64,000 bases of DNA. Source: Hymenobacter oligotrophus (lineage in GTDB: Bacteria; Bacteroidota; Bacteroidia; Cytophagales; Hymenobacteraceae). A program made the position numbers and the translations under genes. The stretch lies in assembly GCF_003574965.1 (NCBI RefSeq), contig NZ_CP032317.1:1240001-1304000 (forward strand), read 5' to 3'. The notes under the pieces were generated by a model. That model was given only the letters and a program-made list of their open reading frames with translations, was not told where the DNA came from and did not search any database. Each line of letters opens with the position of its first letter. The stretch's first letter is position 1. Shown piece by piece: positions 1-64,000 of the stretch.

Positions 1-81
1 CAGCTGGCCGAAAATCTGGCGCAGCAGGTGTCTATCCGCAACAACATCGCGCCGCGCACGCAGGTAGTTGAAGTAAAGTAA
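1..81 (+). CDS. mrp: Mrp/ApbC-family P-loop ATPase, C-terminal end only
   Basis: Only the last 26 codons lie in the window, ending at a TAA. The readable tail (QLAENLAQQVSIRNN, then APRTQVVEVK) resembles the C-terminus of Mrp/ApbC/NBP35 ATPases of Bacteroidota, cytosolic carriers that load Fe-S clusters onto target proteins. The next gene, a NifU-like Fe-S protein, is the usual neighbour of mrp in this phylum, which supports the call. No Walker motif is visible because the N-terminal part lies outside the window, so the identification rests on the tail and the context. Confidence 0.6.
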   Translation, partial: QLAENLAQQVSIRNNIAPRTQVVEVK

Positions 82-140
82 AGCCGACCCGTTTGCGGCG
101 AAAGTGCGAACTTCGCAATCAGGTCAAGTGTCTAGTAACT

Positions 141-470
141 ATGTCAGCGTCTGCCACTCTCCTCGAACATCCCTTGCTGCCCCGCATCGAGCAAGCCCTC
201 GACAGCATCCGGCCGTACCTCGAAGCCGATGGCGGCAACGTGCGCGTACTCGAGATTACCGACGATATGGTGCTCCGCTTGGAGCTGATGGGTGCCTGCG
301 GTACCTGCCCCATGTCGCCCATGACGCTGAAAGCCGGTGTTAGCGAATCGGTTAAAAAGGCCGTACCGGAAATTGTGGCCGTGGAAGCCGTAAACGGCAT
401 TACGGCACCGCAGCCAGCCGGCCAGGTTGGCCGCCCTGTGCAGCCGAACCCGGTGCCTACGCCTAATTAA
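141..470 (+). CDS. NifU C-terminal-domain Fe-S scaffold protein
   Basis: A 109-aa protein made almost entirely of the NifU C-terminal (Nfu) domain, which holds or transfers Fe-S clusters in the cytoplasm. The family signature is clear: an acidic helix region (RPYLEADGGNV) followed by the CxxC motif in GACGTCPMSP, which binds the cluster between two subunits. A Pro-rich tail of about 20 residues follows the domain. The ATG at 141 is preferred over an upstream TTG at 93 because homology starts just after it. It lies 60 bases behind the mrp end and is probably co-transcribed with it. Confidence 0.9.
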   Translation: MSASATLLEHPLLPRIEQALDSIRPYLEADGGNVRVLEITDDMVLRLELMGACGTCPMSPMTLKAGVSESVKKAVPEIVAVEAVNGITAPQPAGQVGRPVQPNPVPTPN

Positions 471-500
471 TATTCGTTTTTCGGAAGTACTAATAGAAAA

Positions 501-538
501 GCGCCCCGCTTCTGCCGATTTCGGCGGAGGCGGGGCGC
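501..538 (+). terminator. Hairpin between the nifU-like gene and the deiminase pseudogene
   Basis: Arms 501-509 and 530-538 are exact complements (gcgccccgc / gcggggcgc), with a second inner stem at 514-525. It sits 30 bases after the NifU-like stop and probably ends that transcript. Its right half is part of a 33-bp sequence repeated at 2200-2232. Confidence 0.7.
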
Positions 539-539
539 G
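507..539 (+). repeat. 33-bp direct repeat, copy 1
   Basis: It matches 2200-2232 at 30 of 33 positions by eye (differences only in the tctGCCGATTTCGG versus tctACTGATTTTGG part). The two copies flank the AT-rich two-gene segment. Copy 1 is part of a complete terminator hairpin; copy 2 lacks the left arm. Confidence 0.7.
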
Positions 540-680
540 CTCGTGTTAGTGAATTTAGTCAACGGATTGCGGCAAGGCGTTGTGGGAGATTTTTAGCACT
601 ACTATCCATACGAAGCACTAATGTTGAGTCTTGCACAAATGTCCCTACGAAGCACGTCAGCCCCCATAACGCCAAACCGC

Positions 681-690
681 TGTTACCTGC
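681..690. repeat. 10-bp inverted repeat, left copy (tgttacctgc)
   Basis: Exact reverse complement of 2070-2079. It lies 5 bases beyond the stop codon of the deiminase pseudogene and is preceded by a Bacteroidota-looking word gccaaaccgc. Candidate end of the cassette. Confidence 0.55.
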
Positions 691-695
691 TGTTT

Positions 696-1544
696 TTATT
701 TGTCTGTCTTTATGTTCCAAGTTATGCAGTTCAGTATTCCTCCGTCATAAGCTATTTCGTTGCTTTCGATAGTCTGAATGTTTTGTCCTGCGAAAATCGT
801 CTCAAGTTGTTTTACGGCTAAGTCATCCTCTCTGATGCCAAAGGTTGGAATGATTACCGTATTTTCCATTTGCAAATAGTTGATGTAGCCGCCATTTGCG
901 TGGTCTATACTTTCATTGTCATATACTTTATAAGGAATTTTTATGTACTCAAGTCCTGTGTTGTGAATAGCAATTTCAAAAGCTCTATAAAACCATTCTT
1001 TCTCTTTTTTATGTTTATAGTTATTGATGACAACCGTATTTTCGTTTATAAACCGAATCATACCGTCTGAATGACCTGTGAAGTCGCCCGGTTGTTGGGA
1101 AACAAAGTAGAGTTTGTAATCTGTAAGAGTTCGTATAGCTTTTTTATCAATTGCTTGCGTTCATACTGTGGATTGTCAACAAAAATACGGTCAGTCATAA
1201 TGACTTTATTTGTCCAATGTGTTACGTTACCACCGTCAAGGATGATATCTGTTTTTATTGTGTTAATACAGATATGACTACAAATTGCATCAACGTCTGA
1301 AATTGTTTTTAGAAGTTTCTTTGTCTGTAAGTATGAAGGATTATAAGTGAACCGAGCAAACTTGTTCAACTCGGTCTGAATAGGCATATAGTCAACCGCC
1401 CACACATCTTTTGTTTTAGGAAGCAGCGCAAAATTGATATTGCAATCGGTCAGCACCTTTTCAAACCGATTGTAAAAGTCGGGATATTTTTTTTGGTAAA
1501 GTGTCCGCTAAATATAGAAAATTAGTTTGGCTGTCAATTATCAT
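696..1544 (-). pseudogene. Agmatine/peptidylarginine-deiminase-family gene, two frameshifts
   Basis: Read across two frame changes, this is a complete deiminase-family (PF04371-type) protein of about 280 aa: start MIIDSQTNFLYLADTLPKK at 1544, then YPDFYNRFEK in another frame, the motifs VWAVDYMPIQ and ILDGGNVTHW, FTGHSDGM with the catalytic His in a third frame, and DGGILNCITWNI with the catalytic Cys near the end. The first break is at a run of eight A (plus-strand T run 1487-1494), where seven would keep frame. The second is at a CCC run near 1099-1101, where one more C would give FPQQPGDFTGH. Both breaks are single-base homopolymer changes, so sequencing error is as likely as true decay. 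The start overlaps the upstream gene's stop by ATGA. Family members hydrolyse the guanidino group of agmatine or arginine. Confidence 0.8.
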
Positions 1545-2044
1545 TTGCCTGGGTTAATTAAGAAAGCATAGTTTAGTTGATCAGCTCCGTTTTCCTTTGC
1601 GTTTTTTCCTAAGCCTATACGGGTTCTTTTAATAATTTGTGATTTCGGAAAATTATGTTCAACAATTTGTGTTTTTATCGATTGAGTGAACGCATTATTT
1701 TCACTGAAAAGCTTCATAGCACAAACCATCGGTCCTTTTATAATTGTTTTCCTGTCAATATCATATATACTTCTTAGCAAGATGCCACCATAACCTCCTG
1801 TTTCGTCATTTTTGAGAGCAATGTCAACCCCTGAATAATGAAAAAACCAATCGCCCGCTTTGGGGTCAACGTGTCTACGCTTGTATGTACTGTTGTCAGC
1901 ATGATTTGGTGAATTCCAATAAAATTCAATTTCTATTAACCTATATAAAGCGTTATTTGTCTGAATGGCATAACTATCAAATAATTTTTGAGCTATGCTC
2001 TCAAATTCGCTTTCTGTTTCTTTTTTTATTGACAAAAATTCCAT
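1541..2044 (-). CDS. Small conserved hypothetical protein, possible methyladenine-glycosylase-like fold
   Basis: A 167-aa protein from an ATG at 2044; an earlier ATG at 2107 would add 21 residues that fall in the cassette-edge repeat and look non-coding. I do not recognise a named family with certainty. The motif order RLIEIEFYWN, then NHADNSTYKRR, GDWFFHYSGVDI, YGGILLRSI and KGPMVCAMKLF resembles the order in 3-methyladenine DNA glycosylases of the AAG type (ETEAY, then YVYxxYG, LIRALxP and GPxxL). That is an inference from pattern only. The gene is AT-rich like its partner, which starts within its stop codon, so the pair is probably translated together. Confidence 0.6.
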   Translation of the reverse strand: MEFLSIKKETESEFESIAQKLFDSYAIQTNNALYRLIEIEFYWNSPNHADNSTYKRRHVDPKAGDWFFHYSGVDIALKNDETGGYGGILLRSIYDIDRKTIIKGPMVCAMKLFSENNAFTQSIKTQIVEHNFPKSQIIKRTRIGLGKNAKENGADQLNYAFLINPGK

Positions 2045-2069
2045 AGTTGATGTGTGCCGTACTAAAATG

Positions 2070-2079
2070 GCAGGTAACA
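2070..2079. repeat. 10-bp inverted repeat, right copy (gcaggtaaca)
   Basis: Exact reverse complement of 681-690. It lies 25 bases upstream of the ATG of the 167-aa protein on the minus strand. Candidate end of the cassette. Confidence 0.55.
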
Positions 2080-2199
2080 TTCCTATCGCCGAAACTGGCA
2101 GCAGCATATTGGCTTGGGTTATATCTACTTAGTCCGCAAGCGAGTTTCGGCTACAAGTAGACCGTTGGCACGATAACCGAAACCCGACGACTTCCAAGC

Positions 2200-2232
2200 C
2201 GCTTCTACTGATTTTGGCGGAGGCGGGGCGCG
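2200..2232 (+). repeat. 33-bp direct repeat, copy 2
   Basis: Second copy of the 507-539 sequence (30 of 33 identical). Unlike copy 1 it has no complementary left arm upstream, so it cannot form the same hairpin. It sits just downstream of the DUF6882 gene's stop. Confidence 0.7.
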
Positions 2233-2260
2233 GTGGTTTTTGGTTTGGTAGCTGTAAGAT

Positions 2261-3016
2261 TTACTTACGTCTTATGTTAACTTCTTTCATATCGAAATAG
2301 CACTGCTCACATACGAGTTTGATGTTAGCAAAAGCCATTGAGCTGTCATTCCACTCACCTTCTCGCTCCCTTACCTTTTCGCATTCATCACACCATGCTT
2401 GAAGATCATCTTCGATGTCTAATTCCATGTTTACATGCGTTACAAAAGCCTCCTCAAATCCAACTTTTGAAGCACGATTCAGGTGTTGGCAAACAAACGC
2501 TCTTCTTCGGCATTCGTGTAAACCACACTCCACATACTTGTCTTTAATTTCCTGAGCAGTTTCATTATCGACCACGTCTAGCACTACCAAAAAACATAAC
2601 AGATGCTCAGATACTGGCCTATATACCCCTATGCCATTAAGTAAATAGACTGCTATTGCACTTAGTTGCCATGCTTCCTCTTCGGAGCTTTCGAAGTATC
2701 CAGTAATAAGCTTATCAAACGCGGTTTGCTCTCCAAAGTCTTTTATAGCTTCAATTTCTCCTTTGCCCTTCGAAAAAACGGATTCTTTGTCCCACGCCCA
2801 TTTCCAAGTATTAGTGTTTGTCGAATAAGTACCCGCTAGCACGAATCGCAAATTGATTTCTTTCTCTCCCGTCGAAAAGGTTAATAAGCCTGTAACATTA
2901 TTATAAAACCAGTTCTCATAAGAATCGATATCATAGTCTGTTATGAATTGTTCTTGTAATACTTGCAAGTCGTGCAGGCATTGATCAGCAAACACGCTGT
3001 ATTTTAATTTATTCAT
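2261..3016 (-). CDS. DUF6882-like protein with C-terminal zinc-ribbon cysteines
   Basis: A 251-aa protein; ATG at 3016 (MNKLKYSVF) chosen because the open frame upstream runs into the promoter of the divergent fahA gene. The middle part (VLAGTYSTNTNTWKWAWDKES, split here as VLAGTYS and TWKWAWDKES) matches the aromatic pattern of the DUF6882 family. The last 50 residues hold CDEC and CEQC pairs, spaced as in a zinc ribbon, which I do not know as a standard part of that family. Codon and base use are AT-rich like the neighbouring cassette, suggesting transfer. DUF6882 proteins are often accessory; an immunity-type role is possible but nothing here proves it. Confidence 0.65.
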   Translation of the reverse strand: MNKLKYSVFADQCLHDLQVLQEQFITDYDIDSYENWFYNNVTGLLTFSTGEKEINLRFVLAGTYSTNTNTWKWAWDKESVFSKGKGEIEAIKDFGEQTAFDKLITGYFESSEEEAWQLSAIAVYLLNGIGVYRPVSEHLLCFLVVLDVVDNETAQEIKDKYVECGLHECRRRAFVCQHLNRASKVGFEEAFVTHVNMELDIEDDLQAWCDECEKVREREGEWNDSSMAFANIKLVCEQCYFDMKEVNIRRK

Positions 3017-3104
3017 GATTTCATGTGAATTGGGAGCCTGAAGGTAGCCAGCGCAGTGTAAGCTGGCAAACTGCTCAGATACCCTGCTTTTGCGCTTGCA
3101 CCTA

Positions 3105-3112
3105 TACCTTTG
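3105..3112 (+). promoter_or_regulatory. Bacteroidota -7 box TACCTTTG before fahA
   Basis: Exact match to TAnnTTTG, 28 bases before the chosen ATG of fumarylacetoacetase. No good -33 TTG was found at the ideal distance, so this is a candidate only. Confidence 0.45.
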
Positions 3113-3139
3113 CCCGCAATCCACCCTGCTTTCAAACAT

Positions 3140-4420
3140 ATGGCCAACCCGAACGACCCTTCCCTGCACTCCTGGATTGACATTGCGCCCAACAGCGACT
3201 TTCCCATCCAGAACCTGCCGTTTGGCGTGTTCGAAACGGAGGAACGCGGAACGCGGGTGGGCGTGGCCATTGGCGAGTACGTGCTCGATTTGTACGCCGT
3301 AAGCCAGTTCGGCTTGTTCCGCGGGCTCGATCTACCTTCGGAGCCGCGGGTGTTCCGGCGTCGTTCGCTCAACGGGTTTATCAAGCTGGGCCGGCCGGTG
3401 TGGCGGGCGGTGCGGCAGCGCATCAGCCAGCTGCTGCGCCACGACAACCCCGAGCTGCGCGACAACGAGGAGGCCATGCGCAGCTGCTTGGTGCGCCAGC
3501 GCGATGTGCGCATGCTGCGCCCCGTGAAGCCCAACAACTACACCGACTTTTACAGCAGCATTGAGCACGCTACCAACGTGGGCACCATGTTCCGCGACCC
3601 GGCCAACGCCCTGCTGCCCAACTGGAAGTGGATACCCATTGGCTACCACGGCCGCACGAGCAGCATCGTGGTAAGCGGCACCGATATCCGGCGGCCCCTA
3701 GGTCAAAGGAAGGCGCCCGATGCGCAGGTGCCCACCTTCGGCCCCTCGCAGCAGCTCGATTTTGAGCTGGAAGTGTCGATGGTAGTGGGCCAAGGCACTG
3801 CGCTGGGCGAAACCGTGCCGTTGGAGCAAGCCGAAGACCACATTTTCGGCCTGCTGCTGTTCAACGACTGGAGCGCCCGCGACCTGCAGAGCTGGGAATA
3901 CGTGCCCCTAGGTCCGTTTTTGGGCAAGAACTTCGGGAGCAGCCTGTCGCCGTGGGTGGTTACGCTCGATGCCCTGGAGCCCTTCCGGGTAACCGGACCT
4001 GAGCAAGACCCCGAGCCCCTGCCCTACCTGCACCAGGTGGGTGCGCGCAACTTCGATATTCAGCTGGAGGTAAGCCTGCAGCCGCAAGGCGGCGAAGAAA
4101 ACGTGATTTGCCGCTCAAACTTTAAGTACATGTATTGGAGCATGGCGCAGCAGCTTACGCATCACGCCTCCAACGGCTGCCCGCTGGAGGTGGGCGACCT
4201 GTACGCCTCGGGCACCATCAGCGGCCAAAGCCCCGACTCGTACGGCTCGATGCTGGAACTCAGCTGGCGCGGCACCAAGCCCCTGACGTTGTCGGACGGC
4301 TCGCAGCGCAAGTTTATCCAGGACGGCGACACCGTGATTATGCGCGGTTTCTGCGAGCGAAACGGCCTGCGCATCGGCTTCGGCGAGGTGCGCGGCACTG
4401 TGCTGCCAGCTGTAGAGTAG
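3140..4420 (+). CDS. fahA: Fumarylacetoacetase
   Basis: A 426-aa enzyme that splits fumarylacetoacetate into fumarate and acetoacetate, the last step of tyrosine and homogentisate breakdown. The N-terminal SH3-like domain starts at NDPSLHSWID and the catalytic beta-roll follows; FYSSIEHATNVGTMFRDP, the DFELEVSMVVG metal-ligand strand and DWSARDLQSWEY are all intact. The length is normal. ATG 3140 is preferred over a TTG at 3110, since family proteins begin a few residues before NDPS and a TAnnTTTG box lies at 3105. No other tyrosine-pathway gene is in the window. Convergent with glpD across a hairpin. Confidence 0.95.
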   Translation: MANPNDPSLHSWIDIAPNSDFPIQNLPFGVFETEERGTRVGVAIGEYVLDLYAVSQFGLFRGLDLPSEPRVFRRRSLNGFIKLGRPVWRAVRQRISQLLRHDNPELRDNEEAMRSCLVRQRDVRMLRPVKPNNYTDFYSSIEHATNVGTMFRDPANALLPNWKWIPIGYHGRTSSIVVSGTDIRRPLGQRKAPDAQVPTFGPSQQLDFELEVSMVVGQGTALGETVPLEQAEDHIFGLLLFNDWSARDLQSWEYVPLGPFLGKNFGSSLSPWVVTLDALEPFRVTGPEQDPEPLPYLHQVGARNFDIQLEVSLQPQGGEENVICRSNFKYMYWSMAQQLTHHASNGCPLEVGDLYASGTISGQSPDSYGSMLELSWRGTKPLTLSDGSQRKFIQDGDTVIMRGFCERNGLRIGFGEVRGTVLPAVE

Positions 4421-4433
4421 CCGTCGGGTCATT

Positions 4434-4482
4434 TGTAGCGCGGAACCACAGGTCGGCGTAGCCAACGGATTTCCGCGCTACA
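4434..4482. terminator. Bidirectional hairpin between fahA and glpD
   Basis: 12-base arms 4434-4445 (tgtagcgcggaa) and 4471-4482 are exact complements, with a 25-base loop. It lies between two convergent genes. The sequence looks like a dispersed intergenic palindrome rather than a minimal terminator. Confidence 0.7.
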
Positions 4483-4485
4483 TTT

Positions 4486-6081
4486 TTACGGCAACAGGTA
4501 GCCTTGCGCCAATTCCGTAAAGCTGGCTACCTGCTCGCGCTGCCATGCTTCGGGGCGACCTAGCTCCTGCGCAAGCAAGGCCGCAACCCTCGGTGCCATG
4601 CGCTGGGCGGCGCGGGCATCGAGGAAAAGCACGCGCAAGCGGCGCGCCAGAACATCCTCCACGGTTCGGGCCATTTCGTGGCGGGCGGCCCATACTACTT
4701 CGCCCTGCAAGTACGCGAAGGCAGCATCCAGCGGGTCGGCCCAGGATGGGTTGTCGGCAAGTAGCTGCTGCAAAGCGGGCAAGTCGGTGCCGTAAACGCC
4801 TAGGTGCCCGGGGGCTTCGGACTGATGAGGAACCGGCGGCGCGCCGTGGATGGGCAGCGTGGCGCTGCCGCTCGGTCGGTGGGGCAGCTTGCCTAAAGCA
4901 GTGGCGCGGCCGAGCACGACTTCGCCCATCTGGCGGAAGGTCGTCCATTTGCCGCCGGTAATGGTATACAGCCCCGACGCCGAAACGCGCAGGTAATGCC
5001 GCCGCGAAATGTTTTTGGTAGCGCCGGCGCCGGAGCTTGTTGCTGCGAGGGGCCGCAGCCCGGCAAACACGCTCAGCACATCGGCGCGGGTGGGCGCGGC
5101 CTGCAGGTAGCGGGCGGCGGTGGTCAAAATAAAGTCGACTTCTTCGGGCAGGGCCCTCGGTTCGGGGCTGGCTTGGGGCAGCGGGGTATCGGTGGTGCCC
5201 AGTACCACGTGGCCGTGCCAGGGCACGGCAAAGAGCACCCGGCCATCGGAAGTGCGCGGGATGAGCAGCGCCGCCGAGCCCGGCAGAAACCGCCGCGGCA
5301 GCACGAGGTGCACGCCCTGGCTGGGGCGCACGAGCGGGGCTTGGCGGGGTTCGTCGAGGCGCAGCACCTCATCCACGAACACGCCGGTGGCGTTGACGAC
5401 CACGCTGCCCAGCGCGCGGTGGCGCTGGCCGGTTTCGCGGTCTTCGAACTCAACGCCTTGCACTTGCCCGTTGGCGGCTTTCAGCAGGCTGCGCACCGCG
5501 GCGTAGTTGAGCACGGCGGCGCCGTGCGCGGCGCAGGTTTGCGCGAGGTTTAGGGCCAGGCGGGCATCGTCGAACTGGCCGTCGTGGTAGAGCACACCGC
5601 CGCGCAAGCCAGCCGTGCGCAGGTTGGTCCCTAGGTAAGCCCGGGTTTGCGCCGCCGAAAGCATCCGCGAACTGCCCAGCCCCAGGCGCCCGGCCAGCCA
5701 GTCGTATAGTTTCAGGCCGAGAGCGTAGTACGGCCGGGCAAAGCGCCCGTAGGCCGGAATAACGAAGGTTTGGCTATGCGCCACGTGCGGGGCGTTGCGC
5801 AGCAACAAACCTCGTTCGCGCAGGGCTTCGCGCACCAGCCCTAGGTTGCCTTGCGCCAGGTAGCGCACGCCCCCGTGCACCAGCTTGGTGCTACGGCTGG
5901 AGGTACCTTGAGCGAAATCGGCTTGCTCGAGCAAAAGCACCGAAAAGCCGCGGCTCACGGCATCGAGCGCCACGCCCAGGCCAGTGGCCCCGCCCCCAAT
6001 CACCACCACGTCCCAATGGGATCCGCCGGCCACGAGCCGCAATTGCGCATCGCGTTGAAAGGCGGTGGTAACTGACTTCAT
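4486..6081 (-). CDS. glpD: Aerobic glycerol-3-phosphate dehydrogenase
   Basis: A 531-aa FAD enzyme that oxidises glycerol 3-phosphate to dihydroxyacetone phosphate and passes electrons to the quinone pool at the inner membrane. The FAD-binding Rossmann motif VVIGGGATGLGVALDA is at about residues 26-41, followed by SSRSTKLVHGGVRYL, the family's substrate-binding signature, and a second nucleotide-contact region ITGGKWTTFRQMG near residue 380. The C-terminal DAO-C helical domain (VVWAARHEMARTVEDVLARR) is present. No glpK or glpF adjoins it, so it stands as a single gene. Upstream is a 546-base AT-rich gap. Confidence 0.95.
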   Translation of the reverse strand: MKSVTTAFQRDAQLRLVAGGSHWDVVVIGGGATGLGVALDAVSRGFSVLLLEQADFAQGTSSRSTKLVHGGVRYLAQGNLGLVREALRERGLLLRNAPHVAHSQTFVIPAYGRFARPYYALGLKLYDWLAGRLGLGSSRMLSAAQTRAYLGTNLRTAGLRGGVLYHDGQFDDARLALNLAQTCAAHGAAVLNYAAVRSLLKAANGQVQGVEFEDRETGQRHRALGSVVVNATGVFVDEVLRLDEPRQAPLVRPSQGVHLVLPRRFLPGSAALLIPRTSDGRVLFAVPWHGHVVLGTTDTPLPQASPEPRALPEEVDFILTTAARYLQAAPTRADVLSVFAGLRPLAATSSGAGATKNISRRHYLRVSASGLYTITGGKWTTFRQMGEVVLGRATALGKLPHRPSGSATLPIHGAPPVPHQSEAPGHLGVYGTDLPALQQLLADNPSWADPLDAAFAYLQGEVVWAARHEMARTVEDVLARRLRVLFLDARAAQRMAPRVAALLAQELGRPEAWQREQVASFTELAQGYLLP

Positions 6082-6627
6082 AAAACAACTGAACTGCGTG
6101 GTGTGCTGAAGTTTGAAGTAGCTTCCGGCATTTTCGATAACGCTTGTCTGAATGTGAACTGCGAAGTATGATGCTTTACAAAGTCGCCTCCAATAACAAA
6201 CGAAAACCAGGAATCGAAGGTCAACGTGCGTCGTTAGTAAATCAGTTTATTATGTGCAATTCTGGAACACAAGACTCTTAACGATAATAGTAAACTGGTT
6301 TATCATATGTTCAATAAATCCATTGTGTGCTTTGTAAAGGCTATTACCATTATGGGTTGCTTGTCATTTTGGAGTTGGTAAGAGTTGGGGAGGCCTAGGT
6401 CGGAAGTATTGGCTGATAAGCAATCAGCAGGCGTGAGCTGACGCGCGGCCATTAGCTTTATATCAGGATAATTACAGTCTAAATTAGGACTTCTCCGCAA
6501 CCTTAACCGCGCATGGCAGTACTCTATGCTTGTCTGCTGCGGGGCGGCCTAGCGCTGGCCGGGCCGTGCGCCCCGCCGGCAGGCCTGTTTACCCACGCAC
6601 TTCCATGCACCTAAAAACCCGATTCGT
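6082..6627. other. Intergenic gap, no supported gene
   Basis: 546 bases between the divergent glpD and alcohol dehydrogenase genes, mostly AT-rich in its first 400 bases. One CCTAGG lies near 6393. Near 6540-6575 a GC-rich stretch can fold (ggggcg with cgcccc). An open frame on the minus strand at 6303-6500 has no recognisable content. It must hold the promoters of both flanking genes, but no exact TAnnTTTG box was picked out. Confidence 0.5.
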
Positions 6628-7782
6628 ATGCTAGCTATGGACTACCGGGGCCCCAAAAGGGTCCGCGTTACGCAAAAGCCGATGCCCGAAATCAAGCATC
6701 CGGAGGATGCGATTGTGCGCGTAACGCGCTCCTGCATTTGCGGTTCCGATTTGCACCTTTATAACGGCAACGTGCCCGATACGCGCGTGGGCACCACCTT
6801 CGGCCACGAGTTTGTTGGCGAAGTGGTGGAAATCGGTTCGGAGGTGACCAAGCTCAAAGTGGGCGACCACGTGATTGTGCCCTTCAACATTTCCTGCGGC
6901 AAGTGCCACTTCTGCAAGCAAGGATTGTACGGCAACTGCCACGAATCGAACCCCATGGCCACGGCTGTAGGGGCCATTTACGGCTACTCGCACACGGCGG
7001 GCGGCTTTCATGGCGGGCAGGCCGAGTACGTGCGCGTGCCCTACGCCAACCTAAACCCCACCGTCATTCCGCCGGGCATGGACCTCGACGACGCCGTGCT
7101 GCTCACCGACGTGGTGCCCACGGGCTACCAGGCCGCCGAAATGGCCGGCATTCAGCCCGGCAACACGGTGGTGGTGTTCGGGGCCGGGCCGGTAGGCATC
7201 ATGGCCGCCAAATCGGCGTGGCTGTTCGGAGCCGGGCGCGTAATCGTGCTCGACAAGGAGGATTACCGCCTCGAATTCGTGCGGAACTACGCGCCCTGCG
7301 AGGCCTACAACTTCGAGAAGGACATGCAGGACCCGGTGCTGTTCATCAAGAAAATTACCGACTGGATGGGCGCCGACTGCGTGATTGACGCCGTGGGAGC
7401 TGAGGCCAGCGGCGACGTGATGCAAACCATAACGGGCCGCAAGCTGCTGCTGCAGGCCGGCTCGGCCACGGCCATTCACTGGGCCATCAACTCCGTTAAG
7501 AAAGGCGGCATTGTGAGCGTGGTAGGCGTGTACGGCCCCACCGATAACCTGGTGCCCATCGGCAACGTGCTCAACAAGGGCCTCACGATCCGGGGCAACC
7601 AAACCGCCGTGAAGCGCCACTTGCCGCGCCTGATCGAGCACGTGATGAACGGCGTAATCAAGCCCAAGGAAATCATCACGCACCGCATTCCGCTTGAAGA
7701 CATTGCCGATGGCTACCGGATGTTCTCCGACAAGCTCGACAACTGCATCAAGCCTGTACTGATGATGCCGACGGCCCGCTAA
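6628..7782 (+). CDS. Zinc-dependent alcohol dehydrogenase (formaldehyde-dehydrogenase-like)
   Basis: A 384-aa medium-chain dehydrogenase/reductase. The catalytic zinc site is seen as CICGSDLHLYNG and GHEFVGEVVEIG; the structural zinc site as the four cysteines of CGKCHFCKQGLYGNC; and the NAD-binding fold as VVVFGAGPVGIMAAK. The sequence is of the glutathione-independent formaldehyde dehydrogenase type, often annotated as a threonine-dehydrogenase-like or general alcohol dehydrogenase; the substrate cannot be told. A second possible start (MDYRGPKRV) lies three codons in. The next gene follows by 18 bases and is probably in the same operon. Confidence 0.88.
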   Translation: MLAMDYRGPKRVRVTQKPMPEIKHPEDAIVRVTRSCICGSDLHLYNGNVPDTRVGTTFGHEFVGEVVEIGSEVTKLKVGDHVIVPFNISCGKCHFCKQGLYGNCHESNPMATAVGAIYGYSHTAGGFHGGQAEYVRVPYANLNPTVIPPGMDLDDAVLLTDVVPTGYQAAEMAGIQPGNTVVVFGAGPVGIMAAKSAWLFGAGRVIVLDKEDYRLEFVRNYAPCEAYNFEKDMQDPVLFIKKITDWMGADCVIDAVGAEASGDVMQTITGRKLLLQAGSATAIHWAINSVKKGGIVSVVGVYGPTDNLVPIGNVLNKGLTIRGNQTAVKRHLPRLIEHVMNGVIKPKEIITHRIPLEDIADGYRMFSDKLDNCIKPVLMMPTAR

Positions 7783-7800
7783 CCCCTAAGCTCCTCAACC

Positions 7801-8391
7801 ATGCAAAAGCACGTAATCGACCCCAAAAGCGTCCCGGGCTGGGGCATCGACGCCGACCCGGAAAACGACCCCACCTACCCCATGAAGCCCCACCGCACCG
7901 ACTTGGAGGAGCAGGGCTACAACTGGGAACGGCCCACGCAGCAACCCATCGACGTGGAAATACTGCACTCCAACGAGCGCCCCAACGTTACGGCCGTGTT
8001 CGGCACGGCCTCGCCGCCGCAAGGCCTGAGCGGCATTATCCGGCGCTGGGCGTTCCGGTGGAGCGAAAACGAATACAACCACTGGCTGCCGCTCATCCTG
8101 GCCGACCGCGTAAACGTGGTGGAAGGCGTGTTGGAAGACCTGGCGCACGGTAAATTTCCGAACATCTGGAAGGAAAAAGGCTACAACGCCTCTTGGAAGC
8201 ACGACCGCACCAGCCTGATTTTGCGACTATCGGCGTTTACGGCCGTAACCGCCGGTCTGGTGCTGTGGCTCACTTCGGGCGACGACGACAAAGGCTCGCG
8301 CAAGAAGAAAAAGAACAAGAAGAAGGCCCGGTACTACGACGAGAACGAGTACTACGCCGACGACCGGTACTACGACGAGAATCAGTACTAG
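7801..8391 (+). CDS. Hypothetical protein with one C-terminal membrane helix and a charged tail
   Basis: A 196-aa protein of no family I can name. The first 140 residues are soluble and rich in Trp, Pro and His (for example QGYNWERPTQQPID); a hydrophobic segment (LRLSAFTAVTAGLVLWLTSG) at about residues 142-161 could span the membrane; then comes an Asp run, a Lys-rich patch (KKKKNKKK) and a tail repeating a YYDENEYY-like unit three times. It starts 18 bases after the alcohol dehydrogenase and likely shares its transcript. A membrane or envelope-stress companion role is conceivable but unproven. Confidence 0.7.
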   Translation: MQKHVIDPKSVPGWGIDADPENDPTYPMKPHRTDLEEQGYNWERPTQQPIDVEILHSNERPNVTAVFGTASPPQGLSGIIRRWAFRWSENEYNHWLPLILADRVNVVEGVLEDLAHGKFPNIWKEKGYNASWKHDRTSLILRLSAFTAVTAGLVLWLTSGDDDKGSRKKKKNKKKARYYDENEYYADDRYYDENQY

Positions 8392-8416
8392 GCAAGCCCT
8401 AGGTGCCAAACCGCAC

Positions 8417-8462
8417 ATCAACACAAAGGCCGCCCCCAACCAGGGGCGGCCTTTGTGTTGAT
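8417..8462. terminator. Perfect 20-bp-arm hairpin
   Basis: Arms 8417-8436 and 8443-8462 are exact complements around a 6-base loop. It lies 25 bases after the 196-aa gene and faces the convergent acs gene; it should work in both directions. Confidence 0.85.
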
Positions 8463-8547
8463 TGGCCTGGAGTAAGGCAGAATCAGCCGCTGCCAGGCGA
8501 CATTTCAAGTGGCCCCTAGGTGGCGTCATGTCGCGCCCCCGAACGGG

Positions 8548-8632
8548 CATGTCGAGCCCCGTCGAGACATCTCGCCGGATAGTGATTATCCTCGGACGTC
8601 AGAACACGAGATGTCTCGACAAACTCGACATG
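8548..8632. repeat. Intergenic palindromic repeat (gagatgtctcgac type)
   Basis: Left arm 8548-8574 pairs with right arm 8607-8632 in two blocks (14 and 9 bp) separated by a 3-4-base mismatch, with about 32 bases between. It lies in the convergent gap before acs. It resembles the dispersed intergenic palindromes of Hymenobacter-like genomes; this is from memory and the copy number elsewhere is not visible here. Confidence 0.65.
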
Positions 8633-8688
8633 ACGTGCCATGATACGACGTTGCATAACACGACTTGCCATGGCCCTCTGAACTGGGC

Positions 8689-10677
8689 TTACTTCCGCCC
8701 TGCAATAATTTCATCCACCACCTGCGGGTCGAGCAGCGTGGTGGTGTCGCCTAGGTTGCCGGTTTCGCCTTCGGCTACTTTGCGCAAAATGCGGCGCATG
8801 ATTTTGCCGGAGCGCGTTTTGGGCAAGCCCGATACAATCTGGATTTTATCGGGCTTGGCGATTTTGCCAATTTCGGCCACTACGGTTTCGATGATGCTGG
8901 CTTCTAAATGGTTTCGCTCGGCCTCGGTACTGCCCTCGCCCTGGTGGCAAATCACGTAGGCGTAAATGCCCTGGCCTTTCACGTCGTGCGGGTAGCCCAC
9001 CACGGCCGACTCCACTACGTGCGGGTTTTGGTTGATGGCGTTTTCGATTTCGGCCGTGCCGAAGCGGTGACCCGAAACGTTAATCACGTCGTCGACGCGG
9101 CCGATGATTCGGTAGAGGCCGTTCTCGTCGCGGCGGGCCCCGTCGCCGGTGAAGTAGTAGCCAGGGTACGGCGCAAAGTACATTTGGCGGGCGCGCTCAT
9201 GGTCGCCGTAGGTGGTCCGGATAACGCCCGGCCATGCGGCCTTCAGGGCCAGGTAACCTTCCTGGTCGTTGCCTTCGATTTCCTGCCCTTCTTGCGTGAG
9301 CAACACGGGCTGCACGCCGGGCAGCGGCAGGCCGGCGTGGGCGGGCTTGCTGGGGGTAATGCCGGCCAGCGCCGAAACCATGATGCCGCCGGTTTCCGTC
9401 TGCCACCAGGTATCCACCACCGGGCAGCGTTCCTTGCCCACGTGCTGGTAGTACCAGTACCAGGCCTCCTCGTTGATGGGCTCCCCTACCGAACCTAGGA
9501 CGCGCAACGAATCGAGGGAGTAGCTGAGCACGTTGTCGAGCGGGGCGGCCATGAGCGAGCGAATGGCCGTGGGCGCCGTGTAAAAGATGGTGACCGAGTG
9601 CTTATCACAAACTTGCCAGAAGCGGCCCGCATCGGGGTACGTGGGCACGCCCTCGAACATAAGCGTGGTGGCGCCGGCCAGCAGCGGGCCGTAGAGCAGG
9701 TACGAGTGGCCCGTTACCCAGCCCACGTCGGCGGTGCACCAGTACACATCGTTTTCCTCTACCTGAAACACGTTGCGGAAAGTGTAATCGGCCCATACCA
9801 TGTAGCCGGCGGTACTGTGCACCACGCCCTTGGGCTTGCCCGTAGAGCCCGAGGTGTACAGGATGAACAGCGGGTCTTCGGCGTCCATTTCCTCGGCCGT
9901 GCAGGTTTTACCGGCTTCTTTTACTTCCTCGTGGTACCACACGTCGCGGCCTTCGTGCATGTGCACGGGCCAGCCCAAGTGCTCAATCACCAGCACCTTG
10001 CGCACCGAGGGGCAGTGCTCCAGGGCTTCGTCTACCACGCGCTTCACGGGGATTTGCTTGGCGCCGCGGTTGAGGCCGTCGGCGGTTATCACGAAGGCCG
10101 CCTCGGCGTCGTTCACGCGGTCGGCAATGGCCGTGGCCGAAAAGCCAGCGAAGATGACCGAGTGAATGGCCCCGATGCGGGCGCAGGCCAGCACGGCAAT
10201 GGCCAGCTGCGGAATCATGGGCATGTAGAGGCACACCCGGTCGCCCTTCTCCACCCCTAGGTTGTGCAGCACGTTCGAGAACTTGCACACCTCGTTGTAC
10301 AGCTCGCGGTAGGTTAAGCGCAGGTGGCGCTCCTTGGGGTCGTTGGGCTCCCAAATGATGGCCAGCTTGTTGCCGCGGGCGGCGAGGTGGCGGTCGAGGC
10401 AGTTTTCGGTGATGTTGAGCTTGGCTCCTTCAAACCACGTGGAGCTGCCCTCGGGCGAAAAAGCCCCGCCGCGCACCTTGTTCCACTTGCGGCGCCAGGT
10501 AAAGGGCTCGGCTACCTCAGCCCAGAAAGCATCGGGGTCTTCCACACTTTTGCGGTACGCCTCGTGGTAGTCTTCGAGGGAGCGGATGCGGGCGTGGCTC
10601 GCCACGGCAGCGGGCGGCGAGGGTTTGGCGGTAAGCGCACCGTTTTCGGAGGCGCGCGCGGCGGGGGTGGTGAGCAT
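8689..10677 (-). CDS. acs: Acetyl-CoA synthetase
   Basis: A 662-aa AMP-forming ligase that turns acetate, ATP and CoA into acetyl-CoA. Adenylation motifs are intact: ILYTSGSTGKPKGVVH near residue 265-280, YWCTADVGWVTGHSYLLYGPL, and DTWWQTETGG. The C-terminal domain holds GRVDDVINVSGHR and the TRSGKIMRR motif whose Lys is regulated by acetylation in this family. The CoA-site sequence YTFRNVF and the overall length fit Acs rather than its paralogue prpE, which lies 86 bases upstream in the same direction. With the symporter-kinase and the transporter upstream it forms an acetate/propionate use locus. Confidence 0.95.
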   Translation of the reverse strand: MLTTPAARASENGALTAKPSPPAAVASHARIRSLEDYHEAYRKSVEDPDAFWAEVAEPFTWRRKWNKVRGGAFSPEGSSTWFEGAKLNITENCLDRHLAARGNKLAIIWEPNDPKERHLRLTYRELYNEVCKFSNVLHNLGVEKGDRVCLYMPMIPQLAIAVLACARIGAIHSVIFAGFSATAIADRVNDAEAAFVITADGLNRGAKQIPVKRVVDEALEHCPSVRKVLVIEHLGWPVHMHEGRDVWYHEEVKEAGKTCTAEEMDAEDPLFILYTSGSTGKPKGVVHSTAGYMVWADYTFRNVFQVEENDVYWCTADVGWVTGHSYLLYGPLLAGATTLMFEGVPTYPDAGRFWQVCDKHSVTIFYTAPTAIRSLMAAPLDNVLSYSLDSLRVLGSVGEPINEEAWYWYYQHVGKERCPVVDTWWQTETGGIMVSALAGITPSKPAHAGLPLPGVQPVLLTQEGQEIEGNDQEGYLALKAAWPGVIRTTYGDHERARQMYFAPYPGYYFTGDGARRDENGLYRIIGRVDDVINVSGHRFGTAEIENAINQNPHVVESAVVGYPHDVKGQGIYAYVICHQGEGSTEAERNHLEASIIETVVAEIGKIAKPDKIQIVSGLPKTRSGKIMRRILRKVAEGETGNLGDTTTLLDPQVVDEIIAGRK

Positions 10678-10763
10678 CGGAGTAGGGTATTTTGGAGTTG
10701 AAGAGGAAGCGAAAAGAGCGGGAGGCCAACCCCGCCGACGGGCCGCGTACCCGGCCAGCTGAC

Positions 10764-12728
10764 CTAGGCCGATGGCGTCGACGCGGGCACCGATTCGGTT
10801 GTAGGCTCGAAAGCACGGCCAATGCCCCGGGCAGCCAGGGCGGTTCGAATTTCAACCAGAATCTGCGGGTCGTCGATGGTAGAGGGCGTGCTGAACGCTT
10901 CGCCATCGGCGAGCTGGCGCATGGTTTTGCGCAGGATTTTGCCCGAGCGGGTTTTGGGCAGGCGCTTTACCACCAGGGCTTGCCGAAAGCACGCCACCGC
11001 GCCAATTTGCTCGCGGATACGCTGCACCAGCTCGTTTTCCAGCTGCGCTTCGCCGATGGTTTGTCCGTCCTTCAGCACCACCAAGCCCACCGGCCGCTGC
11101 CCGCGCAGCTCGCAGGCAATGCCCAGCACGGCACACTCGGCCACGGCAGGGTGCGCGGCCAGCAGCTCTTCCATTTCGCCGGTGCTCAGGCGGTGGCCGG
11201 CCACGTTAATCACGTCGTCGACGCGGCCCATGATGTAGAGGTAGCCTTCGGCATCCTGGTAGCCACCGTCGCCGGAGAGGTAATAGCCGGGAAAGGTGCT
11301 CAGGTAGGATTGCCGGAAACGCTCGTCGTCGTGCCACAAGGTGGGCAGGCAGCCGGGCGGCAGCGGCAGGCGCACGGCCACCAGGCCGGTGGTGCCGGCG
11401 GGCACCGGTTGGCCGGCCTCGTCGAGTATTTGCACCTCGTAGCCCGGCACGGGGTGGCCCGCCGAGCCGGCGCGCGGCGCCGGCATATCGGCCAAGCCTG
11501 CCATAGTTGCCAGCATGGGCCAGCCCGACTCCGTTTGCCACCAATGGTCGACAACGGGCACGCCTAGGTGCTGGCCGGCCCACTCGTAGGTGGCAGGGTC
11601 GCACCGCTCGCCGGCCAGAAACAGGTGGCGCAACGAGCCGAGGTTGTAATGTTTCCGCAGCAAGCCTTCGGGGTCTTCCTTCTTGATGGCCCGAATGGCC
11701 GTAGGCGCCGTGAACAGCACGCTTACCCCGTGCTCCTGAATTACGCGCCAGAACGCGCCGGCATCGGGCGTGCGTACGGGCTTGCCTTCGTACAGCACCG
11801 AGCTGCAGCCGTGCAGCAATGGCCCGTACACGATGTAGCTGTGCCCCACGGCCCAACCAATATCCGAAGCGGCCCAAAACGTTTCGCCGGGCTGCACGCC
11901 GTAAATGGCACTCATGCTGTACCTAAGGGCCACGGCATGCCCGCCGTTGTCGCGCACCACGCCCTTGGGCTTGCCGGTGGTGCCGCTGGTGTACAGGATG
12001 TACAACGGGTCGGTGGCCTCGACGGGCACGCACTCCACGGGCTCGGCCCGCAGCAGCGCGTGGTAGTCTACGTCGCGGCCGGGCAGCATGCGGGCGTGCA
12101 CGGCGTGGGCAATAGCTTCGCGTTGCAGCACCACCACGTGCGCGGGCTGGTGGCTGGCCTGCTCGATAGCGGCATCAACCAAGGGCTTGTACGGAATGAT
12201 TTTGTCGATTTCGATGCCGCCCGAAGCCGCAATAATCACCTTGGGTTGGGCATCGTTGATGCGCACGGCCAGCTCGTGCGGCGCAAAGCCCCCAAACACT
12301 ACCGAGTGCACGGCACCTAGGCGGGCGCAGGCCAGCATGGCCACCACGGCCTCGGGCACGTTGGGCATGTAAATGACAACCCGGTCGCCGTGGCTTACGC
12401 CTAGGTTGCGCAGGCCGCCGGCAAAGCGGGCCGTGAGGTCGAGCAGCTCGCGGTAAGTAAACCGCCGCACGGTGTTGGTTACCGGCGAATCCTGAATAAG
12501 CGCCACTTGCTCGGCCCGCCCATTGGCCACGTGGTAATCGAGGCACAAATAGCAGGTGTTCAACCGCCCGCCCCGAAACCAGCGGTACAGCCCTTTTTCG
12601 AAGGCAAGCGGCTGCACGGGTGGCGTAAACCACTGAAGGGCCTGCGCCTGCTCGGCCCAAAATCCGGCCGGATCGGCGAGGCTGGCGGCATGCGCCGCAG
12701 CGTAGGTTGAGGCAGGAACAGGTTTCAT
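10764..12728 (-). CDS. prpE: Propionyl-CoA synthetase (PrpE type)
   Basis: A 654-aa AMP-forming acyl-CoA synthetase. The adenylation P-loop is ILYTSGTTGKPKGVVRDNGG, followed by FWAASDIGWAVGHSYIVYGPL and LYEGKPVRTPDAGAFWRV, which are signatures of PrpE rather than Acs. The end carries GRVDDVINVAGHR and TRSGKILRKTMRQ. It probably activates propionate, with acetate as a secondary substrate. The stop TAG lies inside a CCTAGG hexamer. No methylcitrate or methylmalonyl pathway genes are in the window, so the fate of propionyl-CoA is not shown. It reads toward acs with an 86-base gap. Confidence 0.9.
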   Translation of the reverse strand: MKPVPASTYAAAHAASLADPAGFWAEQAQALQWFTPPVQPLAFEKGLYRWFRGGRLNTCYLCLDYHVANGRAEQVALIQDSPVTNTVRRFTYRELLDLTARFAGGLRNLGVSHGDRVVIYMPNVPEAVVAMLACARLGAVHSVVFGGFAPHELAVRINDAQPKVIIAASGGIEIDKIIPYKPLVDAAIEQASHQPAHVVVLQREAIAHAVHARMLPGRDVDYHALLRAEPVECVPVEATDPLYILYTSGTTGKPKGVVRDNGGHAVALRYSMSAIYGVQPGETFWAASDIGWAVGHSYIVYGPLLHGCSSVLYEGKPVRTPDAGAFWRVIQEHGVSVLFTAPTAIRAIKKEDPEGLLRKHYNLGSLRHLFLAGERCDPATYEWAGQHLGVPVVDHWWQTESGWPMLATMAGLADMPAPRAGSAGHPVPGYEVQILDEAGQPVPAGTTGLVAVRLPLPPGCLPTLWHDDERFRQSYLSTFPGYYLSGDGGYQDAEGYLYIMGRVDDVINVAGHRLSTGEMEELLAAHPAVAECAVLGIACELRGQRPVGLVVLKDGQTIGEAQLENELVQRIREQIGAVACFRQALVVKRLPKTRSGKILRKTMRQLADGEAFSTPSTIDDPQILVEIRTALAARGIGRAFEPTTESVPASTPSA

Positions 12729-12788
12729 GGCGCAGGTTGTGGGAAAGAAGCTTGGCCGGCGAGCAGTAGCGGCGGTTAGTGCAGGGCC

Positions 12789-13178
12789 CTAGGTGGTTAT
12801 GGGTGCCAGCTCGCGTACTTTTTCGAGCAGCTGGCGCGTGGAGAAGGGCTTGGTGAGGTACAAGTCGGCGCCGGCTTCGTAGCCCTTCTGGATGTCGGCC
12901 TCGCGGCTTTTGGCCGACAGAAAAATCACCTTGGTTTCGTGGTGGGCGGGCAGCTGGCGCAGGTGGCGGCACACGTGGTACCCGTCGACGTCGGGCATCA
13001 TAATATCGAGCAGTACTACATCAAACGGCCCCCGCTCGATGGCCTCGAGGGCCTCGGTACCGTTGCGGGCTATGCTCACGGCGTAGCCGGCTTTGCGCAG
13101 CAAAAATTCCAGCGACATCACGATGTTCGGCTCGTCGTCGACTACCAGTACTTTATGAGCAGATTCGGTTGTTTTCAT
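12789..13178 (-). CDS. Stand-alone response-regulator receiver protein
   Basis: A 129-aa single receiver domain. Acidic pocket D14-D15 (LVVDDEPN), phosphorylation Asp58 (VVLLDIMMPD), S88 (IFLSAKS) and Lys110 (YLTKPF) are all present. There is no DNA-binding domain: the protein ends 19 residues after Lys110. The ATG at 13178 follows from the receiver start; the open frame upstream is non-coding. It lies 83 bases after the symporter-histidine kinase and is its likely phosphate acceptor. Output must go through another protein or by protein contact. TAG stop within CCTAGG. Confidence 0.92.
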   Translation of the reverse strand: MKTTESAHKVLVVDDEPNIVMSLEFLLRKAGYAVSIARNGTEALEAIERGPFDVVLLDIMMPDVDGYHVCRHLRQLPAHHETKVIFLSAKSREADIQKGYEAGADLYLTKPFSTRQLLEKVRELAPITT

Positions 13179-13261
13179 GGGGTATGGGGTAAGCGGCAGT
13201 GGCGGCAATTGGCGCAAAACATGAGCATGGCGCCGCGCTGCCCTGCTAGCGGGCATTGGCC

Positions 13262-16045
13262 CTAGGTACTCGGGAGCGGCGGCGCCACCGGCAGCTCCAC
13301 CCAAAAGCGGGCGCCCTGCTGCAGGGCGCTTACCACGCCCATGCGGCCGGCGTGCAGCTCCACAATTTTTTTGGTTATGGCCAGGCCCAGGCCCGAGCCT
13401 TCGGGTTTGCGCATGGTTTGGTTTTTGGCCTGAAAGAACTTGTCGAAAATCAGCTCGTGGTAGGCCGGGTCGATGCCCTTGCCGTTGTCGCTTACGCTGA
13501 TGCGTACCAGCCCGCCCGCCGCGGCCTCGGCCGCAATGCCAATCCGCCCCTCGCCCGGCTTGCACGATTTCACGGCGTTCGAGAGCAAGTTCACGAGCAC
13601 CTGCATCAGCCGGTCGCGGTCGGCGGATACGCGGGGCAGGCCCGGCGGCACCGCCACATCCAGCACCAACTGCTTGTCGCGCACGAGCTGGCCCACGGCC
13701 TCGGTGGCGTCGTTGATTATTTCGGCAACGTCGACGGGCGTGCGCTCCAGTGTTGCCTTGCCCGATTCAAATTTCTCCAGATCGAGCACCAGCGTAATCA
13801 GGCGGCTCAGGCGCTCGGCTTCTTTGGTGATGGTGCTCTGGAAGCGGAAGCGTTCTTCCTCGTCGATGTCGGGGTTGTCGGCCAGGATTTCCGACAAGGC
13901 CCGGATGCTGGTGAGCGGCGTGCGCAGCTCATGCGTAACGGTGTACAGAAACTCATCCTTTTGCTGGTCCAGCTCGCGCAGGCGGTCGTAGGCGTCTTGC
14001 AGCTCCTCGGTGAGGCGCTGCAGCTGCTGCGATTGTTTGCGCAGCTTGCGGTTGGCCTCCAGCAGTTGCTGCGACTCGCGCAGCACGCCCACCACGCTGT
14101 CGAAGCTCATTTCCTCGGCTCCTACCGAGGTAGCCAGCAGCAGCCGCGCCGATGCGGGCCCGATGGTACCGGCCAACAGGGTTTCGGCGTAGGCCAGCAA
14201 CCGCGGGTCGGCGTGGGCCGCGGGCGTGCCGTCGGCGGCGTGCACGGCGGCATAGGGGTAACGCTCTTCAAACTGCCGCAGGGCTTGCGCGGCGCGCTTC
14301 CGACCCAGGAAACCCACCAGCAAAGCGCGCAAATCGGGCAAGGGGGCGGCGCCTTTCCAGGTGGCTGGCGCGTCGGCGGGGCTGCCCAACCGAAACACGT
14401 CCACAAACGCATCGGCCTGGCGCTGCTCGGTGGCCGAGGGCCGCCCCGCCAGCGATACGCCCACGTACAGCCCGATGTTCAGCAGCCAGCTCCAAAACAA
14501 GCCGTGCGGCAATGGGTCCAGGCCCTCGAGGCCCAGTAAGGCGTGGGGGCGCAGCTCGGCCACGGCCCCGGCGCCCTGCGTAAGCACCGAAGCGGGCACC
14601 ATATCGGTACCGCCTACGGTGGGCAGCACCAGCGTAAAAAACCAGGCCGCAAACCCGCCGATTAGCCCGGCCGTGGCGCCTAGGCGCGTGCCGCCTTTCC
14701 AGTAAAGCCCACCCAGCACGGCGGGCGCCAGCTGCGCCACCGCCGCAAACGACACCAGCCCGATGTTGACAAGCGGCAGCTGCCGCCCCACCGTGGCGTA
14801 GTACACGTAGGCCAGCACCAACACCAGCACCACGGCTGCGCGGCGGCTGTGCAGCACCACGCGCCCTAGGTAAGCAAACCAACGCGGCTGCACCTGGGGG
14901 CGCGCGGCGGGTATGCGCACCAGCAGCGGCATCAGCAAGTGGTTGCTGATCATTACGCTCAGGGCAATGGTTTCCACGATGATCATGGAGCTGGCCGCCG
15001 ACACGCCCCCTAGGTACGTGAGCAGCGCCAGGCCCGTGTGCCCGCTGCTGAGCGGCAGGGCCAGCACAAACGTGTCGGCATCGGGGGCGCCGGGGCCCAG
15101 GCCAAAGCGCAAGGCACCGCCCAAAGCCACCGGCAGCACAAACACGTTGATAACGATGAGGTACAAGGGAAAAAGCCACATGGCTTTGCGCAGGTGGTCT
15201 TCGCTGGCATTCTCCACCACGGCCACCTGAAACTGCCGGGGCAGCAGCAAGATGGCCGCTCCGCTGAGCAACAGCAACGCAAGCCACTGCGAGGGGCTGG
15301 TGCCGGCGCCCTGCAGCGTAAACAGCCGCTGCAGGGCCGGCACGGCCTCGGCCTGGTCGAACACATCCGCGAAGCCGCCAAACAAGCCGAACGTTACAAA
15401 GGCCCCCACCGCCAAAAACGCCACCAGTTTGATAAGCGACTCCAGCGCAATAGCCAGCACAATGCCCTCGTGCCGCTCGGTGGCCTCTACCGAGCGCACC
15501 CCAAAAATGATGGTAAAGAAGGCCAGCGCAGCCGTGGTGTAAAAAGCCGTGCCCTGGGCCAAGGCTCCGCCCGCGGCGGGCAGCGCCGCCAAGGCCGCGG
15601 TGCCGCGCGTCAGGATATCAAACGACTGCGCAATGGCCTTGATTTGCAGCGCAATGTAGGGCACCACGCCCAACACGCAGAGCACCGTTACCAAAGCACC
15701 TAGGGAGGCGCTCTTGCCGTAGCGGGCCGATACAAAATCGGCCAGCGAGGTGAGGCTTTGCTGCCGGCAAATGCGGATGATTTTGCGCAGCACCAGCCAC
15801 CACACCGGGGCCAGCAAGGTGGGCCCTAGGTAGATGGTTACAAACTCGAGGCCGGAGTGTGCTGCCCGCCCCACCGAGCCGTAGTACGTCCAAGCTGTGC
15901 AGTATACGGCCATGCTCAAGGCGTACACGTAGGGGTTGCTCACCAGGCTGCGCCGCCGCGCCGAGCTGTGCTCGGCGGCGTAGGCTACCGCAAACAGAAG
16001 CAGCAGGTAGCCAAACGAACAGCCTATGACGAGCAGTTTAGACAT
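13262..16045 (-). CDS. Sodium:solute symporter-like sensor histidine kinase (CbrA/CrbS-like)
   Basis: A 927-aa fusion. The first ~530 residues have about 13 hydrophobic helices of the SSS fold (for example NPYVYALSMAVYCTAWTYYGSVG). A linker region follows at ~550-640, where a STAC-like domain would be expected, then a coiled coil (about 650-695), then a kinase: H-box FLYTVTHELRTPL with His705, N-box VNLLSNAVKSC, G1 VSDNGKGID and G2 GSGLGLAITKK. This is the architecture of CbrA and CrbS; CrbS controls acs in other bacteria, and acs and prpE lie just downstream here. The ligand is probably a carboxylate, but that is inferred. TAG stop within CCTAGG. Confidence 0.9.
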   Translation of the reverse strand: MSKLLVIGCSFGYLLLLFAVAYAAEHSSARRRSLVSNPYVYALSMAVYCTAWTYYGSVGRAAHSGLEFVTIYLGPTLLAPVWWLVLRKIIRICRQQSLTSLADFVSARYGKSASLGALVTVLCVLGVVPYIALQIKAIAQSFDILTRGTAALAALPAAGGALAQGTAFYTTAALAFFTIIFGVRSVEATERHEGIVLAIALESLIKLVAFLAVGAFVTFGLFGGFADVFDQAEAVPALQRLFTLQGAGTSPSQWLALLLLSGAAILLLPRQFQVAVVENASEDHLRKAMWLFPLYLIVINVFVLPVALGGALRFGLGPGAPDADTFVLALPLSSGHTGLALLTYLGGVSAASSMIIVETIALSVMISNHLLMPLLVRIPAARPQVQPRWFAYLGRVVLHSRRAAVVLVLVLAYVYYATVGRQLPLVNIGLVSFAAVAQLAPAVLGGLYWKGGTRLGATAGLIGGFAAWFFTLVLPTVGGTDMVPASVLTQGAGAVAELRPHALLGLEGLDPLPHGLFWSWLLNIGLYVGVSLAGRPSATEQRQADAFVDVFRLGSPADAPATWKGAAPLPDLRALLVGFLGRKRAAQALRQFEERYPYAAVHAADGTPAAHADPRLLAYAETLLAGTIGPASARLLLATSVGAEEMSFDSVVGVLRESQQLLEANRKLRKQSQQLQRLTEELQDAYDRLRELDQQKDEFLYTVTHELRTPLTSIRALSEILADNPDIDEEERFRFQSTITKEAERLSRLITLVLDLEKFESGKATLERTPVDVAEIINDATEAVGQLVRDKQLVLDVAVPPGLPRVSADRDRLMQVLVNLLSNAVKSCKPGEGRIGIAAEAAAGGLVRISVSDNGKGIDPAYHELIFDKFFQAKNQTMRKPEGSGLGLAITKKIVELHAGRMGVVSALQQGARFWVELPVAPPLPST

Positions 16046-16052
16046 CAGGGGT

Positions 16053-16180
16053 TAAGGAGGAAGGAGGAATGTACTCGAAAAAGATAGTCAAACAGAAAGC
16101 CGGATGCGGCGCGGTGGAGAATGCTGGGGTGCAAGCCAGTGAAGAATTATTTCCTCCTCATTCATCACTCTTCATTCCTC
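16053..16180. repeat. Low-complexity inverted spacer (aaggagga type)
   Basis: A purine word string at 16053-16071 (aaggaggaaggaggaatg) is matched loosely by a pyrimidine string at 16150-16180. The arms are permutations of the same short words rather than exact complements. The 3' end of the small membrane-protein gene runs into it. Confidence 0.5.
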
Positions 16181-16397
16181 TTCGCCGCACCAGCCAGCCC
16201 GTAAGTAGCACCACCAGCAGCCACACGGCCAGCACGTAGAGGTACAGCGCCGGCATCCCGGCCAGGCGCAAGGGCTTATCGACAATGGCCAGGAAAGGAA
16301 ACGTGAGCAGCACCGCGCACAGCACGGCCACAAACAGCAGGCGTTGGCCGCGGCGTTGTTCGGCTTGCTCGGGGGCGGGCGGTGGTTGCATGGGCAT
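16158..16397 (-). CDS. Small two-helix membrane protein
   Basis: A 79-aa protein with a Pro/Gln-rich start, two hydrophobic helices (LLFVAVLCAVLLTFPFLAIV and LYLYVLAVWLLVVLLTGWLV) and a basic end (RRRGMKSDE). Its size and place just before a symporter-type gene recall the small subunits (DUF485, DUF3311 or DUF4212 families) that accompany SSS transporters, but I cannot assign one of these with certainty. The last residues are encoded by the low-complexity spacer. It reads in the same direction as the kinase, 112 bases upstream of it. Confidence 0.65.
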   Translation of the reverse strand: MPMQPPPAPEQAEQRRGQRLLFVAVLCAVLLTFPFLAIVDKPLRLAGMPALYLYVLAVWLLVVLLTGWLVRRRGMKSDE

Positions 16398-16557
16398 GGG
16401 CGAAAGCGCCTACAAAAGCTACCAAAAATCCTAGGTAAGGGAAAGTCCGCCGCCCCAACGGAACGGCGGACAATGTTTCCAAACCAACATTCAACTAAGC
16501 GGGGCGCCTGCGGGGCCCAGCAGCAGGCCTGCCCAACGCCGCGGTGGGCCTGGCGAC

Positions 16558-18063
16558 CTAGGCCTTTTCGGGCTGCTCTTCAATGAGCTTCACGTTGCGC
16601 ACGTCTTTCATCAGGGCCATGCCGATAAGCCAGCAGATGAGCGCAATACCTATTGGGTACACCAGGCCGGCGAGGAAGCTGTGCTCCTTGATGAAGGGTA
16701 CCTCCGAGGCGGCAGCGCGCAGCGTAAGGGCGGTGGCAATTAGGGGCACAAAGCCGCCGAACACACCGTTGCCGATGTGGTACGGCAACGACAACGAGGT
16801 GTAGCGCACCTTGGTCGGGAACAGCTCCACCAGGTAAGCGGCAATGGGGCCGTAGGCCATCGTCACGAACAGCACCAGGCAGAACACCAAGGCCGTCATG
16901 GGCAGAATTTGGGGCGTAAGGGCTTTCATCACGGCCGGCACGGCTTTACCGGCGGCATCAATGGTGGCCGGCGTTACCTCCGTAATGGGGCCGGCAAACT
17001 GCTTGAGGCCGTAGAAGATGGGCACGGTAAACAGGGCCCCGCACAGCAAACCCATCATGATGATCTTTTTGCGGCCGATGCGGTCCGACATCGAGCCGAA
17101 GTACACGAAGAACGGCGTGGCCAGCAGCAGCGCAACGCACAACACCAAGCTGGCATCCACGATGTCCATCTTCAGCGTGTTTTGCATAAACGAGTAGGCG
17201 TAAAACTGGCCCGTGTACCACACCACGCCCTGGCCCATGGTGGCGCCAAACAGCGAAATGAGCACCAAGCGGCGGTTTACGGGGTTCAGGAACGACTCCT
17301 TCAGCGGGTTTTTGGTGGTTTTGCCCTCGGCTTTGGCCTTGGCAAACAGCGGCGACTCGTGCAGCTTGCGGCGGATGTAGTACGAGGCAATTACCAGGAA
17401 GCCCGAGAGCAGAAACGGAATGCGCCAGCCCCACTCCTTAAACTCTACCTCGCCCATGATTTTGCGCGTGGCAATGATGACCAAAATGCTCAGGAACAGG
17501 CCCGCCGTGGCGGTTATCTGAATAAACGAGGTGTAGTAGCCGCGCTGCTTGTCGGGCGAGTGCTCGGCCACGTAGGTGGTGGCGCCGCCGTACTCGCCCC
17601 CCAGGGCCAGGCCCTGCAACAAGCGCAGCACCAGCACAATAAGCGGAGCGGCAATGCCAATTTGGTCGTGGCTCGGGATGAGGCCCGTAATGAAGGTGGC
17701 CCCGCCCATGATGAGCAGCGTGAGCAAAAAGGTGTACTTGCGCCCGATCATGTCGCCGATGCGGCCGAACACCAGCGCCCCAAACGGCCGCACCACAAAA
17801 CCGGCCCCAAACACGGCCAGCGCCCCCAAAATGGTATCTTCGATTTTGCCCGCCGAGCCGAACAGCACCGGCCCAATGATGGCCGCCAGCGAGCCGAAGA
17901 TGTAGAAGTCGTACCACTCGATGACGGTGCCGACCGAGGAGGCCGTAATCACCTGCCAAATTTTGCTTTTCGACACCGTGTTGTTGTCGTGGGCTACGGC
18001 GTCGGTGGCTGCGCCGCCCGCATAAGAGGCCGCCACCGCACGGTTCGGAATGTTCTCTGCCAT
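16558..18063 (-). CDS. MFS transporter of the metabolite:H+ symporter (MHS) family
   Basis: A 501-aa inner-membrane carrier with 12 predicted helices. Motifs: SSVGTVIEWYDFYIFG at the first helix, typical of the MHS family, GRIGDMIGRK in loop 2-3, LQGLALGGEYGGATTYVAEH, and SDRIGRKKIIMMG after helix 8. MHS members carry organic acids such as ketoglutarate, citrate or short-chain acids, with protons. Given acs and prpE nearby, a short-chain acid is a reasonable guess. ATG 18063 (MAENIP) is chosen over an in-frame start 20 codons upstream. Helices 9-10 are separated by an unusually long loop (TEVTPATIDAAGKAVPAVMK). TAG stop in CCTAGG. Confidence 0.88.
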   Translation of the reverse strand: MAENIPNRAVAASYAGGAATDAVAHDNNTVSKSKIWQVITASSVGTVIEWYDFYIFGSLAAIIGPVLFGSAGKIEDTILGALAVFGAGFVVRPFGALVFGRIGDMIGRKYTFLLTLLIMGGATFITGLIPSHDQIGIAAPLIVLVLRLLQGLALGGEYGGATTYVAEHSPDKQRGYYTSFIQITATAGLFLSILVIIATRKIMGEVEFKEWGWRIPFLLSGFLVIASYYIRRKLHESPLFAKAKAEGKTTKNPLKESFLNPVNRRLVLISLFGATMGQGVVWYTGQFYAYSFMQNTLKMDIVDASLVLCVALLLATPFFVYFGSMSDRIGRKKIIMMGLLCGALFTVPIFYGLKQFAGPITEVTPATIDAAGKAVPAVMKALTPQILPMTALVFCLVLFVTMAYGPIAAYLVELFPTKVRYTSLSLPYHIGNGVFGGFVPLIATALTLRAAASEVPFIKEHSFLAGLVYPIGIALICWLIGMALMKDVRNVKLIEEQPEKA

Positions 18064-18150
18064 GGTTGTAGGAGTTTTGGGCTGTGAGTTTCGGGATGTT
18101 GATGCAACTGGGGCCTGGCGCACCTAGGGCGCCGGCGGCACCGGCAGCGC

Positions 18151-19794
18151 TTACAAGAAAACCTGGGTTTGCAGGGTAATTTCGGGGCGGTACTTCACCT
18201 CGTTCACGCGGGCGGGGCCCTCGGGCGTGGCGGTTTGGTTGCTGAAATCGGGCCGGTGGCGGTAGTTCAGCGTAAACTTGGCGTTGTGCCCGTCGAGGTA
18301 AAAGTTGGCGCCCGCGTCCAGAATGTTCACGTTCTGGATGTTGCCGTTGGCCTTGCGCAGGCCTTCGTAGCTAGCCAGCAAATACGACGCGTAGGGCTGC
18401 AGGCGCACCTTAGGGCCGAGCGTGTTTTTGGGCAGCAGGTAGCCCGTTTCCACAAAGCCGATGTTGCCGGTGCCCGAGTGCGGCACGGCGTTGCCGCGCA
18501 GCGCAGCGGCCCCGTAACCGGGGTTGGAGGCCCCGATGTAGCGCAGGTGGTTGGGCCCGAAATTGTAGTTGTAGTACACGCCGTACACGGTAAAGGCCGT
18601 GCCCTTGTCCTTGTTCAGGGGCGTGTCGAAAAACACATCGGCCGAAAGCAGCGCGATGTCGTGCTTGCGCGTCGGAATCAGGGCAAAAAGGTTGGCCCCG
18701 GGCTGGGCAGCGGCCGTTAGCACCGGCCCGTTTACCACGCTGGTGGTGGCGCGCGAGTACATGCCGTCGGCGTTGTACAGGAAGCCGGCCCCTAGGTTAA
18801 ACACCCGCTTGGTGCCCAGGTAGGTACCCACGTTAAAGGGCAGCAGGTTCGACTCCTGATCCAGAAACTCCCAGCTCACGTAGCCCTGGTAAATGTGCTT
18901 GGTGCTCTGCGGGTTGTACTGCGCCACGTTGGTACCGGTGCTGATGGCCGCCGCCCCCGTACCCGTGGTGATGCCCAGCGCCAGCGGCGTGCTGCCCTGG
19001 TTGGTCAGGAAGGTTTCGTTGACGGAAAAAGCGTAATCGAGCTTGCTGACGCGGCCCTTCGCATAGGCCCCGATGCCGCGGGCAAACTGGTCGGCCGTTT
19101 CGATGATGGGCCAGTTGGTAAGCGGCGCATCCAGCGTGAGGAAGTTGAGCGTGCTGGAGCGCGTGAGGCGCGAGAGGCCGTTTTGGTAGTGCATGCCCGA
19201 GCCCACGCTCAGGTACTTGTTTACTTTAAACTCCACCACGGCCTCGTGCACAAACAGCTGCGGCTTTTTGCCATCGGTGGTCGGGTTTACGCCCCCGCTC
19301 ACGGCCGTTTGGTTGTTGATGCCGATGTGCGTATAGATGAGGAAACGCGGGTTCAGCTGCGACAGAATGATGAGGCGCGAGCGGCGCACGGCAAAATCAA
19401 CCTGCTCGGATTGGGGCTTGCCCGGCGCCCGCAGCGTGCCGGTGTTGTTTTGGGTGTAGCGCGACCAGATCTGGTGCCAGGTGATAAACCGCAGGTACTT
19501 CGAGCCGTCGGGCGAGAGGTTCACCTTCATGCCCGCGCCGTACGGCACCGACTCGGCCGGCGGCGGGGGCGGCACCACCGGCTGCTGCGACTGCGCAGCC
19601 GGCGCGGGCACGCCGGCCGAAACCGGTTGCGGCGTTGAGGCCGGCACCGACTCAGTGGGGCTTGCGGGTGCCGTTGGGGTTGGCGTGGGTGCCGGCGGCG
19701 TGGCAGGCGGCACGGCCGGCCGCGTAACCTGCGCCGAGGCACCTGCGCTGGCGAGCAAGGCGCTCAAAACCAATGCGTAACTGGTTTTTTGCAT
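18151..19794 (-). CDS. Outer-membrane porin-like beta-barrel protein
   Basis: A 547-aa exported protein. Signal peptide MQKTSYALVLSALLASAGASA (split: n-region MQKTS, h-region YALVLSALLASAG), then a Pro/Thr/Ala linker of about 75 residues, then alternating strand-forming sequence to the end, which closes with TLQTQVFL as expected for a barrel. The pattern RRSRLIILSQLNPRFLIYTHIGIN and KHIYQGYVSWEFLD suggests the phosphate-selective-porin/OprP-like fold, but the substrate is unknown. It is upstream of and co-directional with the MHS transporter (87-base gap), so together they could bring a small acid across both membranes. Confidence 0.75.
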   Translation of the reverse strand: MQKTSYALVLSALLASAGASAQVTRPAVPPATPPAPTPTPTAPASPTESVPASTPQPVSAGVPAPAAQSQQPVVPPPPPAESVPYGAGMKVNLSPDGSKYLRFITWHQIWSRYTQNNTGTLRAPGKPQSEQVDFAVRRSRLIILSQLNPRFLIYTHIGINNQTAVSGGVNPTTDGKKPQLFVHEAVVEFKVNKYLSVGSGMHYQNGLSRLTRSSTLNFLTLDAPLTNWPIIETADQFARGIGAYAKGRVSKLDYAFSVNETFLTNQGSTPLALGITTGTGAAAISTGTNVAQYNPQSTKHIYQGYVSWEFLDQESNLLPFNVGTYLGTKRVFNLGAGFLYNADGMYSRATTSVVNGPVLTAAAQPGANLFALIPTRKHDIALLSADVFFDTPLNKDKGTAFTVYGVYYNYNFGPNHLRYIGASNPGYGAAALRGNAVPHSGTGNIGFVETGYLLPKNTLGPKVRLQPYASYLLASYEGLRKANGNIQNVNILDAGANFYLDGHNAKFTLNYRHRPDFSNQTATPEGPARVNEVKYRPEITLQTQVFL

Positions 19795-19938
19795 GATGTT
19801 TTGGTTGGTTGATGTGGGATTACGAACACACAAACCGTACACCGTGGTAGCACTCCCGGCGCGGCCCAACCAAGTAGTAAAATCCAAACGGCGAAGTCAC
19901 GCCCGTGCTATCGTTCTGCTAATGCTATAGCTGCGCAC

Positions 19939-20361
19939 CTAGGCGTGCTTAAACCGCTCCCACCGAATCAGCATAAACTTATCGCCCAGCTCGGTTACCA
20001 CCAGCCCCGCTCCTTTCATGTTTTTGGTGTCCTGAAAAAACGTCGTCAGCTCTTTCTGGTTGAGGATTTGGTACGTTGGGTGATATTCCGTTTGCCTAGG
20101 TGCTTTCACGCCGTATTTCTTCACCCAGTTCATCACCGATACGTGGCTGACACCCAGCAGCCGCTCGATTTCGCGGTAGCTCACCCCCTCGATGTACAAT
20201 TGCAGCGCCTTGATGACGTAGTACGGGTTAATCTCGCGCCCTACTTTGGCCACTGTGAAATGGTACCCGCAATTCTTGCACTTATACCGCTGCCTATCGC
20301 CGATAACGCCGCTTTTGGTAGCATCCGTGGAGTCACATTTAGGACAGGGCGGCTTGTTCAT
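19939..20361 (-). CDS. Orphan IS1 InsA-like zinc-ribbon/HTH protein
   Basis: A 140-aa protein. A zinc ribbon CPKCDSTDATKSG...YKCKNCGYHF occupies residues 6-36, and a helix-turn-helix of the IS1 InsA type (YIEGVSYREIERLLGVSHVSVMNWVKKYG) residues ~54-83. The last 50 residues (TFFQDTKNMKG...LIRWERFKHA) are not transposase-like. There is no InsB catalytic partner, no IS1-like ends and no target duplication, so it looks like a domesticated DNA-binding protein rather than a live insertion sequence. ATG 20361 is used because the upstream 15 codons lie outside the domain. A 12-bp inverted repeat lies 59 bases upstream. Confidence 0.75.
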   Translation of the reverse strand: MNKPPCPKCDSTDATKSGVIGDRQRYKCKNCGYHFTVAKVGREINPYYVIKALQLYIEGVSYREIERLLGVSHVSVMNWVKKYGVKAPRQTEYHPTYQILNQKELTTFFQDTKNMKGAGLVVTELGDKFMLIRWERFKHA

Positions 20362-20419
20362 CACTAATAAAGCAGCTGAGTTTGGGCTGCTATACCTAGT
20401 TAGCAAACATATAGCAGAT

Positions 20420-20453
20420 TAGCAAAGTATATCCTCAAGGCTATACTTTGCTA
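20420..20453. promoter_or_regulatory. 12-bp inverted repeat upstream of the InsA-like gene
   Basis: Arms 20420-20431 (tagcaaagtata) and 20442-20453 are exact complements with a 10-base spacer. A further tagcaaac word lies at 20401-20408. The site sits between the HTH gene and the end of the M28 peptidase gene. It could be the operator of the HTH protein or a terminator of the peptidase transcript. Confidence 0.55.
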
Positions 20454-20490
20454 GGCAGCCAAACGACAAGGAGCTTGCAACCGACGCATT

Positions 20491-21414
20491 TTACATCCGC
20501 AGCAACGTGGCCAGCACGGCATCCACAGCCAGGGCCATGCGCCCAAAATCGAGCTTCTCGATGCTGTCGGTCGCGTGGTGGTAATTGCGGTTGCGGAAGA
20601 AGGCCGTATCGGTGAGCATTAGGGCCGAGTAGCCGAACTGCCAGTAATTGAGGTGGTCGGAGAAATCGATGCCGGGCAGCGCGGCGGGGGCCTGAAAGCG
20701 GCGCACCGGCAGCTGGGCCACGCGCTTGTAGGTGCGCGCAAAGGGCCTACTAAAGCTGCCGTTGCCGAATTTGCGCACCGTGGTGACGTAGTTGCCGCGG
20801 CTGCCATACACCAGCTTCAGCGGGCCAAACGGGTAGTGCTGCGAACCTTTGCGCTCATCAAAATACCCCAGCATCTCCAACGATACCATGCCGAGCACCG
20901 GCACCTTAGCATCGTGCAGCGACTTGGCGTGCACGTAGCTGCCCATTTGCTTGGTGCGGAAGTACGGCGGCTCTTCCAGAGTGTAAGCCACCAAATCGAT
21001 GCGGTGGCGCAGCTGCTTTTCTTGGCCGATCAGGCGGGCCAATTCGAGCAAGCTGGCCACGCCCGAACCGTTGTCGTCGGCGCCGGGTTGGGTACCGCAC
21101 ACATCGTAATGGGCGCCCACAATTATCCTAGGGGCATCGGCAGGCCCAAACGAGCCCACCACGTTGCGGTAGGTATTGCCGCCGGCCTGGTAGGGTTGTT
21201 CGCTCACGCGGGCACCGGCCGCTATGAGTTGGCGCCCTAGGTATGCGGCTACGCTGTCGAGCACAGGCACCTGCTCGTGGTTGCGGGGTTGGGGTGTGCC
21301 CACGAGGTACGCGAGGTGCCGGCGCAGCCGCGCCGAATCGGCCGACACACCGGAGGCGCTTGCCGCGAAACCGCTTGCCAGCAGGCCGGTAAGCATCAAC
21401 AACCAAAAAAGCAT
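20491..21414 (-). CDS. M28-family zinc peptidase, exported
   Basis: A 307-aa peptidase. A signal or anchor helix (MLFWLLMLTGLLASGF) starts at the ATG at 21414; the earlier ATG at 21474 would overlap the divergent gene. Metal ligands are visible: HYDVCGTQPGADDNGSGVASLLE (His and Asp of M28) and the final HATDSIEKLDF. The usual EE catalytic pair appears as LEEPPYF. The family comprises aminopeptidases and glutaminyl cyclases; glutaminyl cyclase is possible but the deciding residues were not checked. It probably acts in the periplasm or on the cell surface. Confidence 0.8.
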   Translation of the reverse strand: MLFWLLMLTGLLASGFAASASGVSADSARLRRHLAYLVGTPQPRNHEQVPVLDSVAAYLGRQLIAAGARVSEQPYQAGGNTYRNVVGSFGPADAPRIIVGAHYDVCGTQPGADDNGSGVASLLELARLIGQEKQLRHRIDLVAYTLEEPPYFRTKQMGSYVHAKSLHDAKVPVLGMVSLEMLGYFDERKGSQHYPFGPLKLVYGSRGNYVTTVRKFGNGSFSRPFARTYKRVAQLPVRRFQAPAALPGIDFSDHLNYWQFGYSALMLTDTAFFRNRNYHHATDSIEKLDFGRMALAVDAVLATLLRM

Positions 21415-21443
21415 AAACTGCCAAGCAATTATTCGAACCCGAA

Positions 21444-22010
21444 ATGGCTTCCAAGTTATCCGTTCCGCGAACAACCCCGGCGCGAGTTCTCTTTATCCTG
21501 CTTGCAGCGCTTGTATACTTTCATACTGAGGCCAGCGAACCAATGCTGATGGGCTTGCAGATAGTATTAGGTATAACGCTGCTGATTGTCTACCTCTTTC
21601 TTGAAATTATTTACGCCTACAATCCGGTTGCCATTAGGCGTGTTTGCTCGCCGCTACTAGGGGCTTTGGGTGGCAGTTTTCTGCTGATGATACCCATCTG
21701 GCGAGTACAGACTTACATTACCAAGCAACGCGCAAACCGCATCATCGATCGGCTGGAGCTGTTCCGGAAGGAGCGCGGCCACTACCCCGATTCGCTGGCC
21801 ACGCTGGTGCCCGCATACCTGCCCAACGTACCCAGCACAGCAGAGGGCCTGCTGAAAGCCCGGCCGTTTGTTTACCGTGTGCCGCCCAATTCCGCGTTTC
21901 CGGGCGAAGCTAAACCCCGTGCCACCAGGTATTTGCTAGCATATTACGCCGGCACGATGGTCGATGTCAGCTACGACAGCGCCACCGGCCAGTGGCAGGC
22001 CGAGGATTAA
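21444..22010 (+). CDS. Membrane protein with a pseudopilin-like soluble end
   Basis: A 188-aa protein not assigned to a named family. Three hydrophobic stretches lie in the first 95 residues (VLFILLAALVYF, VLGITLLIVYLFLEIIY, LLGALGGSFLLMIPIW). The rest starts with RANRIIDRLELFRKERGHYPDSLATLVPAYLP, a pattern common in type II secretion G-like proteins and their relatives (split here at RANRIIDRLELF and RKERGHYPDSL). It starts 29 bases from the divergent M28 gene. Base composition is somewhat lower in GC than its neighbours. Confidence 0.6.
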   Translation: MASKLSVPRTTPARVLFILLAALVYFHTEASEPMLMGLQIVLGITLLIVYLFLEIIYAYNPVAIRRVCSPLLGALGGSFLLMIPIWRVQTYITKQRANRIIDRLELFRKERGHYPDSLATLVPAYLPNVPSTAEGLLKARPFVYRVPPNSAFPGEAKPRATRYLLAYYAGTMVDVSYDSATGQWQAED

Positions 22011-22066
22011 GCACGGCAATTTCGCGGCAAAGCGAGAACTTCGGGCGCCAATCCTGTTTGCTGCTC

Positions 22067-23002
22067 ATGCCCAACCCCGCCCCCACTGCTTCGTTTCGCA
22101 CCATCACGCCCGGCACGCTCAAGGGCCCCGAGTGGCACCAGTTTATGCTGGGCGCCGTGGCACCTAGGCCCATTGCCTTCGTGAGCACCATCGACCGCGA
22201 AGGCAACGTGAACCTGAGCCCGTTCTCGTTTTTCAACGTGTTCAGCTCCAACCCGGCCACGCTCATTTTTTCGCCGGCCAATCGCGTGCGCGACAACACC
22301 CAGAAGCATACGCTCTACAACGTGCGCGACGAAGTGCCCGAGTGCGTCATCAACATCTGCGACTACCCGCTGGTCGAGCAAATGTCGCTGGCCTCCACGG
22401 AGTACGAGCGCAGCGTAAACGAATTCCGGAAAGCGGGCCTTACCGAGCTGAAATCCGATGTGGTGCGGCCGCCGCGCGTGGCCGAGTGCCCCGTGTCGTT
22501 TGAGTGCGTGGTGGAGCAGGTAATTGCCATTGGCAACGAGCACGGCGGCGGCAACCTGGTGGTGTGCCGCGTGGTGCAGTCGCACTTTCGCGAAGATATT
22601 TTGCTGCCGGGCAACGCGGGCGTCGATCCGCATAAGTTTGACGCGGTGGCCCGCCTCGGCGGCGACTGGTACTCGCGCGTCATCCCTGAAAGCTTGTTTG
22701 AGGTGCCCAAGCCCAACCGCAACAAAGGCATCGGCATCGACCAATTGCCCGAGCACATCCGCAACAGCGACGTGCTTACCGGCAACAACCTAGGGCGCCT
22801 GGGCAACATCGAGCAGCAGGCCCTGCCTAGCCCCGAGGCTGTGGCGGCTTTCCGCGACGAGCCTTTAGTGGCTTACACCCTAAATAAGTACTGCGACAAC
22901 CCCGCTGAGCAGCGCCAACAGCTAATGCTGCTGGGCCAAAAACTACTGGAAGAAGGCCGCGTTGAGGAAGCCTGGAAGGTAATGCTCCTGGCGGCGGAGT
23001 AA
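22067..23002 (+). CDS. Flavin reductase family protein
   Basis: A 311-aa protein with the FMN-binding split-barrel of the flavin-reductase-like family: PRPIAFVSTIDREGNVNLSPFS and SFFNVFSSNPATLIFSP (residues about 32-70) form the flavin pocket. The C-terminal ~90 residues beyond the barrel include a helical tail (QQLMLLGQKLLEEGRVEEAWKVM) absent from short members. Members reduce FMN with NAD(P)H or act as flavoprotein oxidoreductases; the partner is not evident. ATG 22067 (MPNPAPTAS) is chosen over an in-frame ATG 25 codons upstream that overlaps the previous gene. Confidence 0.85.
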   Translation: MPNPAPTASFRTITPGTLKGPEWHQFMLGAVAPRPIAFVSTIDREGNVNLSPFSFFNVFSSNPATLIFSPANRVRDNTQKHTLYNVRDEVPECVINICDYPLVEQMSLASTEYERSVNEFRKAGLTELKSDVVRPPRVAECPVSFECVVEQVIAIGNEHGGGNLVVCRVVQSHFREDILLPGNAGVDPHKFDAVARLGGDWYSRVIPESLFEVPKPNRNKGIGIDQLPEHIRNSDVLTGNNLGRLGNIEQQALPSPEAVAAFRDEPLVAYTLNKYCDNPAEQRQQLMLLGQKLLEEGRVEEAWKVMLLAAE

Positions 23003-23032
23003 GCTCTGCGACCTAGGCAAAGGTTTAACACA

Positions 23033-23066
23033 AAAAAAGCACCCGGAGCAATCCGGGTGCTTTTTT
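23033..23066. terminator. Intrinsic bidirectional terminator
   Basis: 15-base arms 23033-23047 and 23052-23066 with loop gcaa, an A run before and a T run after, between convergent genes. Textbook form. Confidence 0.92.
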
Positions 23067-23086
23067 CGTAGTAGGTACGCCAGTAC

Positions 23087-24217
23087 TTAGCCGCAGTGCG
23101 GGGTACCGAGCTTGCCGTTGTTGTAGCGGTCGAGGCGCTCGGTGAGGTAGCTAGTCGAGGATGGTGACAAGTAGCCTCCGCCGCCTATCACACGGTCGCC
23201 AATTAACTTGTCGGCTGCTTGGATGTCCCTTGACACGGGCGAGACGCCGTTGCACTTAGCCACATTGAGCTTAGCCGCAATGAGTTGGTGCGCCAACGAA
23301 ATTAAGCCGTTGCCCTTTACCGGCGTCCTCAAAATAGCTAACAACTGATCCTTGTTATAAGTGGTGTTGCCCAACACAAGCTCCTGAACAGGCCAAGCTT
23401 CAGGGTGATTTTTCCAGTAACCTTGGGTGTAGGTGCAGCAATTGCTCGGCGGCGGTGTGCTCGTAGTACGGCAGAACGTGAGGTTGTCGATGCCCATGGA
23501 CCCACCAACAATTACCGTAATGGAGGTAACATTTGGCACATTGCCCAGGTCGACAACGGCCACGCCGTTGGAGCCGGTAGCTGGAAACTCAACGGTCTTA
23601 AGTAAGGTAGCTCCGTTGTAAAGCAGCGCGCGGCCGAACTCGCTTTCCGAAGCTTCGATGTCGATTACCGTTATTGACTTAGCCGTAACGGAGCCCACGC
23701 TACTGAAGTCGAACATGATTGTGCCGAAATCCGAAGCGGTACCGTTAAAATCGTCGTCGTTGGGCTCAGATACGGTTGGAAAATGCTTGTAGTCGTGAAG
23801 TACTAAAATATTGCGTAGGTTGGTTTTGTTGGAGGCTCCATCGCTGGTCGGGTACCCATTATTTACCTTTCCAGGGCCGCCGAAGAGAATATTGGGTGTG
23901 CCCAAGTCTTCGTCTTCGCCGCTGGAGAGCGGGTTGGTGCTAAACACCACTGCCTCATTCGCCTGCGTGTAGTGTGGATTTTCGGCCCGTACGCCCACCG
24001 ACGCGCCGTTAACCGATTTGATAGTACTGCCCTCCGCGCCCAGCAGCGTACCCGCAGCAACATTGTTGAAGGTGATTGTATCTGCAACGCAGGTACTGGC
24101 AAGGTCGTTAGCGGCGGCCTCCGAAGCGGGTGTTCGGTTTGGCTCGAGGTCGTTTTTCTGGCAGCTTGATACCAGCAACAAGCCAGTAGCAAGCAAGGCA
24201 ATAGCGTAGTGTTTCAT
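23087..24217 (-). CDS. Exported lipoprotein with TQGYWKNHP motif
   Basis: A 376-aa lipoprotein: MKHYAIALLATGLLLVSSC is a signal peptide with lipobox ending at Cys19. The middle ~200 residues are rich in Asn, Gly, Thr and Asp and look like a beta-sandwich surface domain (GTIMFDFSSVGSVTAKS, SITVIVGGSMGIDNLTF). Near residue 260 comes CCTYTQGYWKNHPEAWP, a motif known from many secreted bacterial proteins of unknown role, followed by a helical end with two more Cys. GC is lower than in housekeeping neighbours. Surface exposure is likely; the function is unknown. Confidence 0.75.
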   Translation of the reverse strand: MKHYAIALLATGLLLVSSCQKNDLEPNRTPASEAAANDLASTCVADTITFNNVAAGTLLGAEGSTIKSVNGASVGVRAENPHYTQANEAVVFSTNPLSSGEDEDLGTPNILFGGPGKVNNGYPTSDGASNKTNLRNILVLHDYKHFPTVSEPNDDDFNGTASDFGTIMFDFSSVGSVTAKSITVIDIEASESEFGRALLYNGATLLKTVEFPATGSNGVAVVDLGNVPNVTSITVIVGGSMGIDNLTFCRTTSTPPPSNCCTYTQGYWKNHPEAWPVQELVLGNTTYNKDQLLAILRTPVKGNGLISLAHQLIAAKLNVAKCNGVSPVSRDIQAADKLIGDRVIGGGGYLSPSSTSYLTERLDRYNNGKLGTPHCG

Positions 24218-24578
24218 GAACTTGGGGTGTGGTTGGGTAATGTGCGTGCAATCGAAATCAGGTTTTCGGCAGGCGGAGTACCAATCGCACCGTTCAAGGC
24301 GCAGGGGGGCTCATTGGAGGAGTAATAGTTAATCTATAAATATTAATGCCTCATAGCAAGCTCATCGCGGCCCAAGCAGTACCATTGCCCAGCGGCCATA
24401 CCCTGTTCAGGTTATCATCTAACTACTTACTATAGTGGCTGTTACAGACATATTACCAGCGTACTTCGACTCACGGTTATTTTCAACATATTTGAACGCA
24501 AGCCACAAAGGGCTCGGCCCGGCTGCGCTTAAGCGCAGCCGGGCCGAGCCCTTTGTAAACCCTAGGTGTTGCGAAGCC
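24218..24578. other. Intergenic gap, contains the ald terminator
   Basis: 361 bases. The part next to the lipoprotein start is AT-rich and should hold its promoter; no exact TAnnTTTG was picked out. The half next to ald holds the 52-base perfect palindrome listed separately. No open frame of note. Confidence 0.6.
24505..24556. terminator. Perfect palindrome, 26-bp arms, downstream of ald
   Basis: Arms 24505-24530 and 24531-24556 are exact complements with no spacer; the central words are gcgctt and aagcgc. It begins 23 bases after the ald stop on the minus strand and ends in a T-rich tail in that direction. Confidence 0.8.
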
Positions 24579-25814
24579 TTAGTTGCGCACGGCAATCATC
24601 AGGCCGAGCTCTTTGTAGCGCAGGTTGAAACGGCGGGCAATGGTGGCGTTGGTAAGCGAGCCTTTGTAGAGGTACACGCCCGAGCGGAAGTGCTCGTCGG
24701 CAAACAAGGCTTCGTTGATGCCGCCGTGCTGGCTGATTTCCTGCAGAATGGGCATGAAAATGTTGCTCAGCGCATTGGTGGCCGTGCGCGGCACGCGCGA
24801 GGCAATGTTGGGCACGCAGTAGTGAATCACGTCGTACTTGCGGAACACCGGCTTGCTGTGCGTGGTGATTTCGCTGGTCAGGAAACAGCCGCCCTGATCA
24901 ATGCTCACGTCGATGATAACCGAGCCCGGCGACATGGTGCTCACCACGTCTTCCGACACCATAAACGGAATGCGGCCCTCTTCGGCGTTCAGGGCGCCAA
25001 TCACCACGTCGGCGCGGCGGATTTGCTGGTTGAGCGTGAAGCCGTCGAACGTACTGGTGAAAAGCTGCGGCGCGCCTAGGTTTTGCTTAAGGCGGCGCAG
25101 CTTGTAGAGGTGGTTGTCGAACACCTTCACGTCGGCACCCAGGCCAATGGCGGCGCGGGCGGCGTACTCGGCCACCGTGCCGGCACCCAGGATAACCACC
25201 TGCGAGGGCGGCACCCCGGTGATACCACCCAGGATAATGCCTTTGCCTTCGTTGGAACGGGCCAGGTACTCGGCCGCAATCAGCATTACTGTGGAGCCGG
25301 CAATTTCGCTCATGGCCCGCACCACGGGCTTGGCGCCCGAAGGGTCCTTTATGAGCTCGAAGCTGATGGCGTTGATTTTCTTCCGTTGCAAAGCCGCGAG
25401 GTACTCTACGGTAAGTGAGCCAAACTGCAGGGCCGAAATGAGGGTTTGGCCGGCGTGCAGGTGCTCCATCTCGTCGAGCGTGGGCGGGGCAATTTTCAGC
25501 ACCACATCGGCCTCGTACACCTCTTTGGCCGTGTACACCACGCTGGCGCCGGCTTCGGAGTAATCATGGTCGGAGTACTTGCTGGGTTCGCCGGCGCCGC
25601 TTTCCAGCACTACCTCGTGGCCCTCGTTTACGAGGTGCTTTACCGCTTCGGGCGTGAGGCCGAGGCGGTTTTCCTGCAAGGAAGTTTCGCGGGGTAAGCC
25701 AATGAACAGCTTGCGGCGGCGGGTTTCAACGGCCAGCATGGATTCCTGGGGCACGTAGGCGCGGCCAGGGTTCGTCGCCAACGACGAAAAGCCGGGTGGT
25801 AGCTGTTCGGGCAT
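24579..25814 (-). CDS. ald: Alanine dehydrogenase
   Basis: A 411-aa NAD enzyme converting L-alanine to pyruvate and ammonia (or the reverse). Substrate-side motif LFIGLPRETSLQENRLGLTP and the NAD-binding fold VVILGAGTVAEYAARAAIGLGADVKVFD are intact, as is PGSVIIDVSIDQGGC with the Asp of the family. About 30 N-terminal residues precede the conserved core, as in other Bacteroidota versions, so the ATG at 25814 is kept. It lies 53 bases downstream of tsaE in the same direction. Confidence 0.93.
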   Translation of the reverse strand: MPEQLPPGFSSLATNPGRAYVPQESMLAVETRRRKLFIGLPRETSLQENRLGLTPEAVKHLVNEGHEVVLESGAGEPSKYSDHDYSEAGASVVYTAKEVYEADVVLKIAPPTLDEMEHLHAGQTLISALQFGSLTVEYLAALQRKKINAISFELIKDPSGAKPVVRAMSEIAGSTVMLIAAEYLARSNEGKGIILGGITGVPPSQVVILGAGTVAEYAARAAIGLGADVKVFDNHLYKLRRLKQNLGAPQLFTSTFDGFTLNQQIRRADVVIGALNAEEGRIPFMVSEDVVSTMSPGSVIIDVSIDQGGCFLTSEITTHSKPVFRKYDVIHYCVPNIASRVPRTATNALSNIFMPILQEISQHGGINEALFADEHFRSGVYLYKGSLTNATIARRFNLRYKELGLMIAVRN

Positions 25815-25867
25815 TCTTGCGGGGGAGTGGTAGCTCGGTTAGGCGGGGTGGGCGGATGCGGAGTAAC

Positions 25868-26308
25868 CTAGGTCGTTTGGCGCTGCACCTGCACCCGCCG
25901 CGACTCGGGCCCGGTTACCTCCACGGTAACGAGCAGCCGATCGGGCGGTAGCAGCAGCTCAACGCGACTTGGCCACTCTATCAGGCAAAGATAACCAGAA
26001 TCGAAGTACTCCTGTGCCCCAATTCGTTCGGCTTCTTCCACCGAATCAATGCGGTAAAAATCGAAATGGTACACGGGGCTGTTGCGGGCGTCGCGGTACT
26101 CGTTCACGAGCGAGAAGGTGGGGCTGCTCACGTCGTCGTGCACACCTAGGGCATTGCACAAGGCCCGGACAAGGGTGGTTTTGCCGGCGCCCATCTCCCC
26201 TTCTAGCAACACAATGGGGCACTGCTCGGCTTCGATGGCGGCCCGCAGTTGCCCGGCAGCAGCGGCCAGGGCGCCGAGCGTGGGTATCTCGATGGTGGTG
26301 GTTGGCAT
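25868..26308 (-). CDS. tsaE: tRNA threonylcarbamoyladenosine biosynthesis ATPase TsaE
   Basis: A 146-aa P-loop ATPase of the TsaBDE complex that makes t6A in ANN-decoding tRNAs. Walker A is LLEGEMGAGKTTLVRAL (residues ~35-51), followed by the family signature VSSPTFSLVNEY, FHFDFYRID-like YHFDFYRID and the Walker B region LCLIEWPSR. Size is normal. The ATG at 26308 fits; a TAnnTTTG box lies just before it. TAG stop within CCTAGG. It is upstream of ald in the same orientation. Confidence 0.94.
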   Translation of the reverse strand: MPTTTIEIPTLGALAAAAGQLRAAIEAEQCPIVLLEGEMGAGKTTLVRALCNALGVHDDVSSPTFSLVNEYRDARNSPVYHFDFYRIDSVEEAERIGAQEYFDSGYLCLIEWPSRVELLLPPDRLLVTVEVTGPESRRVQVQRQTT

Positions 26309-26312
26309 ACCG

Positions 26313-26320
26313 CAAAAGTA
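26313..26320 (-). promoter_or_regulatory. -7 box TACTTTTG before tsaE
   Basis: Exact TAnnTTTG on the minus strand, 4 bases before the tsaE ATG, implying a very short leader. Confidence 0.5.
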
Positions 26321-26445
26321 CCGGTTCAGCTCCAGCCGCCCCGCAGCCGAGGTGCCACGGCTACAAAAACCACCCCGAGGCATAACTTGCAAGGCCCACG
26401 CCCGGCCGGGGCGCTGCGCACCTGCACCTGCTGAACACCAAACCC

Positions 26446-27702
26446 ATGCAAGTTTCGAAAATGGCCGGCAGCCTGATCGGCTCCGAAATCATCAAAATCG
26501 GCAACGAGGTAAACGACATGATCCGGAAGGGGGAGCAAATCTGCAACCTCACCATCGGCGACTTCGACCCGAGCATTTACCCGATTCCGGCTGAGCTGGC
26601 CGCCGAAATAACCCAAGCGTACCAGGCGGGCAACACCAATTACCCGCCCGCCAACGGCGTGGCCGAGTTGCGCCAGAGCGCTGCCGATTTTCTGCGGAGC
26701 CGCCTAGGTCTCGACTACTCCCCCAACGATATTCTGGTGGCCGGCGGCTCGCGCCCGCTCATCTACGCTACCTACCTGGCCCTCGTCGACCCCGGCGACA
26801 AGGTGGTTTTCCCGGTACCCTCCTGGAACAACAACCACTACTGCCACCTCTCGGGCGCCGAGGGCGTGATGGTGGAAACCTCGCCCGAGAACAATTTTAT
26901 GCCCACCGCCGCCGAGGTAGCGCCGCACCTGCCGGGCGCTACGCTGCTGGCCCTCTGCTCGCCGCTGAACCCGACGGGCACCATGTTCGCGCAGCAAGAC
27001 CTGGAGGAAATCTGCGACTTGGTAATTGCCGAAAACAAGCGCCGCGGCCCCGGTGAGAAGCCCTTGTACATTATGTACGACCAGATTTACTGGTTGCTCA
27101 CCTTTGGCAACACCGCGCACTACGACCCCGTGAACCTGCGCCCCGAGCTGCGCGACTACGTCATTTACATCGACGGCATTTCGAAGGCCTTGGCCGCCAC
27201 CGGCGTGCGCGTGGGCTACGCTTTCGGCCCCAGCAACATCGTCGACAAGATGAAGGCCATTCTAGGTCACATCGGGGCGTGGGCACCCAAGGCCGAGCAA
27301 ATGGCCACGGCGCACTACCTGCCCCAGCAGGCCAACGTGGACAACTACGTGGGCGGCTTCCGCGAGAAAACCCAGCAGAGCCTGGATGCGCTGTACCGCG
27401 GCCTCAAAGACCTGCAGCAGCAGGGCTACGCCGTTGATGCCATTGTGCCCATGGGTGCCATTTACCTCACCATTAAGCTCGATGTGCTAGGCAAACGCAC
27501 GCCCGCGGGCCAGGTGCTCAGCTCCACCAAGGAGCTTACGTCGTACCTCATCAGTGAGGCGCGGGTGGCCCTGGTGCCGTTCAGCGCGTTTGGCACCGAA
27601 GGCACCGCGCCCTGGTTCCGGGCATCGGTAGGCGGCGCTTCGTTGGAGTCGATCCGGGCAGCTTTGCCGCGCCTCCAGGCCGCTTTGGATGCGCTGCAGT
27701 AA
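26446..27702 (+). CDS. Pyridoxal-phosphate aminotransferase, class I/II
   Basis: A 418-aa fold-type I aminotransferase. Visible: GNTNYPPANGVAELRQ, the phosphate-contact region VAGGSRPLIYATYLAL, CSPLNPTGTMF, the Asp of the PLP-ring contact in YIMYDQIYWLL, and the Schiff-base Lys in DGISKALAATGVRVGYAF. It is closest to aspartate aminotransferase-like enzymes; the true amino donor is not decided by what I can see. A single gene, convergent with the VF530 gene across a long hairpin. Confidence 0.88.
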   Translation: MQVSKMAGSLIGSEIIKIGNEVNDMIRKGEQICNLTIGDFDPSIYPIPAELAAEITQAYQAGNTNYPPANGVAELRQSAADFLRSRLGLDYSPNDILVAGGSRPLIYATYLALVDPGDKVVFPVPSWNNNHYCHLSGAEGVMVETSPENNFMPTAAEVAPHLPGATLLALCSPLNPTGTMFAQQDLEEICDLVIAENKRRGPGEKPLYIMYDQIYWLLTFGNTAHYDPVNLRPELRDYVIYIDGISKALAATGVRVGYAFGPSNIVDKMKAILGHIGAWAPKAEQMATAHYLPQQANVDNYVGGFREKTQQSLDALYRGLKDLQQQGYAVDAIVPMGAIYLTIKLDVLGKRTPAGQVLSSTKELTSYLISEARVALVPFSAFGTEGTAPWFRASVGGASLESIRAALPRLQAALDALQ

Positions 27703-27727
27703 GCCGCAAGCAGCGTACCCTACTAAC

Positions 27728-27772
27728 GCAAACGACGACAGCCCGGGCCGTGCCCGGGCTGTCGTCGTTTGC
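27728..27772. terminator. Perfect hairpin with 21-bp arms
   Basis: Arms 27728-27748 and 27752-27772 with a 3-base loop (cgt), between the convergent aminotransferase and VF530 genes. Two CCTAGG hexamers follow within 20 bases. Confidence 0.88.
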
Positions 27773-27811
27773 AAGCCCTAGGTGCCCCTAGGGCCGAGCG
27801 TTGCAGCAGGG

Positions 27812-28135
27812 CTATTGGGGTTGCTCGGGCTTGTTATCGGCATCGGCAGCCTGCTGGTTTTCGGTGCGCCGAAGCCGTACCAGTTCCCGGGCGCGGGTAT
27901 CGATGTAGAGCTGCTCTACTTTCTCGCGGGCCCAGGGGGTGCGGCGCAAAAAGTTGAGGCTCGATTTTTTGGTGGGGTTGTTGGCGAAGCAATTGATGCG
28001 GATGCGGTAATCCAGCTCTTCCCAGCTGTAATGCGCCAGCAGGTAGTCGAGTATTTGCACCAGCGTTACGCCGTGCAGCTCGCGCACGAGGTGGCCGTTG
28101 TCTTCGCGTACGTCGGAGTAATTGATGTATGCCAT
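27812..28135 (-). CDS. VF530-family DNA-binding protein
   Basis: A 107-aa protein. Residues ~17-75 carry the full VF530 (DUF2132) pattern: ELHGVTLVQILDYLLAHYSWEELDYRI split as LHGVTLVQILDYLL and YSWEELDYRIRINCF, then NNPTKKSSLNFLRRTPWAREKVE. The family has a four-helix fold and is thought to bind DNA. A polar tail rich in Gln, Ala and Asp follows. ATG 28135 fits the domain; the in-frame extension upstream is intergenic. Confidence 0.88.
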   Translation of the reverse strand: MAYINYSDVREDNGHLVRELHGVTLVQILDYLLAHYSWEELDYRIRINCFANNPTKKSSLNFLRRTPWAREKVEQLYIDTRARELVRLRRTENQQAADADNKPEQPQ

Positions 28136-28465
28136 TGTGCTACAAAGAACGCTAACGCGGCAGATACGGACACCGCCACGGTTCGTTTTTGAACACTGCG
28201 TCCGGAACCGGACACTTATTTGGCAGCACCGCGTTGGCCGTTCACTAGTAATCAATTGCAAAACAGAACGTTACCGGTTTGGCATTCTTCTTGGCTTAGT
28301 AGCCCTGCACAGCTGCTTACGCGTGCATTACCGGACAGCAGCTGGCCCCTCAGCCCCATTGCTCAGCAACCACCTAGGGCGTTGGTCTGAAAACGACTTA
28401 CCTCCGATGCAACTTCTATGACATGTCATAGTCTTTTTATTCGCTGATCCTCGCCTGCCACCGTC
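28136..28465. other. Divergent intergenic gap with a MarR-type operator candidate
   Basis: 330 bases between VF530 and marR. It holds one CCTAGG near 28373 and the perfect 16-bp palindrome at 28416-28431. The rest shows no open frame with recognisable content. Confidence 0.6.
28416..28431. promoter_or_regulatory. Perfect 16-bp palindrome, candidate MarR operator
   Basis: ctatgaca and tgtcatag form an exact palindrome 34 bases before the marR ATG. Size and position fit an operator for an autoregulating MarR dimer. Confidence 0.65.
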
Positions 28466-28897
28466 ATGCTTTCCAACATCGTTTTCTATTCGCTCGACCG
28501 GGCTATCCGGAGCTACCGCCGCATGGCGCAAGCCAATATCGACCGGGCGGGCGTCAACATCACCATCGATCAGTGGCTGGTGTTGCGGGTGCTGCTGGAG
28601 CACGACGACCTGACGCAAAACGAAATTGCAGAACACGTTTTCAAGGACCAGGCCTCGGTGGCCCGCATCCTGGCCTTGCTTACCCAACGCGGGCTGCTCT
28701 CGGCCGTGCCGCTGCCGCACGATGGCCGCCGCACCCAGTTGCGGGTAACCGAAGAAGGCCACCGCATCCTCGACGCGGTGCAGCCCATCGTGAACGACAA
28801 CCGAAAAACCGCGCTGGCTGGCATTTCCGACGACGAACTGGCCCAGTTGCGCAGCTTGCTGGAGCGCATCACCCAGAACTGCCACCCTCCTGCTTAA
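28466..28897 (+). CDS. MarR-family transcriptional regulator
   Basis: A 143-aa winged-helix regulator. The recognition helix and wing are clear: DLTQNEIAEHVFKDQASVARILALL and GLLSAVPLPHDGRRTQLRVTEEG (split: GLLSAVPLPHD, GRRTQLRVTEEG). Its DGRR wing-tip motif is typical. It faces the same way as the large outer-membrane receptor gene 158 bases downstream and may control both itself and that gene. A palindrome just upstream is a plausible own operator. The ligand is unknown. Confidence 0.9.
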   Translation: MLSNIVFYSLDRAIRSYRRMAQANIDRAGVNITIDQWLVLRVLLEHDDLTQNEIAEHVFKDQASVARILALLTQRGLLSAVPLPHDGRRTQLRVTEEGHRILDAVQPIVNDNRKTALAGISDDELAQLRSLLERITQNCHPPA

Positions 28898-28982
28898 TGC
28901 ACTAACTGCGTGCATATGAGCCATTTGGCGCATTCATAAAATTTTCTCCTAACTGACATTACAACAAATACGAACACTTTCG

Positions 28983-28990
28983 TACGTTTG
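28983..28990 (+). promoter_or_regulatory. -7 box TACGTTTG before the receptor gene
   Basis: Exact TAnnTTTG 65 bases before the ATG at 29056, so the receptor gene may have its own promoter separate from marR. Confidence 0.45.
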
Positions 28991-29055
28991 CTACGAAGCC
29001 TTTCGTAAGGTTTTCCACTTCTCTCCTCAGCTCAACAGCCAACCCTCATTCAGCT

Positions 29056-31542
29056 ATGAAACTTCCGCTACCCTACGTCACATCCCTAGGTCCGCGCGTG
29101 GCCCTGCTGCTCCTGGCAGGCCTGGCCACCCACCGCTCGGTGCAGGCGCAAAACGCGGCTACCGTGAGCGGCAGCGTACGCTCGGCGGCCGGCCCAGCCA
29201 TCGACTACGCCACCGTAACGCTGCACCGCGCCGCCGACTCGGCGGTGGTAAAAACCGAGTTCAGCGACGACAAAGGAGCCTTTCGGTTCGAGCAGGCCGC
29301 AGCGGGCCAGTACCTAATTTCGGCCTCGCAGCTGGGTTTTGTGCGGCAATGGTCGCAGCCGTTTGAGATGGCCGGCGCAAGCGTGCAAGTGCCTGCGCTT
29401 TCGTTGCCCGTAAGCGCCACCACGCAGCTGAAAGAGGTGAAAGTAACAGGCCAGCGCCCCACGTTTGAGCGCGAAGCCGACCGCACCATCGTGAACGTGG
29501 AAGGCAGCACGCTCGCCGCCGGCAACACGGCCCTGGAGGTGCTGCGCCGCTCGCCCAACGTTACCGTCGACAACAGCGACAACATTGCCCTGCGTGGCCG
29601 CCAAGGCGTGATGGTGCTGATTGACGGCCGCCGCATGCCCATGACGGGCCAGGAACTGGCCGACTACCTGCGCGCCCTGCCGGCCGAGCAAGTCAAAAAC
29701 ATCGAACTGATTACCAACCCGCCGGCTAAGTACGAGGCGGCTGGTTCGGCGGGCATCATCAGCATCAACCTCAAAAAAGACCAGCGCCTGGGCACCAACG
29801 GTACCTTTACGGGCAGCTACGGCCGCAGCATCTACAATAAGTTTAACACCGGCCTGAGCCTGAACCACCGCCGCAAAGGCGTGAACGTATTCGGCTCGCT
29901 GAACGCCTCCGACCGCGAAGGCATTGCCAAGCTCGACATCACCCGCAACTTTTACCGCGAAGGCGACCGGGCAACGCCGGGCGCCCTGCCCTTCCGCATC
30001 ACGGAGCAGCAAAACCGCAGCCCCATCGAGCTGCGCTCCTTGAGCTGGAAAGGCGGCCTCGATTACAACCTGGGCGAGCGTACGGTGATTGGCGGCGTGG
30101 TAAGCGGCCTTACCAACCGCGTGGTGCAGGATGGCACCAACTTTACCACCATCTACGGCCCAACGCGGGCGCAGCAAACCGACCGCTTTCGGGCCGATAA
30201 CTTCCGCAACTCCACCAACCCCAACTTTGCCGGCAACCTCAACTTCCGGCACACCTTTAAAGATTCGTTGGGCCTGCGCGAGCTGACGGCCGACGCCGAC
30301 TTTGCCCGCTACATTACCGACCGCCGGCAGGAGCTGCGCATCTTCCGCGACAACCAGCTGGGCGAAGTAACCCTAGGTGATCAGGACGGCCGCCTCACCA
30401 TTCAGTCGGCGAAGGTTGACTACGTGCAGCCGCTCAGCAAGGCGCTGCGCTTTGAGGGCGGCGGCAAAGTCAGCCACGTGTACTCCGACAACAACGTGGT
30501 GTTCACCGACGGCGAGGGCAACATCGACCTAGGGCGCACCAACCGCTTCCGCTACGACGAGAAGATTTACGCCGGCTACGTCAACTTCAACTACAAAACC
30601 GACAAGTACACCCTGCAGGGCGGCTTGCGCGCCGAGGGTACCGATGCCGAGGGCAAGCAAGAAGTGATTCAGGAAGGCGTTGACCCCGACTTCGAGCGCA
30701 ATTACTTTCAGCTGTTTCCGAGCGCGGCGCTTAAGCGTGCGTTTTCGGACAAGCACGAAACCTCGCTTTCGCTTAGCCGCCGCATCGACCGGCCTTCGTA
30801 CGGGCAGCTCAACCCCTTCCGGGTTATCATCGACGCCAACACCCGCGGCGAAGGCAACCCCGAGCTGCTGCCCCAAACCAGCTACAACCTGGAGCTGACG
30901 CACACATTTAAGCAGAAGTACAGCGCGGGCCTGAGCTACAGCATCACCGACAACCCCATGGTGGGCGTGGTGCGGCCCGAGTCGGCCACGAGCGTGAACG
31001 TGGTTTCGACCAGCAACAACCTCGACAAGCAGTACTACTACGCGCTTACCCTTACGGCGCCCGTAGAAATTGCCAAGTGGTGGAATATGTACAACAACGC
31101 CGTGTTCTACTACTCGCGGTTCAAGGGCAACCTGGTGGGCACCAACCTCAACGCCGGCCGCATGACGTACACGCTCAGCTCGAACCACAACTTCCTGATT
31201 GGCAAGGGCTGGAGCGCCGAGCTGAACGGCAACTACCAAGCGCGCGAGCTGTACGGCTTTTTGGATGTGCAGCCCCTAGGTCAGGTAGCAGCCGGGGTAC
31301 AAAAGAGCCTGTGGGACAAGAAGGCCAACCTGAAGCTGAGCGTTGCCGACATCTTCTTCACCTCGCCGGTGCGGGCCACCTCTGCCTACGCCAACTACGT
31401 CGAGAACTTCTACCAGCGGCAAGACTCGCGCCAGGCTACGCTCTCCTTCACGTACCGCTTCGGCAACGATAAGGTGGCGCCCACCAAGCGCCGCCAAAGC
31501 GGCGCCGAAGACGAAAAGCGCCGTGCTGGCGGGGGCAGCTAA
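29056..31542 (+). CDS. TonB-dependent receptor family outer-membrane protein with carboxypeptidase-regulatory domain
   Basis: An 828-aa protein: signal peptide to about VQAQ (residue 32), a carboxypeptidase-regulatory-like domain (~36-120, SGSVRSAAGPAIDYATVTL), a plug domain (VKVTGQRPTFERE; QGVMVLIDGRRMPMTG; NIELITNPPAKYEAAGSAG) and an outer-membrane barrel of the OMP_b-brl_3 type with a basic, Gly-rich tail after the last strand. It likely imports or exports a substrate unknown from sequence. A MarR gene lies just upstream. Several Leu-Gly pairs are encoded by CTAGGN. Confidence 0.88.
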   Translation: MKLPLPYVTSLGPRVALLLLAGLATHRSVQAQNAATVSGSVRSAAGPAIDYATVTLHRAADSAVVKTEFSDDKGAFRFEQAAAGQYLISASQLGFVRQWSQPFEMAGASVQVPALSLPVSATTQLKEVKVTGQRPTFEREADRTIVNVEGSTLAAGNTALEVLRRSPNVTVDNSDNIALRGRQGVMVLIDGRRMPMTGQELADYLRALPAEQVKNIELITNPPAKYEAAGSAGIISINLKKDQRLGTNGTFTGSYGRSIYNKFNTGLSLNHRRKGVNVFGSLNASDREGIAKLDITRNFYREGDRATPGALPFRITEQQNRSPIELRSLSWKGGLDYNLGERTVIGGVVSGLTNRVVQDGTNFTTIYGPTRAQQTDRFRADNFRNSTNPNFAGNLNFRHTFKDSLGLRELTADADFARYITDRRQELRIFRDNQLGEVTLGDQDGRLTIQSAKVDYVQPLSKALRFEGGGKVSHVYSDNNVVFTDGEGNIDLGRTNRFRYDEKIYAGYVNFNYKTDKYTLQGGLRAEGTDAEGKQEVIQEGVDPDFERNYFQLFPSAALKRAFSDKHETSLSLSRRIDRPSYGQLNPFRVIIDANTRGEGNPELLPQTSYNLELTHTFKQKYSAGLSYSITDNPMVGVVRPESATSVNVVSTSNNLDKQYYYALTLTAPVEIAKWWNMYNNAVFYYSRFKGNLVGTNLNAGRMTYTLSSNHNFLIGKGWSAELNGNYQARELYGFLDVQPLGQVAAGVQKSLWDKKANLKLSVADIFFTSPVRATSAYANYVENFYQRQDSRQATLSFTYRFGNDKVAPTKRRQSGAEDEKRRAGGGS

Positions 31543-31582
31543 GCCCTTGCTGCCGCCCGAAATCTGAAAGAATAAACCTAAA

Positions 31583-31636
31583 GCGCCCATTGGTAGCGCA
31601 ACGTGCCTTGAGGCACGTTGCGCTACCAATGGGCGC
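31583..31636. terminator. Perfect hairpin with 26-bp arms between two receptor genes
   Basis: Arms 31583-31608 and 31611-31636 are exact complements with two bases between. It lies between two convergent outer-membrane receptor genes; the longest perfect stem in the window together with 24505-24556. Confidence 0.88.
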
Positions 31637-31643
31637 GTTCGTG

Positions 31644-34280
31644 TTAGTTAAGCCCGTAGCTAACGGCAACGTAGTACAAGCCGCCCACGCTCGGCCCGCC
31701 CAAAAACGATTCGTAGTACCGGTTGAGCAGGTTGGTTGCGCCTACTTTCAGGCGCACATTGGGTGTGGGCACTTGGTAGCTTAGCTGCGCATCGAGGGTG
31801 GCGTAGGCAGGTACCGTGCCGGTAACCAGGAAAGTTTGCGAGTGGTAGCTGGCTTGCCACCGGTAGTTAATCCCGAAGCCCAGGCCGCGGTAGGCGTTTT
31901 CGTTACCTAGGCTTAGGTTGTAAATCCAGCGTGGGGTGTTGAAGCCGTCTTCCAGCCCGTCGCCCGATTCGGTGCGGGCCAGGCGGGCGTAGGTTGCGTT
32001 GGCGCCGGCCAGGTAGCCGCCCGGCAGCTCGTAGCGCACGCCCGCCGAGCCGCCGTAGTTGTACACTTGGGTTTGCGAGTTCGTCCAGAGGCGGTAGCGG
32101 TTTTGGGTGGCGCGGTTGCTGAGGTAAATCGCGGCCGAATCGGGGTTGTTGGTTTTGGGTACGTAGGCCTCTACCTGCGCAATAAAGTCGCGGTAGCGGT
32201 TGTAGTAAAAGTCGACATCGAGCAGCAGCCGGCCCTGGGGCAGCAACGCGGCTTTGTAGCCCAGCTCGAGCGAGCGAATATGTTCGGGCCGCAGATACGT
32301 GTACGGGTTTCGGCGCAGCAGCCCTTTGTTGCTCTCGATGGCCTGGCGGCGCTTTTCGGCGGCCGGCGCCGAGCTGGTATTGGCGTTTACCGCGGCCGTA
32401 ACGGCGGCGTTAAAGGCATCGATGCTGCTGCGCAGGTAGCTGTTTTCGAACACCCCGTCCGACATCACCCGCAACCCGCCAATGCGCTTCACCTGGCCGC
32501 TGTTCACGTTCGAGAAGCCCTCGAACAAGCTCGGAAAACGGTACCCGCTTTGGTAGCTCAGCCGGAAGTTGTGCTGCTGCCCCCCGGGCGACACCACCGC
32601 CGTAAAGCGCGGGTTCAGGCGCAGCCGGAAATAGTCGTTTTTATCGGCGCGCACGGTGGCCGTAAGCCGCAGGGCATCGTGCCACAACCGGGCGCCGGCC
32701 TGCACAAAGCCGCCGGTTTTGCGGTAGGCAAGGTTGCTGAACTGGTCTTTTTTCGGATCGGGGTTGATGAAGTAATTGCCATCGGGCACGATTACGTACG
32801 TACGGTGATCGAGCCCGGCCCGGAAGTCAAGAAAAGCCGGCAGCCGCGGCAACAGATTGTTGCGCAAAGCCCGCCCTAGGTCGGCTTGCGCTTCGGCGTG
32901 CAGCAGGTCGGCGCGCACGCGCAGGGCGGCTCCCTGGTCCCAGTTGTTGATATCTTGCAACTCGCGCAGCTTTTGCCGAAAGGCCTCGGTGCCGGGTTGC
33001 AGGCGGCCGGCATCGGCAGCGGCGCGGGCGGTGGCGTGGGCCTCCTCCACCGTTTGGCCGGCTTGCACGGCCGCGTTCCAGGCGGCGGCGTAATCGCGGT
33101 TCCACTGGGCGTCGGGCTTGTGGCTGCGGTCGAGGTTTTCGGCCATGCTGCGCAGGTTGTAACTGCGGCCGGTGTTTTCGCGCGTCAGGTAAGCGCGGGC
33201 TTGCACGGTGGGCGTGGCAAGGGCCAGCGCATGTTGCTGCAGCACGTAATCCTGCAGCCGAAAGCGGTTCGAGCGTTGGTACACGTTGTCCAGGCGGGCC
33301 ACGCGATAGGTGTAGGCCAGCTCGGTGCGCGCATTCGGCCGAAAGTGCAATGCCGCGTCGCCTTTCAGGTTGCGCAGGCGGTAGTCCACCACGTCCTTTT
33401 CGAGGTAGCCCGTGCGCGCCACGGCGTAGCTTTTGCCGCCCAGGTTCAAGGTGCTTCGGTTCGACGACTCGTTGCCGTATCCGTTTACGGGGTCGTAGGC
33501 GGGGTTGGCGGGGCCGCCCGGCAGCCCGGCCGTGGTGTTGCCCTGCGGGTACAGGTCGGCAAGGTCGTTGGCAATCCAGTCGTAGCCGCGGGTGTAGGTG
33601 CCGTTCAGCTTAAAGGCCCACCGGGTACCTAGGGCCCGGGCGTAGCGCAGGCTGGTTTCGGCGTACAGCTTGGCCTGGCTGCTGGCATCGCCTAGGTGGT
33701 TAACACCGGTTTTCTGCTGCAGGCTCAGGCCTTCGGAGGTAAAAGGGCTTTTGGTGCTGAAGTTGGCCAAGCCATTGATGGCGCTTAGCCCGTACAGCGC
33801 CGCAGCCGTGCCGGGCACAATCTCCACACTGGCAATATCCAGGTCGCTGGGGCCGAGGGCATTGCCAATGGGCCCGCCGATGTGCGGCGCCTGGTTGTCA
33901 ACGCCGTCCACCAGCTGCGCAAACCGCACGTTGGTGGTGTTGGCAAAGCCCCGGGCGTTTATCACCTTAAAGCCGAGGCTGGGCGAAATCACTTGCACGC
34001 TCTTCACCTGCTCAATGGCCTCGAAAAACGACGGCGCGGGCGCCAGGCGCAAGTCGCGGGCAGTTAGCTTTTCCACCGTCACCGGCGACTTCAGCAGGCT
34101 TTCCTCTACCCGCGAGGCGGCCACCACTACCTCACCTAGGGCAATAGGCCTGCGGGTGGTGTCGGTTGGGCTGGCTTTGGCTTGCGCGGGCGTTTGCGCT
34201 TCGGCAGCCCTTGTGGGCCAGGCCGCTAAGCACGCCACCGTGGCCATCGGCCAAAACACACGTGAAGGGTTGCTCATCAA
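31644..34280 (-). CDS. TonB-dependent receptor
   Basis: An 878-aa outer-membrane receptor. Signal peptide ends near AEAQT (residue 29). The plug begins at GEVVVAASRVEESLLKSPVT (~49) and contains INARGFANTTNVRFAQLVDGVDNQAP (split at INARGFANTT and RFAQLVDGVD) and VEIVPGTAAALYGLSAINGLANF. The remainder is a ~22-strand barrel ending YVAVSYGLN. No SusD partner and no iron-box or vitamin riboswitch was seen, so the substrate is open. It has no preceding regulatory (FecR-type) domain. Convergent with the other receptor gene. Confidence 0.9.
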   Translation of the reverse strand: MMSNPSRVFWPMATVACLAAWPTRAAEAQTPAQAKASPTDTTRRPIALGEVVVAASRVEESLLKSPVTVEKLTARDLRLAPAPSFFEAIEQVKSVQVISPSLGFKVINARGFANTTNVRFAQLVDGVDNQAPHIGGPIGNALGPSDLDIASVEIVPGTAAALYGLSAINGLANFSTKSPFTSEGLSLQQKTGVNHLGDASSQAKLYAETSLRYARALGTRWAFKLNGTYTRGYDWIANDLADLYPQGNTTAGLPGGPANPAYDPVNGYGNESSNRSTLNLGGKSYAVARTGYLEKDVVDYRLRNLKGDAALHFRPNARTELAYTYRVARLDNVYQRSNRFRLQDYVLQQHALALATPTVQARAYLTRENTGRSYNLRSMAENLDRSHKPDAQWNRDYAAAWNAAVQAGQTVEEAHATARAAADAGRLQPGTEAFRQKLRELQDINNWDQGAALRVRADLLHAEAQADLGRALRNNLLPRLPAFLDFRAGLDHRTYVIVPDGNYFINPDPKKDQFSNLAYRKTGGFVQAGARLWHDALRLTATVRADKNDYFRLRLNPRFTAVVSPGGQQHNFRLSYQSGYRFPSLFEGFSNVNSGQVKRIGGLRVMSDGVFENSYLRSSIDAFNAAVTAAVNANTSSAPAAEKRRQAIESNKGLLRRNPYTYLRPEHIRSLELGYKAALLPQGRLLLDVDFYYNRYRDFIAQVEAYVPKTNNPDSAAIYLSNRATQNRYRLWTNSQTQVYNYGGSAGVRYELPGGYLAGANATYARLARTESGDGLEDGFNTPRWIYNLSLGNENAYRGLGFGINYRWQASYHSQTFLVTGTVPAYATLDAQLSYQVPTPNVRLKVGATNLLNRYYESFLGGPSVGGLYYVAVSYGLN

Positions 34281-34356
34281 TAGCTACTAGGTGCCCCAAA
34301 GGCCACCGGCTGCAAAGAACGCCAACGAACGCAAGCTTCGCGGCCACGCCAAGGCA

Positions 34357-34821
34357 TCAGCGCTGTTTTCGCATGATGCGCACGCCGAAATCATTGAGGG
34401 CCAACATTTCCTTTCTGTTGTAGAACACGCTGTTGTATTCCATTAAATCAAAGCACCTGCCCTCGTTGATGGTGTAAGTAATGTCGAGCGTATCGGTGTC
34501 GCGGGCGCTGAGGCGCAGGTAGGCGCGTACGTCGTCGCGGCCGTTGAAGGCCTGTTTGATCGGCGCGAGCGTAACCCCGTAACCGTTGTCGTAAATCTCC
34601 AGCTGCTGTACTTCGTTTACATCGGAGCGCCCGCCCACGAACAGCCGTACCGAATCGGGGTGGTACTGCCCGGGCCCGATACCGATGAGGTTACGCCCCT
34701 GCCGATCGAGCAGCACGAAGCGCAGCGAGTCGTCGGCGGGCTCGTCGTTGCTGCATCGGTCGCAGCCGGCCAGCGTGCCTAGTACTGCCGGGAGCATCAG
34801 CCAGGCAATTGGTAGTTTCAT
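34357..34821 (-). CDS. Small lipoprotein, function unknown
   Basis: A 154-aa lipoprotein: MKLPIAWLMLPAVLGTLAGC gives a signal peptide with lipobox at Cys20. The mature part contains a repeated strand pattern (RFVLLDRQGRNLIGIG, QQLEIYDNGYGVTLAP, YLRLSARDTDTLDITY) suggesting a compact beta fold. I do not recognise the family. It lies 76 bases upstream of the receptor's start and reads the same way, so it may be co-transcribed with it. Confidence 0.7.
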   Translation of the reverse strand: MKLPIAWLMLPAVLGTLAGCDRCSNDEPADDSLRFVLLDRQGRNLIGIGPGQYHPDSVRLFVGGRSDVNEVQQLEIYDNGYGVTLAPIKQAFNGRDDVRAYLRLSARDTDTLDITYTINEGRCFDLMEYNSVFYNRKEMLALNDFGVRIMRKQR

Positions 34822-35089
34822 CTACTTAAATATAAAAGGGCGGGCTTGCGCGAAAACCAAACCAATGCGTTGCCCGCTCGTTCGAATCGGGCGCTGGTTA
34901 TTCCATCGGGGCAGCAACTCGAGCCGGCCTATACCTAGGAAACGGTCGGTGGGGCCTTCAATTCATAAGCGGCCGTTTACGCGGTAGCTGGTAGCATCGG
35001 GTAAGAGGTCTTTCATTGTAGAGTTAGAAAGACGGGAAAGTAATTGAAAACCTTTCTGCAGCAGGTGCACAGCAGAATGAACTAGGTGC
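34822..35089. other. Gap with no supported gene
   Basis: 268 bases. On the minus strand a start at about 35017 (MKDLLPDATSYRVNGRL, then stop) could be the stump of a decayed gene, but the frame closes after 17 codons and nothing recognisable follows. One CCTAGG near 34934. Confidence 0.4.
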
Positions 35090-35665
35090 TTATGCTACGC
35101 TATTAATACTCAACCCAAGGCATTTCATCCGTCGAAGATCAACAACAGTGTTAAAGTAGCAATTGCCACCATCATCTACTTCCACGACTTTTCTGCGCCA
35201 CTCGGTGCCGTTAAGCGGTTTGCAAAAACAATTTACCCATACCTTTTTTTCCCCTTTGCCATTGTAAAAAGCAACTAGCTGGCGTTTGTAGTTGGGAAGG
35301 TTAATGATAAAGTCAGATTCTTTAAGTGTTATTTTAGGATGCGTTTCTCGCATCTTCTGCAGTTTAATGCGTTGCTCAAGATTGTGCTTGCTTACACATA
35401 CATTAAGCAAATACTCTGTAAAGACTATTTCCTGTGCGGTAAGAGAAGCTCCTTTAACCTTTGATAACCGGTGTTTATCTCGCTCTAAATCATATGGGAT
35501 TACCGTGAATCTGGAAGAATCCAAAGGCGGTAATCCTTGATTTGAAGGAAAGGAATTAATTGCTGCTTGGGCATTAGTCTTTGTTTCACGACCGTTCTTG
35601 TCGTGACAAGCCGTATTGGCTAACAGCATGACAACCAACACTAGTGTAGACGCTACACGCATCAT
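35090..35665 (-). CDS. Lipoprotein of unknown function, AT-rich
   Basis: A 191-aa lipoprotein: signal peptide with lipobox LLANTAC (Cys at about residue 20). The body is basic and has four further Cys, including WVNCFCKPLNG. No known family seen. Its base composition is much lower in GC than both neighbours and it has no CCTAGG in its coding part, which points to recent arrival. A possible surface or signalling role is not supported by any motif. Confidence 0.65.
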   Translation of the reverse strand: MMRVASTLVLVVMLLANTACHDKNGRETKTNAQAAINSFPSNQGLPPLDSSRFTVIPYDLERDKHRLSKVKGASLTAQEIVFTEYLLNVCVSKHNLEQRIKLQKMRETHPKITLKESDFIINLPNYKRQLVAFYNGKGEKKVWVNCFCKPLNGTEWRRKVVEVDDGGNCYFNTVVDLRRMKCLGLSINSVA

Positions 35666-35682
35666 TGTAGTTTAGGAAATAG

Positions 35683-35711
35683 AAACGGCAGCTTTAAGAG
35701 AGCTGCCGTTT
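35683..35711. terminator. Hairpin after porX
   Basis: 11-base arms 35683-35693 and 35701-35711 with a 7-base loop, 19 bases beyond the porX stop. Confidence 0.75.
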
Positions 35712-35730
35712 AATTTAAAAATTCAATTAG

Positions 35731-37302
35731 TTACGCCCCTTTCGGCGAAAGCGTGATGTACGGAATAATGCACTCCTCCAACGAGATACCGCCGTGCTGG
35801 AAGGTATCCTTGTAGAAATTAACGTAGTAGTTGTAGTTGTTGGGGTAGGCGAAAAAGTAGTCACCTAGGGTGAATACGTACGCCGTCGAGACGTTTTCGC
35901 GGGGCAAGAACACGCGCTCGGGCTTGCGCACCACGTACACATCGCGCGATTCGTCGAAGCCCAGGTTTTTGCCGTGCTTGTAGCGCAGGTTGGTGTTCGT
36001 GTTTCGGTCGCCCACAATTTTGTAGGGGCGCTTGCAGCGAATGGTGCCGTGGTCGGTGGTGATGATGAGCTTGCCCTTTTTGTCGGCAATCTGCTGCAGC
36101 ATCTCGTAGAGAGGCGAGTGCAAAAACCACGAGCGGGTGATTGAGCGGTACGCCGATTCGTCGGCAGCTAGCTCCCGAATCATGGCCATGTCGGTGCGGG
36201 CGTGCGAGAGCATGTCCACGAAGTTGTAGACGATGACGTTCAGCTTATAGTTGTTGTGGAGGTTGGCCATTTTGCCCAGCAAGTCTTTGCCGGCCTGCAG
36301 GTTGGTAACCTTGTTGTAGCTGTACTTGTGTTTCTGGTTGGCCTTCTGGAACATAATTTCCATGAACTCGGCCTCGTGCAGGTTTTTGCCCTCGTCGTCG
36401 TCGTCCCAAACCCACAGGTTGGGGTACTTCTTCTGGATTTCGCCCGGCATCATGCCCGAAAAAATGGCGTTGCGGGCGTAGGCCGTGGTGGTAGGCAGAA
36501 TGGAGTAGTACATTTCTTCCTGATCCACCGTGAACATCTCGGCAATGATCGGCTCGAGCACCTTCCACTGGTCGTAGCGCAGGTTGTCGATGAGCAGGAA
36601 GTACACGGGCTGGTCGCCGGTTTCCTTCAGCAGCGGAAACACGCGCTCTTTAAAGAGTTGGTGCGACATCAGCGGCGCGTCGTCAGACTCGTCGTTTACC
36701 CACTCTTCGTAGTTCTCCGTGATAAAGCGCCCGAAGTAGGTGTTGGCTTCGTCCTTCTGCATGTTGAAGACGTCGGCCATGCTTTTGCCCTCCGTCTCGT
36801 TGATTTCCAGCTCCCAGTACACCAGCTTCTTGTACACATCGGCCCATTCCGAGGGCGAGAGGCGGTCGGAGAGCTGCATGCCAAGCTGGCGGAAGTCGCG
36901 CTGGTACGAGCTGTTGGTTTTTTCCGACACCAAGCGGTTGTAATCGAGCACCTTTTTCACCGACAGCAGAATCTGGTTCGGGTTGACGGGCTTGATGAGA
37001 TAATCCGCAATTTTGGAGCCGATGGCCTCTTCCATGATGTGCTCCTCCTCGCTTTTGGTAATCATAATCACCGGCAGCGTAGGCCGCGCAGCCTTAATCT
37101 CCGACAGCGCCTCCAGGCCCGTAATGCCGGGCATGTTCTCGTCGAGGAATACCAGGTCGTAATTCTGCGCCTGCACCTCTTCGATGGCGTCGGCGCCGGA
37201 GTTTACCCCGGTTACGTCGTAGCCGCGCTCCTTCAGAAACAGGATGTGCGGTTTCAACAGATCGATTTCGTCGTCGGCCCAGAGGATATTGTAGCGTTGC
37301 AT
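35731..37302 (-). CDS. porX: Type IX secretion response regulator/phosphodiesterase PorX
   Basis: A 523-aa two-domain protein. A receiver domain fills residues 1-120 with D10-D11 and the phosphorylation Asp54 (LVFLDENMPG), T-motif MITKS and Lys in DYLIKPVNP. After a helical linker, residues ~200-500 form a PglZ-type alkaline-phosphatase-superfamily domain with metal ligands in FLLIDNLRYDQW, ILPTTTAYARNAIFSGMMPG and IITTDHGTI. PorX with its kinase PorY controls genes of the type IX secretion system and gliding. ATG 37302 (MQRYNIL) is the receiver start; the upstream frame is intergenic. No other T9SS gene is in the window. Confidence 0.95.
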   Translation of the reverse strand: MQRYNILWADDEIDLLKPHILFLKERGYDVTGVNSGADAIEEVQAQNYDLVFLDENMPGITGLEALSEIKAARPTLPVIMITKSEEEHIMEEAIGSKIADYLIKPVNPNQILLSVKKVLDYNRLVSEKTNSSYQRDFRQLGMQLSDRLSPSEWADVYKKLVYWELEINETEGKSMADVFNMQKDEANTYFGRFITENYEEWVNDESDDAPLMSHQLFKERVFPLLKETGDQPVYFLLIDNLRYDQWKVLEPIIAEMFTVDQEEMYYSILPTTTAYARNAIFSGMMPGEIQKKYPNLWVWDDDDEGKNLHEAEFMEIMFQKANQKHKYSYNKVTNLQAGKDLLGKMANLHNNYKLNVIVYNFVDMLSHARTDMAMIRELAADESAYRSITRSWFLHSPLYEMLQQIADKKGKLIITTDHGTIRCKRPYKIVGDRNTNTNLRYKHGKNLGFDESRDVYVVRKPERVFLPRENVSTAYVFTLGDYFFAYPNNYNYYVNFYKDTFQHGGISLEECIIPYITLSPKGA

Positions 37303-37764
37303 GCAGTTGTTTTCAAGTGTGGTTTGTGAGGGCCAACCGGCCCGGTGCGGCACGAATGCGCAAGCCCCTAGGGCCGCTTGCACCGCGCAACCTAACGCAT
37401 AGTGGCGTATTAATGATACAGTCGCTGAGGCGCTGCAGTGGGTTGCTCTAAGCTTAGATAACCCCGATTGGCGCCTAAGGGTTGCATTGCCAATGTGTTG
37501 GACCAACAGCCAAGCCCAAAGTTTACCCGTCAGCTGCCTCGAAAATTAGCCTTGCCATATGCTTGGCAAGGGCCCTAGGTGCTTCGGCAAGGCCTTGGCT
37601 CCGGCAAGCCCTGAGGGCCTTCGCCACCTAGGGTTGCGCAGGCAGTGGCCGCTTGCAACGCGCAGCAGCGTTCCTGAAAAATGAATGAGCGCAGCCCTTC
37701 GCCGCGTATTTGCGTTAGGTATGCCGTACTTTTCGCCGGCTATTCCGGTCCTTCCTCCTGCTGC
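37303..37764. other. Divergent gap between porX and the HD gene
   Basis: 462 bases with three CCTAGG hexamers (near 37367, 37573, 37627). The last two sit in a partly self-complementary GC-rich stretch. A near-match promoter word TACTTTTC lies at 37728-37735, 30 bases before the preferred GTG of the HD gene. Confidence 0.5.
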
Positions 37765-39000
37765 GTGAACAAGCGTAAAATCCTCAACGACCCGGTTTAC
37801 GGGTTTGTATCGGTACCCACCGACCTCATTTTCGACCTCATCGAGCACCGCTACTTTCAGCGGTTACGCCGCATCAAGCAGCTGGGCCTGACCGATTTTG
37901 TGTACCCCGGTGCCCTCCACACGCGCTTTCACCATGCCCTAGGTGCCATGCACCTCATGTCGCTGGCCCTGCGCACGCTCAAGGACAAAGGCGTACGCAT
38001 TACGGCGCAGGAAGGCGAAGCGGCCCAAATAGCCATTCTGCTGCACGACATCGGCCACGGGCCCCTCTCCCACGCGCTCGAGCACGCTTTGTTCGAGGAT
38101 GTGCCGCACGAGCAAATCTCGCTCCACCTGATGGAGCTGCTAAACGTGGAGTTTGAAGGCCGCCTGCAACTAGCCATCGACATCTTCCGGGGCACCTACC
38201 CGCGGCCGTTTTTCCATCAACTGGTAAGCAGCCAGCTTGATATGGACCGGCTCGACTACCTCAACCGCGACTCGTTTTACTCCGGCGTGAAGGAAGGCCA
38301 ACCGGGCGCCGACCGCCTTATCAAAATGCTTACCGTGAGCCCTGACGAGCGGCTGGTGCTGGAGGAAAAAGCCGTGTACAGCATCGAAAACTTTTTGGTG
38401 AGCCGCCGCGTGATGTACTGGCAGGTGTACATGCACAAAGCCGTAACCTCGGCCGAGCAAATGGTCATCCGCATCATGGAGCGCGCCCGCGACCTGGCCC
38501 GCGCCGGGGTGCCGGTGCCCGCCTCGCCCGAGCTGGGCTACTTTCTGGCCAGCCCCGTGCAAATGCTCGATTTCGAGCAGGACGCCAGCATTATCCAGCG
38601 CTTCGTACGCCTCGACGACGTAGATATTTGGGCTGCCGTGAAGGTGTGGGCCGCTCACCCCGATTTTGTGCTTTCCTTCCTGGCGCACAGCCTGCTCGAG
38701 CGGCACTTGTTCAAGATTACCCTGTCCTCCGAGCCCTTTGAGGAGGATTTTCACCTAGGGGTAATCGAGCTGATTGCGGAGCATTTCAAGCTGAGCATGG
38801 AAGACGCGGGCCAATTAATGATCAAAGGCCGCATCAGCAACAACGCCTACGACGCCGGCGGCGACACCATCAACGTACTCACCAAGCGCGGCCATGTAAT
38901 CGACGTAGCCGAGGCCTCCGATTTACCTAACATCCGCTCGCTTAGCCGGCGCGTCGAAAAGTACTACGTGTGCTACCCCAAAGAAATAACCCAGGGGTAA
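37765..39000 (+). CDS. HD-domain phosphohydrolase (SAMHD1/dGTPase-like)
   Basis: A 411-aa HD-superfamily protein. The metal site is HTRFHHALGAMHLM and then ILLHDIGHGPLSHALEH, with the later Asp in QLDMDRLDYLNRDSFYSG. The closest known relatives are the YwfO/SAMHD1-like dNTP triphosphohydrolases; substrate unproven. The GTG at 37765 (VNKRKILNDPVYGF) is preferred over the ATG at 37681 because homology starts here and a promoter-like word TACTTTTC lies between the two. It ends 99 bases before lpxD and may lie in the same transcript. Confidence 0.88.
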   Translation: MNKRKILNDPVYGFVSVPTDLIFDLIEHRYFQRLRRIKQLGLTDFVYPGALHTRFHHALGAMHLMSLALRTLKDKGVRITAQEGEAAQIAILLHDIGHGPLSHALEHALFEDVPHEQISLHLMELLNVEFEGRLQLAIDIFRGTYPRPFFHQLVSSQLDMDRLDYLNRDSFYSGVKEGQPGADRLIKMLTVSPDERLVLEEKAVYSIENFLVSRRVMYWQVYMHKAVTSAEQMVIRIMERARDLARAGVPVPASPELGYFLASPVQMLDFEQDASIIQRFVRLDDVDIWAAVKVWAAHPDFVLSFLAHSLLERHLFKITLSSEPFEEDFHLGVIELIAEHFKLSMEDAGQLMIKGRISNNAYDAGGDTINVLTKRGHVIDVAEASDLPNIRSLSRRVEKYYVCYPKEITQG

Positions 39001-39085
39001 GCGCTGCGGGGACGACTGCCAGGGCTTGGGGCCGCGCCTGGCTGCGGCGGAGTCCGTGCCTGACAACGAACAACCGACAACTTCT

Positions 39086-39093
39086 TACTTTTG
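39086..39093 (+). promoter_or_regulatory. -7 box TACTTTTG before lpxD
   Basis: Exact TAnnTTTG only 6 bases before the lpxD ATG at 39100, so the leader would be very short or nearly absent. Confidence 0.6.
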
Positions 39094-39099
39094 CCGCCT

Positions 39100-40149
39100 A
39101 TGGAATTTACGGTAGGCCAGATTGCGGGCATCCTGAACGGCTCGGTAGAAGGTGACTCTGCCTTGCGCGTGGACCGGCTGGCAAAAATCGAAGAAGCCCG
39201 CGCTGGCGCCGTGGCCTTTTTGGCCAACGCCAAATACGAGCCCCACCTCTACTCCACAGCGGCCACGGCGGTTATTGTTAGTAAAACCCTGGTGCTCAAG
39301 CAGCCCGTGCAAGCTGCCCTCATTCGGGTCGACGACCCGTACCTAGGGTTTACCATGCTGCTCGAGTTCTACCAGCAGTTTACGCGCGCTGGCAAACGCG
39401 GCGTGGAGCAGCCCTCGTTTGTGGGCCAGGGCTCCGAAATCGGCGACGAAGGCTACCGCGGCGCTTTCTCCTACGTGGGCGAAAACTGCCACATCGGCAA
39501 GGGCGTGCTGATTTTTCCGCACGCCACCATCGGCGACCGGGTGCGCATTGGTGAAGGCACTATTGTGTACGCCGGCGCCAAAATTTACCCCGATACGGTA
39601 ATCGGGGCGCGCTGCGTCATCCACGCCGGTGCCGTCATCGGGTCCGATGGGTTTGGCTTCGCGCCGCAGCCCGACGGCTCGTACCGCCCCATTCCGCAAA
39701 TCGGCAACGTGGTGCTCGAAGACAACGTGAGCGTGGGCGCCAACGCAACTATCGATTGCGCCACCATGGGCTCTACCATTATCCGCGAGGGCAGCAAAAT
39801 TGACAACCTCGTGCAAATTGCGCACAACGTGGAGGTAGGCCGTCACACCGTAATTGCCTCCCAAACGGGCATTTCGGGCTCCACCAAAATCGGCGACTTT
39901 TGCGTGCTGGCTGGCCAAACCGGCCTTGCCGGGCACCTCACGCTAGCCAACCGCACCACGGTTACGGCGCAGTCGGGAGTGGGCAAATCCATCAAAGAAG
40001 AAGGCCAGTTTTTGCAAGGTTCCCCCGCCTTCAATTTGCGCGACAGCCTGCGGGCCAACGCAGTTTTTCGGCACCTGCCCGAGCTCGAGCGCCGCTTGCT
40101 AGCCCTGGAACGCGCCCAAGCCAAGCCAGACGAGGCGGAAAAGTCATAG
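39100..40149 (+). CDS. lpxD: UDP-3-O-acylglucosamine N-acyltransferase
   Basis: A 349-aa cytosolic enzyme that adds the N-linked acyl chain in lipid A synthesis. N-terminal substrate domain (FTVGQIAGILNG, AVAFLANAKYEP) to about residue 100, then left-handed beta-helix hexapeptide turns (CHIGKGVLIFPHATIGDRV), and the catalytic-His region IAHNVEVGRHTVIASQTGISG. C-terminal helix LPELERRLLALERAQ. ATG 39100 fits the family start; a TTG at 39091 would precede it by three codons and overlap the promoter box. First of the lpxD-lpxC/fabZ-lpxA set. Confidence 0.95.
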   Translation: MEFTVGQIAGILNGSVEGDSALRVDRLAKIEEARAGAVAFLANAKYEPHLYSTAATAVIVSKTLVLKQPVQAALIRVDDPYLGFTMLLEFYQQFTRAGKRGVEQPSFVGQGSEIGDEGYRGAFSYVGENCHIGKGVLIFPHATIGDRVRIGEGTIVYAGAKIYPDTVIGARCVIHAGAVIGSDGFGFAPQPDGSYRPIPQIGNVVLEDNVSVGANATIDCATMGSTIIREGSKIDNLVQIAHNVEVGRHTVIASQTGISGSTKIGDFCVLAGQTGLAGHLTLANRTTVTAQSGVGKSIKEEGQFLQGSPAFNLRDSLRANAVFRHLPELERRLLALERAQAKPDEAEKS

Positions 40150-40164
40150 CTTTGCGGCCGACTT

Positions 40165-40260
40165 CAGGAGTCAGAAGCTAGGAGTTGGGAGCTAGAAGCG
40201 GGCGCGTTCCGGTTCGGCCCCTACCGCTCCGGCCTCCTAGCTCCTGACTCCTAGCTCCTG
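40165..40260. repeat. Low-complexity inverted spacer (ctaggagt type)
   Basis: Left arm 40165-40198 and right arm 40233-40260 are built from permutations of aggag, tcag and ctag words; they pair loosely, not perfectly. It fills the gap between lpxD and lpxC/fabZ. Confidence 0.6.
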
Positions 40261-40263
40261 ATA

Positions 40264-41658
40264 ATGTTCGACAAACAGCATACGATTAAGGCCCCCGTTA
40301 CCGTGAGCGGTGTGGGGCTGCACACGGGCGTGCAGGCTACCATGACGTTCTGCCCCGCTCCCGTAAACCACGGCTACAAGTTTCAGCGCATCGACCTGGA
40401 GGGCCAGCCCATCGTGGACGCCGACGTTGATAACGTGGTGGATTTGTCGCGTGGTACTACCATCGAGCAGAACGGCGCCCGCGTAAACACCGTGGAGCAC
40501 ACCCTGGCCGCCTTGGTGGGTTTGCAAATCGACAACGTGCTGATTCAGCTCGACGGCCCCGAGCCGCCCATCATGGATGGCTCGTCGTTGCCGTTCGTCG
40601 ACGCGCTGCAAGCCATTGGCCTGGAGGAGCAGAACGCGCTGCGCAACTACTTCGAGATTCCCGACGAAATCCGGTTTGTCGACAACGCCCGCGGCGTCGA
40701 GATTGCCGCCCTGCCGCTCAACGATTACCGCGTAACGGTAATGGTTGACTACAACTCGCCGGTACTGGGCTCGCAGCACGCCTCGCTCACGAACATCGAG
40801 CAGTTTTCGGAGGAAATTGCCGCCTCGCGCACCTTCTGTTTTCTGCACGAGCTGGAAGCCCTTTACAAGTCGAACCTGATCAAAGGTGGCGACTTGAGCA
40901 ACGCCATTGTGGTCGTCGACCGCGTGGTGAGCGAGGAAGAGTTGGGCGATTTGGCCACCATGCTGGGCAAACCTAGAGTGGCCGTAAAAAAAGAAGGCAT
41001 CCTGAACAACGTGGACCTGCGCCACAAAAACGAGCCGGCCCGCCACAAACTGCTCGACGTAGTGGGCGACCTGGCCTTAGTGGGCCGCCCCATTAAAGGG
41101 CAAATCTTGGCAGCTCGGCCGGGCCACGCGGCCAACGTCGCGTTTGCCAAGAAGATCAAGAAGAAAATGCTGGAGGTTGATACCTCGCCGGTGCCGCAGT
41201 ACGACCCCTCGCGCCCGCCGGTGATGGACATCAACCAAATTGCCCAGATCCTGCCGCACCGCTACCCGTTCCTGCTGATCGACAAGATCATTCACCTCGA
41301 CGCCACCACGGTAACGGGCGTGAAGAACGTGACGATGAACGAGCAGTTTTTCACGGGTCATTTCCCGGGCAACCCGGTAATGCCGGGCGTGCTGCAAATC
41401 GAGGCCATGGCCCAAACTGGCGGCATTTTGGTTTTAAACACCGTGCCCGATCCCGAAAATTACTGGACGTATTTCCTGGGTATCGAAAACTGCCGGTTCC
41501 GCCGCAAGGTTATTCCCGGCGACACCATCATTTTCAAGTGCCAGCTGGTTTCGCCGGTAAAGCGCGGCATTGCCAAAATGCGCGGCCAGGCTTTCGTAAA
41601 CGGCAAAGTGGTGATGGAGGCAGAAATGTCGGCCAGCATCGTTCGGAAAGACGCTTAA
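40264..41658 (+). CDS. lpxC/fabZ: Bifunctional UDP-3-O-acyl-N-acetylglucosamine deacetylase / 3-hydroxyacyl-ACP dehydratase
   Basis: A 464-aa fusion usual in Bacteroidota. LpxC part (1-~305): GVGLHTGVQATMTF, the zinc-site His in NTVEHTLAALVG, DGPEPPIMDGSSLPF, and HKLLDVVGDLALVG. FabZ part (~318-464): ILPHRYPFLLIDKI, with the active His in FTGHFPGNPVMPGVL and the Glu in QIEAMAQTGG. LpxC makes the committed step of lipid A; FabZ dehydrates 3-hydroxyacyl-ACP in fatty acid synthesis, so the fusion joins two routes that compete for the same acyl-ACP. Confidence 0.97.
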   Translation: MFDKQHTIKAPVTVSGVGLHTGVQATMTFCPAPVNHGYKFQRIDLEGQPIVDADVDNVVDLSRGTTIEQNGARVNTVEHTLAALVGLQIDNVLIQLDGPEPPIMDGSSLPFVDALQAIGLEEQNALRNYFEIPDEIRFVDNARGVEIAALPLNDYRVTVMVDYNSPVLGSQHASLTNIEQFSEEIAASRTFCFLHELEALYKSNLIKGGDLSNAIVVVDRVVSEEELGDLATMLGKPRVAVKKEGILNNVDLRHKNEPARHKLLDVVGDLALVGRPIKGQILAARPGHAANVAFAKKIKKKMLEVDTSPVPQYDPSRPPVMDINQIAQILPHRYPFLLIDKIIHLDATTVTGVKNVTMNEQFFTGHFPGNPVMPGVLQIEAMAQTGGILVLNTVPDPENYWTYFLGIENCRFRRKVIPGDTIIFKCQLVSPVKRGIAKMRGQAFVNGKVVMEAEMSASIVRKDA

Positions 41659-41663
41659 TTCAC

Positions 41664-41766
41664 CAATTATCAATGATCAATGAACAATTATCAATGAACG
41701 CCGAGTGGCCAGTTTGTGGTCCAATCGTTGCTCACTGATCATTGCTCATTGTTAATTGTTCATTGA
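41664..41766. repeat. Low-complexity inverted spacer (tcaatgatc type)
   Basis: Left arm 41664-41699 and right arm 41733-41766 are made of tcaatga, attatc, ttgttaattg words that pair loosely. It fills almost all of the 112-base lpxC/fabZ-lpxA gap. Confidence 0.6.
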
Positions 41767-41770
41767 CTAA

Positions 41771-42568
41771 ATGAACCAACCGCTCGCCTATATTCACCCC
41801 GACGCGCGCATTGCGCAAAACGTGGTGGTCGAACCGTTTGCCACCATCGCGCAAGACGTTGAAATTGGGGAAGGCACCTGGATCGGACCCAACGCAACGA
41901 TCATGTCGGGGGCGCGCATCGGCAAAAACGTTAAGATTTTTCCGGGCGCCGTTATCTCGGCCATTCCGCAGGACCTCAAGTTCGCAGGCGAGAAAACCAC
42001 CGTGCACATCGGCGACAATACCGTGATTCGGGAATGCGTAACGATTAACCGCGGCACCGTAGACCGGATGAAAACCGTGGTGGGTAGCAACTGCCTGCTG
42101 CAAGCCTACGTGCACATTGCGCACGACTGCGTGGTGGGCGATAATTGCATTCTTTCGAACACCACACAGCTGGCCGGCCACGTGGTAATCGGCGACTGGG
42201 CCATTTTGGGTGGTACCTCGGCCGTGCACCAGTTCGTGCACATCGGGCAGCATGCGTTTATCGGCGGCGGCTCGTTGGTGCGCAAAGACGTGCCCCCGTT
42301 CATTAAGGTGGGCCGCGAGCCGCTCACTTACGCCGGTGTAAACTCGGTTGGCCTGCGCCGCCGCGGCTTTAGCGAAGAGGCCATTCTGCAAATTCAGCAG
42401 TGCTTCCGCCTACTGTTCATGAGCGGCCTGAACACCAGCGACGCCCTCGACAAGATTGAGTTGGAGCTGCTGCCCTCGCCCGAACGCGACGAGGTGGTAA
42501 ACTTCGTGCGCAACTCAAGCCGCGGCATCATCAAGGGCTATTCGCGCAACGGCAACAGTGCAGATTGA
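41771..42568 (+). CDS. lpxA: UDP-N-acetylglucosamine O-acyltransferase
   Basis: A 265-aa cytosolic acyltransferase for the first step of lipid A synthesis. Ten or so hexapeptide turns (VEIGEGTWIGPNATIMSG, IGDNTVIRECVTINRG), the catalytic His in VHIAHDCVVGDN, and the C-terminal helical part (VGLRRRGFSEEAILQI). Length is normal. The following ABC ATPase starts within its last codons (11-base overlap), so the two are translated together. Confidence 0.96.
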   Translation: MNQPLAYIHPDARIAQNVVVEPFATIAQDVEIGEGTWIGPNATIMSGARIGKNVKIFPGAVISAIPQDLKFAGEKTTVHIGDNTVIRECVTINRGTVDRMKTVVGSNCLLQAYVHIAHDCVVGDNCILSNTTQLAGHVVIGDWAILGGTSAVHQFVHIGQHAFIGGGSLVRKDVPPFIKVGREPLTYAGVNSVGLRRRGFSEEAILQIQQCFRLLFMSGLNTSDALDKIELELLPSPERDEVVNFVRNSSRGIIKGYSRNGNSAD

Positions 42569-43184
42569 GGCCATCGGGCTGGGCAAGCGCTTCGGCCGCG
42601 ACTGGATTTTTCGCGAGCTGACGCACACGTTCGCCTCGGGCACGGCCACTGCGTTGCTGGGCCCCAACGGCGCCGGCAAAAGCACGCTGCTGCAGGTATT
42701 GGCTGCCTACACGTTGCCTTCGGCCGGTGAGCTGCGCTTTACGCTGCAGGGCCGGCCGGTGCCGGCCGATGAGGTAGCCCGCCACCTAGGGCTGTGCGCC
42801 CCCTACCTCGAGCTGATTGAGGAGCTGACGCTGGCCGAGCTGGTGCAGTTTCACACCCGGTTTCGGCCGCTGCGCGCGGGCTTGTCGCACGCGCAGCTCA
42901 TCGAGCTAATGCAATTGCCGCACGCCCGGCACAAGCTGGTGCGCGACTTTTCGTCGGGCATGAAGCAACGCGTAAAACTGGCCTTGGCCTTGTACGCCGC
43001 CGCGCCCCTGCTGCTGCTCGACGAGCCCACCACCAACCTCGACCGGGCTGGCATTGCGTGGTACCACGAGCACGTGGCCGCTACCACGCCGGGCCGCCTG
43101 GTGCTGGTAAGCTCGAATGTGGAGGAGGAATACGCCTTTTGCCAAGCGCGGCTGCACGTAACCGACTTTGCCCCGCGTCGGTAG
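42558..43184 (+). CDS. ABC transporter ATP-binding protein
   Basis: A 208-aa single ATPase domain. Walker A LLGPNGAGKSTLL (~34-46), Q-loop region near LGLCAPYLE, signature FSSGMKQRVKLALAL, Walker B LLLLDEPTTNLD. The GTG start overlaps lpxA by 11 bases, leaving no room for another start before Walker A. The usual membrane partner is missing from the window. It is of the CcmA/ABC-2 type in size. Whether it serves lipid A or glycan export or is simply a passenger of the lpx operon is not shown. Confidence 0.85.
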   Translation: MQIEAIGLGKRFGRDWIFRELTHTFASGTATALLGPNGAGKSTLLQVLAAYTLPSAGELRFTLQGRPVPADEVARHLGLCAPYLELIEELTLAELVQFHTRFRPLRAGLSHAQLIELMQLPHARHKLVRDFSSGMKQRVKLALALYAAAPLLLLDEPTTNLDRAGIAWYHEHVAATTPGRLVLVSSNVEEEYAFCQARLHVTDFAPRR

Positions 43185-43387
43185 TTTCTTACGGCGGCCG
43201 CCGGTGCCTTCCGGGTTTTGCTGCTTATCTTAGGGTAAGCGTCTTGCCCTTTCAGCGCTTTTTTTACTTAACCACCAACCGCTTTCGGCCAACCGCGTAA
43301 CCTGCACTTCTGGGCCTGCGTTTCGCGGTTCAGGCCAAGGCTGCTCCCCTATTTTACCCCGCTCAACCCCATCAATTCACCGCTCTC

Positions 43388-43768
43388 ATGAGAAGCTACG
43401 ACGACCTCGACGACGATCTGTTCGATGATGACGACGAGCTTGATAGCTCAATCCCCAACAGCCGCCCGGGCAAAGGCGGCCGCAAAGGCGCCTCCTCGGA
43501 AGACTCGTTGGCGACGAAATACGCCGACTACCTGATGTGGCGCGACACCGGCTCGTCGCACGATGAGGCCCTGGATCTGGCCAACCTCACCGAAGACGAA
43601 TTTGCCGCTGCCGAAGCCCAGGAAGACCCCGAAGGCTCGGGCCGCTACGGCTCGGGCGGGCTCGACGACGATGACGACGCATTGGGCCTCGACGACGACG
43701 ATGACAGCTACGAGGCCCAGCGCCGTAGCCGCCGGGGCAACCGCGACTATGACGAAGACGAGTTTTAA
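43388..43768 (+). CDS. Very acidic hypothetical protein
   Basis: A 126-aa protein with Asp runs at its start (DDLDDDLFDDDDE), centre (GLDDDDDALGLDDDDD) and end (DYDEDEF). A short possibly helical core (ATKYADYLMWRDTGSSHDEALDLANLTEDEF, split as ATKYADYLMWRD and SSHDEALDLANL) separates two Gly/Arg-rich patches. No family recognised. Such proteins may be chaperone-like or bind cations or basic partners; this is a guess from composition. Confidence 0.6.
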   Translation: MRSYDDLDDDLFDDDDELDSSIPNSRPGKGGRKGASSEDSLATKYADYLMWRDTGSSHDEALDLANLTEDEFAAAEAQEDPEGSGRYGSGGLDDDDDALGLDDDDDSYEAQRRSRRGNRDYDEDEF

Positions 43769-43797
43769 ATTTACCGCTTAGGCGTGCTGCGGCACGC

Positions 43798-43836
43798 AAA
43801 AAGGCCCGCCGGAACTTGGTTCCGGCGGGCCTTTTT
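43798..43836. terminator. Bidirectional intrinsic terminator
   Basis: 18-base arms 43798-43815 and 43819-43836 with loop ttg; A run at left, T run at right, between convergent genes. Confidence 0.93.
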
Positions 43837-43930
43837 GGGTGGTTAGATGCTCGGCGCTAATCCGTATGTGTCAGCCAGAGCAAGCCACTATTTTCGTTGG
43901 GCTGAAGCGCTGCTATCTGGCAACTGACAC

Positions 43931-44698
43931 CTAGCCCCGCTTGCTGCCAAACACGCGCCGGAGGAGCTCGGTGGTGCGGGCCACGGGGTTTTCGCGGATG
44001 TTGGCTTCTTCCTGCGCGATGAGCATGAACAAGCCGTCGATGGCTTTGCCGGTGGCGTATTCGTTGAGGTTCGGGTTGACGGGCTGCACCATCGGGATTT
44101 TGTTGTAGCGCGTTACGAGCGTTGAGTAGTAGCGCGTGGCGTTGGTTTGGTCGAGGGCCTGCTGCATGATGGGCGCAAACGCCGTGAGCAGCTGCGGGGT
44201 GGTGGTACGCTTGAGGTACTGAGTGGCAGCGTCCTTCTCGCCCGACAGAATGTTCCACACATCCCGGAATGTGAGGCTGCGGATGGCCGTAACGAAGATG
44301 GGCTTGGCGCTGGTAGCGGCTTGCTCGGCGCCGCGGTTCAAGGCCAACTCAAAGCGGTCGACCTCGGTACCTAGGCCCAGGCGGCGCATAGTAGTAGCCA
44401 CGCGCTGCGCGTCCTGCGGAAAGGGAATCCGAATCAGCTTGTTTAGGTAAAAGCCGTCCTGCTTCGAGGCTTGGTCGGCTCCTTTGCTGATGCCTTGGGT
44501 TAGTGCTTCTTTGAGACCTAGGGCTGCTTCCTCCTGCGACACCCCACCGATTTTGCCGGCCGCGGTAGTAGTAGCTGGTTTGGGTAGCTGAATGGTGGTG
44601 CCGCCGATTTTGGGCAGCTTAATCAGCTGCGCCTCGGCCGCCGAGGTGGCGCCTAGGGCCAGGCCGGCCGCCAAAACAACAAAACGCATGGTATTCAT
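43931..44698 (-). CDS. DUF4197 exported protein, copy A
   Basis: A 255-aa exported protein: signal MNTMRFVVLAAGLALGATSAAEAQ (split: MNTMRF, VVLAAGLALGATSA). The DUF4197 domain follows from EEAALGLKEALTQGISKGADQAS, through LIRIPFPQDAQRVATTMRRLG, FRDVWNILSGEKDAATQYLK, to YATGKAIDGLFMLIAQEEANIRENP. The family is periplasmic and of unknown function. It lies directly after a paralogue in the same direction (82-base gap). Start chosen at 44698; MRF at 44689 is also possible. Confidence 0.85.
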   Translation of the reverse strand: MNTMRFVVLAAGLALGATSAAEAQLIKLPKIGGTTIQLPKPATTTAAGKIGGVSQEEAALGLKEALTQGISKGADQASKQDGFYLNKLIRIPFPQDAQRVATTMRRLGLGTEVDRFELALNRGAEQAATSAKPIFVTAIRSLTFRDVWNILSGEKDAATQYLKRTTTPQLLTAFAPIMQQALDQTNATRYYSTLVTRYNKIPMVQPVNPNLNEYATGKAIDGLFMLIAQEEANIRENPVARTTELLRRVFGSKRG

Positions 44699-44780
44699 AT
44701 CGAGAAAAAGCCGGTAATGCGGCCTTGTAAGCGGTAATGGCAGAAACCGGACCAAAGTTCAGCCGCCAAGGTAGCCGGGC

Positions 44781-45605
44781 CTAGCGCGAGCCGAACACGC
44801 GCTGCAGCGTGGCGGTGGGGCGAGCCGAGGCGTTCAGGCGGATGCGGCTTTCTTCGTCGGCGATAAGCGTGTAGATGCCCGCGCTAATTTGGCCGGTGGC
44901 GTAAGTGGTCAGGTCGGTGCTAATGGGCGTTACCAGCGGCACTTTCTTGTAGCGCAGCATTAGTTCGCCGTAGAGCTGCTTGGCACCCGTTTGCTCCAGG
45001 GCGGCGGCCACCAACGGCTTCAGCTCTTCCTGCACCTGCGCGGCGGTTTGCTGCTTGAGTTGCTGCGAGGCAATTCGTCCTTCGCGCGAGTTCACGAGGG
45101 CAAGCGCATCGGCAATGGCCAGGCGTTGAAGCGCATTGCTGTAAATGGTAGCCGTTTGGGGATTGGCCGCTACGCTCTCGGCGCTACGGTTCAGCAACAC
45201 CTCAAATTTGTCGATAACGGCTCCCATGCGCAGGCCGCGCAGCGTGGTTGCCACCAGCTCGGCTTCGGGCGGAAAGCCCAGTCGCACATCGGGGTTAGTG
45301 TTGAAGCCATCGGCCTGCCCGCCGGCCTCGAGGCCGCGCGTAATGCTCAGGCCGAGCGCCTCGCGCACGCCGGCCGTGGCTTCCTCCGCCGTGAGCGGGG
45401 CTGGTGCCGGGGCAACTGGGGCTTTGGCGGTGGTAGCGGCCTTCACCGTGGTTTTGGTGGCAGCGGGCTTGGCAGTGGTTTTTGCCGCGGGCTTTTTGGC
45501 AGTGGTGGTTTTCTTGGTGGTCGTGGTTTTGGTTTGGGCCGAGGCAGCGGGAGCGGCCAACAGCGCACCGGCCAACACCATCAGGGAGAAGCGAAATGCA
45601 GACAT
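44781..45605 (-). CDS. DUF4197 exported protein, copy B, with Lys/Thr/Ala linker
   Basis: A 274-aa paralogue of copy A: signal peptide MSAFRFSLMVLAGALLAAPA, then ~45 residues of Thr-Lys-Ala repeats (TTTTKKTTTAKKPAAKTTAK), then the DUF4197 domain (TAEEATAGVREALGLSITRG ... LTTYATGQISAGIYTLIADEE). The linker is a low-complexity insertion absent from copy A and resembles histone-H1-like or cell-wall-binding tails. ATG 45605 lies 97 bases from the divergent cinA start. First of the tandem pair. Confidence 0.85.
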   Translation of the reverse strand: MSAFRFSLMVLAGALLAAPAASAQTKTTTTKKTTTAKKPAAKTTAKPAATKTTVKAATTAKAPVAPAPAPLTAEEATAGVREALGLSITRGLEAGGQADGFNTNPDVRLGFPPEAELVATTLRGLRMGAVIDKFEVLLNRSAESVAANPQTATIYSNALQRLAIADALALVNSREGRIASQQLKQQTAAQVQEELKPLVAAALEQTGAKQLYGELMLRYKKVPLVTPISTDLTTYATGQISAGIYTLIADEESRIRLNASARPTATLQRVFGSR

Positions 45606-45702
45606 GCGAAGAAATGTGTAAACCGGAGGGCCCGGGTCGTGGTCTTTTGAAACGAGTGCACAAATTGCGCCGAATTTGCCTGCTTCCAACCTTTCTCTTG
45701 CT

Positions 45703-46959
45703 ATGTCCCAAATTCCTGCCGTCGAAATCATCACCATTGGCGACGAGTTGCTCTACGGCCAAGTAATCGATACCAACTCGGCCTGGATGGGCCAGGAGTT
45801 AGGCAAGATTGGCTTGCGCATCCGCCAGATCAGCTCGGTTTCCGATAAGGCCGAAGAAATTGTGCGGGCCCTCGACGAGGCCCGCCAACGCGCCCAGGTA
45901 GTGCTGATGACCGGCGGCCTAGGTCCCACGAAAGACGATTTGACCAAGCACGTACTGGCCCGGTACTTCGGCAGCGAGTTGGAGCTGTACGAGCCTTCGC
46001 TGCGCGACGTAGAGGCCATTTTTGCCCGCTTCAACCGCCCCATGCTCGAGGTGAACCGGCAGCAGGCCTACTTGCCCAAAGCCTGCACGCCCCTGCGCAA
46101 CACCGTGGGTACGGCTCCCGGCATGTGGTTCGACGACGGCGGTGTGGTGTTCGTATCGATGCCGGGCGTGCCGTTTGAGATGAAGCACCTGATGACCACG
46201 CACGTGCTGCCCAAGTTGCAGGAGTACTTTCGGGTGCCGCCCATCGAGCATGCCGTGCTGCAAACCATTGGCCAGGGCGAATCCTTTCTGGCCGAGCAAA
46301 TTGCCGAGTGGGAAGCCCAGCTGCCGGCCAACATGAAGCTCGCCTACCTGCCCTACCTAGGCGGCGTGCGCCTGCGCCTCACCGCTACCGACGACGGCCA
46401 ACCCAACCTGCGCGAGCGGCTCGAGGCACAACTTCCGCCGCTGCGGGCTCTCATCGGCCCCTACCTGTTTGCCGAAGGCGAAGTGCCATTGGAAGCTGCC
46501 CTAGGTACCCTGCTGAAAGAGCGCGGCCTGACCATTGGCACAGCCGAAAGCTGCACTGGCGGAGCCATTGCGCACAAGCTCACCGGTGTAGCGGGCAGCT
46601 CGGAGTACTTCATGGGCAGTGTGGTTGCTTACGCCAACACCGTAAAAGTGAGGCAACTAGGCGTGGAGCCCGCTACGCTGGAAGCCCACGGCGCCGTGAG
46701 CGAGGAAACCGTGCGGCAAATGGCCGAAGGTGCCCGCCGCCACCTAGGCGTTGATGTAGCCGTGGCGACCAGCGGCATTGCCGGCCCGGGCGGCGGCTCC
46801 GAAGAGAAACCCGTGGGCACCTTTTGGTTGGCCTACGCCGATGCCCACCAAACCGTGGCCCGCAAAATCACGTTCAACCGCGGCCGGCAGCTCAACATTG
46901 AGTTTATCACGACGGCCGCGCTCAACTTGGTGCGTCAGCATCTGCCCGCAGTTGGCTAA
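45703..46959 (+). CDS. cinA: CinA family protein (nicotinamide-nucleotide amidohydrolase type)
   Basis: A 418-aa two-domain protein. N-terminal MoCF-like domain: EIITIGDELLYGQVIDTNSAWM (split: IITIGDELLYGQV, IDTNSAWM), VLMTGGLGPTKDDLT, VFVSMPGVPFEMKHL. C-terminal CinA/PncC domain: GLTIGTAESCTGGAIAHKLT with the catalytic Ser, and VAVATSGIAGPGGGSEEKPVGTFW (split: VAVATSGIAGPGGG, EEKPVGTFW). The enzyme salvages NMN to nicotinate mononucleotide and may hydrolyse ADP-ribose. Four in-frame Leu-Gly pairs are written with CTAGGN. ATG 45703 (MSQIPAVEI) fits. Confidence 0.94.
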   Translation: MSQIPAVEIITIGDELLYGQVIDTNSAWMGQELGKIGLRIRQISSVSDKAEEIVRALDEARQRAQVVLMTGGLGPTKDDLTKHVLARYFGSELELYEPSLRDVEAIFARFNRPMLEVNRQQAYLPKACTPLRNTVGTAPGMWFDDGGVVFVSMPGVPFEMKHLMTTHVLPKLQEYFRVPPIEHAVLQTIGQGESFLAEQIAEWEAQLPANMKLAYLPYLGGVRLRLTATDDGQPNLRERLEAQLPPLRALIGPYLFAEGEVPLEAALGTLLKERGLTIGTAESCTGGAIAHKLTGVAGSSEYFMGSVVAYANTVKVRQLGVEPATLEAHGAVSEETVRQMAEGARRHLGVDVAVATSGIAGPGGGSEEKPVGTFWLAYADAHQTVARKITFNRGRQLNIEFITTAALNLVRQHLPAVG

Positions 46960-47069
46960 CAGCTGCCGGCATCTGTTTTACCTTGCTGCAAGTCAAACAC
47001 TTGCGCTTGGCTCCTAACGACTGTTCGCCAACCTAGGCCTGCGCATGAGGTAGCATACCGCAAATCAGC

Positions 47070-47077
47070 TACCTTTG
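47070..47077 (+). promoter_or_regulatory. -7 box TACCTTTG before the E2 gene
   Basis: Exact TAnnTTTG 81 bases before the ATG at 47159. Confidence 0.5.
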
Positions 47078-47158
47078 GCCCCGATTTCGGGCTGCCACGG
47101 CCTGTTTTCTCACGATCTAGCTTCCTTTCCCACCCCAATTCTTCTAATCAAATCACGC

Positions 47159-48550
47159 ATGGCACGAGTGGAAATGGTGATGCCCAAGATGGGCGAAAGT
47201 ATCATGGAAGGCACCGTCCTCAAATGGCTCAAGCAGGTGGGCGACACCATTGAGCAGGATGAATCGGTGCTGGAAGTGGCCACCGATAAAGTGGACACCG
47301 AGGTGCCCGCCATCCACGCAGGCGTTTTGCAGCAGATTTTGGTGGAAGAAGGCCAGGTTGTTGCCGTGGGCGCGCCCATCGCCATCATCGAAACCGATGC
47401 CGCTGCTGCCTCCAACGGCCAAGCTCCGGCAACCGAAGCTGCTCCGGTAGCCGTTGGGGCCGAAGCCGCCCAAGTTGCCGAGCAGGTGCCGTTTGTACCG
47501 AATGCTGCCGCTGCCTCGGCTGCTGCCACGGGTGGTTCGCAGCTTGGCGAAGCTCAACCCGGCCGTTTCTACTCGCCGCTGGTGCTGAACATTGCCCGCG
47601 AAGAGGGTATTTCGATGGCTGATCTGGAGCGCCTGCCCGGCACCGGCCAAGGCGGCCGCGTTACGAAGAAAGATATCCTCGACTTCGTTGCTAACCGTGG
47701 TCAGCAACCGGCCCAAGCTGCCGCTCCGGTAGCTCAGGCCGCCGCTCCGGCCCCACAAGCCGCTTCTGCCGTTTCGGCCCCGGCTCCTGCCGCTCAGCCT
47801 GCTGCGGCTCCGGCCAGCAAGCCAGCTCCGTCGGTAAGCGGCAACCAGGAAATCATCGAGATGGACCGCATGCGCAAGATGATTGCCCAGCGCATGGTCG
47901 ACTCGAAGCGCATTTCGCCCCACGTTACCTCCTTCGTAGAAGCCGACGTGACGAACATTGTGCAATGGCGCGAGAAGCACAAAGACGCTTACAAAAAGCG
48001 CGAAGGCGAAAACCTGACCTACACTCCCATTCTGGTGCAGGCCATCGTGAAAGCCATTCAGGACTTCCCGAACATCAATGTTTCGGTTGATGGCGACTAC
48101 ATCATCAAGAAGCGCGACATTAACATTGGTTTGGCCGTGGCGCTGCCCTCGGGCAACCTGATCGTGCCGGTTATTCACAACGCCGACCAGTTGAACCTGA
48201 ACGGCCTGAGCAAGCGCGTAAACGACCTTGCCAACCGCGCCCGCCAGAACAAGCTTAAGCCCGAAGACCTGGCCAACGGCACCTACACGGTTTCGAACGT
48301 TGGCTCGTTTGGCAACGTGATGGGTACGCCCATCATCATGCAGCCGCAGGTGGCCATCATGGCCCTAGGTGCCATCAAGAAAAAGCCGGCCGTCATCGAA
48401 ACGCCGCAGGGTGATTTGATCGGGATCCGCCACTTCATGTTCCTGTCGCACTCCTACGACCACCGCGTTGTTGATGGTTCGCTGGGTGGCATGTTCGTGC
48501 GCCGCGTGGCCGACTACCTTGAGCAGTTCGACCCCAACACGGCCATCTAA
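47159..48550 (+). CDS. 2-oxo acid dehydrogenase E2 (dihydrolipoamide acyltransferase)
   Basis: A 463-aa E2 core enzyme. Lipoyl domain 1-~80 with lipoyl Lys44 in EVATDKVDTEV; an Ala/Pro linker; peripheral-subunit-binding domain ~136-177 (FYSPLVLNIAREEGI, GRVTKKDILDF); a second Ala/Pro linker; catalytic domain ~225-463 with the active-site HRVVDG at His435. The single lipoyl domain and PxMGESIMEGT start fit branched-chain or generic 2-oxoacid E2s of Bacteroidota; pyruvate, 2-oxoglutarate and branched-chain substrates cannot be told apart. E1 and E3 genes are not adjacent. Confidence 0.9.
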   Translation: MARVEMVMPKMGESIMEGTVLKWLKQVGDTIEQDESVLEVATDKVDTEVPAIHAGVLQQILVEEGQVVAVGAPIAIIETDAAAASNGQAPATEAAPVAVGAEAAQVAEQVPFVPNAAAASAAATGGSQLGEAQPGRFYSPLVLNIAREEGISMADLERLPGTGQGGRVTKKDILDFVANRGQQPAQAAAPVAQAAAPAPQAASAVSAPAPAAQPAAAPASKPAPSVSGNQEIIEMDRMRKMIAQRMVDSKRISPHVTSFVEADVTNIVQWREKHKDAYKKREGENLTYTPILVQAIVKAIQDFPNINVSVDGDYIIKKRDINIGLAVALPSGNLIVPVIHNADQLNLNGLSKRVNDLANRARQNKLKPEDLANGTYTVSNVGSFGNVMGTPIIMQPQVAIMALGAIKKKPAVIETPQGDLIGIRHFMFLSHSYDHRVVDGSLGGMFVRRVADYLEQFDPNTAI

Positions 48551-48605
48551 CAGGTACCGAGCCGTGGCAGCTGCAAGTGCATTTGCCACGACTCATTGCT
48601 TGAAC

Positions 48606-48636
48606 AAGCCCGTCAGATCGGCGGGCTTTTCTTTTT
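48606..48636 (+). terminator. Intrinsic terminator after the E2 gene
   Basis: Arms aagcccg/cgggctt at 48606-48612 and 48622-48628 followed by a T-rich run to 48636. Confidence 0.7.
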
Positions 48637-48651
48637 GATTTCTTTCAGGTT

Positions 48652-48870
48652 ATGAAAAACTTTGCAACCCTAGGTGCCCTGGTACTTTCGCTGGCCCTGA
48701 TCATTTACCTGTACGTTCGCGTTTCCTCTACCGAGCGTCAACTGGCCGAGGCGCAGCGCCGCATGGCCGATTGCGAGCAAGTAACCTTTCAGCTGCAAAA
48801 CCAACTGAGCCAGCAAGCCCGCATACAAGCCCGCGAAGCTGGGGAGCCGGTTCCGGGCGAAGCGGAATAG
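48652..48870 (+). CDS. Small membrane-anchored coiled-coil protein
   Basis: A 72-aa protein: one N-terminal membrane helix (LGALVLSLALIIYLYVRV) then a helix likely to form a coiled coil (STERQLAEAQRRMADCEQVTFQLQNQL, heptad-like; split as STERQLAEAQRRM and VTFQLQNQL). No family recognised. It has its own start 15 bases behind the E2 terminator. Similar small proteins tether partners to the membrane, but no partner is evident. Confidence 0.65.
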   Translation: MKNFATLGALVLSLALIIYLYVRVSSTERQLAEAQRRMADCEQVTFQLQNQLSQQARIQAREAGEPVPGEAE

Positions 48871-48895
48871 CAGCTCCCGGTCTCGGTTGTTCATC

Positions 48896-48938
48896 AAAAC
48901 AAAGCGGCCGCACCTCCTAGGTGCGGCCGCTTTGTTTT
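48896..48938. terminator. Perfect hairpin, 20-bp arms, centred on CCTAGG
   Basis: Arms 48896-48915 and 48919-48938, loop of three bases; the loop region itself contains CCTAGG. Between the convergent small membrane protein and valS. Confidence 0.88.
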
Positions 48939-48955
48939 GGTTGCCAGCTGGCAGC

Positions 48956-51667
<2,712 letters not shown>

Positions 51668-51695
51668 AGTCGCTCGAGAATCAGTTCGGAAGCGG

Positions 51696-51703
51696 CAAAA
51701 GTA
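51696..51703 (-). promoter_or_regulatory. -7 box TACTTTTG before valS
   Basis: Exact TAnnTTTG on the minus strand, 28 bases before the valS ATG. It supports the start at 51667. Confidence 0.6.
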
Positions 51704-51882
51704 GGCATTTCGGGGCGGGGGCGGAAGCTTGCTTACAGGCCCGTCCGACGTATGAGTGCTGCGAAGCCAGTATTTTCGCCCCGACAAGTGAGCCGCTCAG
51801 AGGTTTAACGAGCTAATGAGTTATTTTTAAGGTTTGGCTCGCAGCCATTGCAAGGCGCTGAACTTGAAGCTTTCTGTTGCGC

Positions 51883-52818
51883 ATGAATTCGCTTTTTAGT
51901 CGGTGGAAAAAGCCGACCGCCCCCGTACCTGCCCCACCCCCTTCGCTTGCTACCGCACCGGCAGCACCCACGCAGGGGAGCCTGCGCGTGGGCATGGCCC
52001 AGTTGCTGGTTGAAGGCGGCGAACCCCAACGCAACCTCGAGCGCGCCGCCCAAATGATTGCGCAGGCTGCCCAGCAAGGTTGCGCGTTGGTGTTGCTGCC
52101 CGAAACCCTCGACTTTGCCTGGACGCACCCCAGCGCCCTCACCGAGGCTCAGCCCATCCCGGGTTTGTTCTCCGACAGGCTTTGCCAGGAGGCCAAGGCG
52201 CATAGCATTTATGTATGTGCGGGACTAACCGAGCGCACCGCTGATGGCCGTATTTACAATGCCGCGATTCTGATCGGCCCGGAGGGTGGTATTCTGCTCA
52301 AGTACCACAAAATCAACCTACTTGGCGTAGAGCAACCGTTCTACCAAGTAGGCCAAACCCTGAATGTGGTTGATACGCCCCTAGGTAAGATTGGTGTAAA
52401 CATCTGCGCCGACAATTACCTCGACGGTTTGTCCATCGGGCATACCTTGGCTCGCATGGGGGCCGAAATCATCCTGTCGCCGTCGTCCTGGACGGTAGAC
52501 TACTCCATCACCGAGGAGCACGACCCGTACCAAGAAAAGTGGGTGAAGCCCTACAAAATTCTGGCTACGCTTTATAACGTGGTTGTCGTGGGTACTACGT
52601 CGGTGGGCTACATCGTGGGCGGGCCTTACGAAGGAAAGAAAAGCGTAGGCTGCTCGCTGGCCGTAGCGGCCGATGGCATTAAAGCGCAGGGCACATTTAA
52701 CGAGTTTGCCGGTGAGCTGATTGTGGCCGATTTGCCGCGCCCCCACCGCCCGGAGCGCGGCACCGCCATCAGCGACAAGCTGCGGCAATCGGGCTACCGC
52801 TTCGACCAACCGTTGTAA
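51883..52818 (+). CDS. Carbon-nitrogen hydrolase (nitrilase-family amidase)
   Basis: A 311-aa amidase-family enzyme with the complete catalytic triad: Glu74 (LLPETLDFAW), Lys143 (KYHKINLLG) and Cys175 (GVNICADNYLDG). The first ~33 residues are basic then Pro/Ala-rich and precede the family core (LRVGMAQLLVEGG). Members split C-N bonds, releasing ammonia; in NAD synthetase a domain of this fold hydrolyses glutamine for a PP-loop partner. Here a PP-loop amidotransferase gene follows after 56 bases. ATG 51883 is used; a TTG two codons earlier is possible. Confidence 0.88.
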   Translation: MNSLFSRWKKPTAPVPAPPPSLATAPAAPTQGSLRVGMAQLLVEGGEPQRNLERAAQMIAQAAQQGCALVLLPETLDFAWTHPSALTEAQPIPGLFSDRLCQEAKAHSIYVCAGLTERTADGRIYNAAILIGPEGGILLKYHKINLLGVEQPFYQVGQTLNVVDTPLGKIGVNICADNYLDGLSIGHTLARMGAEIILSPSSWTVDYSITEEHDPYQEKWVKPYKILATLYNVVVVGTTSVGYIVGGPYEGKKSVGCSLAVAADGIKAQGTFNEFAGELIVADLPRPHRPERGTAISDKLRQSGYRFDQPL

Positions 52819-52874
52819 CGGCTTTCGCCATAACTCCCATTTTAAACCTGCACCTATTGAAACAGCTTTACCCA

Positions 52875-54092
52875 ATGACAGTACCTTCCGCCCAAGCCAT
52901 TACCGATGCAGCCACCCGTGATTTAACCCATTCGGTTGAAGCGCAGCGCTGCTCCCGGTGCATCATGGACACCACCGTGCCCGGCATCCGCTTCGATGCT
53001 CGCGGCGAGTGCAACTTTTGCGCCGTGCACGACAAGATGGACCGCGAAAATCCCCTAGGCCCGGAAGGTGAGCGGTACGTGCAGGAGGTAGCCGCCGAGC
53101 TTAAGCACCTAGGCCAGGGCAAGAAATACGACTGCGTACTGGGCGTAAGCGGAGGCCGCGACAGCAGTTTTACGCTGTGGTACTGCGTAGTGAAGCTCGG
53201 CCTGCGCCCGTTGGCGGTGCACTTCAACGACGGCTTCGGCAACCCCGTGGCGGGCGAAAACATGGTGAAGGCCTGCCGCAAACTCGGCGTAGAGTTGCGC
53301 ACCATCACCTCCGACTGGCGCGAGTCGAAAGACCTGAAGATTGCGTTCCTGAAAGCTTCAACGCCGGATATCGAAGAAGGCACCGACGTGGGTATTGCCA
53401 CGGCACTGTACGGAGTAGCCGCCAAAGAAGGAATCACACGCATCATCATCGGGCAGAGCTTTCGCACCGAAGGCATCTGCCCCTTGTCGTGGAATTACCT
53501 GGATGGCAAGTATTTAAAGGCTGTGCACCGGCAGTTTGGCACTGTGCCCTTGCGCAAATGGACCCCGAACGATCCGGGCTTTAACCTGGATTTGAAGGAG
53601 ATGTTTTACTACTCGGTAATTCGCGGCATACGCACCGTAACGCTGCTTTACCACGTACCGTACGTGCGCGCCTACGTCGACGAGCTGCTGCAACGCGAAT
53701 TGGAATGGGTAAACCCCGGCTCCCATTACTTCGACGACCTCTACCAGAGCGTCATCTATTACCTCAACCGCACCAAGTTCAACATCGACCGGCGCTTGTT
53801 TAACTACTCGGCGCTAGTGCGCTCGGGGCAGATGACGCGCGACGAGGCCCTGGAGCGTTGCCAGCACGTAAATGCCATCGAAGACCAGAAGGTCATCAAT
53901 TTGTGCATCAAGCGCCTAGGTCTCACGCGCGAGGAGTTTGAGCAAATAGTTGCGACGCCGGTAAAAACTTTTCGCGACTACCCAAACAACTACGCGCTCA
54001 TACGGCTGCTGCGCTGGCCCATCAAACTAGCCAGCAAGCTGCGTTTACTGCCCGAATCGGCCTACGACAAATACTTCAACTGCGGCACGTAG
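52875..54092 (+). CDS. N-acetyl sugar amidotransferase (PP-loop, WbpG/PseA-like)
   Basis: A 405-aa PP-loop ATP-pyrophosphatase-type enzyme. N-terminal four-Cys knuckle CSRCIMDTT (C26, C29) and CNFC (C46, C49), then the PP-loop VLGVSGGRDSSFTLW with SGGRDS at 92-97, and the family stretch GICPLSWNYLDGKYL. Relatives (WbpG, PseA) convert a keto or carboxyl group on a nucleotide-sugar into an amidine or amide using ammonia. No sugar-nucleotide genes adjoin it; the one neighbour is the nitrilase-family gene upstream. The C-terminus (LPESAYDKYFNCGT) is complete. Confidence 0.9.
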   Translation: MTVPSAQAITDAATRDLTHSVEAQRCSRCIMDTTVPGIRFDARGECNFCAVHDKMDRENPLGPEGERYVQEVAAELKHLGQGKKYDCVLGVSGGRDSSFTLWYCVVKLGLRPLAVHFNDGFGNPVAGENMVKACRKLGVELRTITSDWRESKDLKIAFLKASTPDIEEGTDVGIATALYGVAAKEGITRIIIGQSFRTEGICPLSWNYLDGKYLKAVHRQFGTVPLRKWTPNDPGFNLDLKEMFYYSVIRGIRTVTLLYHVPYVRAYVDELLQRELEWVNPGSHYFDDLYQSVIYYLNRTKFNIDRRLFNYSALVRSGQMTRDEALERCQHVNAIEDQKVINLCIKRLGLTREEFEQIVATPVKTFRDYPNNYALIRLLRWPIKLASKLRLLPESAYDKYFNCGT

Positions 54093-54122
54093 CTGTTTTC
54101 TGCCGCTGTCATCCTTGGTCTA

Positions 54123-54242
54123 TCATCCTTCATCTGGCGTACGCAAAGCGAAGGACCTTACCACGCTAGAACGAGACGTTGTTACGTCAGTTGTCCAAAC
54201 GTGATAAGGTCCTTCGCTTTGCGTACGCCAGATGAAGGATGA
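54123..54242. repeat. Long intergenic palindrome, 43-bp arms
   Basis: Arms 54123-54165 and 54200-54242 are complementary at 42 of 43 positions, with a 34-base spacer. A partial extra copy of the end word (gtcatcctt) lies at 54108-54116. It is between convergent genes, does not code, and looks like a dispersed repeat (MITE or REP-like). Confidence 0.85.
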
Positions 54243-54283
54243 CAATCAGTCAAATGACCTAGGGCCTAGGTGCCTTGCAGCAG

Positions 54284-54634
54284 CTAGGCTATGTGCAGCC
54301 AGTCTTTTTTCTTCAGCAGCTGCTCCTGGCTTTCGCGGTAGTCGGGGTCGTCAACGCAGCAGTCGACGGGGCACACCGCGGCACACTGGGGCTCCTCGTG
54401 AAAGCCCACGCATTCGGTGCACTTGTCCGACACGATGTAGTAGTATTCGTCGGAAACAGGTACTTGGGGGTTGGTGGCATCTACTTGCTTGCCGCCATCC
54501 ACCTCAATGGTGCCTTTCAACGTGGTGCCGTCGGCCCAGCGCCAGTTCGCGCCGCCTTCGTAGATGGCGTTGTTGGGGCACTCGGGTTCGCAGGCACCGC
54601 AGTTGATGCACTCGTCGGTAATCATGATGGCCAT
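54284..54634 (-). CDS. fdx: 4Fe-4S dicluster ferredoxin
   Basis: A 116-aa ferredoxin. First cluster motif CINCGACEPECPNNAIYEG; second CTECVGFHEEPQCAAVCPVDC, the arrangement of Alvin-type 2[4Fe-4S] ferredoxins, with an insert of about 45 residues between the clusters. Electron carrier in the cytosol. The divergent acyl-CoA reductase gene starts 175 bases away, a pairing seen elsewhere in Bacteroidota. The start could be Met1 or Met4. Confidence 0.92.
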   Translation of the reverse strand: MAIMITDECINCGACEPECPNNAIYEGGANWRWADGTTLKGTIEVDGGKQVDATNPQVPVSDEYYYIVSDKCTECVGFHEEPQCAAVCPVDCCVDDPDYRESQEQLLKKKDWLHIA

Positions 54635-54746
54635 GGCCGTAGGTCGTCAGGTTTGGTAAGGGAAGTGTTTCTGATACGCAGCCGCCGGGGCTTGGGGTTT
54701 GCCTGAATCAACCGCAAGCCCGGCAGTAGGTTCTCGCACAGTCGGG

Positions 54747-54754
54747 CAAAAGTA
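54747..54754 (-). promoter_or_regulatory. -7 box TACTTTTG before the ferredoxin gene
   Basis: Exact TAnnTTTG on the minus strand, 112 bases upstream of the ferredoxin ATG. Candidate promoter. Confidence 0.45.
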
Positions 54755-54809
54755 GTACTGCCCGCGGTTTCTTACGAACTTTCGGCCCTGATTCCCGCTT
54801 AAGCCCCTT

Positions 54810-55826
54810 ATGACCCAAGCCGAACGTCTTGCCGCCTTTATTCGCCTAGGCCAGCGCCTGCGCACCCTTCCCGCCGACGAGCTGGCCGTGCTGGTTCGCC
54901 GCGCCCGCAGCCACAACCCGTGGTTCGACGAGGCCAGCGTGCGCGCCGCCGTGCAAGGCGTAGCGTATTTGCTCGAAGAAAACGCCCTGCGCGAGTGGGC
55001 AGCCCGCTACCCGGCCGAGCCCCTGGGCGAGCCGCGCCGGGTGGGCGTGGTGATGGCCGGCAACATTCCGATGGTGGGCTTCCACGATTTGCTGTGCGTG
55101 CTGGTAAGCGGCCATATTCTGCTCGCCAAACTCTCGGCCGACGACAACATCCTGCTGCGCTGGGTGGCCGACGAGCTGTTGCAAATCGAGCCGCGGTTTA
55201 AGGAGAGCCTGCGCTTTGTGGAAATGCTGCGCGAAGCCGACGCGTTTGTTGCCACCGGCTCCGACAACAGCGCGCGTTACTTTGAGTTTTACTTCAGCAA
55301 AAAGCCCAACCTCATTCGGCGCAACCGCTCGAGCATTGGGGTAATTGCCGGTTTCGAGCCGGAAGAAGAATTGGCGCAATTCGGGCCCGATATTTTTCAG
55401 TACTACGGCCTGGGCTGCCGCAACGTATCCAAGCTGCTGGTGCCATCTGGCTACGATTTTGTGCCGTTTCTGAACGCCATGCACCCCTGGGCCAACGCCC
55501 TGGAGCACAACCGCTACCACAACAACTACGATTACCAAAAAAGCTTGCTGCTCGTGAACCGGGTGCCCCACCTCGATTCGGGCTTCCTGATGCTGACCGA
55601 AAGCATGCAGCTGGTTTCGCCCATTTCGGTGGTGCACTACAGCTACTACCAGCACGAAGAGGACCTGCGCCAGCAGCTGGCCGAGGTAGCTGCCAAAACC
55701 CAAATTGTGGTGTCCGTCAACGGCTGGTACCCGGGCAGCGTGCCGGCCGGCCAGGCCCAGCAGCCGCGCGTGGACGACTACGCCGACGGCATCGACACGA
55801 TGGCATTTCTGGCGGCGTTGTCGTAA
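54810..55826 (+). CDS. Acyl-CoA reductase-like protein
   Basis: A 338-aa member of the LuxC/acyl-CoA-reductase-like branch of the aldehyde dehydrogenase superfamily. VGVVMAGNIPMVGFHDLLCVLVSG forms the nucleotide region (split VGVVMAGNIPMVGF and HDLLCVLVSG), followed by AFVATGSDNSARYFEFYFSK. The usual catalytic Cys appears as YYGLGCRNVSKLLVP. It probably reduces an acyl-CoA or acyl-enzyme to aldehyde with NAD(P)H; the partner in Bacteroidota is unknown. The ferredoxin gene is divergent and next to it. Confidence 0.82.
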   Translation: MTQAERLAAFIRLGQRLRTLPADELAVLVRRARSHNPWFDEASVRAAVQGVAYLLEENALREWAARYPAEPLGEPRRVGVVMAGNIPMVGFHDLLCVLVSGHILLAKLSADDNILLRWVADELLQIEPRFKESLRFVEMLREADAFVATGSDNSARYFEFYFSKKPNLIRRNRSSIGVIAGFEPEEELAQFGPDIFQYYGLGCRNVSKLLVPSGYDFVPFLNAMHPWANALEHNRYHNNYDYQKSLLLVNRVPHLDSGFLMLTESMQLVSPISVVHYSYYQHEEDLRQQLAEVAAKTQIVVSVNGWYPGSVPAGQAQQPRVDDYADGIDTMAFLAALS

Positions 55827-55938
55827 CTTATAGGGGCCGCGCACTCCAAGGTCGATCATCAGGCGCACTGCACTTGCCGCAGACTTTTGGCACGGTTGTT
55901 TGTTCAGCAAGTACCAACCACCCCGATTTTGTACGCCT

Positions 55939-56238
55939 ATGCAAGTCGTCACCCAATCGGCCGAAACCGTTGCGAAAGAAACGATTCCGACCCTGCGCTT
56001 CCGTCCCGAAGACGCCCTCCTGACCCCAGCTGAGCGGCAAGTACGCCGTTTCGATGCCGAGCGCGCTTGCGCCCTAGGTAACAACTACCACGGCAAGCTC
56101 GACATCTACTTCCAGACCGCCGACGGCAGCCTGAAACGCGTGCAAACCACCGTGTGGGCCGTGCACGAAACTTACATTACCCTGAAGGCCGGCGTTGTGC
56201 TTCCGCTGAATGCCATCGTCGGCTTCGACTTTTACTAA
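55939..56238 (+). CDS. Hypothetical 99-aa protein
   Basis: A 99-aa protein of no known family. The first half is Thr/Ala/Glu-rich and helical (TPAERQVRRFDAERACALG); the second half shows alternating strands (HGKLDIYFQTADGSLKRVQT, TVWAVHETYITLKAG, LPLNAIVGFDFY) like a small beta-barrel. ATG 55939 (MQVVTQSAE) follows a plausible spacing; an in-frame ATG 13 codons earlier is possible. Between two hairpin-bounded units. Confidence 0.6.
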   Translation: MQVVTQSAETVAKETIPTLRFRPEDALLTPAERQVRRFDAERACALGNNYHGKLDIYFQTADGSLKRVQTTVWAVHETYITLKAGVVLPLNAIVGFDFY

Positions 56239-56278
56239 GCCACAAGCACTGGCTGGGGCCCCAGTTGGGGCGCTCCGC

Positions 56279-56313
56279 AAAACGGCCCGGCGCTGCGTGC
56301 GCCGGGCCGTTTT
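56279..56313. terminator. Hairpin after the 99-aa gene
   Basis: 15-base arms 56279-56293 and 56299-56313 around tgcgt, ending in a T run; first of two hairpins in this convergent gap. Confidence 0.85.
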
Positions 56314-56373
56314 CGGTATTGGCCTTGTGCCGACCTAGGGGGCGTCCCGTGGTCGGAGGTTTGCTGAAAAGCA

Positions 56374-56403
56374 AAGCAGCCCGGCTGGTTGGCCGGGCTG
56401 CTT
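56374..56403. terminator. Hairpin after the nucleoside phosphorylase gene
   Basis: 12-base arms 56374-56385 and 56392-56403 around tggttg; serves the minus-strand gene ending at 56434. Confidence 0.8.
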
Positions 56404-56433
56404 CCGTAAAGTATCCGGAACCGAAGTCAGCGC

Positions 56434-57306
56434 CTAAACGCGGTCGAGGGTTTTGGCAATCAAATCGTTTACGATTTGGTCGCTGTGCTCGGCAAACTCG
56501 CCGGTGGCGCGGTTGGCCACAATGGCGTTAAGCGACACTACCTCGTGGCCAAGCATTCGACCTAGGGCGTAGTAGCCGGCGGTTTCCATCTCGAAATTGG
56601 TAAGGCGGAAGGTGCCCTCGGGGTTGCTGAACTGCACTCCGCGCAGGCGCTCCAGCAAATCGGGGTAGCGCAACTCGAGCCGCAGCGAACGGCCCTGCGG
56701 CCCGTAGAAGCCCGGGCACGTTACGGTGTTGCCGTTCAGCATGCCGGCGCCCAGCTGCTCGCGCAGCAGGTCGGAGCCGAGCACGCAGTACGGGCGGTAA
56801 TCGAGACCAACGGCTTGCTGCACGGTGGTGGCAAACTCCACTTCGGCGCCGGTTTCCACGAGCGGATAAAACTGCACCAGCGACTCCAGGCCGATGGCGT
56901 GCTCCGTAACGAGGTGCGCGCCCACGGGCACATCGGGTTGCAGCGCGCCGCTGGTGCCCACCCGCACAATGCGCAACGAAATGCGCTCCTCGAGCGGACG
57001 CGGCTCACGCGTCACGAAATCGATGTTCACCAACGCATCCAGTTCGTTCAGCACAATGTCGATGTTGTCGGTACCGATACCCGTCGAAAGCACCGTGAGG
57101 CGCTTGCCGCGGTAGTAGCCCACGTGTGTCACAAATTCGCGCTTGGCCACTTGCGTCTCAATCGAGTCGAAGTGCTGGCTTACCAGCGGCACGCGGTCGG
57201 GGTCGCCAACGGTGATGATGGTATCGGAAATATGATCGGGCAGCAGGTTGAGGTGGTAGATGCTACCATCGCGGTTCAGGATGAGTTCCGACGAAGGAAT
57301 CGGCAT
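56434..57306 (-). CDS. Nucleoside phosphorylase (uridine/purine type)
   Basis: A 290-aa NP-I family phosphorylase. Phosphate/ribose contacts TVGDPDRVP and RIVRVGTSGALQPDVPVG; the nucleoside-binding motif NFEMETAGYYALGRMLGH; and IVANRATGEF. It splits a nucleoside with phosphate to free base and ribose 1-phosphate; the sequence looks closer to uridine phosphorylase than to PNP, but base choice is not settled. Single gene, its start 224 bases from the trhO end. Confidence 0.88.
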   Translation of the reverse strand: MPIPSSELILNRDGSIYHLNLLPDHISDTIITVGDPDRVPLVSQHFDSIETQVAKREFVTHVGYYRGKRLTVLSTGIGTDNIDIVLNELDALVNIDFVTREPRPLEERISLRIVRVGTSGALQPDVPVGAHLVTEHAIGLESLVQFYPLVETGAEVEFATTVQQAVGLDYRPYCVLGSDLLREQLGAGMLNGNTVTCPGFYGPQGRSLRLELRYPDLLERLRGVQFSNPEGTFRLTNFEMETAGYYALGRMLGHEVVSLNAIVANRATGEFAEHSDQIVNDLIAKTLDRV

Positions 57307-57312
57307 AGCACG

Positions 57313-57528
57313 GGAGAGAATGAGGATTGAGGAACGATGAAGGACGATTTACGCAGATTAAACGAAAACGGCGCGGCTTAAACAAGGTTTAAGCCGCGCC
57401 GCGAGGTGCTCGCCCCGTGCCATTGAGCCGCTAATGCAGCAAGCAGAACCGAAATGCTCTGCTACTCCATTTTCCTGCGCTTCAGCGAAACAGGCCAGGC
57501 CTTGCCAGTGTTCTTCCTTCTTCCTTAA
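57313..57528. repeat. Low-complexity inverted spacer enclosing a hairpin
   Basis: Purine words (gagaatgaggattgagga) at 57313-57350 and pyrimidine words (ttcttccttcttcctt) at 57510-57528 form a loose outer pair; the exact hairpin at 57369-57401 lies between. Confidence 0.4.
57369..57401. terminator. Hairpin downstream of trhO
   Basis: 15-base arms 57369-57383 and 57387-57401 around aag, between the end of trhO and the start of the nucleoside phosphorylase gene. Confidence 0.8.
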
Positions 57529-57530
57529 TT

Positions 57531-58484
57531 TCAGCGTACCGGTGGGCAATACGAGTATAAGCCCTGCTCGGGGTTGTAGTGGTTGCTAACCTTGGGGTAG
57601 TTGCCGGTGCCGTCGTAGGGGCGCTTGTCGGGGTGTTGTTGGCAAGCTTCGGAGCAGGCACCATCGAGGGTTTGGCCGCAGCTTTCGCATTGCACCACGT
57701 GGTCGTTGCAGTGTGGGTTGGCGCAGTTTACCATTCGCTCGTTGGGTTGGCCGCAGTTTACGCAATTGGCCACCACGGTGGGGTTCACGGTGTTCACATC
57801 CACGGCCACGCGACCGTCGAACACGTAACACTTGCCCTCAAAGTCTTCGCCGCCCGCCTCCAGGCCGTATTTAATAATGCCGCCGTGGAGTTGGTATACG
57901 TTCTCGAAACCTTGCTCGAGCAAGTACGCCGAGGCCTTCTCGCACTTAATGCCGCCGGTGCAGTACGTCAGGATCTTTTTATCCTGGTACTGGCGCAGTT
58001 CTTCCACTTTTTCCGGAAACTCCCGGAAGTTGCCGATGTCCAGGGTTACGGCGTTTTTGAAACGCCCTAGGTGGTGCTCGTAGTCGGAGCGCACATCAAG
58101 GATAACCACGTCGTCGCGGTCCTTCATGTCGCGAAACTCCTGCGGCGACAAATGCACGCCGGTACGCTCGTACGGCTTGATGGCGGGCAGCCCTACGTGC
58201 ACGATTTCGGGCTTGATGCGCACGTGCAGCTTTTGAAAAGCGTGGGCCGGCGCCTCCTCAATTTTAAACTCCAGGGCTGCGAAACGTGGGTCGGCTTTTA
58301 CGGCCTCCATGTAGGCCGCGCAGTTTTCCTGGGTGCCCGACACGGTGCCGTTCAGGCCCTCGGAGGCCACAATAATGCGCCCGCGCAAGTCGAGCTTCAG
58401 GCAGAGGCGATGGTGCTCTTCACGAAACGCCACTACGTCGTCGATGGGCGTGTAGCAGTAGTAAAGCAGTACGCGGTAATTCAT
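57531..58484 (-). CDS. trhO: tRNA uridine(34) hydroxylase / rhodanese-like protein TrhO
   Basis: A 317-aa protein of the YceA/TrhO family, which hydroxylates U34 of certain tRNAs. An N-terminal acylphosphatase-like domain (GRIIVASEGLNGTVSG) precedes a rhodanese domain with VVILDVRSDYEHHLG and the active Cys in ILTYCTGGIKCEKAS. The C-terminal part has eight or more Cys (NCVNCGQPNERM, NCANPHCNDHVVQCESCG), as in the longer family members. ATG 58484 (MNYRVLLYY) fits; the longer frame runs into the spacer. Confidence 0.93.
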   Translation of the reverse strand: MNYRVLLYYCYTPIDDVVAFREEHHRLCLKLDLRGRIIVASEGLNGTVSGTQENCAAYMEAVKADPRFAALEFKIEEAPAHAFQKLHVRIKPEIVHVGLPAIKPYERTGVHLSPQEFRDMKDRDDVVILDVRSDYEHHLGRFKNAVTLDIGNFREFPEKVEELRQYQDKKILTYCTGGIKCEKASAYLLEQGFENVYQLHGGIIKYGLEAGGEDFEGKCYVFDGRVAVDVNTVNPTVVANCVNCGQPNERMVNCANPHCNDHVVQCESCGQTLDGACSEACQQHPDKRPYDGTGNYPKVSNHYNPEQGLYSYCPPVR

Positions 58485-58491
58485 TTTTGTG

Positions 58492-58578
58492 AAAATGAAA
58501 AAGGAAGAACGAGGAAGGAAGAACGTGAGGTATCGGCCGAAACAACAAACTCCTTCTTCTTCATTCCTCACTCCTCAT
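58492..58578. repeat. Low-complexity inverted spacer (aggaagaac type)
   Basis: Left arm 58492-58530 (gaaaaaggaagaacgagga...) and right arm 58550-58578 (ctccttcttcttcattcc...) pair loosely. It fills the gap between trhO and the acyltransferase gene. Confidence 0.6.
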
Positions 58579-59210
58579 TAAACCTTAGTTGCAGGGTTGC
58601 CAAACACGGTTTGGCCGGCGGGCACATCGGCCACCACCACGGCGCCGGCGCCCACCCGGGCTTTGGCGCCGATTTTGACGCCGGAAACCACCACGGCTCC
58701 CGAGCCGATGAAGGCTTGCTCCTCCACCACAACCTCGCTGTTGATAACGGCGCCGGCGCCAACCTGCACATAATCGGCGAGTTGGGCGCGCACGTCGACC
58801 ACGGCGCGGGGCCCAATCAGGCATCCGTTGCCGATTTTGCAGTCGGAGCCAAGCACTGCGCCGGCCGACACCAAGTTGCCGTGGCCCAGCCAGGCATGCT
58901 CCGATACGCTGGCCGCTTTGTGAATGGCATTAACGGGCACTTGCTCGTACTCCTGGCGTAGCATGTTGGTGAGGGCGCGGCGGCTGGCCGCGTCTTCGGT
59001 GGCTACAAACACCTCGCATTTTTTGCCCAGCAGCTTCAGAAATTCTTCGTCTTCGGTGCTGCCCATTACCGGAATGTCGTGCAGATCGGTGTTCTGCAAT
59101 TTCTGGTCGTCGTCGAGCAGGCAGTACACCACCACATCATTGCTGCTGAAGGCGTCGAGGGCGGCGGTGCCCACGTTTTGGGCACCGAGGATGATAACAG
59201 GATTTTCCAT
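58578..59210 (-). CDS. NeuD/PglD-family sugar O-acyltransferase
   Basis: A 210-aa hexapeptide acyltransferase: an N-terminal Rossmann-like half (VIILGAQNVGTAALDAF, CEVFVATEDAASRRALTNML) and a left-handed beta-helix half (LGSDCKIGNGCLIGPRAVVD, GSGAVVVSGVKIGAKARVGAGA split across turns). Members acetylate sugars of surface glycans. It is the only clearly glycan-linked gene here apart from the PP-loop amidotransferase about 4.5 kb away. ATG 59210 has a TAnnTTTG box 46 bases upstream. Confidence 0.87.
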   Translation of the reverse strand: MENPVIILGAQNVGTAALDAFSSNDVVVYCLLDDDQKLQNTDLHDIPVMGSTEDEEFLKLLGKKCEVFVATEDAASRRALTNMLRQEYEQVPVNAIHKAASVSEHAWLGHGNLVSAGAVLGSDCKIGNGCLIGPRAVVDVRAQLADYVQVGAGAVINSEVVVEEQAFIGSGAVVVSGVKIGAKARVGAGAVVVADVPAGQTVFGNPATKV

Positions 59211-59256
59211 GCGCTAAGCTTCGGGGGAGTGCGCCACACCTAGGCGCTACAAGCCG

Positions 59257-59264
59257 CAAAGATA
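59257..59264 (-). promoter_or_regulatory. -7 box TATCTTTG before the acyltransferase gene
   Basis: Exact TAnnTTTG on the minus strand, 46 bases before the ATG at 59210. Confidence 0.5.
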
Positions 59265-59318
59265 CGCCGCCTGCTGCCGAAAGCTACTGTTCCTGCGCGC
59301 AAACCGCCCGTGCCCGCG

Positions 59319-60593
59319 TTAGCGCAACACAAACAAGCGCAGGCGCCGCAACAACTTGGCAACGGTTGGCTGGCAGCTCAGCACCAACACCAGCATGGGC
59401 AACATGGGGGCGCGGTAGCGGCTTAGGGTGCCTAGGTTGGGGGTGCTTAGCCCGAGCAATGCAGCCAGCACAAAGCAGTAGGTAAGCAGCGCCAGCCCAA
59501 GGGCAAACGGGAGGGCAGCGCGCCGCGGATGGCCGCCTAGGTCCCAGCACGCCAGGGCTAGCAGCAGCAGCAAGCCGAGGTTTTCGAGGGCTGCAAAACC
59601 GTAAAATATGCTGTCGCCCTCCCAGGCAAACGGGCGCAGCAGCGCACTCGCCACGGCCTTGGGGGTGTAGCGGGCAATGCTTTCGGCGGTGGGTGCCAAG
59701 CGCGGCAAGGCAATGTGCGGGCGCCCCAACGACTTTTGCTGCAGCGCTGAATAAGTGCGCGTAAGTTGGCTGGCGAATTTGTTGAAGCGAAATACCGGGC
59801 TGACTTCGCCGGCCGCAACGGCCCCCAAACCAAGCGTAAGCGCGAACAACAGCACCTGCCACCGCCGCCGGATGCCCAGCAGCCGTTGCGCCACGCGCAC
59901 CACCGCCAGCGCCAACAATGCCGCCAACAGCACGCCCCCATAAAAAAAGCGCATCTTAAAGTTCAGCCAAGCGCACACTAGCCCCACCAGTGCCCACCGC
60001 CAGGGCCGCCCAGGGGTGCCGTAGAGCAGGGCTACCGCGGCAGCTACCAACCCGGCACCGCTGGCCATCAGCAGGCTTTCTTTGGTGATGCCCGCCGACC
60101 AATACAGCGCCGATGGCCAGAAAAGCAGGCCCAGCATGGCTGCTCCTTTGGTACCCGGCAGCGCGCGACCAAACACCTGCACCGCCAGCCAGCAGCCCGC
60201 AAAGCTGATGAGCGACAAGTACAGCGCGTTCAGCAGCATCGAACCACCGCTAAGCAGGTTGAGTACCGACAGCAGCTTTAGGAAGAAAAAGGTGTTGGAG
60301 TAGCCGTGAAAAACCAGCTTTTGGCCCGCAAACCGGAACTCCTCGCCGGCCAGCGTTTGCAGCCAGGCAGCCGGTTCCTTCCACAGCTGTTGGTTCAGCA
60401 AACCAGCCCAGTAGTGGTAGTATTGGGCATCGGAGGTGGGGCGCACCACGCTAATCGCGCCCGCCAGCAGCCGCAGCACTAGGGCCGGCACCAACACGTA
60501 GCGGAACCCGGCCACCACGCGTTGCGCGCGCAGCCAGCGCCACAGCAGCCAAAGCACTGCCGCGTTTCCTGCAATTGCTAGCAGCAGCTTCAC
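59319..60593 (-). CDS. Multi-pass membrane protein, possibly GT-C-like
   Basis: A 424-aa protein with about 10-11 hydrophobic helices. The first outer loop has VVRPTSDAQYYHYWAGLLNQ, an acidic and aromatic pattern like the first loop of GT-C glycosyltransferases; a later loop carries YSALQQKSLGRPH. The GTG at 60593 overlaps the TGA of the upstream DUF2851 gene (GTGA), which fixes the start better than the longer frame from 60641. A glycosyltransferase or lipid-linked-sugar role is only inferred. Confidence 0.7.
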   Translation of the reverse strand: MKLLLAIAGNAAVLWLLWRWLRAQRVVAGFRYVLVPALVLRLLAGAISVVRPTSDAQYYHYWAGLLNQQLWKEPAAWLQTLAGEEFRFAGQKLVFHGYSNTFFFLKLLSVLNLLSGGSMLLNALYLSLISFAGCWLAVQVFGRALPGTKGAAMLGLLFWPSALYWSAGITKESLLMASGAGLVAAAVALLYGTPGRPWRWALVGLVCAWLNFKMRFFYGGVLLAALLALAVVRVAQRLLGIRRRWQVLLFALTLGLGAVAAGEVSPVFRFNKFASQLTRTYSALQQKSLGRPHIALPRLAPTAESIARYTPKAVASALLRPFAWEGDSIFYGFAALENLGLLLLLALACWDLGGHPRRAALPFALGLALLTYCFVLAALLGLSTPNLGTLSRYRAPMLPMLVLVLSCQPTVAKLLRRLRLFVLR

Positions 60594-61894
60594 CTGGCAG
60601 CCGAAACGTTTCGTTGGAGAATGCGGCTGCCGATGGCGCAATGCAGGCAGCGCCTAGGTGCGCAATAGCCGTTGTGCAAGGCCAGCAAGCCCTGCGAATC
60701 GGCGGCCGAGCGGTGCCGAAATTCCAACGCTTCGTACACGGCCAGAATGCTGTTTTGCTCGCGCGGCAACTGTGTCAGCAGTTCCACGGTGGCCTCTATC
60801 CCGGCCTGGTTATCGATGGAGCGAGCATGGGCTATCCGCAGCGGCACCACCACGTTGATGATAAGCAAATGCGCACTGCTTTTGCCTAGGCCGGGCACTT
60901 TGGCCGCCGGCACGCCAGGCCGGTAGTGGCTTTGCCAATACTCCGATACCGGCACCAGCAGCAGTTTCTCTAGGGTGCGTACGTCGGGGGCATCGAGCAA
61001 GGGCTGAAACAACCGGGGCTGGGCGTGCAGCAAAGCGGCCAGTTGGGCCAAGCGTACCGTGGGGAAGTTGGCGGGGCGCAACCGCAGAAAATTCCACTCG
61101 TGCGCTTGCATGGCCGCCGGCCCTAGGTTGTATTTATGCGCCAAGAAGTCGTACTCGCCGCGCAGGTTGGCGCAGTACTCATCGGGGGCCGAATCGGCGG
61201 GCGGCAGCAGCCCGGCTTGCCCAAAAAGCAGGGCCTCGGTTTGGCGCAAATCGTGCCGGTGCTTGCGCAAAACAGACAGCGGCAACGCCTGCGCAAGCCG
61301 GGCCAGCGGCTCGGTGTTCTTCTTGAATCCAAAGCCTCCAGCCAAGGCGTGCCAGGCCGTGCTTTCCCAATCGTGGCCGGTGCGGGCGTGCAGGGCCTGC
61401 AACACCGCGGCTTTTTCCGTAACGCGCTCGAGCAGCACGCGCTCAACCATCATCAGGCGGGTAAGCTCGGGCACGGCAGGCAGGGCTCCCGCACAGGGCA
61501 AAAGCGCCGGCACCGGTGCATTGGTAAGGGCGTGGTAAGCGGCCAGCAACGTGGGCTCGATGCGCGGCCCTAGGTTGAGCGTGGGCACGGGGGTGCCGTC
61601 GGTGCGGTGCACGGGCGCATCGGCGGTGTGCACTACATGCAGCACTACCTGGTCGTATTTTTTGTCGGCTTGGTGGTTGTGGCGGTGCCAATCCGACGCA
61701 CGCAGGTGTATCTCCACGGCGCCGTTCCACTCCACATCCCCAATCATCAGGCGGGCATTCAAAAAATCCGGGCCGGCATCGGCGTTGCGGTAGCCAGGCC
61801 GCAGCACGGTTACGTCCTCGCCGCCTTCGGTACGAAGCAAGGTTTTATCGAAGTACTGATGCTGCCAGACGTAGTGAATAAAATCTTCCTGCAT
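60590..61894 (-). CDS. DUF2851 family protein
   Basis: A 434-aa member of DUF2851, a family largely restricted to Bacteroidota and of unknown function. Conserved features: MQEDFIHYVWQHQYFD start, GYRNADAGPDFLNARLMIGDVEWNGAVEIHLRASDWHRHNH region (split GPDFLNARLMIGD and WNGAVEIHLRASDWH), the HxHxxD-like cluster, and LPREQNSILAVYEALEF. The pattern of acidic and His residues suggests a metal-dependent hydrolase or nuclease, which I cannot confirm. Coupled by GTGA to the membrane protein downstream. Confidence 0.88.
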   Translation of the reverse strand: MQEDFIHYVWQHQYFDKTLLRTEGGEDVTVLRPGYRNADAGPDFLNARLMIGDVEWNGAVEIHLRASDWHRHNHQADKKYDQVVLHVVHTADAPVHRTDGTPVPTLNLGPRIEPTLLAAYHALTNAPVPALLPCAGALPAVPELTRLMMVERVLLERVTEKAAVLQALHARTGHDWESTAWHALAGGFGFKKNTEPLARLAQALPLSVLRKHRHDLRQTEALLFGQAGLLPPADSAPDEYCANLRGEYDFLAHKYNLGPAAMQAHEWNFLRLRPANFPTVRLAQLAALLHAQPRLFQPLLDAPDVRTLEKLLLVPVSEYWQSHYRPGVPAAKVPGLGKSSAHLLIINVVVPLRIAHARSIDNQAGIEATVELLTQLPREQNSILAVYEALEFRHRSAADSQGLLALHNGYCAPRRCLHCAIGSRILQRNVSAAR

Positions 61895-61950
61895 ACCGGA
61901 TTCGGGCCCCGAGAATAATCCGACGAAAATACGCCGCCCCGCCCAAAATA

Positions 61951-61991
61951 CCGCGGCCCGCCCCTGCCTAGGTGGCAGAAGCGGGCCGCGG
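61951..61991. terminator. Hairpin after lolA
   Basis: 11-base outer arms 61951-61961 and 61981-61991 plus an inner ctgcc/ggcag stem around a CCTAGG. It lies between the lolA stop and the DUF2851 start. Confidence 0.8.
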
Positions 61992-62011
61992 GCAAAGGCA
62001 CCTAGGCAAGC

Positions 62012-62656
62012 TTAGCGCAGATCGACAACCTTTACGCCTTTGTACTTGGCCTTATCGAAGTTGAAGGTCGTAGCGTCTACCGGCGGGTTCGGCTCAAACT
62101 TCTTGATAGCGAAGGTGTAGCGGTTGCCGTTCTTCTTGAACATCTTCCAGCTTTTCACTGACTTGTCCTTCTTGCTCACGTTCAGGCGCACTTTGTACAC
62201 CTGGTTGTTGTGGTCTTCCGGCGACAGCTCAATTACGTCGCAAGGCACGCCGCCCTCCACGGTTTCGCCGGCGTAGGCGTACTTATAGCCTTTCTTGTAG
62301 AGCGTATAAATCTGCGAGGGCGAAATTTCCTGGTCCTCGGGGTCGTAATCCGAGATGTTCACCTCGTTTTCGGCCTTCATGTACGTCCACATGGTTTGGC
62401 CATTGTTGATGACCTCCTGGCCGTTGAGCTTCAAACGGAACTTGGGGCCGCTCACGATGATGTCGCCGTTCATGTTCTCCTTCACCTTCGCCGACTGGTT
62501 TTCGAGCGTTTGGGTGAACGAGGCCCGGAACGCTTTCATCGCCTGGTATTTGGCGCTCATCTGATCCAGGATTTTAGCGGCTTTGGGGTCTTGCTGCGCC
62601 ACAGCCAACTGAACAGACGAAACGGCAATGGCCAACAGGGCAACGAATTTTTTCAT
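62012..62656 (-). CDS. lolA: LolA-like outer-membrane lipoprotein carrier
   Basis: A 214-aa periplasmic protein. Signal peptide MKKFVALLAIAVSSVQLAVA, then the LolA-type half-barrel starting AAKILDQMSAKYQAMKAFRAS, with PKFRLKLNGQEVINNGQTMW and a C-terminal PVDATTFNFDKAKY strand. It ferries lipoproteins from the inner to the outer membrane. It follows ftsK by 112 bases in the same direction, a Bacteroidota-typical pair. Confidence 0.9.
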   Translation of the reverse strand: MKKFVALLAIAVSSVQLAVAQQDPKAAKILDQMSAKYQAMKAFRASFTQTLENQSAKVKENMNGDIIVSGPKFRLKLNGQEVINNGQTMWTYMKAENEVNISDYDPEDQEISPSQIYTLYKKGYKYAYAGETVEGGVPCDVIELSPEDHNNQVYKVRLNVSKKDKSVKSWKMFKKNGNRYTFAIKKFEPNPPVDATTFNFDKAKYKGVKVVDLR

Positions 62657-62768
62657 GGGGAAGTGTGGTTTCAGCGCTTAGATACGAAAGCAGAGAACTT
62701 AGTTTAAGGCAGGGATGCCATTCGAGCCGAAAAAAGTCTAAGCACTGATTTCGTCTCTCGCGGTTCTC

Positions 62769-64000
62769 CTACTTAGGAAGGCTATTCAACAACTGTTCCA
62801 AAGCGTATTCGTCCGGAACCAGCACCTCGCGGGCCTTGCTTCCTTCAAACGGCCCAACGATGCCGGCGTGTTCCAGTTGGTCGATTAATCGGCCGGCGCG
62901 GTTGTAGCCCAGCTTCAGGCGGCGCTGCAGCAGCGAGGTACTGCCCTGCTGGTGCTGCACAATCACGCGGGCCGCTTCTTCGAACATCGAGTCGCGGTCG
63001 GCGGGGTCCATGTCCTCGTTGCCGCCGCCGGCATCGCCGTCGGCACCGGCAACTTCGGGCAGCATATAAGCATCGGAGTAACCTTGTTGTTCACCGATAA
63101 AGTCGCAGACGCGGTCGACCTCAGGCGTGTCGATGAACGCGCACTGCACGCGAATCAAATCGGAACCGGCCGAAAAAAGCATGTCGCCCTGGCCAATCAG
63201 CTGGTCGGCGCCGCCCGTGTCCAGAATGGTGCGCGAGTCGATTTTGGAGGTAACCTTAAAGCTGATGCGGCACGGGAAGTTGGCCTTGATGATGCCGGTG
63301 ATAACGTTTACCGAGGGGCGCTGCGTGGCCACAATCAGGTGAATGCCGATGGCGCGGGCCAGCTGTGCAAGGCGAGCAATGGGTGTTTCCACCTCTTTGC
63401 CGGCCGTCATCATCAAGTCGGCCAACTCGTCGATTACCAGCACGATGAAGGGCATGTAGCGGTGGCCCTTCTTCGGGTTGAGGCGGCGCTCCGTGAACTT
63501 GCGGTTGTACTCGCTCAGGTTGCGGCAGCCGGCATCCTTCAGCAGGTCGTAGCGGCGGTCCATTTCCATGCACAGCGAGTTGAGCGTGTGCACCACCTTT
63601 TTGGTATCGGTGATGATGGCTTCCTCGGTGTCGGGGAGCTTAGCCAAAAAGTGCCGCTCGATTTTGTTAAAGATGCTGAGTTCTACCTTCTTCGGGTCGA
63701 CGAGCACGAACTTTAGCTGGGCGGGGTGGCGCTTGTAAAGCAACGAGGCCAGAATCACGTTCAGGCCCACCGATTTGCCTTGGCCCGTGGCGCCGGCCAT
63801 CAGCAAGTGCGGCATTTTGGCCAAGTCGGCCACAAACACCTCGTTGGTAATGGTGCGGCCGAAAGCAATGGGCAGGCTCATTTCGCTGTTGCGGAATTTC
63901 TCCGTGCTCAGCACCGAGCGAATCGACACCATTTCCTTCTTGGTGTTCGGCACCTCAATACCGATGGTGCCCTTGCCCGGAATGGGCGCGATGATGCGGA
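62769..64000 (-). CDS. ftsK: DNA translocase FtsK, C-terminal part (5' end outside window)
   Basis: The readable 410 codons hold the motor domain and the gamma domain of FtsK/SpoIIIE. Walker A is MAGATGQGKSVGLNVIL; Walker B PFIVLVIDELADLMM; then RPSVNVITGIIKANFPCRISFKV and GGADQLIGQGDMLF (FtsK signatures). The C-terminal winged-helix gamma part (STSLLQRRLKLGYNRAGRLIDQLE, split STSLLQRRLKLGY and NRAGRLIDQLE) would bind KOPS-like sequences. The reading frame stays open to the window edge, so the membrane-spanning start is missing. It moves the chromosome ends to the dif site at division. Confidence 0.95.
   Translation of the reverse strand, partial: RIIAPIPGKGTIGIEVPNTKKEMVSIRSVLSTEKFRNSEMSLPIAFGRTITNEVFVADLAKMPHLLMAGATGQGKSVGLNVILASLLYKRHPAQLKFVLVDPKKVELSIFNKIERHFLAKLPDTEEAIITDTKKVVHTLNSLCMEMDRRYDLLKDAGCRNLSEYNRKFTERRLNPKKGHRYMPFIVLVIDELADLMMTAGKEVETPIARLAQLARAIGIHLIVATQRPSVNVITGIIKANFPCRISFKVTSKIDSRTILDTGGADQLIGQGDMLFSAGSDLIRVQCAFIDTPEVDRVCDFIGEQQGYSDAYMLPEVAGADGDAGGGNEDMDPADRDSMFEEAARVIVQHQQGSTSLLQRRLKLGYNRAGRLIDQLEHAGIVGPFEGSKAREVLVPDEYALEQLLNSLPK

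What the first reader, a model, noticed from the sequence alone, without database searches (positions are those of the whole stretch)
3690..62005. CCTAGG is a highly iterated palindrome
By eye I count about 90 CCTAGG in 64 kb, against roughly 20 expected at about 61 % GC, while CTAG in any other context appears only about 45 times, far fewer than chance. The sites are spread over genes on both strands and over gaps, but are absent from the AT-rich accessory patches (0.5-3.0 kb, 35.1-35.7 kb). In coding DNA the frame is nearly always CTA-GGN, i.e. Leu-Gly, although CTA is otherwise a rare Leu codon. This is like HIP1 in cyanobacteria and hints at a methylation, repair or replication-linked function, or very strong codon-pair bias.
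Basis: partly seen in the sequence, partly recalled or inferred. Interest (0 to 1): 0.85.

Follow-up and report, generated by a model that had tools for sequence, protein, structure and literature searches.

The report
Evenly spaced chromosome-wide DNA octamer
This bacterium's chromosome carries thousands of copies of one short DNA word, spaced more evenly than chance and written into genes mostly by silent codon changes, while near relatives lack it or seem to use another word, which points to an unknown protein that reads the word, perhaps to tell own DNA from foreign DNA.

Summary
In detail: 93 CCTAGG in the window against 10.9 in shuffles, and 5,678 in the 4.19 Mb genome against 67 for the reversed word. 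Three things change the picture. (1) The repeated word is not the palindrome. It is the one-sided octamer ACCTAGGS (462 of 546 chromosomal sites sampled; ACCTAGGT 10), in both orientations equally. (2) In genes it is synonymous recoding: 304 copies against 11.9 expected. The Gly wobble depends on the codon before Leu, so codon-pair bias cannot explain it. (3) Sites are more even than chance (0 of 400 coding-aware simulations as even) and nearly absent from sampled small contigs (presumed plasmids) and one presumed acquired cluster. The trait is patchy: 5 of 120 family genomes have it, on three branches of a ValRS tree, in three flank dialects; a few relatives show other enriched octamers. Of four DNA-methyltransferase families searched, none is shared by the three same-genus carriers, and no pilus ATPase was found in a carrier. 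Best reading: a self-DNA watermark, most like a DNA uptake sequence, read by an unidentified protein.

The parts
3697..62006 (.). span of the 93 CCTAGG sites; 79 are ACCTAGGS (32 on +, 47 on -)
1..3696 (.). site-free, AT-rich left end (46% GC), holds a DUF6882 gene at 2261-3169 (-)
39348..42784 (.). longest site-free stretch of normal GC (0.59), over an LpxC/FabA-like fusion gene (40264-41658) and an LpxA-like gene (41771-42568)
27777..27792 (.). two sites 10 bp apart, CCTAGGTGCCCCTAGG
54258..54270 (.). two sites 7 bp apart, CCTAGGGCCTAGG, as an inverted pair ACCTAGGGCCTAGGT
48916..48921 (.). site (of the rarer ACCTAGGA type) inside an inverted repeat GCGGCCGCACCT-CCT-AGGTGCGGCCGC, terminator-like by eye
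   Evidence: sequence shown
48956..51787 (-). valyl-tRNA synthetase, used as anchor for orthologous regions and for the tree

Best explanation
ACCTAGGS is a lineage-specific self-DNA watermark. An unidentified sequence-specific DNA-binding protein reads the asymmetric octamer in either orientation, and DNA that carries it is favoured. The most likely setting is biased uptake or recombination of DNA from the same species during natural transformation, as with the DNA uptake sequences of Neisseria and Haemophilus, but without a type IV pilus. Each recombination event then tends to replace a site-free allele with a site-bearing one, so sites build up to about one per 700 bp, thin out where they are redundant, sit mostly at silent or intergenic places and are missing from newly arrived DNA. 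Shown: abundance, asymmetry, synonymous recoding, even spacing, turnover among three carriers, near absence from three small contigs and one cluster, and flank dialects of CCTAGG. Inferred: that a binding protein exists, that the drive is uptake or recombination, that the site-free DNA is acquired, and that dialects track changes in that protein.
For: Density 1.36 per kb. Asymmetric octamer with linked flanks: 494 of 546 sites have exactly one A/T arm, against 272 (sd 12) if the arms are paired at random. No strand preference (2,350:2,332; successive sites same:opposite 207:237). Coding copies 304 against 11.9 (sd 2.9) under synonymous shuffling. In NNC-Leu-Gly, CTA is 326 of 533 Leu codons; before residues other than Gly it is 504 of 11,339. 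Even spacing: variance/mean 0.55 in 4 kb bins, lowest of 251 hexamers of like abundance (median 1.18; the lowest unrelated word 0.76), and 0 of 400 coding-aware simulations as even (2 kb: 0.60 against 1.17, sd 0.12). Density 4.06 per kb in convergent, 2.88 in tandem and 2.04 in divergent gaps of 20-800 bp, 1.15 in genes (crude gene calls). 2 sites in 51 kb of the three small contigs (20 of 42 kb, 20 of 31.6 kb and all 11 kb); none in 11.7 kb over a peptide/ABC-transporter cluster. One-mismatch partners among carriers differ at 7 of the 8 positions. Related but different words in other species. For Haemophilus, PMC7811141 (passages) reports about 1,000 bp spacing, relatively even distribution and under-representation in newly acquired segments and coding sequences, ascribed to drive by biased uptake. 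Riemerella (Bacteroidota, recalled) is naturally competent with no pilus homologue detected (PMC8459023, passages). ComEC (PF03772) is present here.
Against: No uptake or binding was shown. DUS and USS systems as known use type IV pili; PF00437 has no hit in this genome. ComEC is in 15 of 15 genomes searched, carriers and non-carriers alike, so it does not discriminate. The only Bacteroidota surface candidate tested (DUF5689, after the Riemerella screen) does not track the trait: 14 of 32 genomes match, with sub-cut-off hits in G000 and G025, a good hit in G079, none in G004 or G058, and hits in non-carriers. No excess of close pairs: 27 of 528 gaps under 50 bp against 37 expected (orientation not separated). 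Isolated sites were not better kept than crowded ones, which coverage selection would predict. Retention is only moderate in G004: 63% of sites kept, median hexamer 52%, 66 of 447 hexamers kept better; in G025 71% against 48%, 4 of 446 better. One-mismatch forms are not in general excess (614 against 590). PMC1939737 (passage) calls uptake sequences 'not as evenly spaced' as chromosome-compacting sequences would be, so strong evenness can also be read for an intracellular role.
Confidence: 0.42

Rival explanations
1. An intracellular protein binds the octamer along the chromosome, for nucleoid packing, self-recognition by a nuclease or defence system, or a Chi-like control of recombination; selection for at least one site per stretch of DNA keeps the spacing even.
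For: Even spacing is strong. Three small contigs and one cluster nearly or wholly lack sites, as expected if sites mark 'self'. The trait appears and changes flanks between related species, as defence or recognition genes often do (recalled). PMC1939737 (passage) takes evenness as a mark of chromosome-compacting sequences.
Against: No candidate protein was found. A Chi-like site should be oriented with replication (recalled); orientation is 2,350:2,332 with no visible link to GC skew by locus. The small contigs persist without sites, so absence of the word is not lethal to DNA in this cell. Isolated sites are not kept better.
Confidence: 0.3
2. HIP-like: a cognate DNA methyltransferase modifies the word and a methylation-linked repair or MMR process creates and keeps it (model of Elhai 2015).
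For: Overall likeness to HIP1 and alternate HIPs, including replacement by other words in relatives and a density near one per kb, which that model predicts (PMC4390886, passages).
Against: G000 has no hit to PF00145, PF01555 or PF02086. Its single PF02384 hit is HsdM of a type I R-M operon; type I targets are two-part (recalled). G025, with the same word, has no PF00145, PF02384 or PF02086 hit, only a PF01555 hit. So none of these four families is shared by G000, G004 and G025. The word is asymmetric, and sites differ from their counterparts by several kinds of change. Not excluded: other methyltransferase families and a Vsr-like gene were not searched; PMC4390886 also lists four HIP1-rich strains without a recognisable CGATCG enzyme.
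Confidence: 0.13
3. Codon-pair, Leu-Gly or mutational bias produces the word without recognition.
For: Most coding copies are in Leu-Gly, and the relatives' states at these places are often Leu wobble variants. All 10 sites that lie one change from the non-carriers' consensus differ at the A of the central TA (7 from C, 3 from G), and 16 of 36 one-mismatch partners among carriers do too.
Against: Synonymous shuffle 304 against 11.9; density is higher outside genes; both strands equal; Gly wobble is tied to the second base of the codon before Leu only when Leu is CTA; small contigs in the same assembly lack the word; same-genus non-carriers keep 0 or 1 of 44-49 aligned sites; 44 of 54 sites need two or more changes from the non-carriers' consensus.
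Confidence: 0.03

Closest known systems
DNA uptake sequences and their dialects (DUS/USS; Neisseriaceae, Pasteurellaceae)
   Different: Shorter word (8 bp with a palindromic core); no type IV pilus ATPase found; no excess of close pairs; no uptake data; whether the dialects differ more than in Neisseriaceae was not measured
HIP1 and alternate HIPs of cyanobacteria
   Same: Hugely over-represented octamer over the genome, replaced by other words in some relatives (PMC4390886, passages)
   Different: The word here is asymmetric (though G058, G031 and part of G079 have palindromic words); no shared methyltransferase in the four families searched; other phylum
Chi sites
   Same: Short over-represented word that can mark own DNA to recombination nucleases (recalled)
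   Different: Chi is oriented (recalled); this is not; palindromic core

Membership tests
DUS/USS uptake sequences | word over-represented on the chromosome at about one per kb | tested here: met
   5,678 CCTAGG in 4.19 Mb
DUS/USS uptake sequences | depleted in acquired DNA, denser outside genes | tested here: met
   that the site-free DNA is acquired is inferred
DUS/USS uptake sequences | inverted close pairs at terminators | tested here: inconclusive
   convergent gaps richest, but no excess of close pairs
DUS/USS uptake sequences | type IV pilus uptake machinery | tested here: not met
   no PF00437 hit in G000, G004, G025, G058 or G079
DUS/USS uptake sequences | DNA with the word is taken up preferentially | not testable with these tools
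   needs transformation assays
HIP | palindromic octamer | tested here: not met
   in this genome ACCTAGGS 462 of 546, ACCTAGGT 10
HIP | cognate DNA methyltransferase present | tested here: inconclusive
   four Pfam families, no shared candidate; other families not searched
HIP | methylation of the site | not testable with these tools
   no methylome at hand; a library search for Hymenobacter and methylome found 0 papers
Chi | orientation along replication | tested here: not met
   2,350 forward, 2,332 reverse; no visible link to GC skew
codon-pair bias | explained by codon and dipeptide use | tested here: not met

The most novel reading that the evidence does not exclude
A pilus-independent DNA-uptake or self-recognition system in this Bacteroidota family (probably Hymenobacteraceae) writes a species-specific octamer across the chromosome. 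The word switches between neighbouring species (ACCTAGGS, SCCTAGGS, ACCTAGST, and as candidates GGCTAGCC, CCTACCCC and RGGGCCCC), so that the family forms a set of dialects with a still unknown reader protein.
Probability: 0.4. Interest if true: 0.87.

Novelty: new variant of a known kind. Interest (0 to 1): 0.74.

Why it matters
Genome-wide words of this strength are known for uptake sequences, Chi and HIP1. If it is an uptake word, it would reveal how pilus-less Bacteroidota recognise their own DNA. If it is not, it would be a new self-marking or chromosome-organising code without a known enzyme. The strong evenness, measured against a coding-aware null, offers a quantitative test of drive against coverage selection.

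Tried and rejected
Palindrome as the unit: rejected by flank pairing. Codon-pair or Leu-Gly bias: rejected. A mutational or repair signature with one kind of change: one-mismatch partners among carriers (36) differ at 7 of the 8 positions, though 16 of them at the central A; of 54 sites with at least two non-carriers aligned, the non-carriers' consensus lay 1 change away in 10 (all at the central A), 2 in 18, 3 in 17 and more in 9. Cognate methyltransferase: PF00145, PF01555 and PF02384 in 32 genomes, PF02086 in 15; none shared by the three same-genus carriers. Replication polarity: none. Type IV pilus: PF00437 over its cut-off in 1 of 32 genomes, a non-carrier (G043), weak in G049 and G113. 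Riemerella-type surface protein DUF5689: no link. Coverage selection seen through loss or gain: not significant (p 0.26 and 0.43 for kept against lost, 0.63 and 0.28 for new sites).

Mixed results: even spacing does not extend to every dialect (variance/mean in 4 kb bins: G004 0.75 and G025 0.61 for CCTAGG; G058 CCTAGG 0.53, G079 CCTAGG 0.55, G031 GGCTAGCC 0.65, G052 CCTACCC 0.32; but G079 ACCTAG 1.39, G113 CCCTACCC 1.47, G081 GGGGCCCC 0.96, G055 GGGGCCCC 2.69). Repeat-like words such as CAGCAGCA reach scores of about 9 to 14 in these scans, so G055 (19) and G119 (15) are weak calls. Rows left out: locus L014 (site-poor) from the spacing tests, the small contigs from then on, and two stretches (1.6 and 2.8 kb) from the word scan. 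Site classes left 31 of 539 sites unclassed. Paper searches: searches found 0 papers; one search found 400 papers with two of three terms, and none of the 10 listed mentions Hymenobacter; one search listed 2, one of which (PMC1939737) names GCCTAGGC as a palindrome of unknown effect (passage).
Full report
What was checked. The window holds 93 CCTAGG against 10.9 in dinucleotide shuffles, and the genome 5,678 against 67 for the reversed word. In 455 kb of own sequence, small contigs included, 548 sites stand against 89 from a first-order Markov model (which counts both strands: 1,096 and 178).

What the unit is. The flanks show that the repeated word is asymmetric. In 404 kb of chromosome, 462 of 546 sites are ACCTAGGS on one strand, 32 are ACCTAGGA, 35 SCCTAGGS and only 10 the palindrome ACCTAGGT. 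Pairing the two flanks at random would give 272 (sd 12) sites with exactly one A/T arm; 494 are seen. Weak further preferences are C before the A (219 of 462) and C after the S (240 of 462). Orientation is even: 2,350 and 2,332 in the genome, and 125 with and 151 against the gene in the commonest frame.

How it sits in genes. With a crude gene caller, synonymous shuffling of codons gives 33.9 CCTAGG and 11.9 ACCTAGGS; 360 and 304 are seen. CTA is 326 of 533 Leu codons in NNC-Leu-Gly, and 504 of 11,339 before residues other than Gly. The Gly wobble then depends on the second base of the codon before Leu: after xAC the Gly is GGG or GGC in 125 of 132, after xCC and xGC it is GGT in 151 of 178; with CTG or CTC as the Leu codon there is no such link. 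323 of 950 Leu-Gly pairs hold the word, yet Leu-Gly is hardly more common than chance (1.08). At word-bearing Leu-Gly places the other carriers keep Leu-Gly in 59 of 60 and 56 of 58; the five non-carriers in 67 to 72% (24 of 36 to 26 of 36), against 74 to 78% at other Leu-Gly pairs. So the word was mostly written silently into existing pairs. Outside genes it is denser: 4.06 per kb in convergent, 2.88 in tandem and 2.04 in divergent gaps of 20 to 800 bp, 1.15 in genes.

Spacing. Counts in 4 kb bins have variance/mean 0.55. Among 251 hexamers of similar abundance (350 to 750 copies, the word and its shifted form included) this is the lowest; the lowest unrelated word has 0.76 and the median is 1.18. 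Uniform placement reached so low a value in 1 of 1,000 trials at 4 kb, 0 of 1,000 at 2 kb and 4 of 1,000 at 5 kb. Placement only where Leu-Gly, Pro-Arg or intergenic DNA allows gave 1.17 (sd 0.12) at 2 kb against 0.60 seen, 0 of 400, and likewise at 4 and 5 kb. One site-poor locus was left out of these tests.

Where it is missing. The sampled parts of the three small contigs (42, 32 and 11 kb; presumed plasmids, not typed) hold 2 sites in 51 kb. Locus L014 has 11.7 kb without a site, up to the end of the stretch, over genes for an MvdD-like ATP-grasp protein, a DUF6734 protein, a C39-peptidase ABC transporter and a HlyD-like protein, which I read as an acquired peptide cluster.

Relatives. In 120 genomes of the family, 5 have 5,325 to 7,530 CCTAGG and the other 115 have 54 to 661. 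In a phylum sample of 395 that holds none of the other four carriers, no genome but the own one exceeds 734. The 8 genomes held for the genus split into 3 carriers with more than 4,500 ACCTAGGS and 5 with 25 to 67. At aligned places (about 87% identity) 53 of 84 and 60 of 84 sites are kept in carriers G004 and G025; in the five non-carriers (80 to 81% identity) 0 or 1 of 44 to 49 are kept, and common states are CCCAGG, CCTGGG, CCGAGG and CCTCGG. Against other hexamers the retention is moderate in G004 (66 of 447 do better) and high in G025 (4 of 446). Among carriers there is turnover: of 103 aligned places with a site in any of the three, 38 are in all three, 32 in two and 33 in one. Most sites lie two or more changes from the non-carriers' state (44 of 54); the 10 that lie one change away all differ at the central A.

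Dialects. Word scans of 33 genomes (8.6 to 404 kb each) show: ACCTAGGS in G000, G004, G025; SCCTAGGS, chiefly CCCTAGGG, in G058; ACCTAGGT with ACCTAGCT in G079; CCTACCCC/CTACCCCC in G052 (85 and 89 against 4.4 and 4.1 in 100 kb) and CCCTACCC in G113 (40 against 2.4 in 80 kb); GGCTAGCC in G031 (86 against 10.5, both strands counted, 80 kb); GGGGCCCC and AGGGCCCC in G081 (132 and 71 against 15.0 and 8.9, the first counted on both strands, 80 kb); weaker and clumped in G055; a weak CTACCYC in G119. The other 22 genomes showed no word of this strength, but 14 of them were seen in 20 kb or less. On a ValRS tree the three same-genus carriers form one branch (support 0.86), G058 pairs with G052, and G079 stands apart, so CCTAGG words arose or were lost more than once (one gene, 16 genomes, midpoint root). 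I call the words of G031, G052, G113 and G081 candidate dialects; unlike CCTAGG they were not tested against codon use.

Machinery. No hit in G000 to PF00145, PF01555 or PF02086. One PF02384 hit is HsdM with HsdS and HsdR beside it. Of the four families G025 carries only a PF01555 hit. No pilus or type II secretion ATPase (PF00437) in any of the five carriers. ComEC is present in all 15 genomes asked. DUF5689 does not track the word.

Reading. The facts ask for a reader of an asymmetric octamer plus a process that adds sites where there are too few. Biased uptake with recombination would give the density, neutrality to strand, preference for silent and intergenic places, absence from new DNA, relative evenness and dialects (PMC7811141 and PMC3630211, passages). 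The lack of a pilus is no bar in this phylum: Riemerella is competent, and no pilus homologue was detected in it (PMC8459023, passages; that Riemerella belongs to the Bacteroidota is recalled). An intracellular reader is nearly as likely. The HIP and methyltransferase model (PMC4390886, passages) is weakened but not closed, as other methyltransferase families and Vsr were not searched.

Limits. Gene calls are crude. Tests of frame, spacing and flanks rest on about 404 kb of the chromosome, not all of it. I found no earlier report of this word, within the searches in an open-access library.

Noticed in passing
own genome, 404 kb sample: GATCNC is strongly avoided: next-two-base counts after GATC are GC 2, TC 1, CC 7, AC 18, against 15 to 142 for the other twelve contexts; looks like pressure from a restriction system with target GATCNC.
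   Followed up: partly
family survey, genus g5: GGATCC is down to 0-15 copies per genome in 15 of 43 g5 genomes (counted by hand), while the other 28 have 21 to 199: another on/off word pattern, this time avoidance.
   Followed up: no
window and own sample: TGCGCA is in mild excess (71 in the window against 20.5 from base composition; 906 against 684 by first-order Markov, both strands).
   Followed up: no
L247:9650-16268: type I R-M operon (HsdM, HsdS, HsdR) in the own genome, followed by a 693 aa open frame with no Pfam hit.
   Followed up: partly
L014:8342-20000: site-free cluster with an MvdD-like ATP-grasp, DUF6734, C39-peptidase ABC transporter and HlyD-like gene, probably a peptide natural product cluster.
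   Followed up: partly
window 39348-42784: 3.4 kb without any site although the genes (LpxC/FabA-like, LpxA-like) look like core genes.
   Followed up: no
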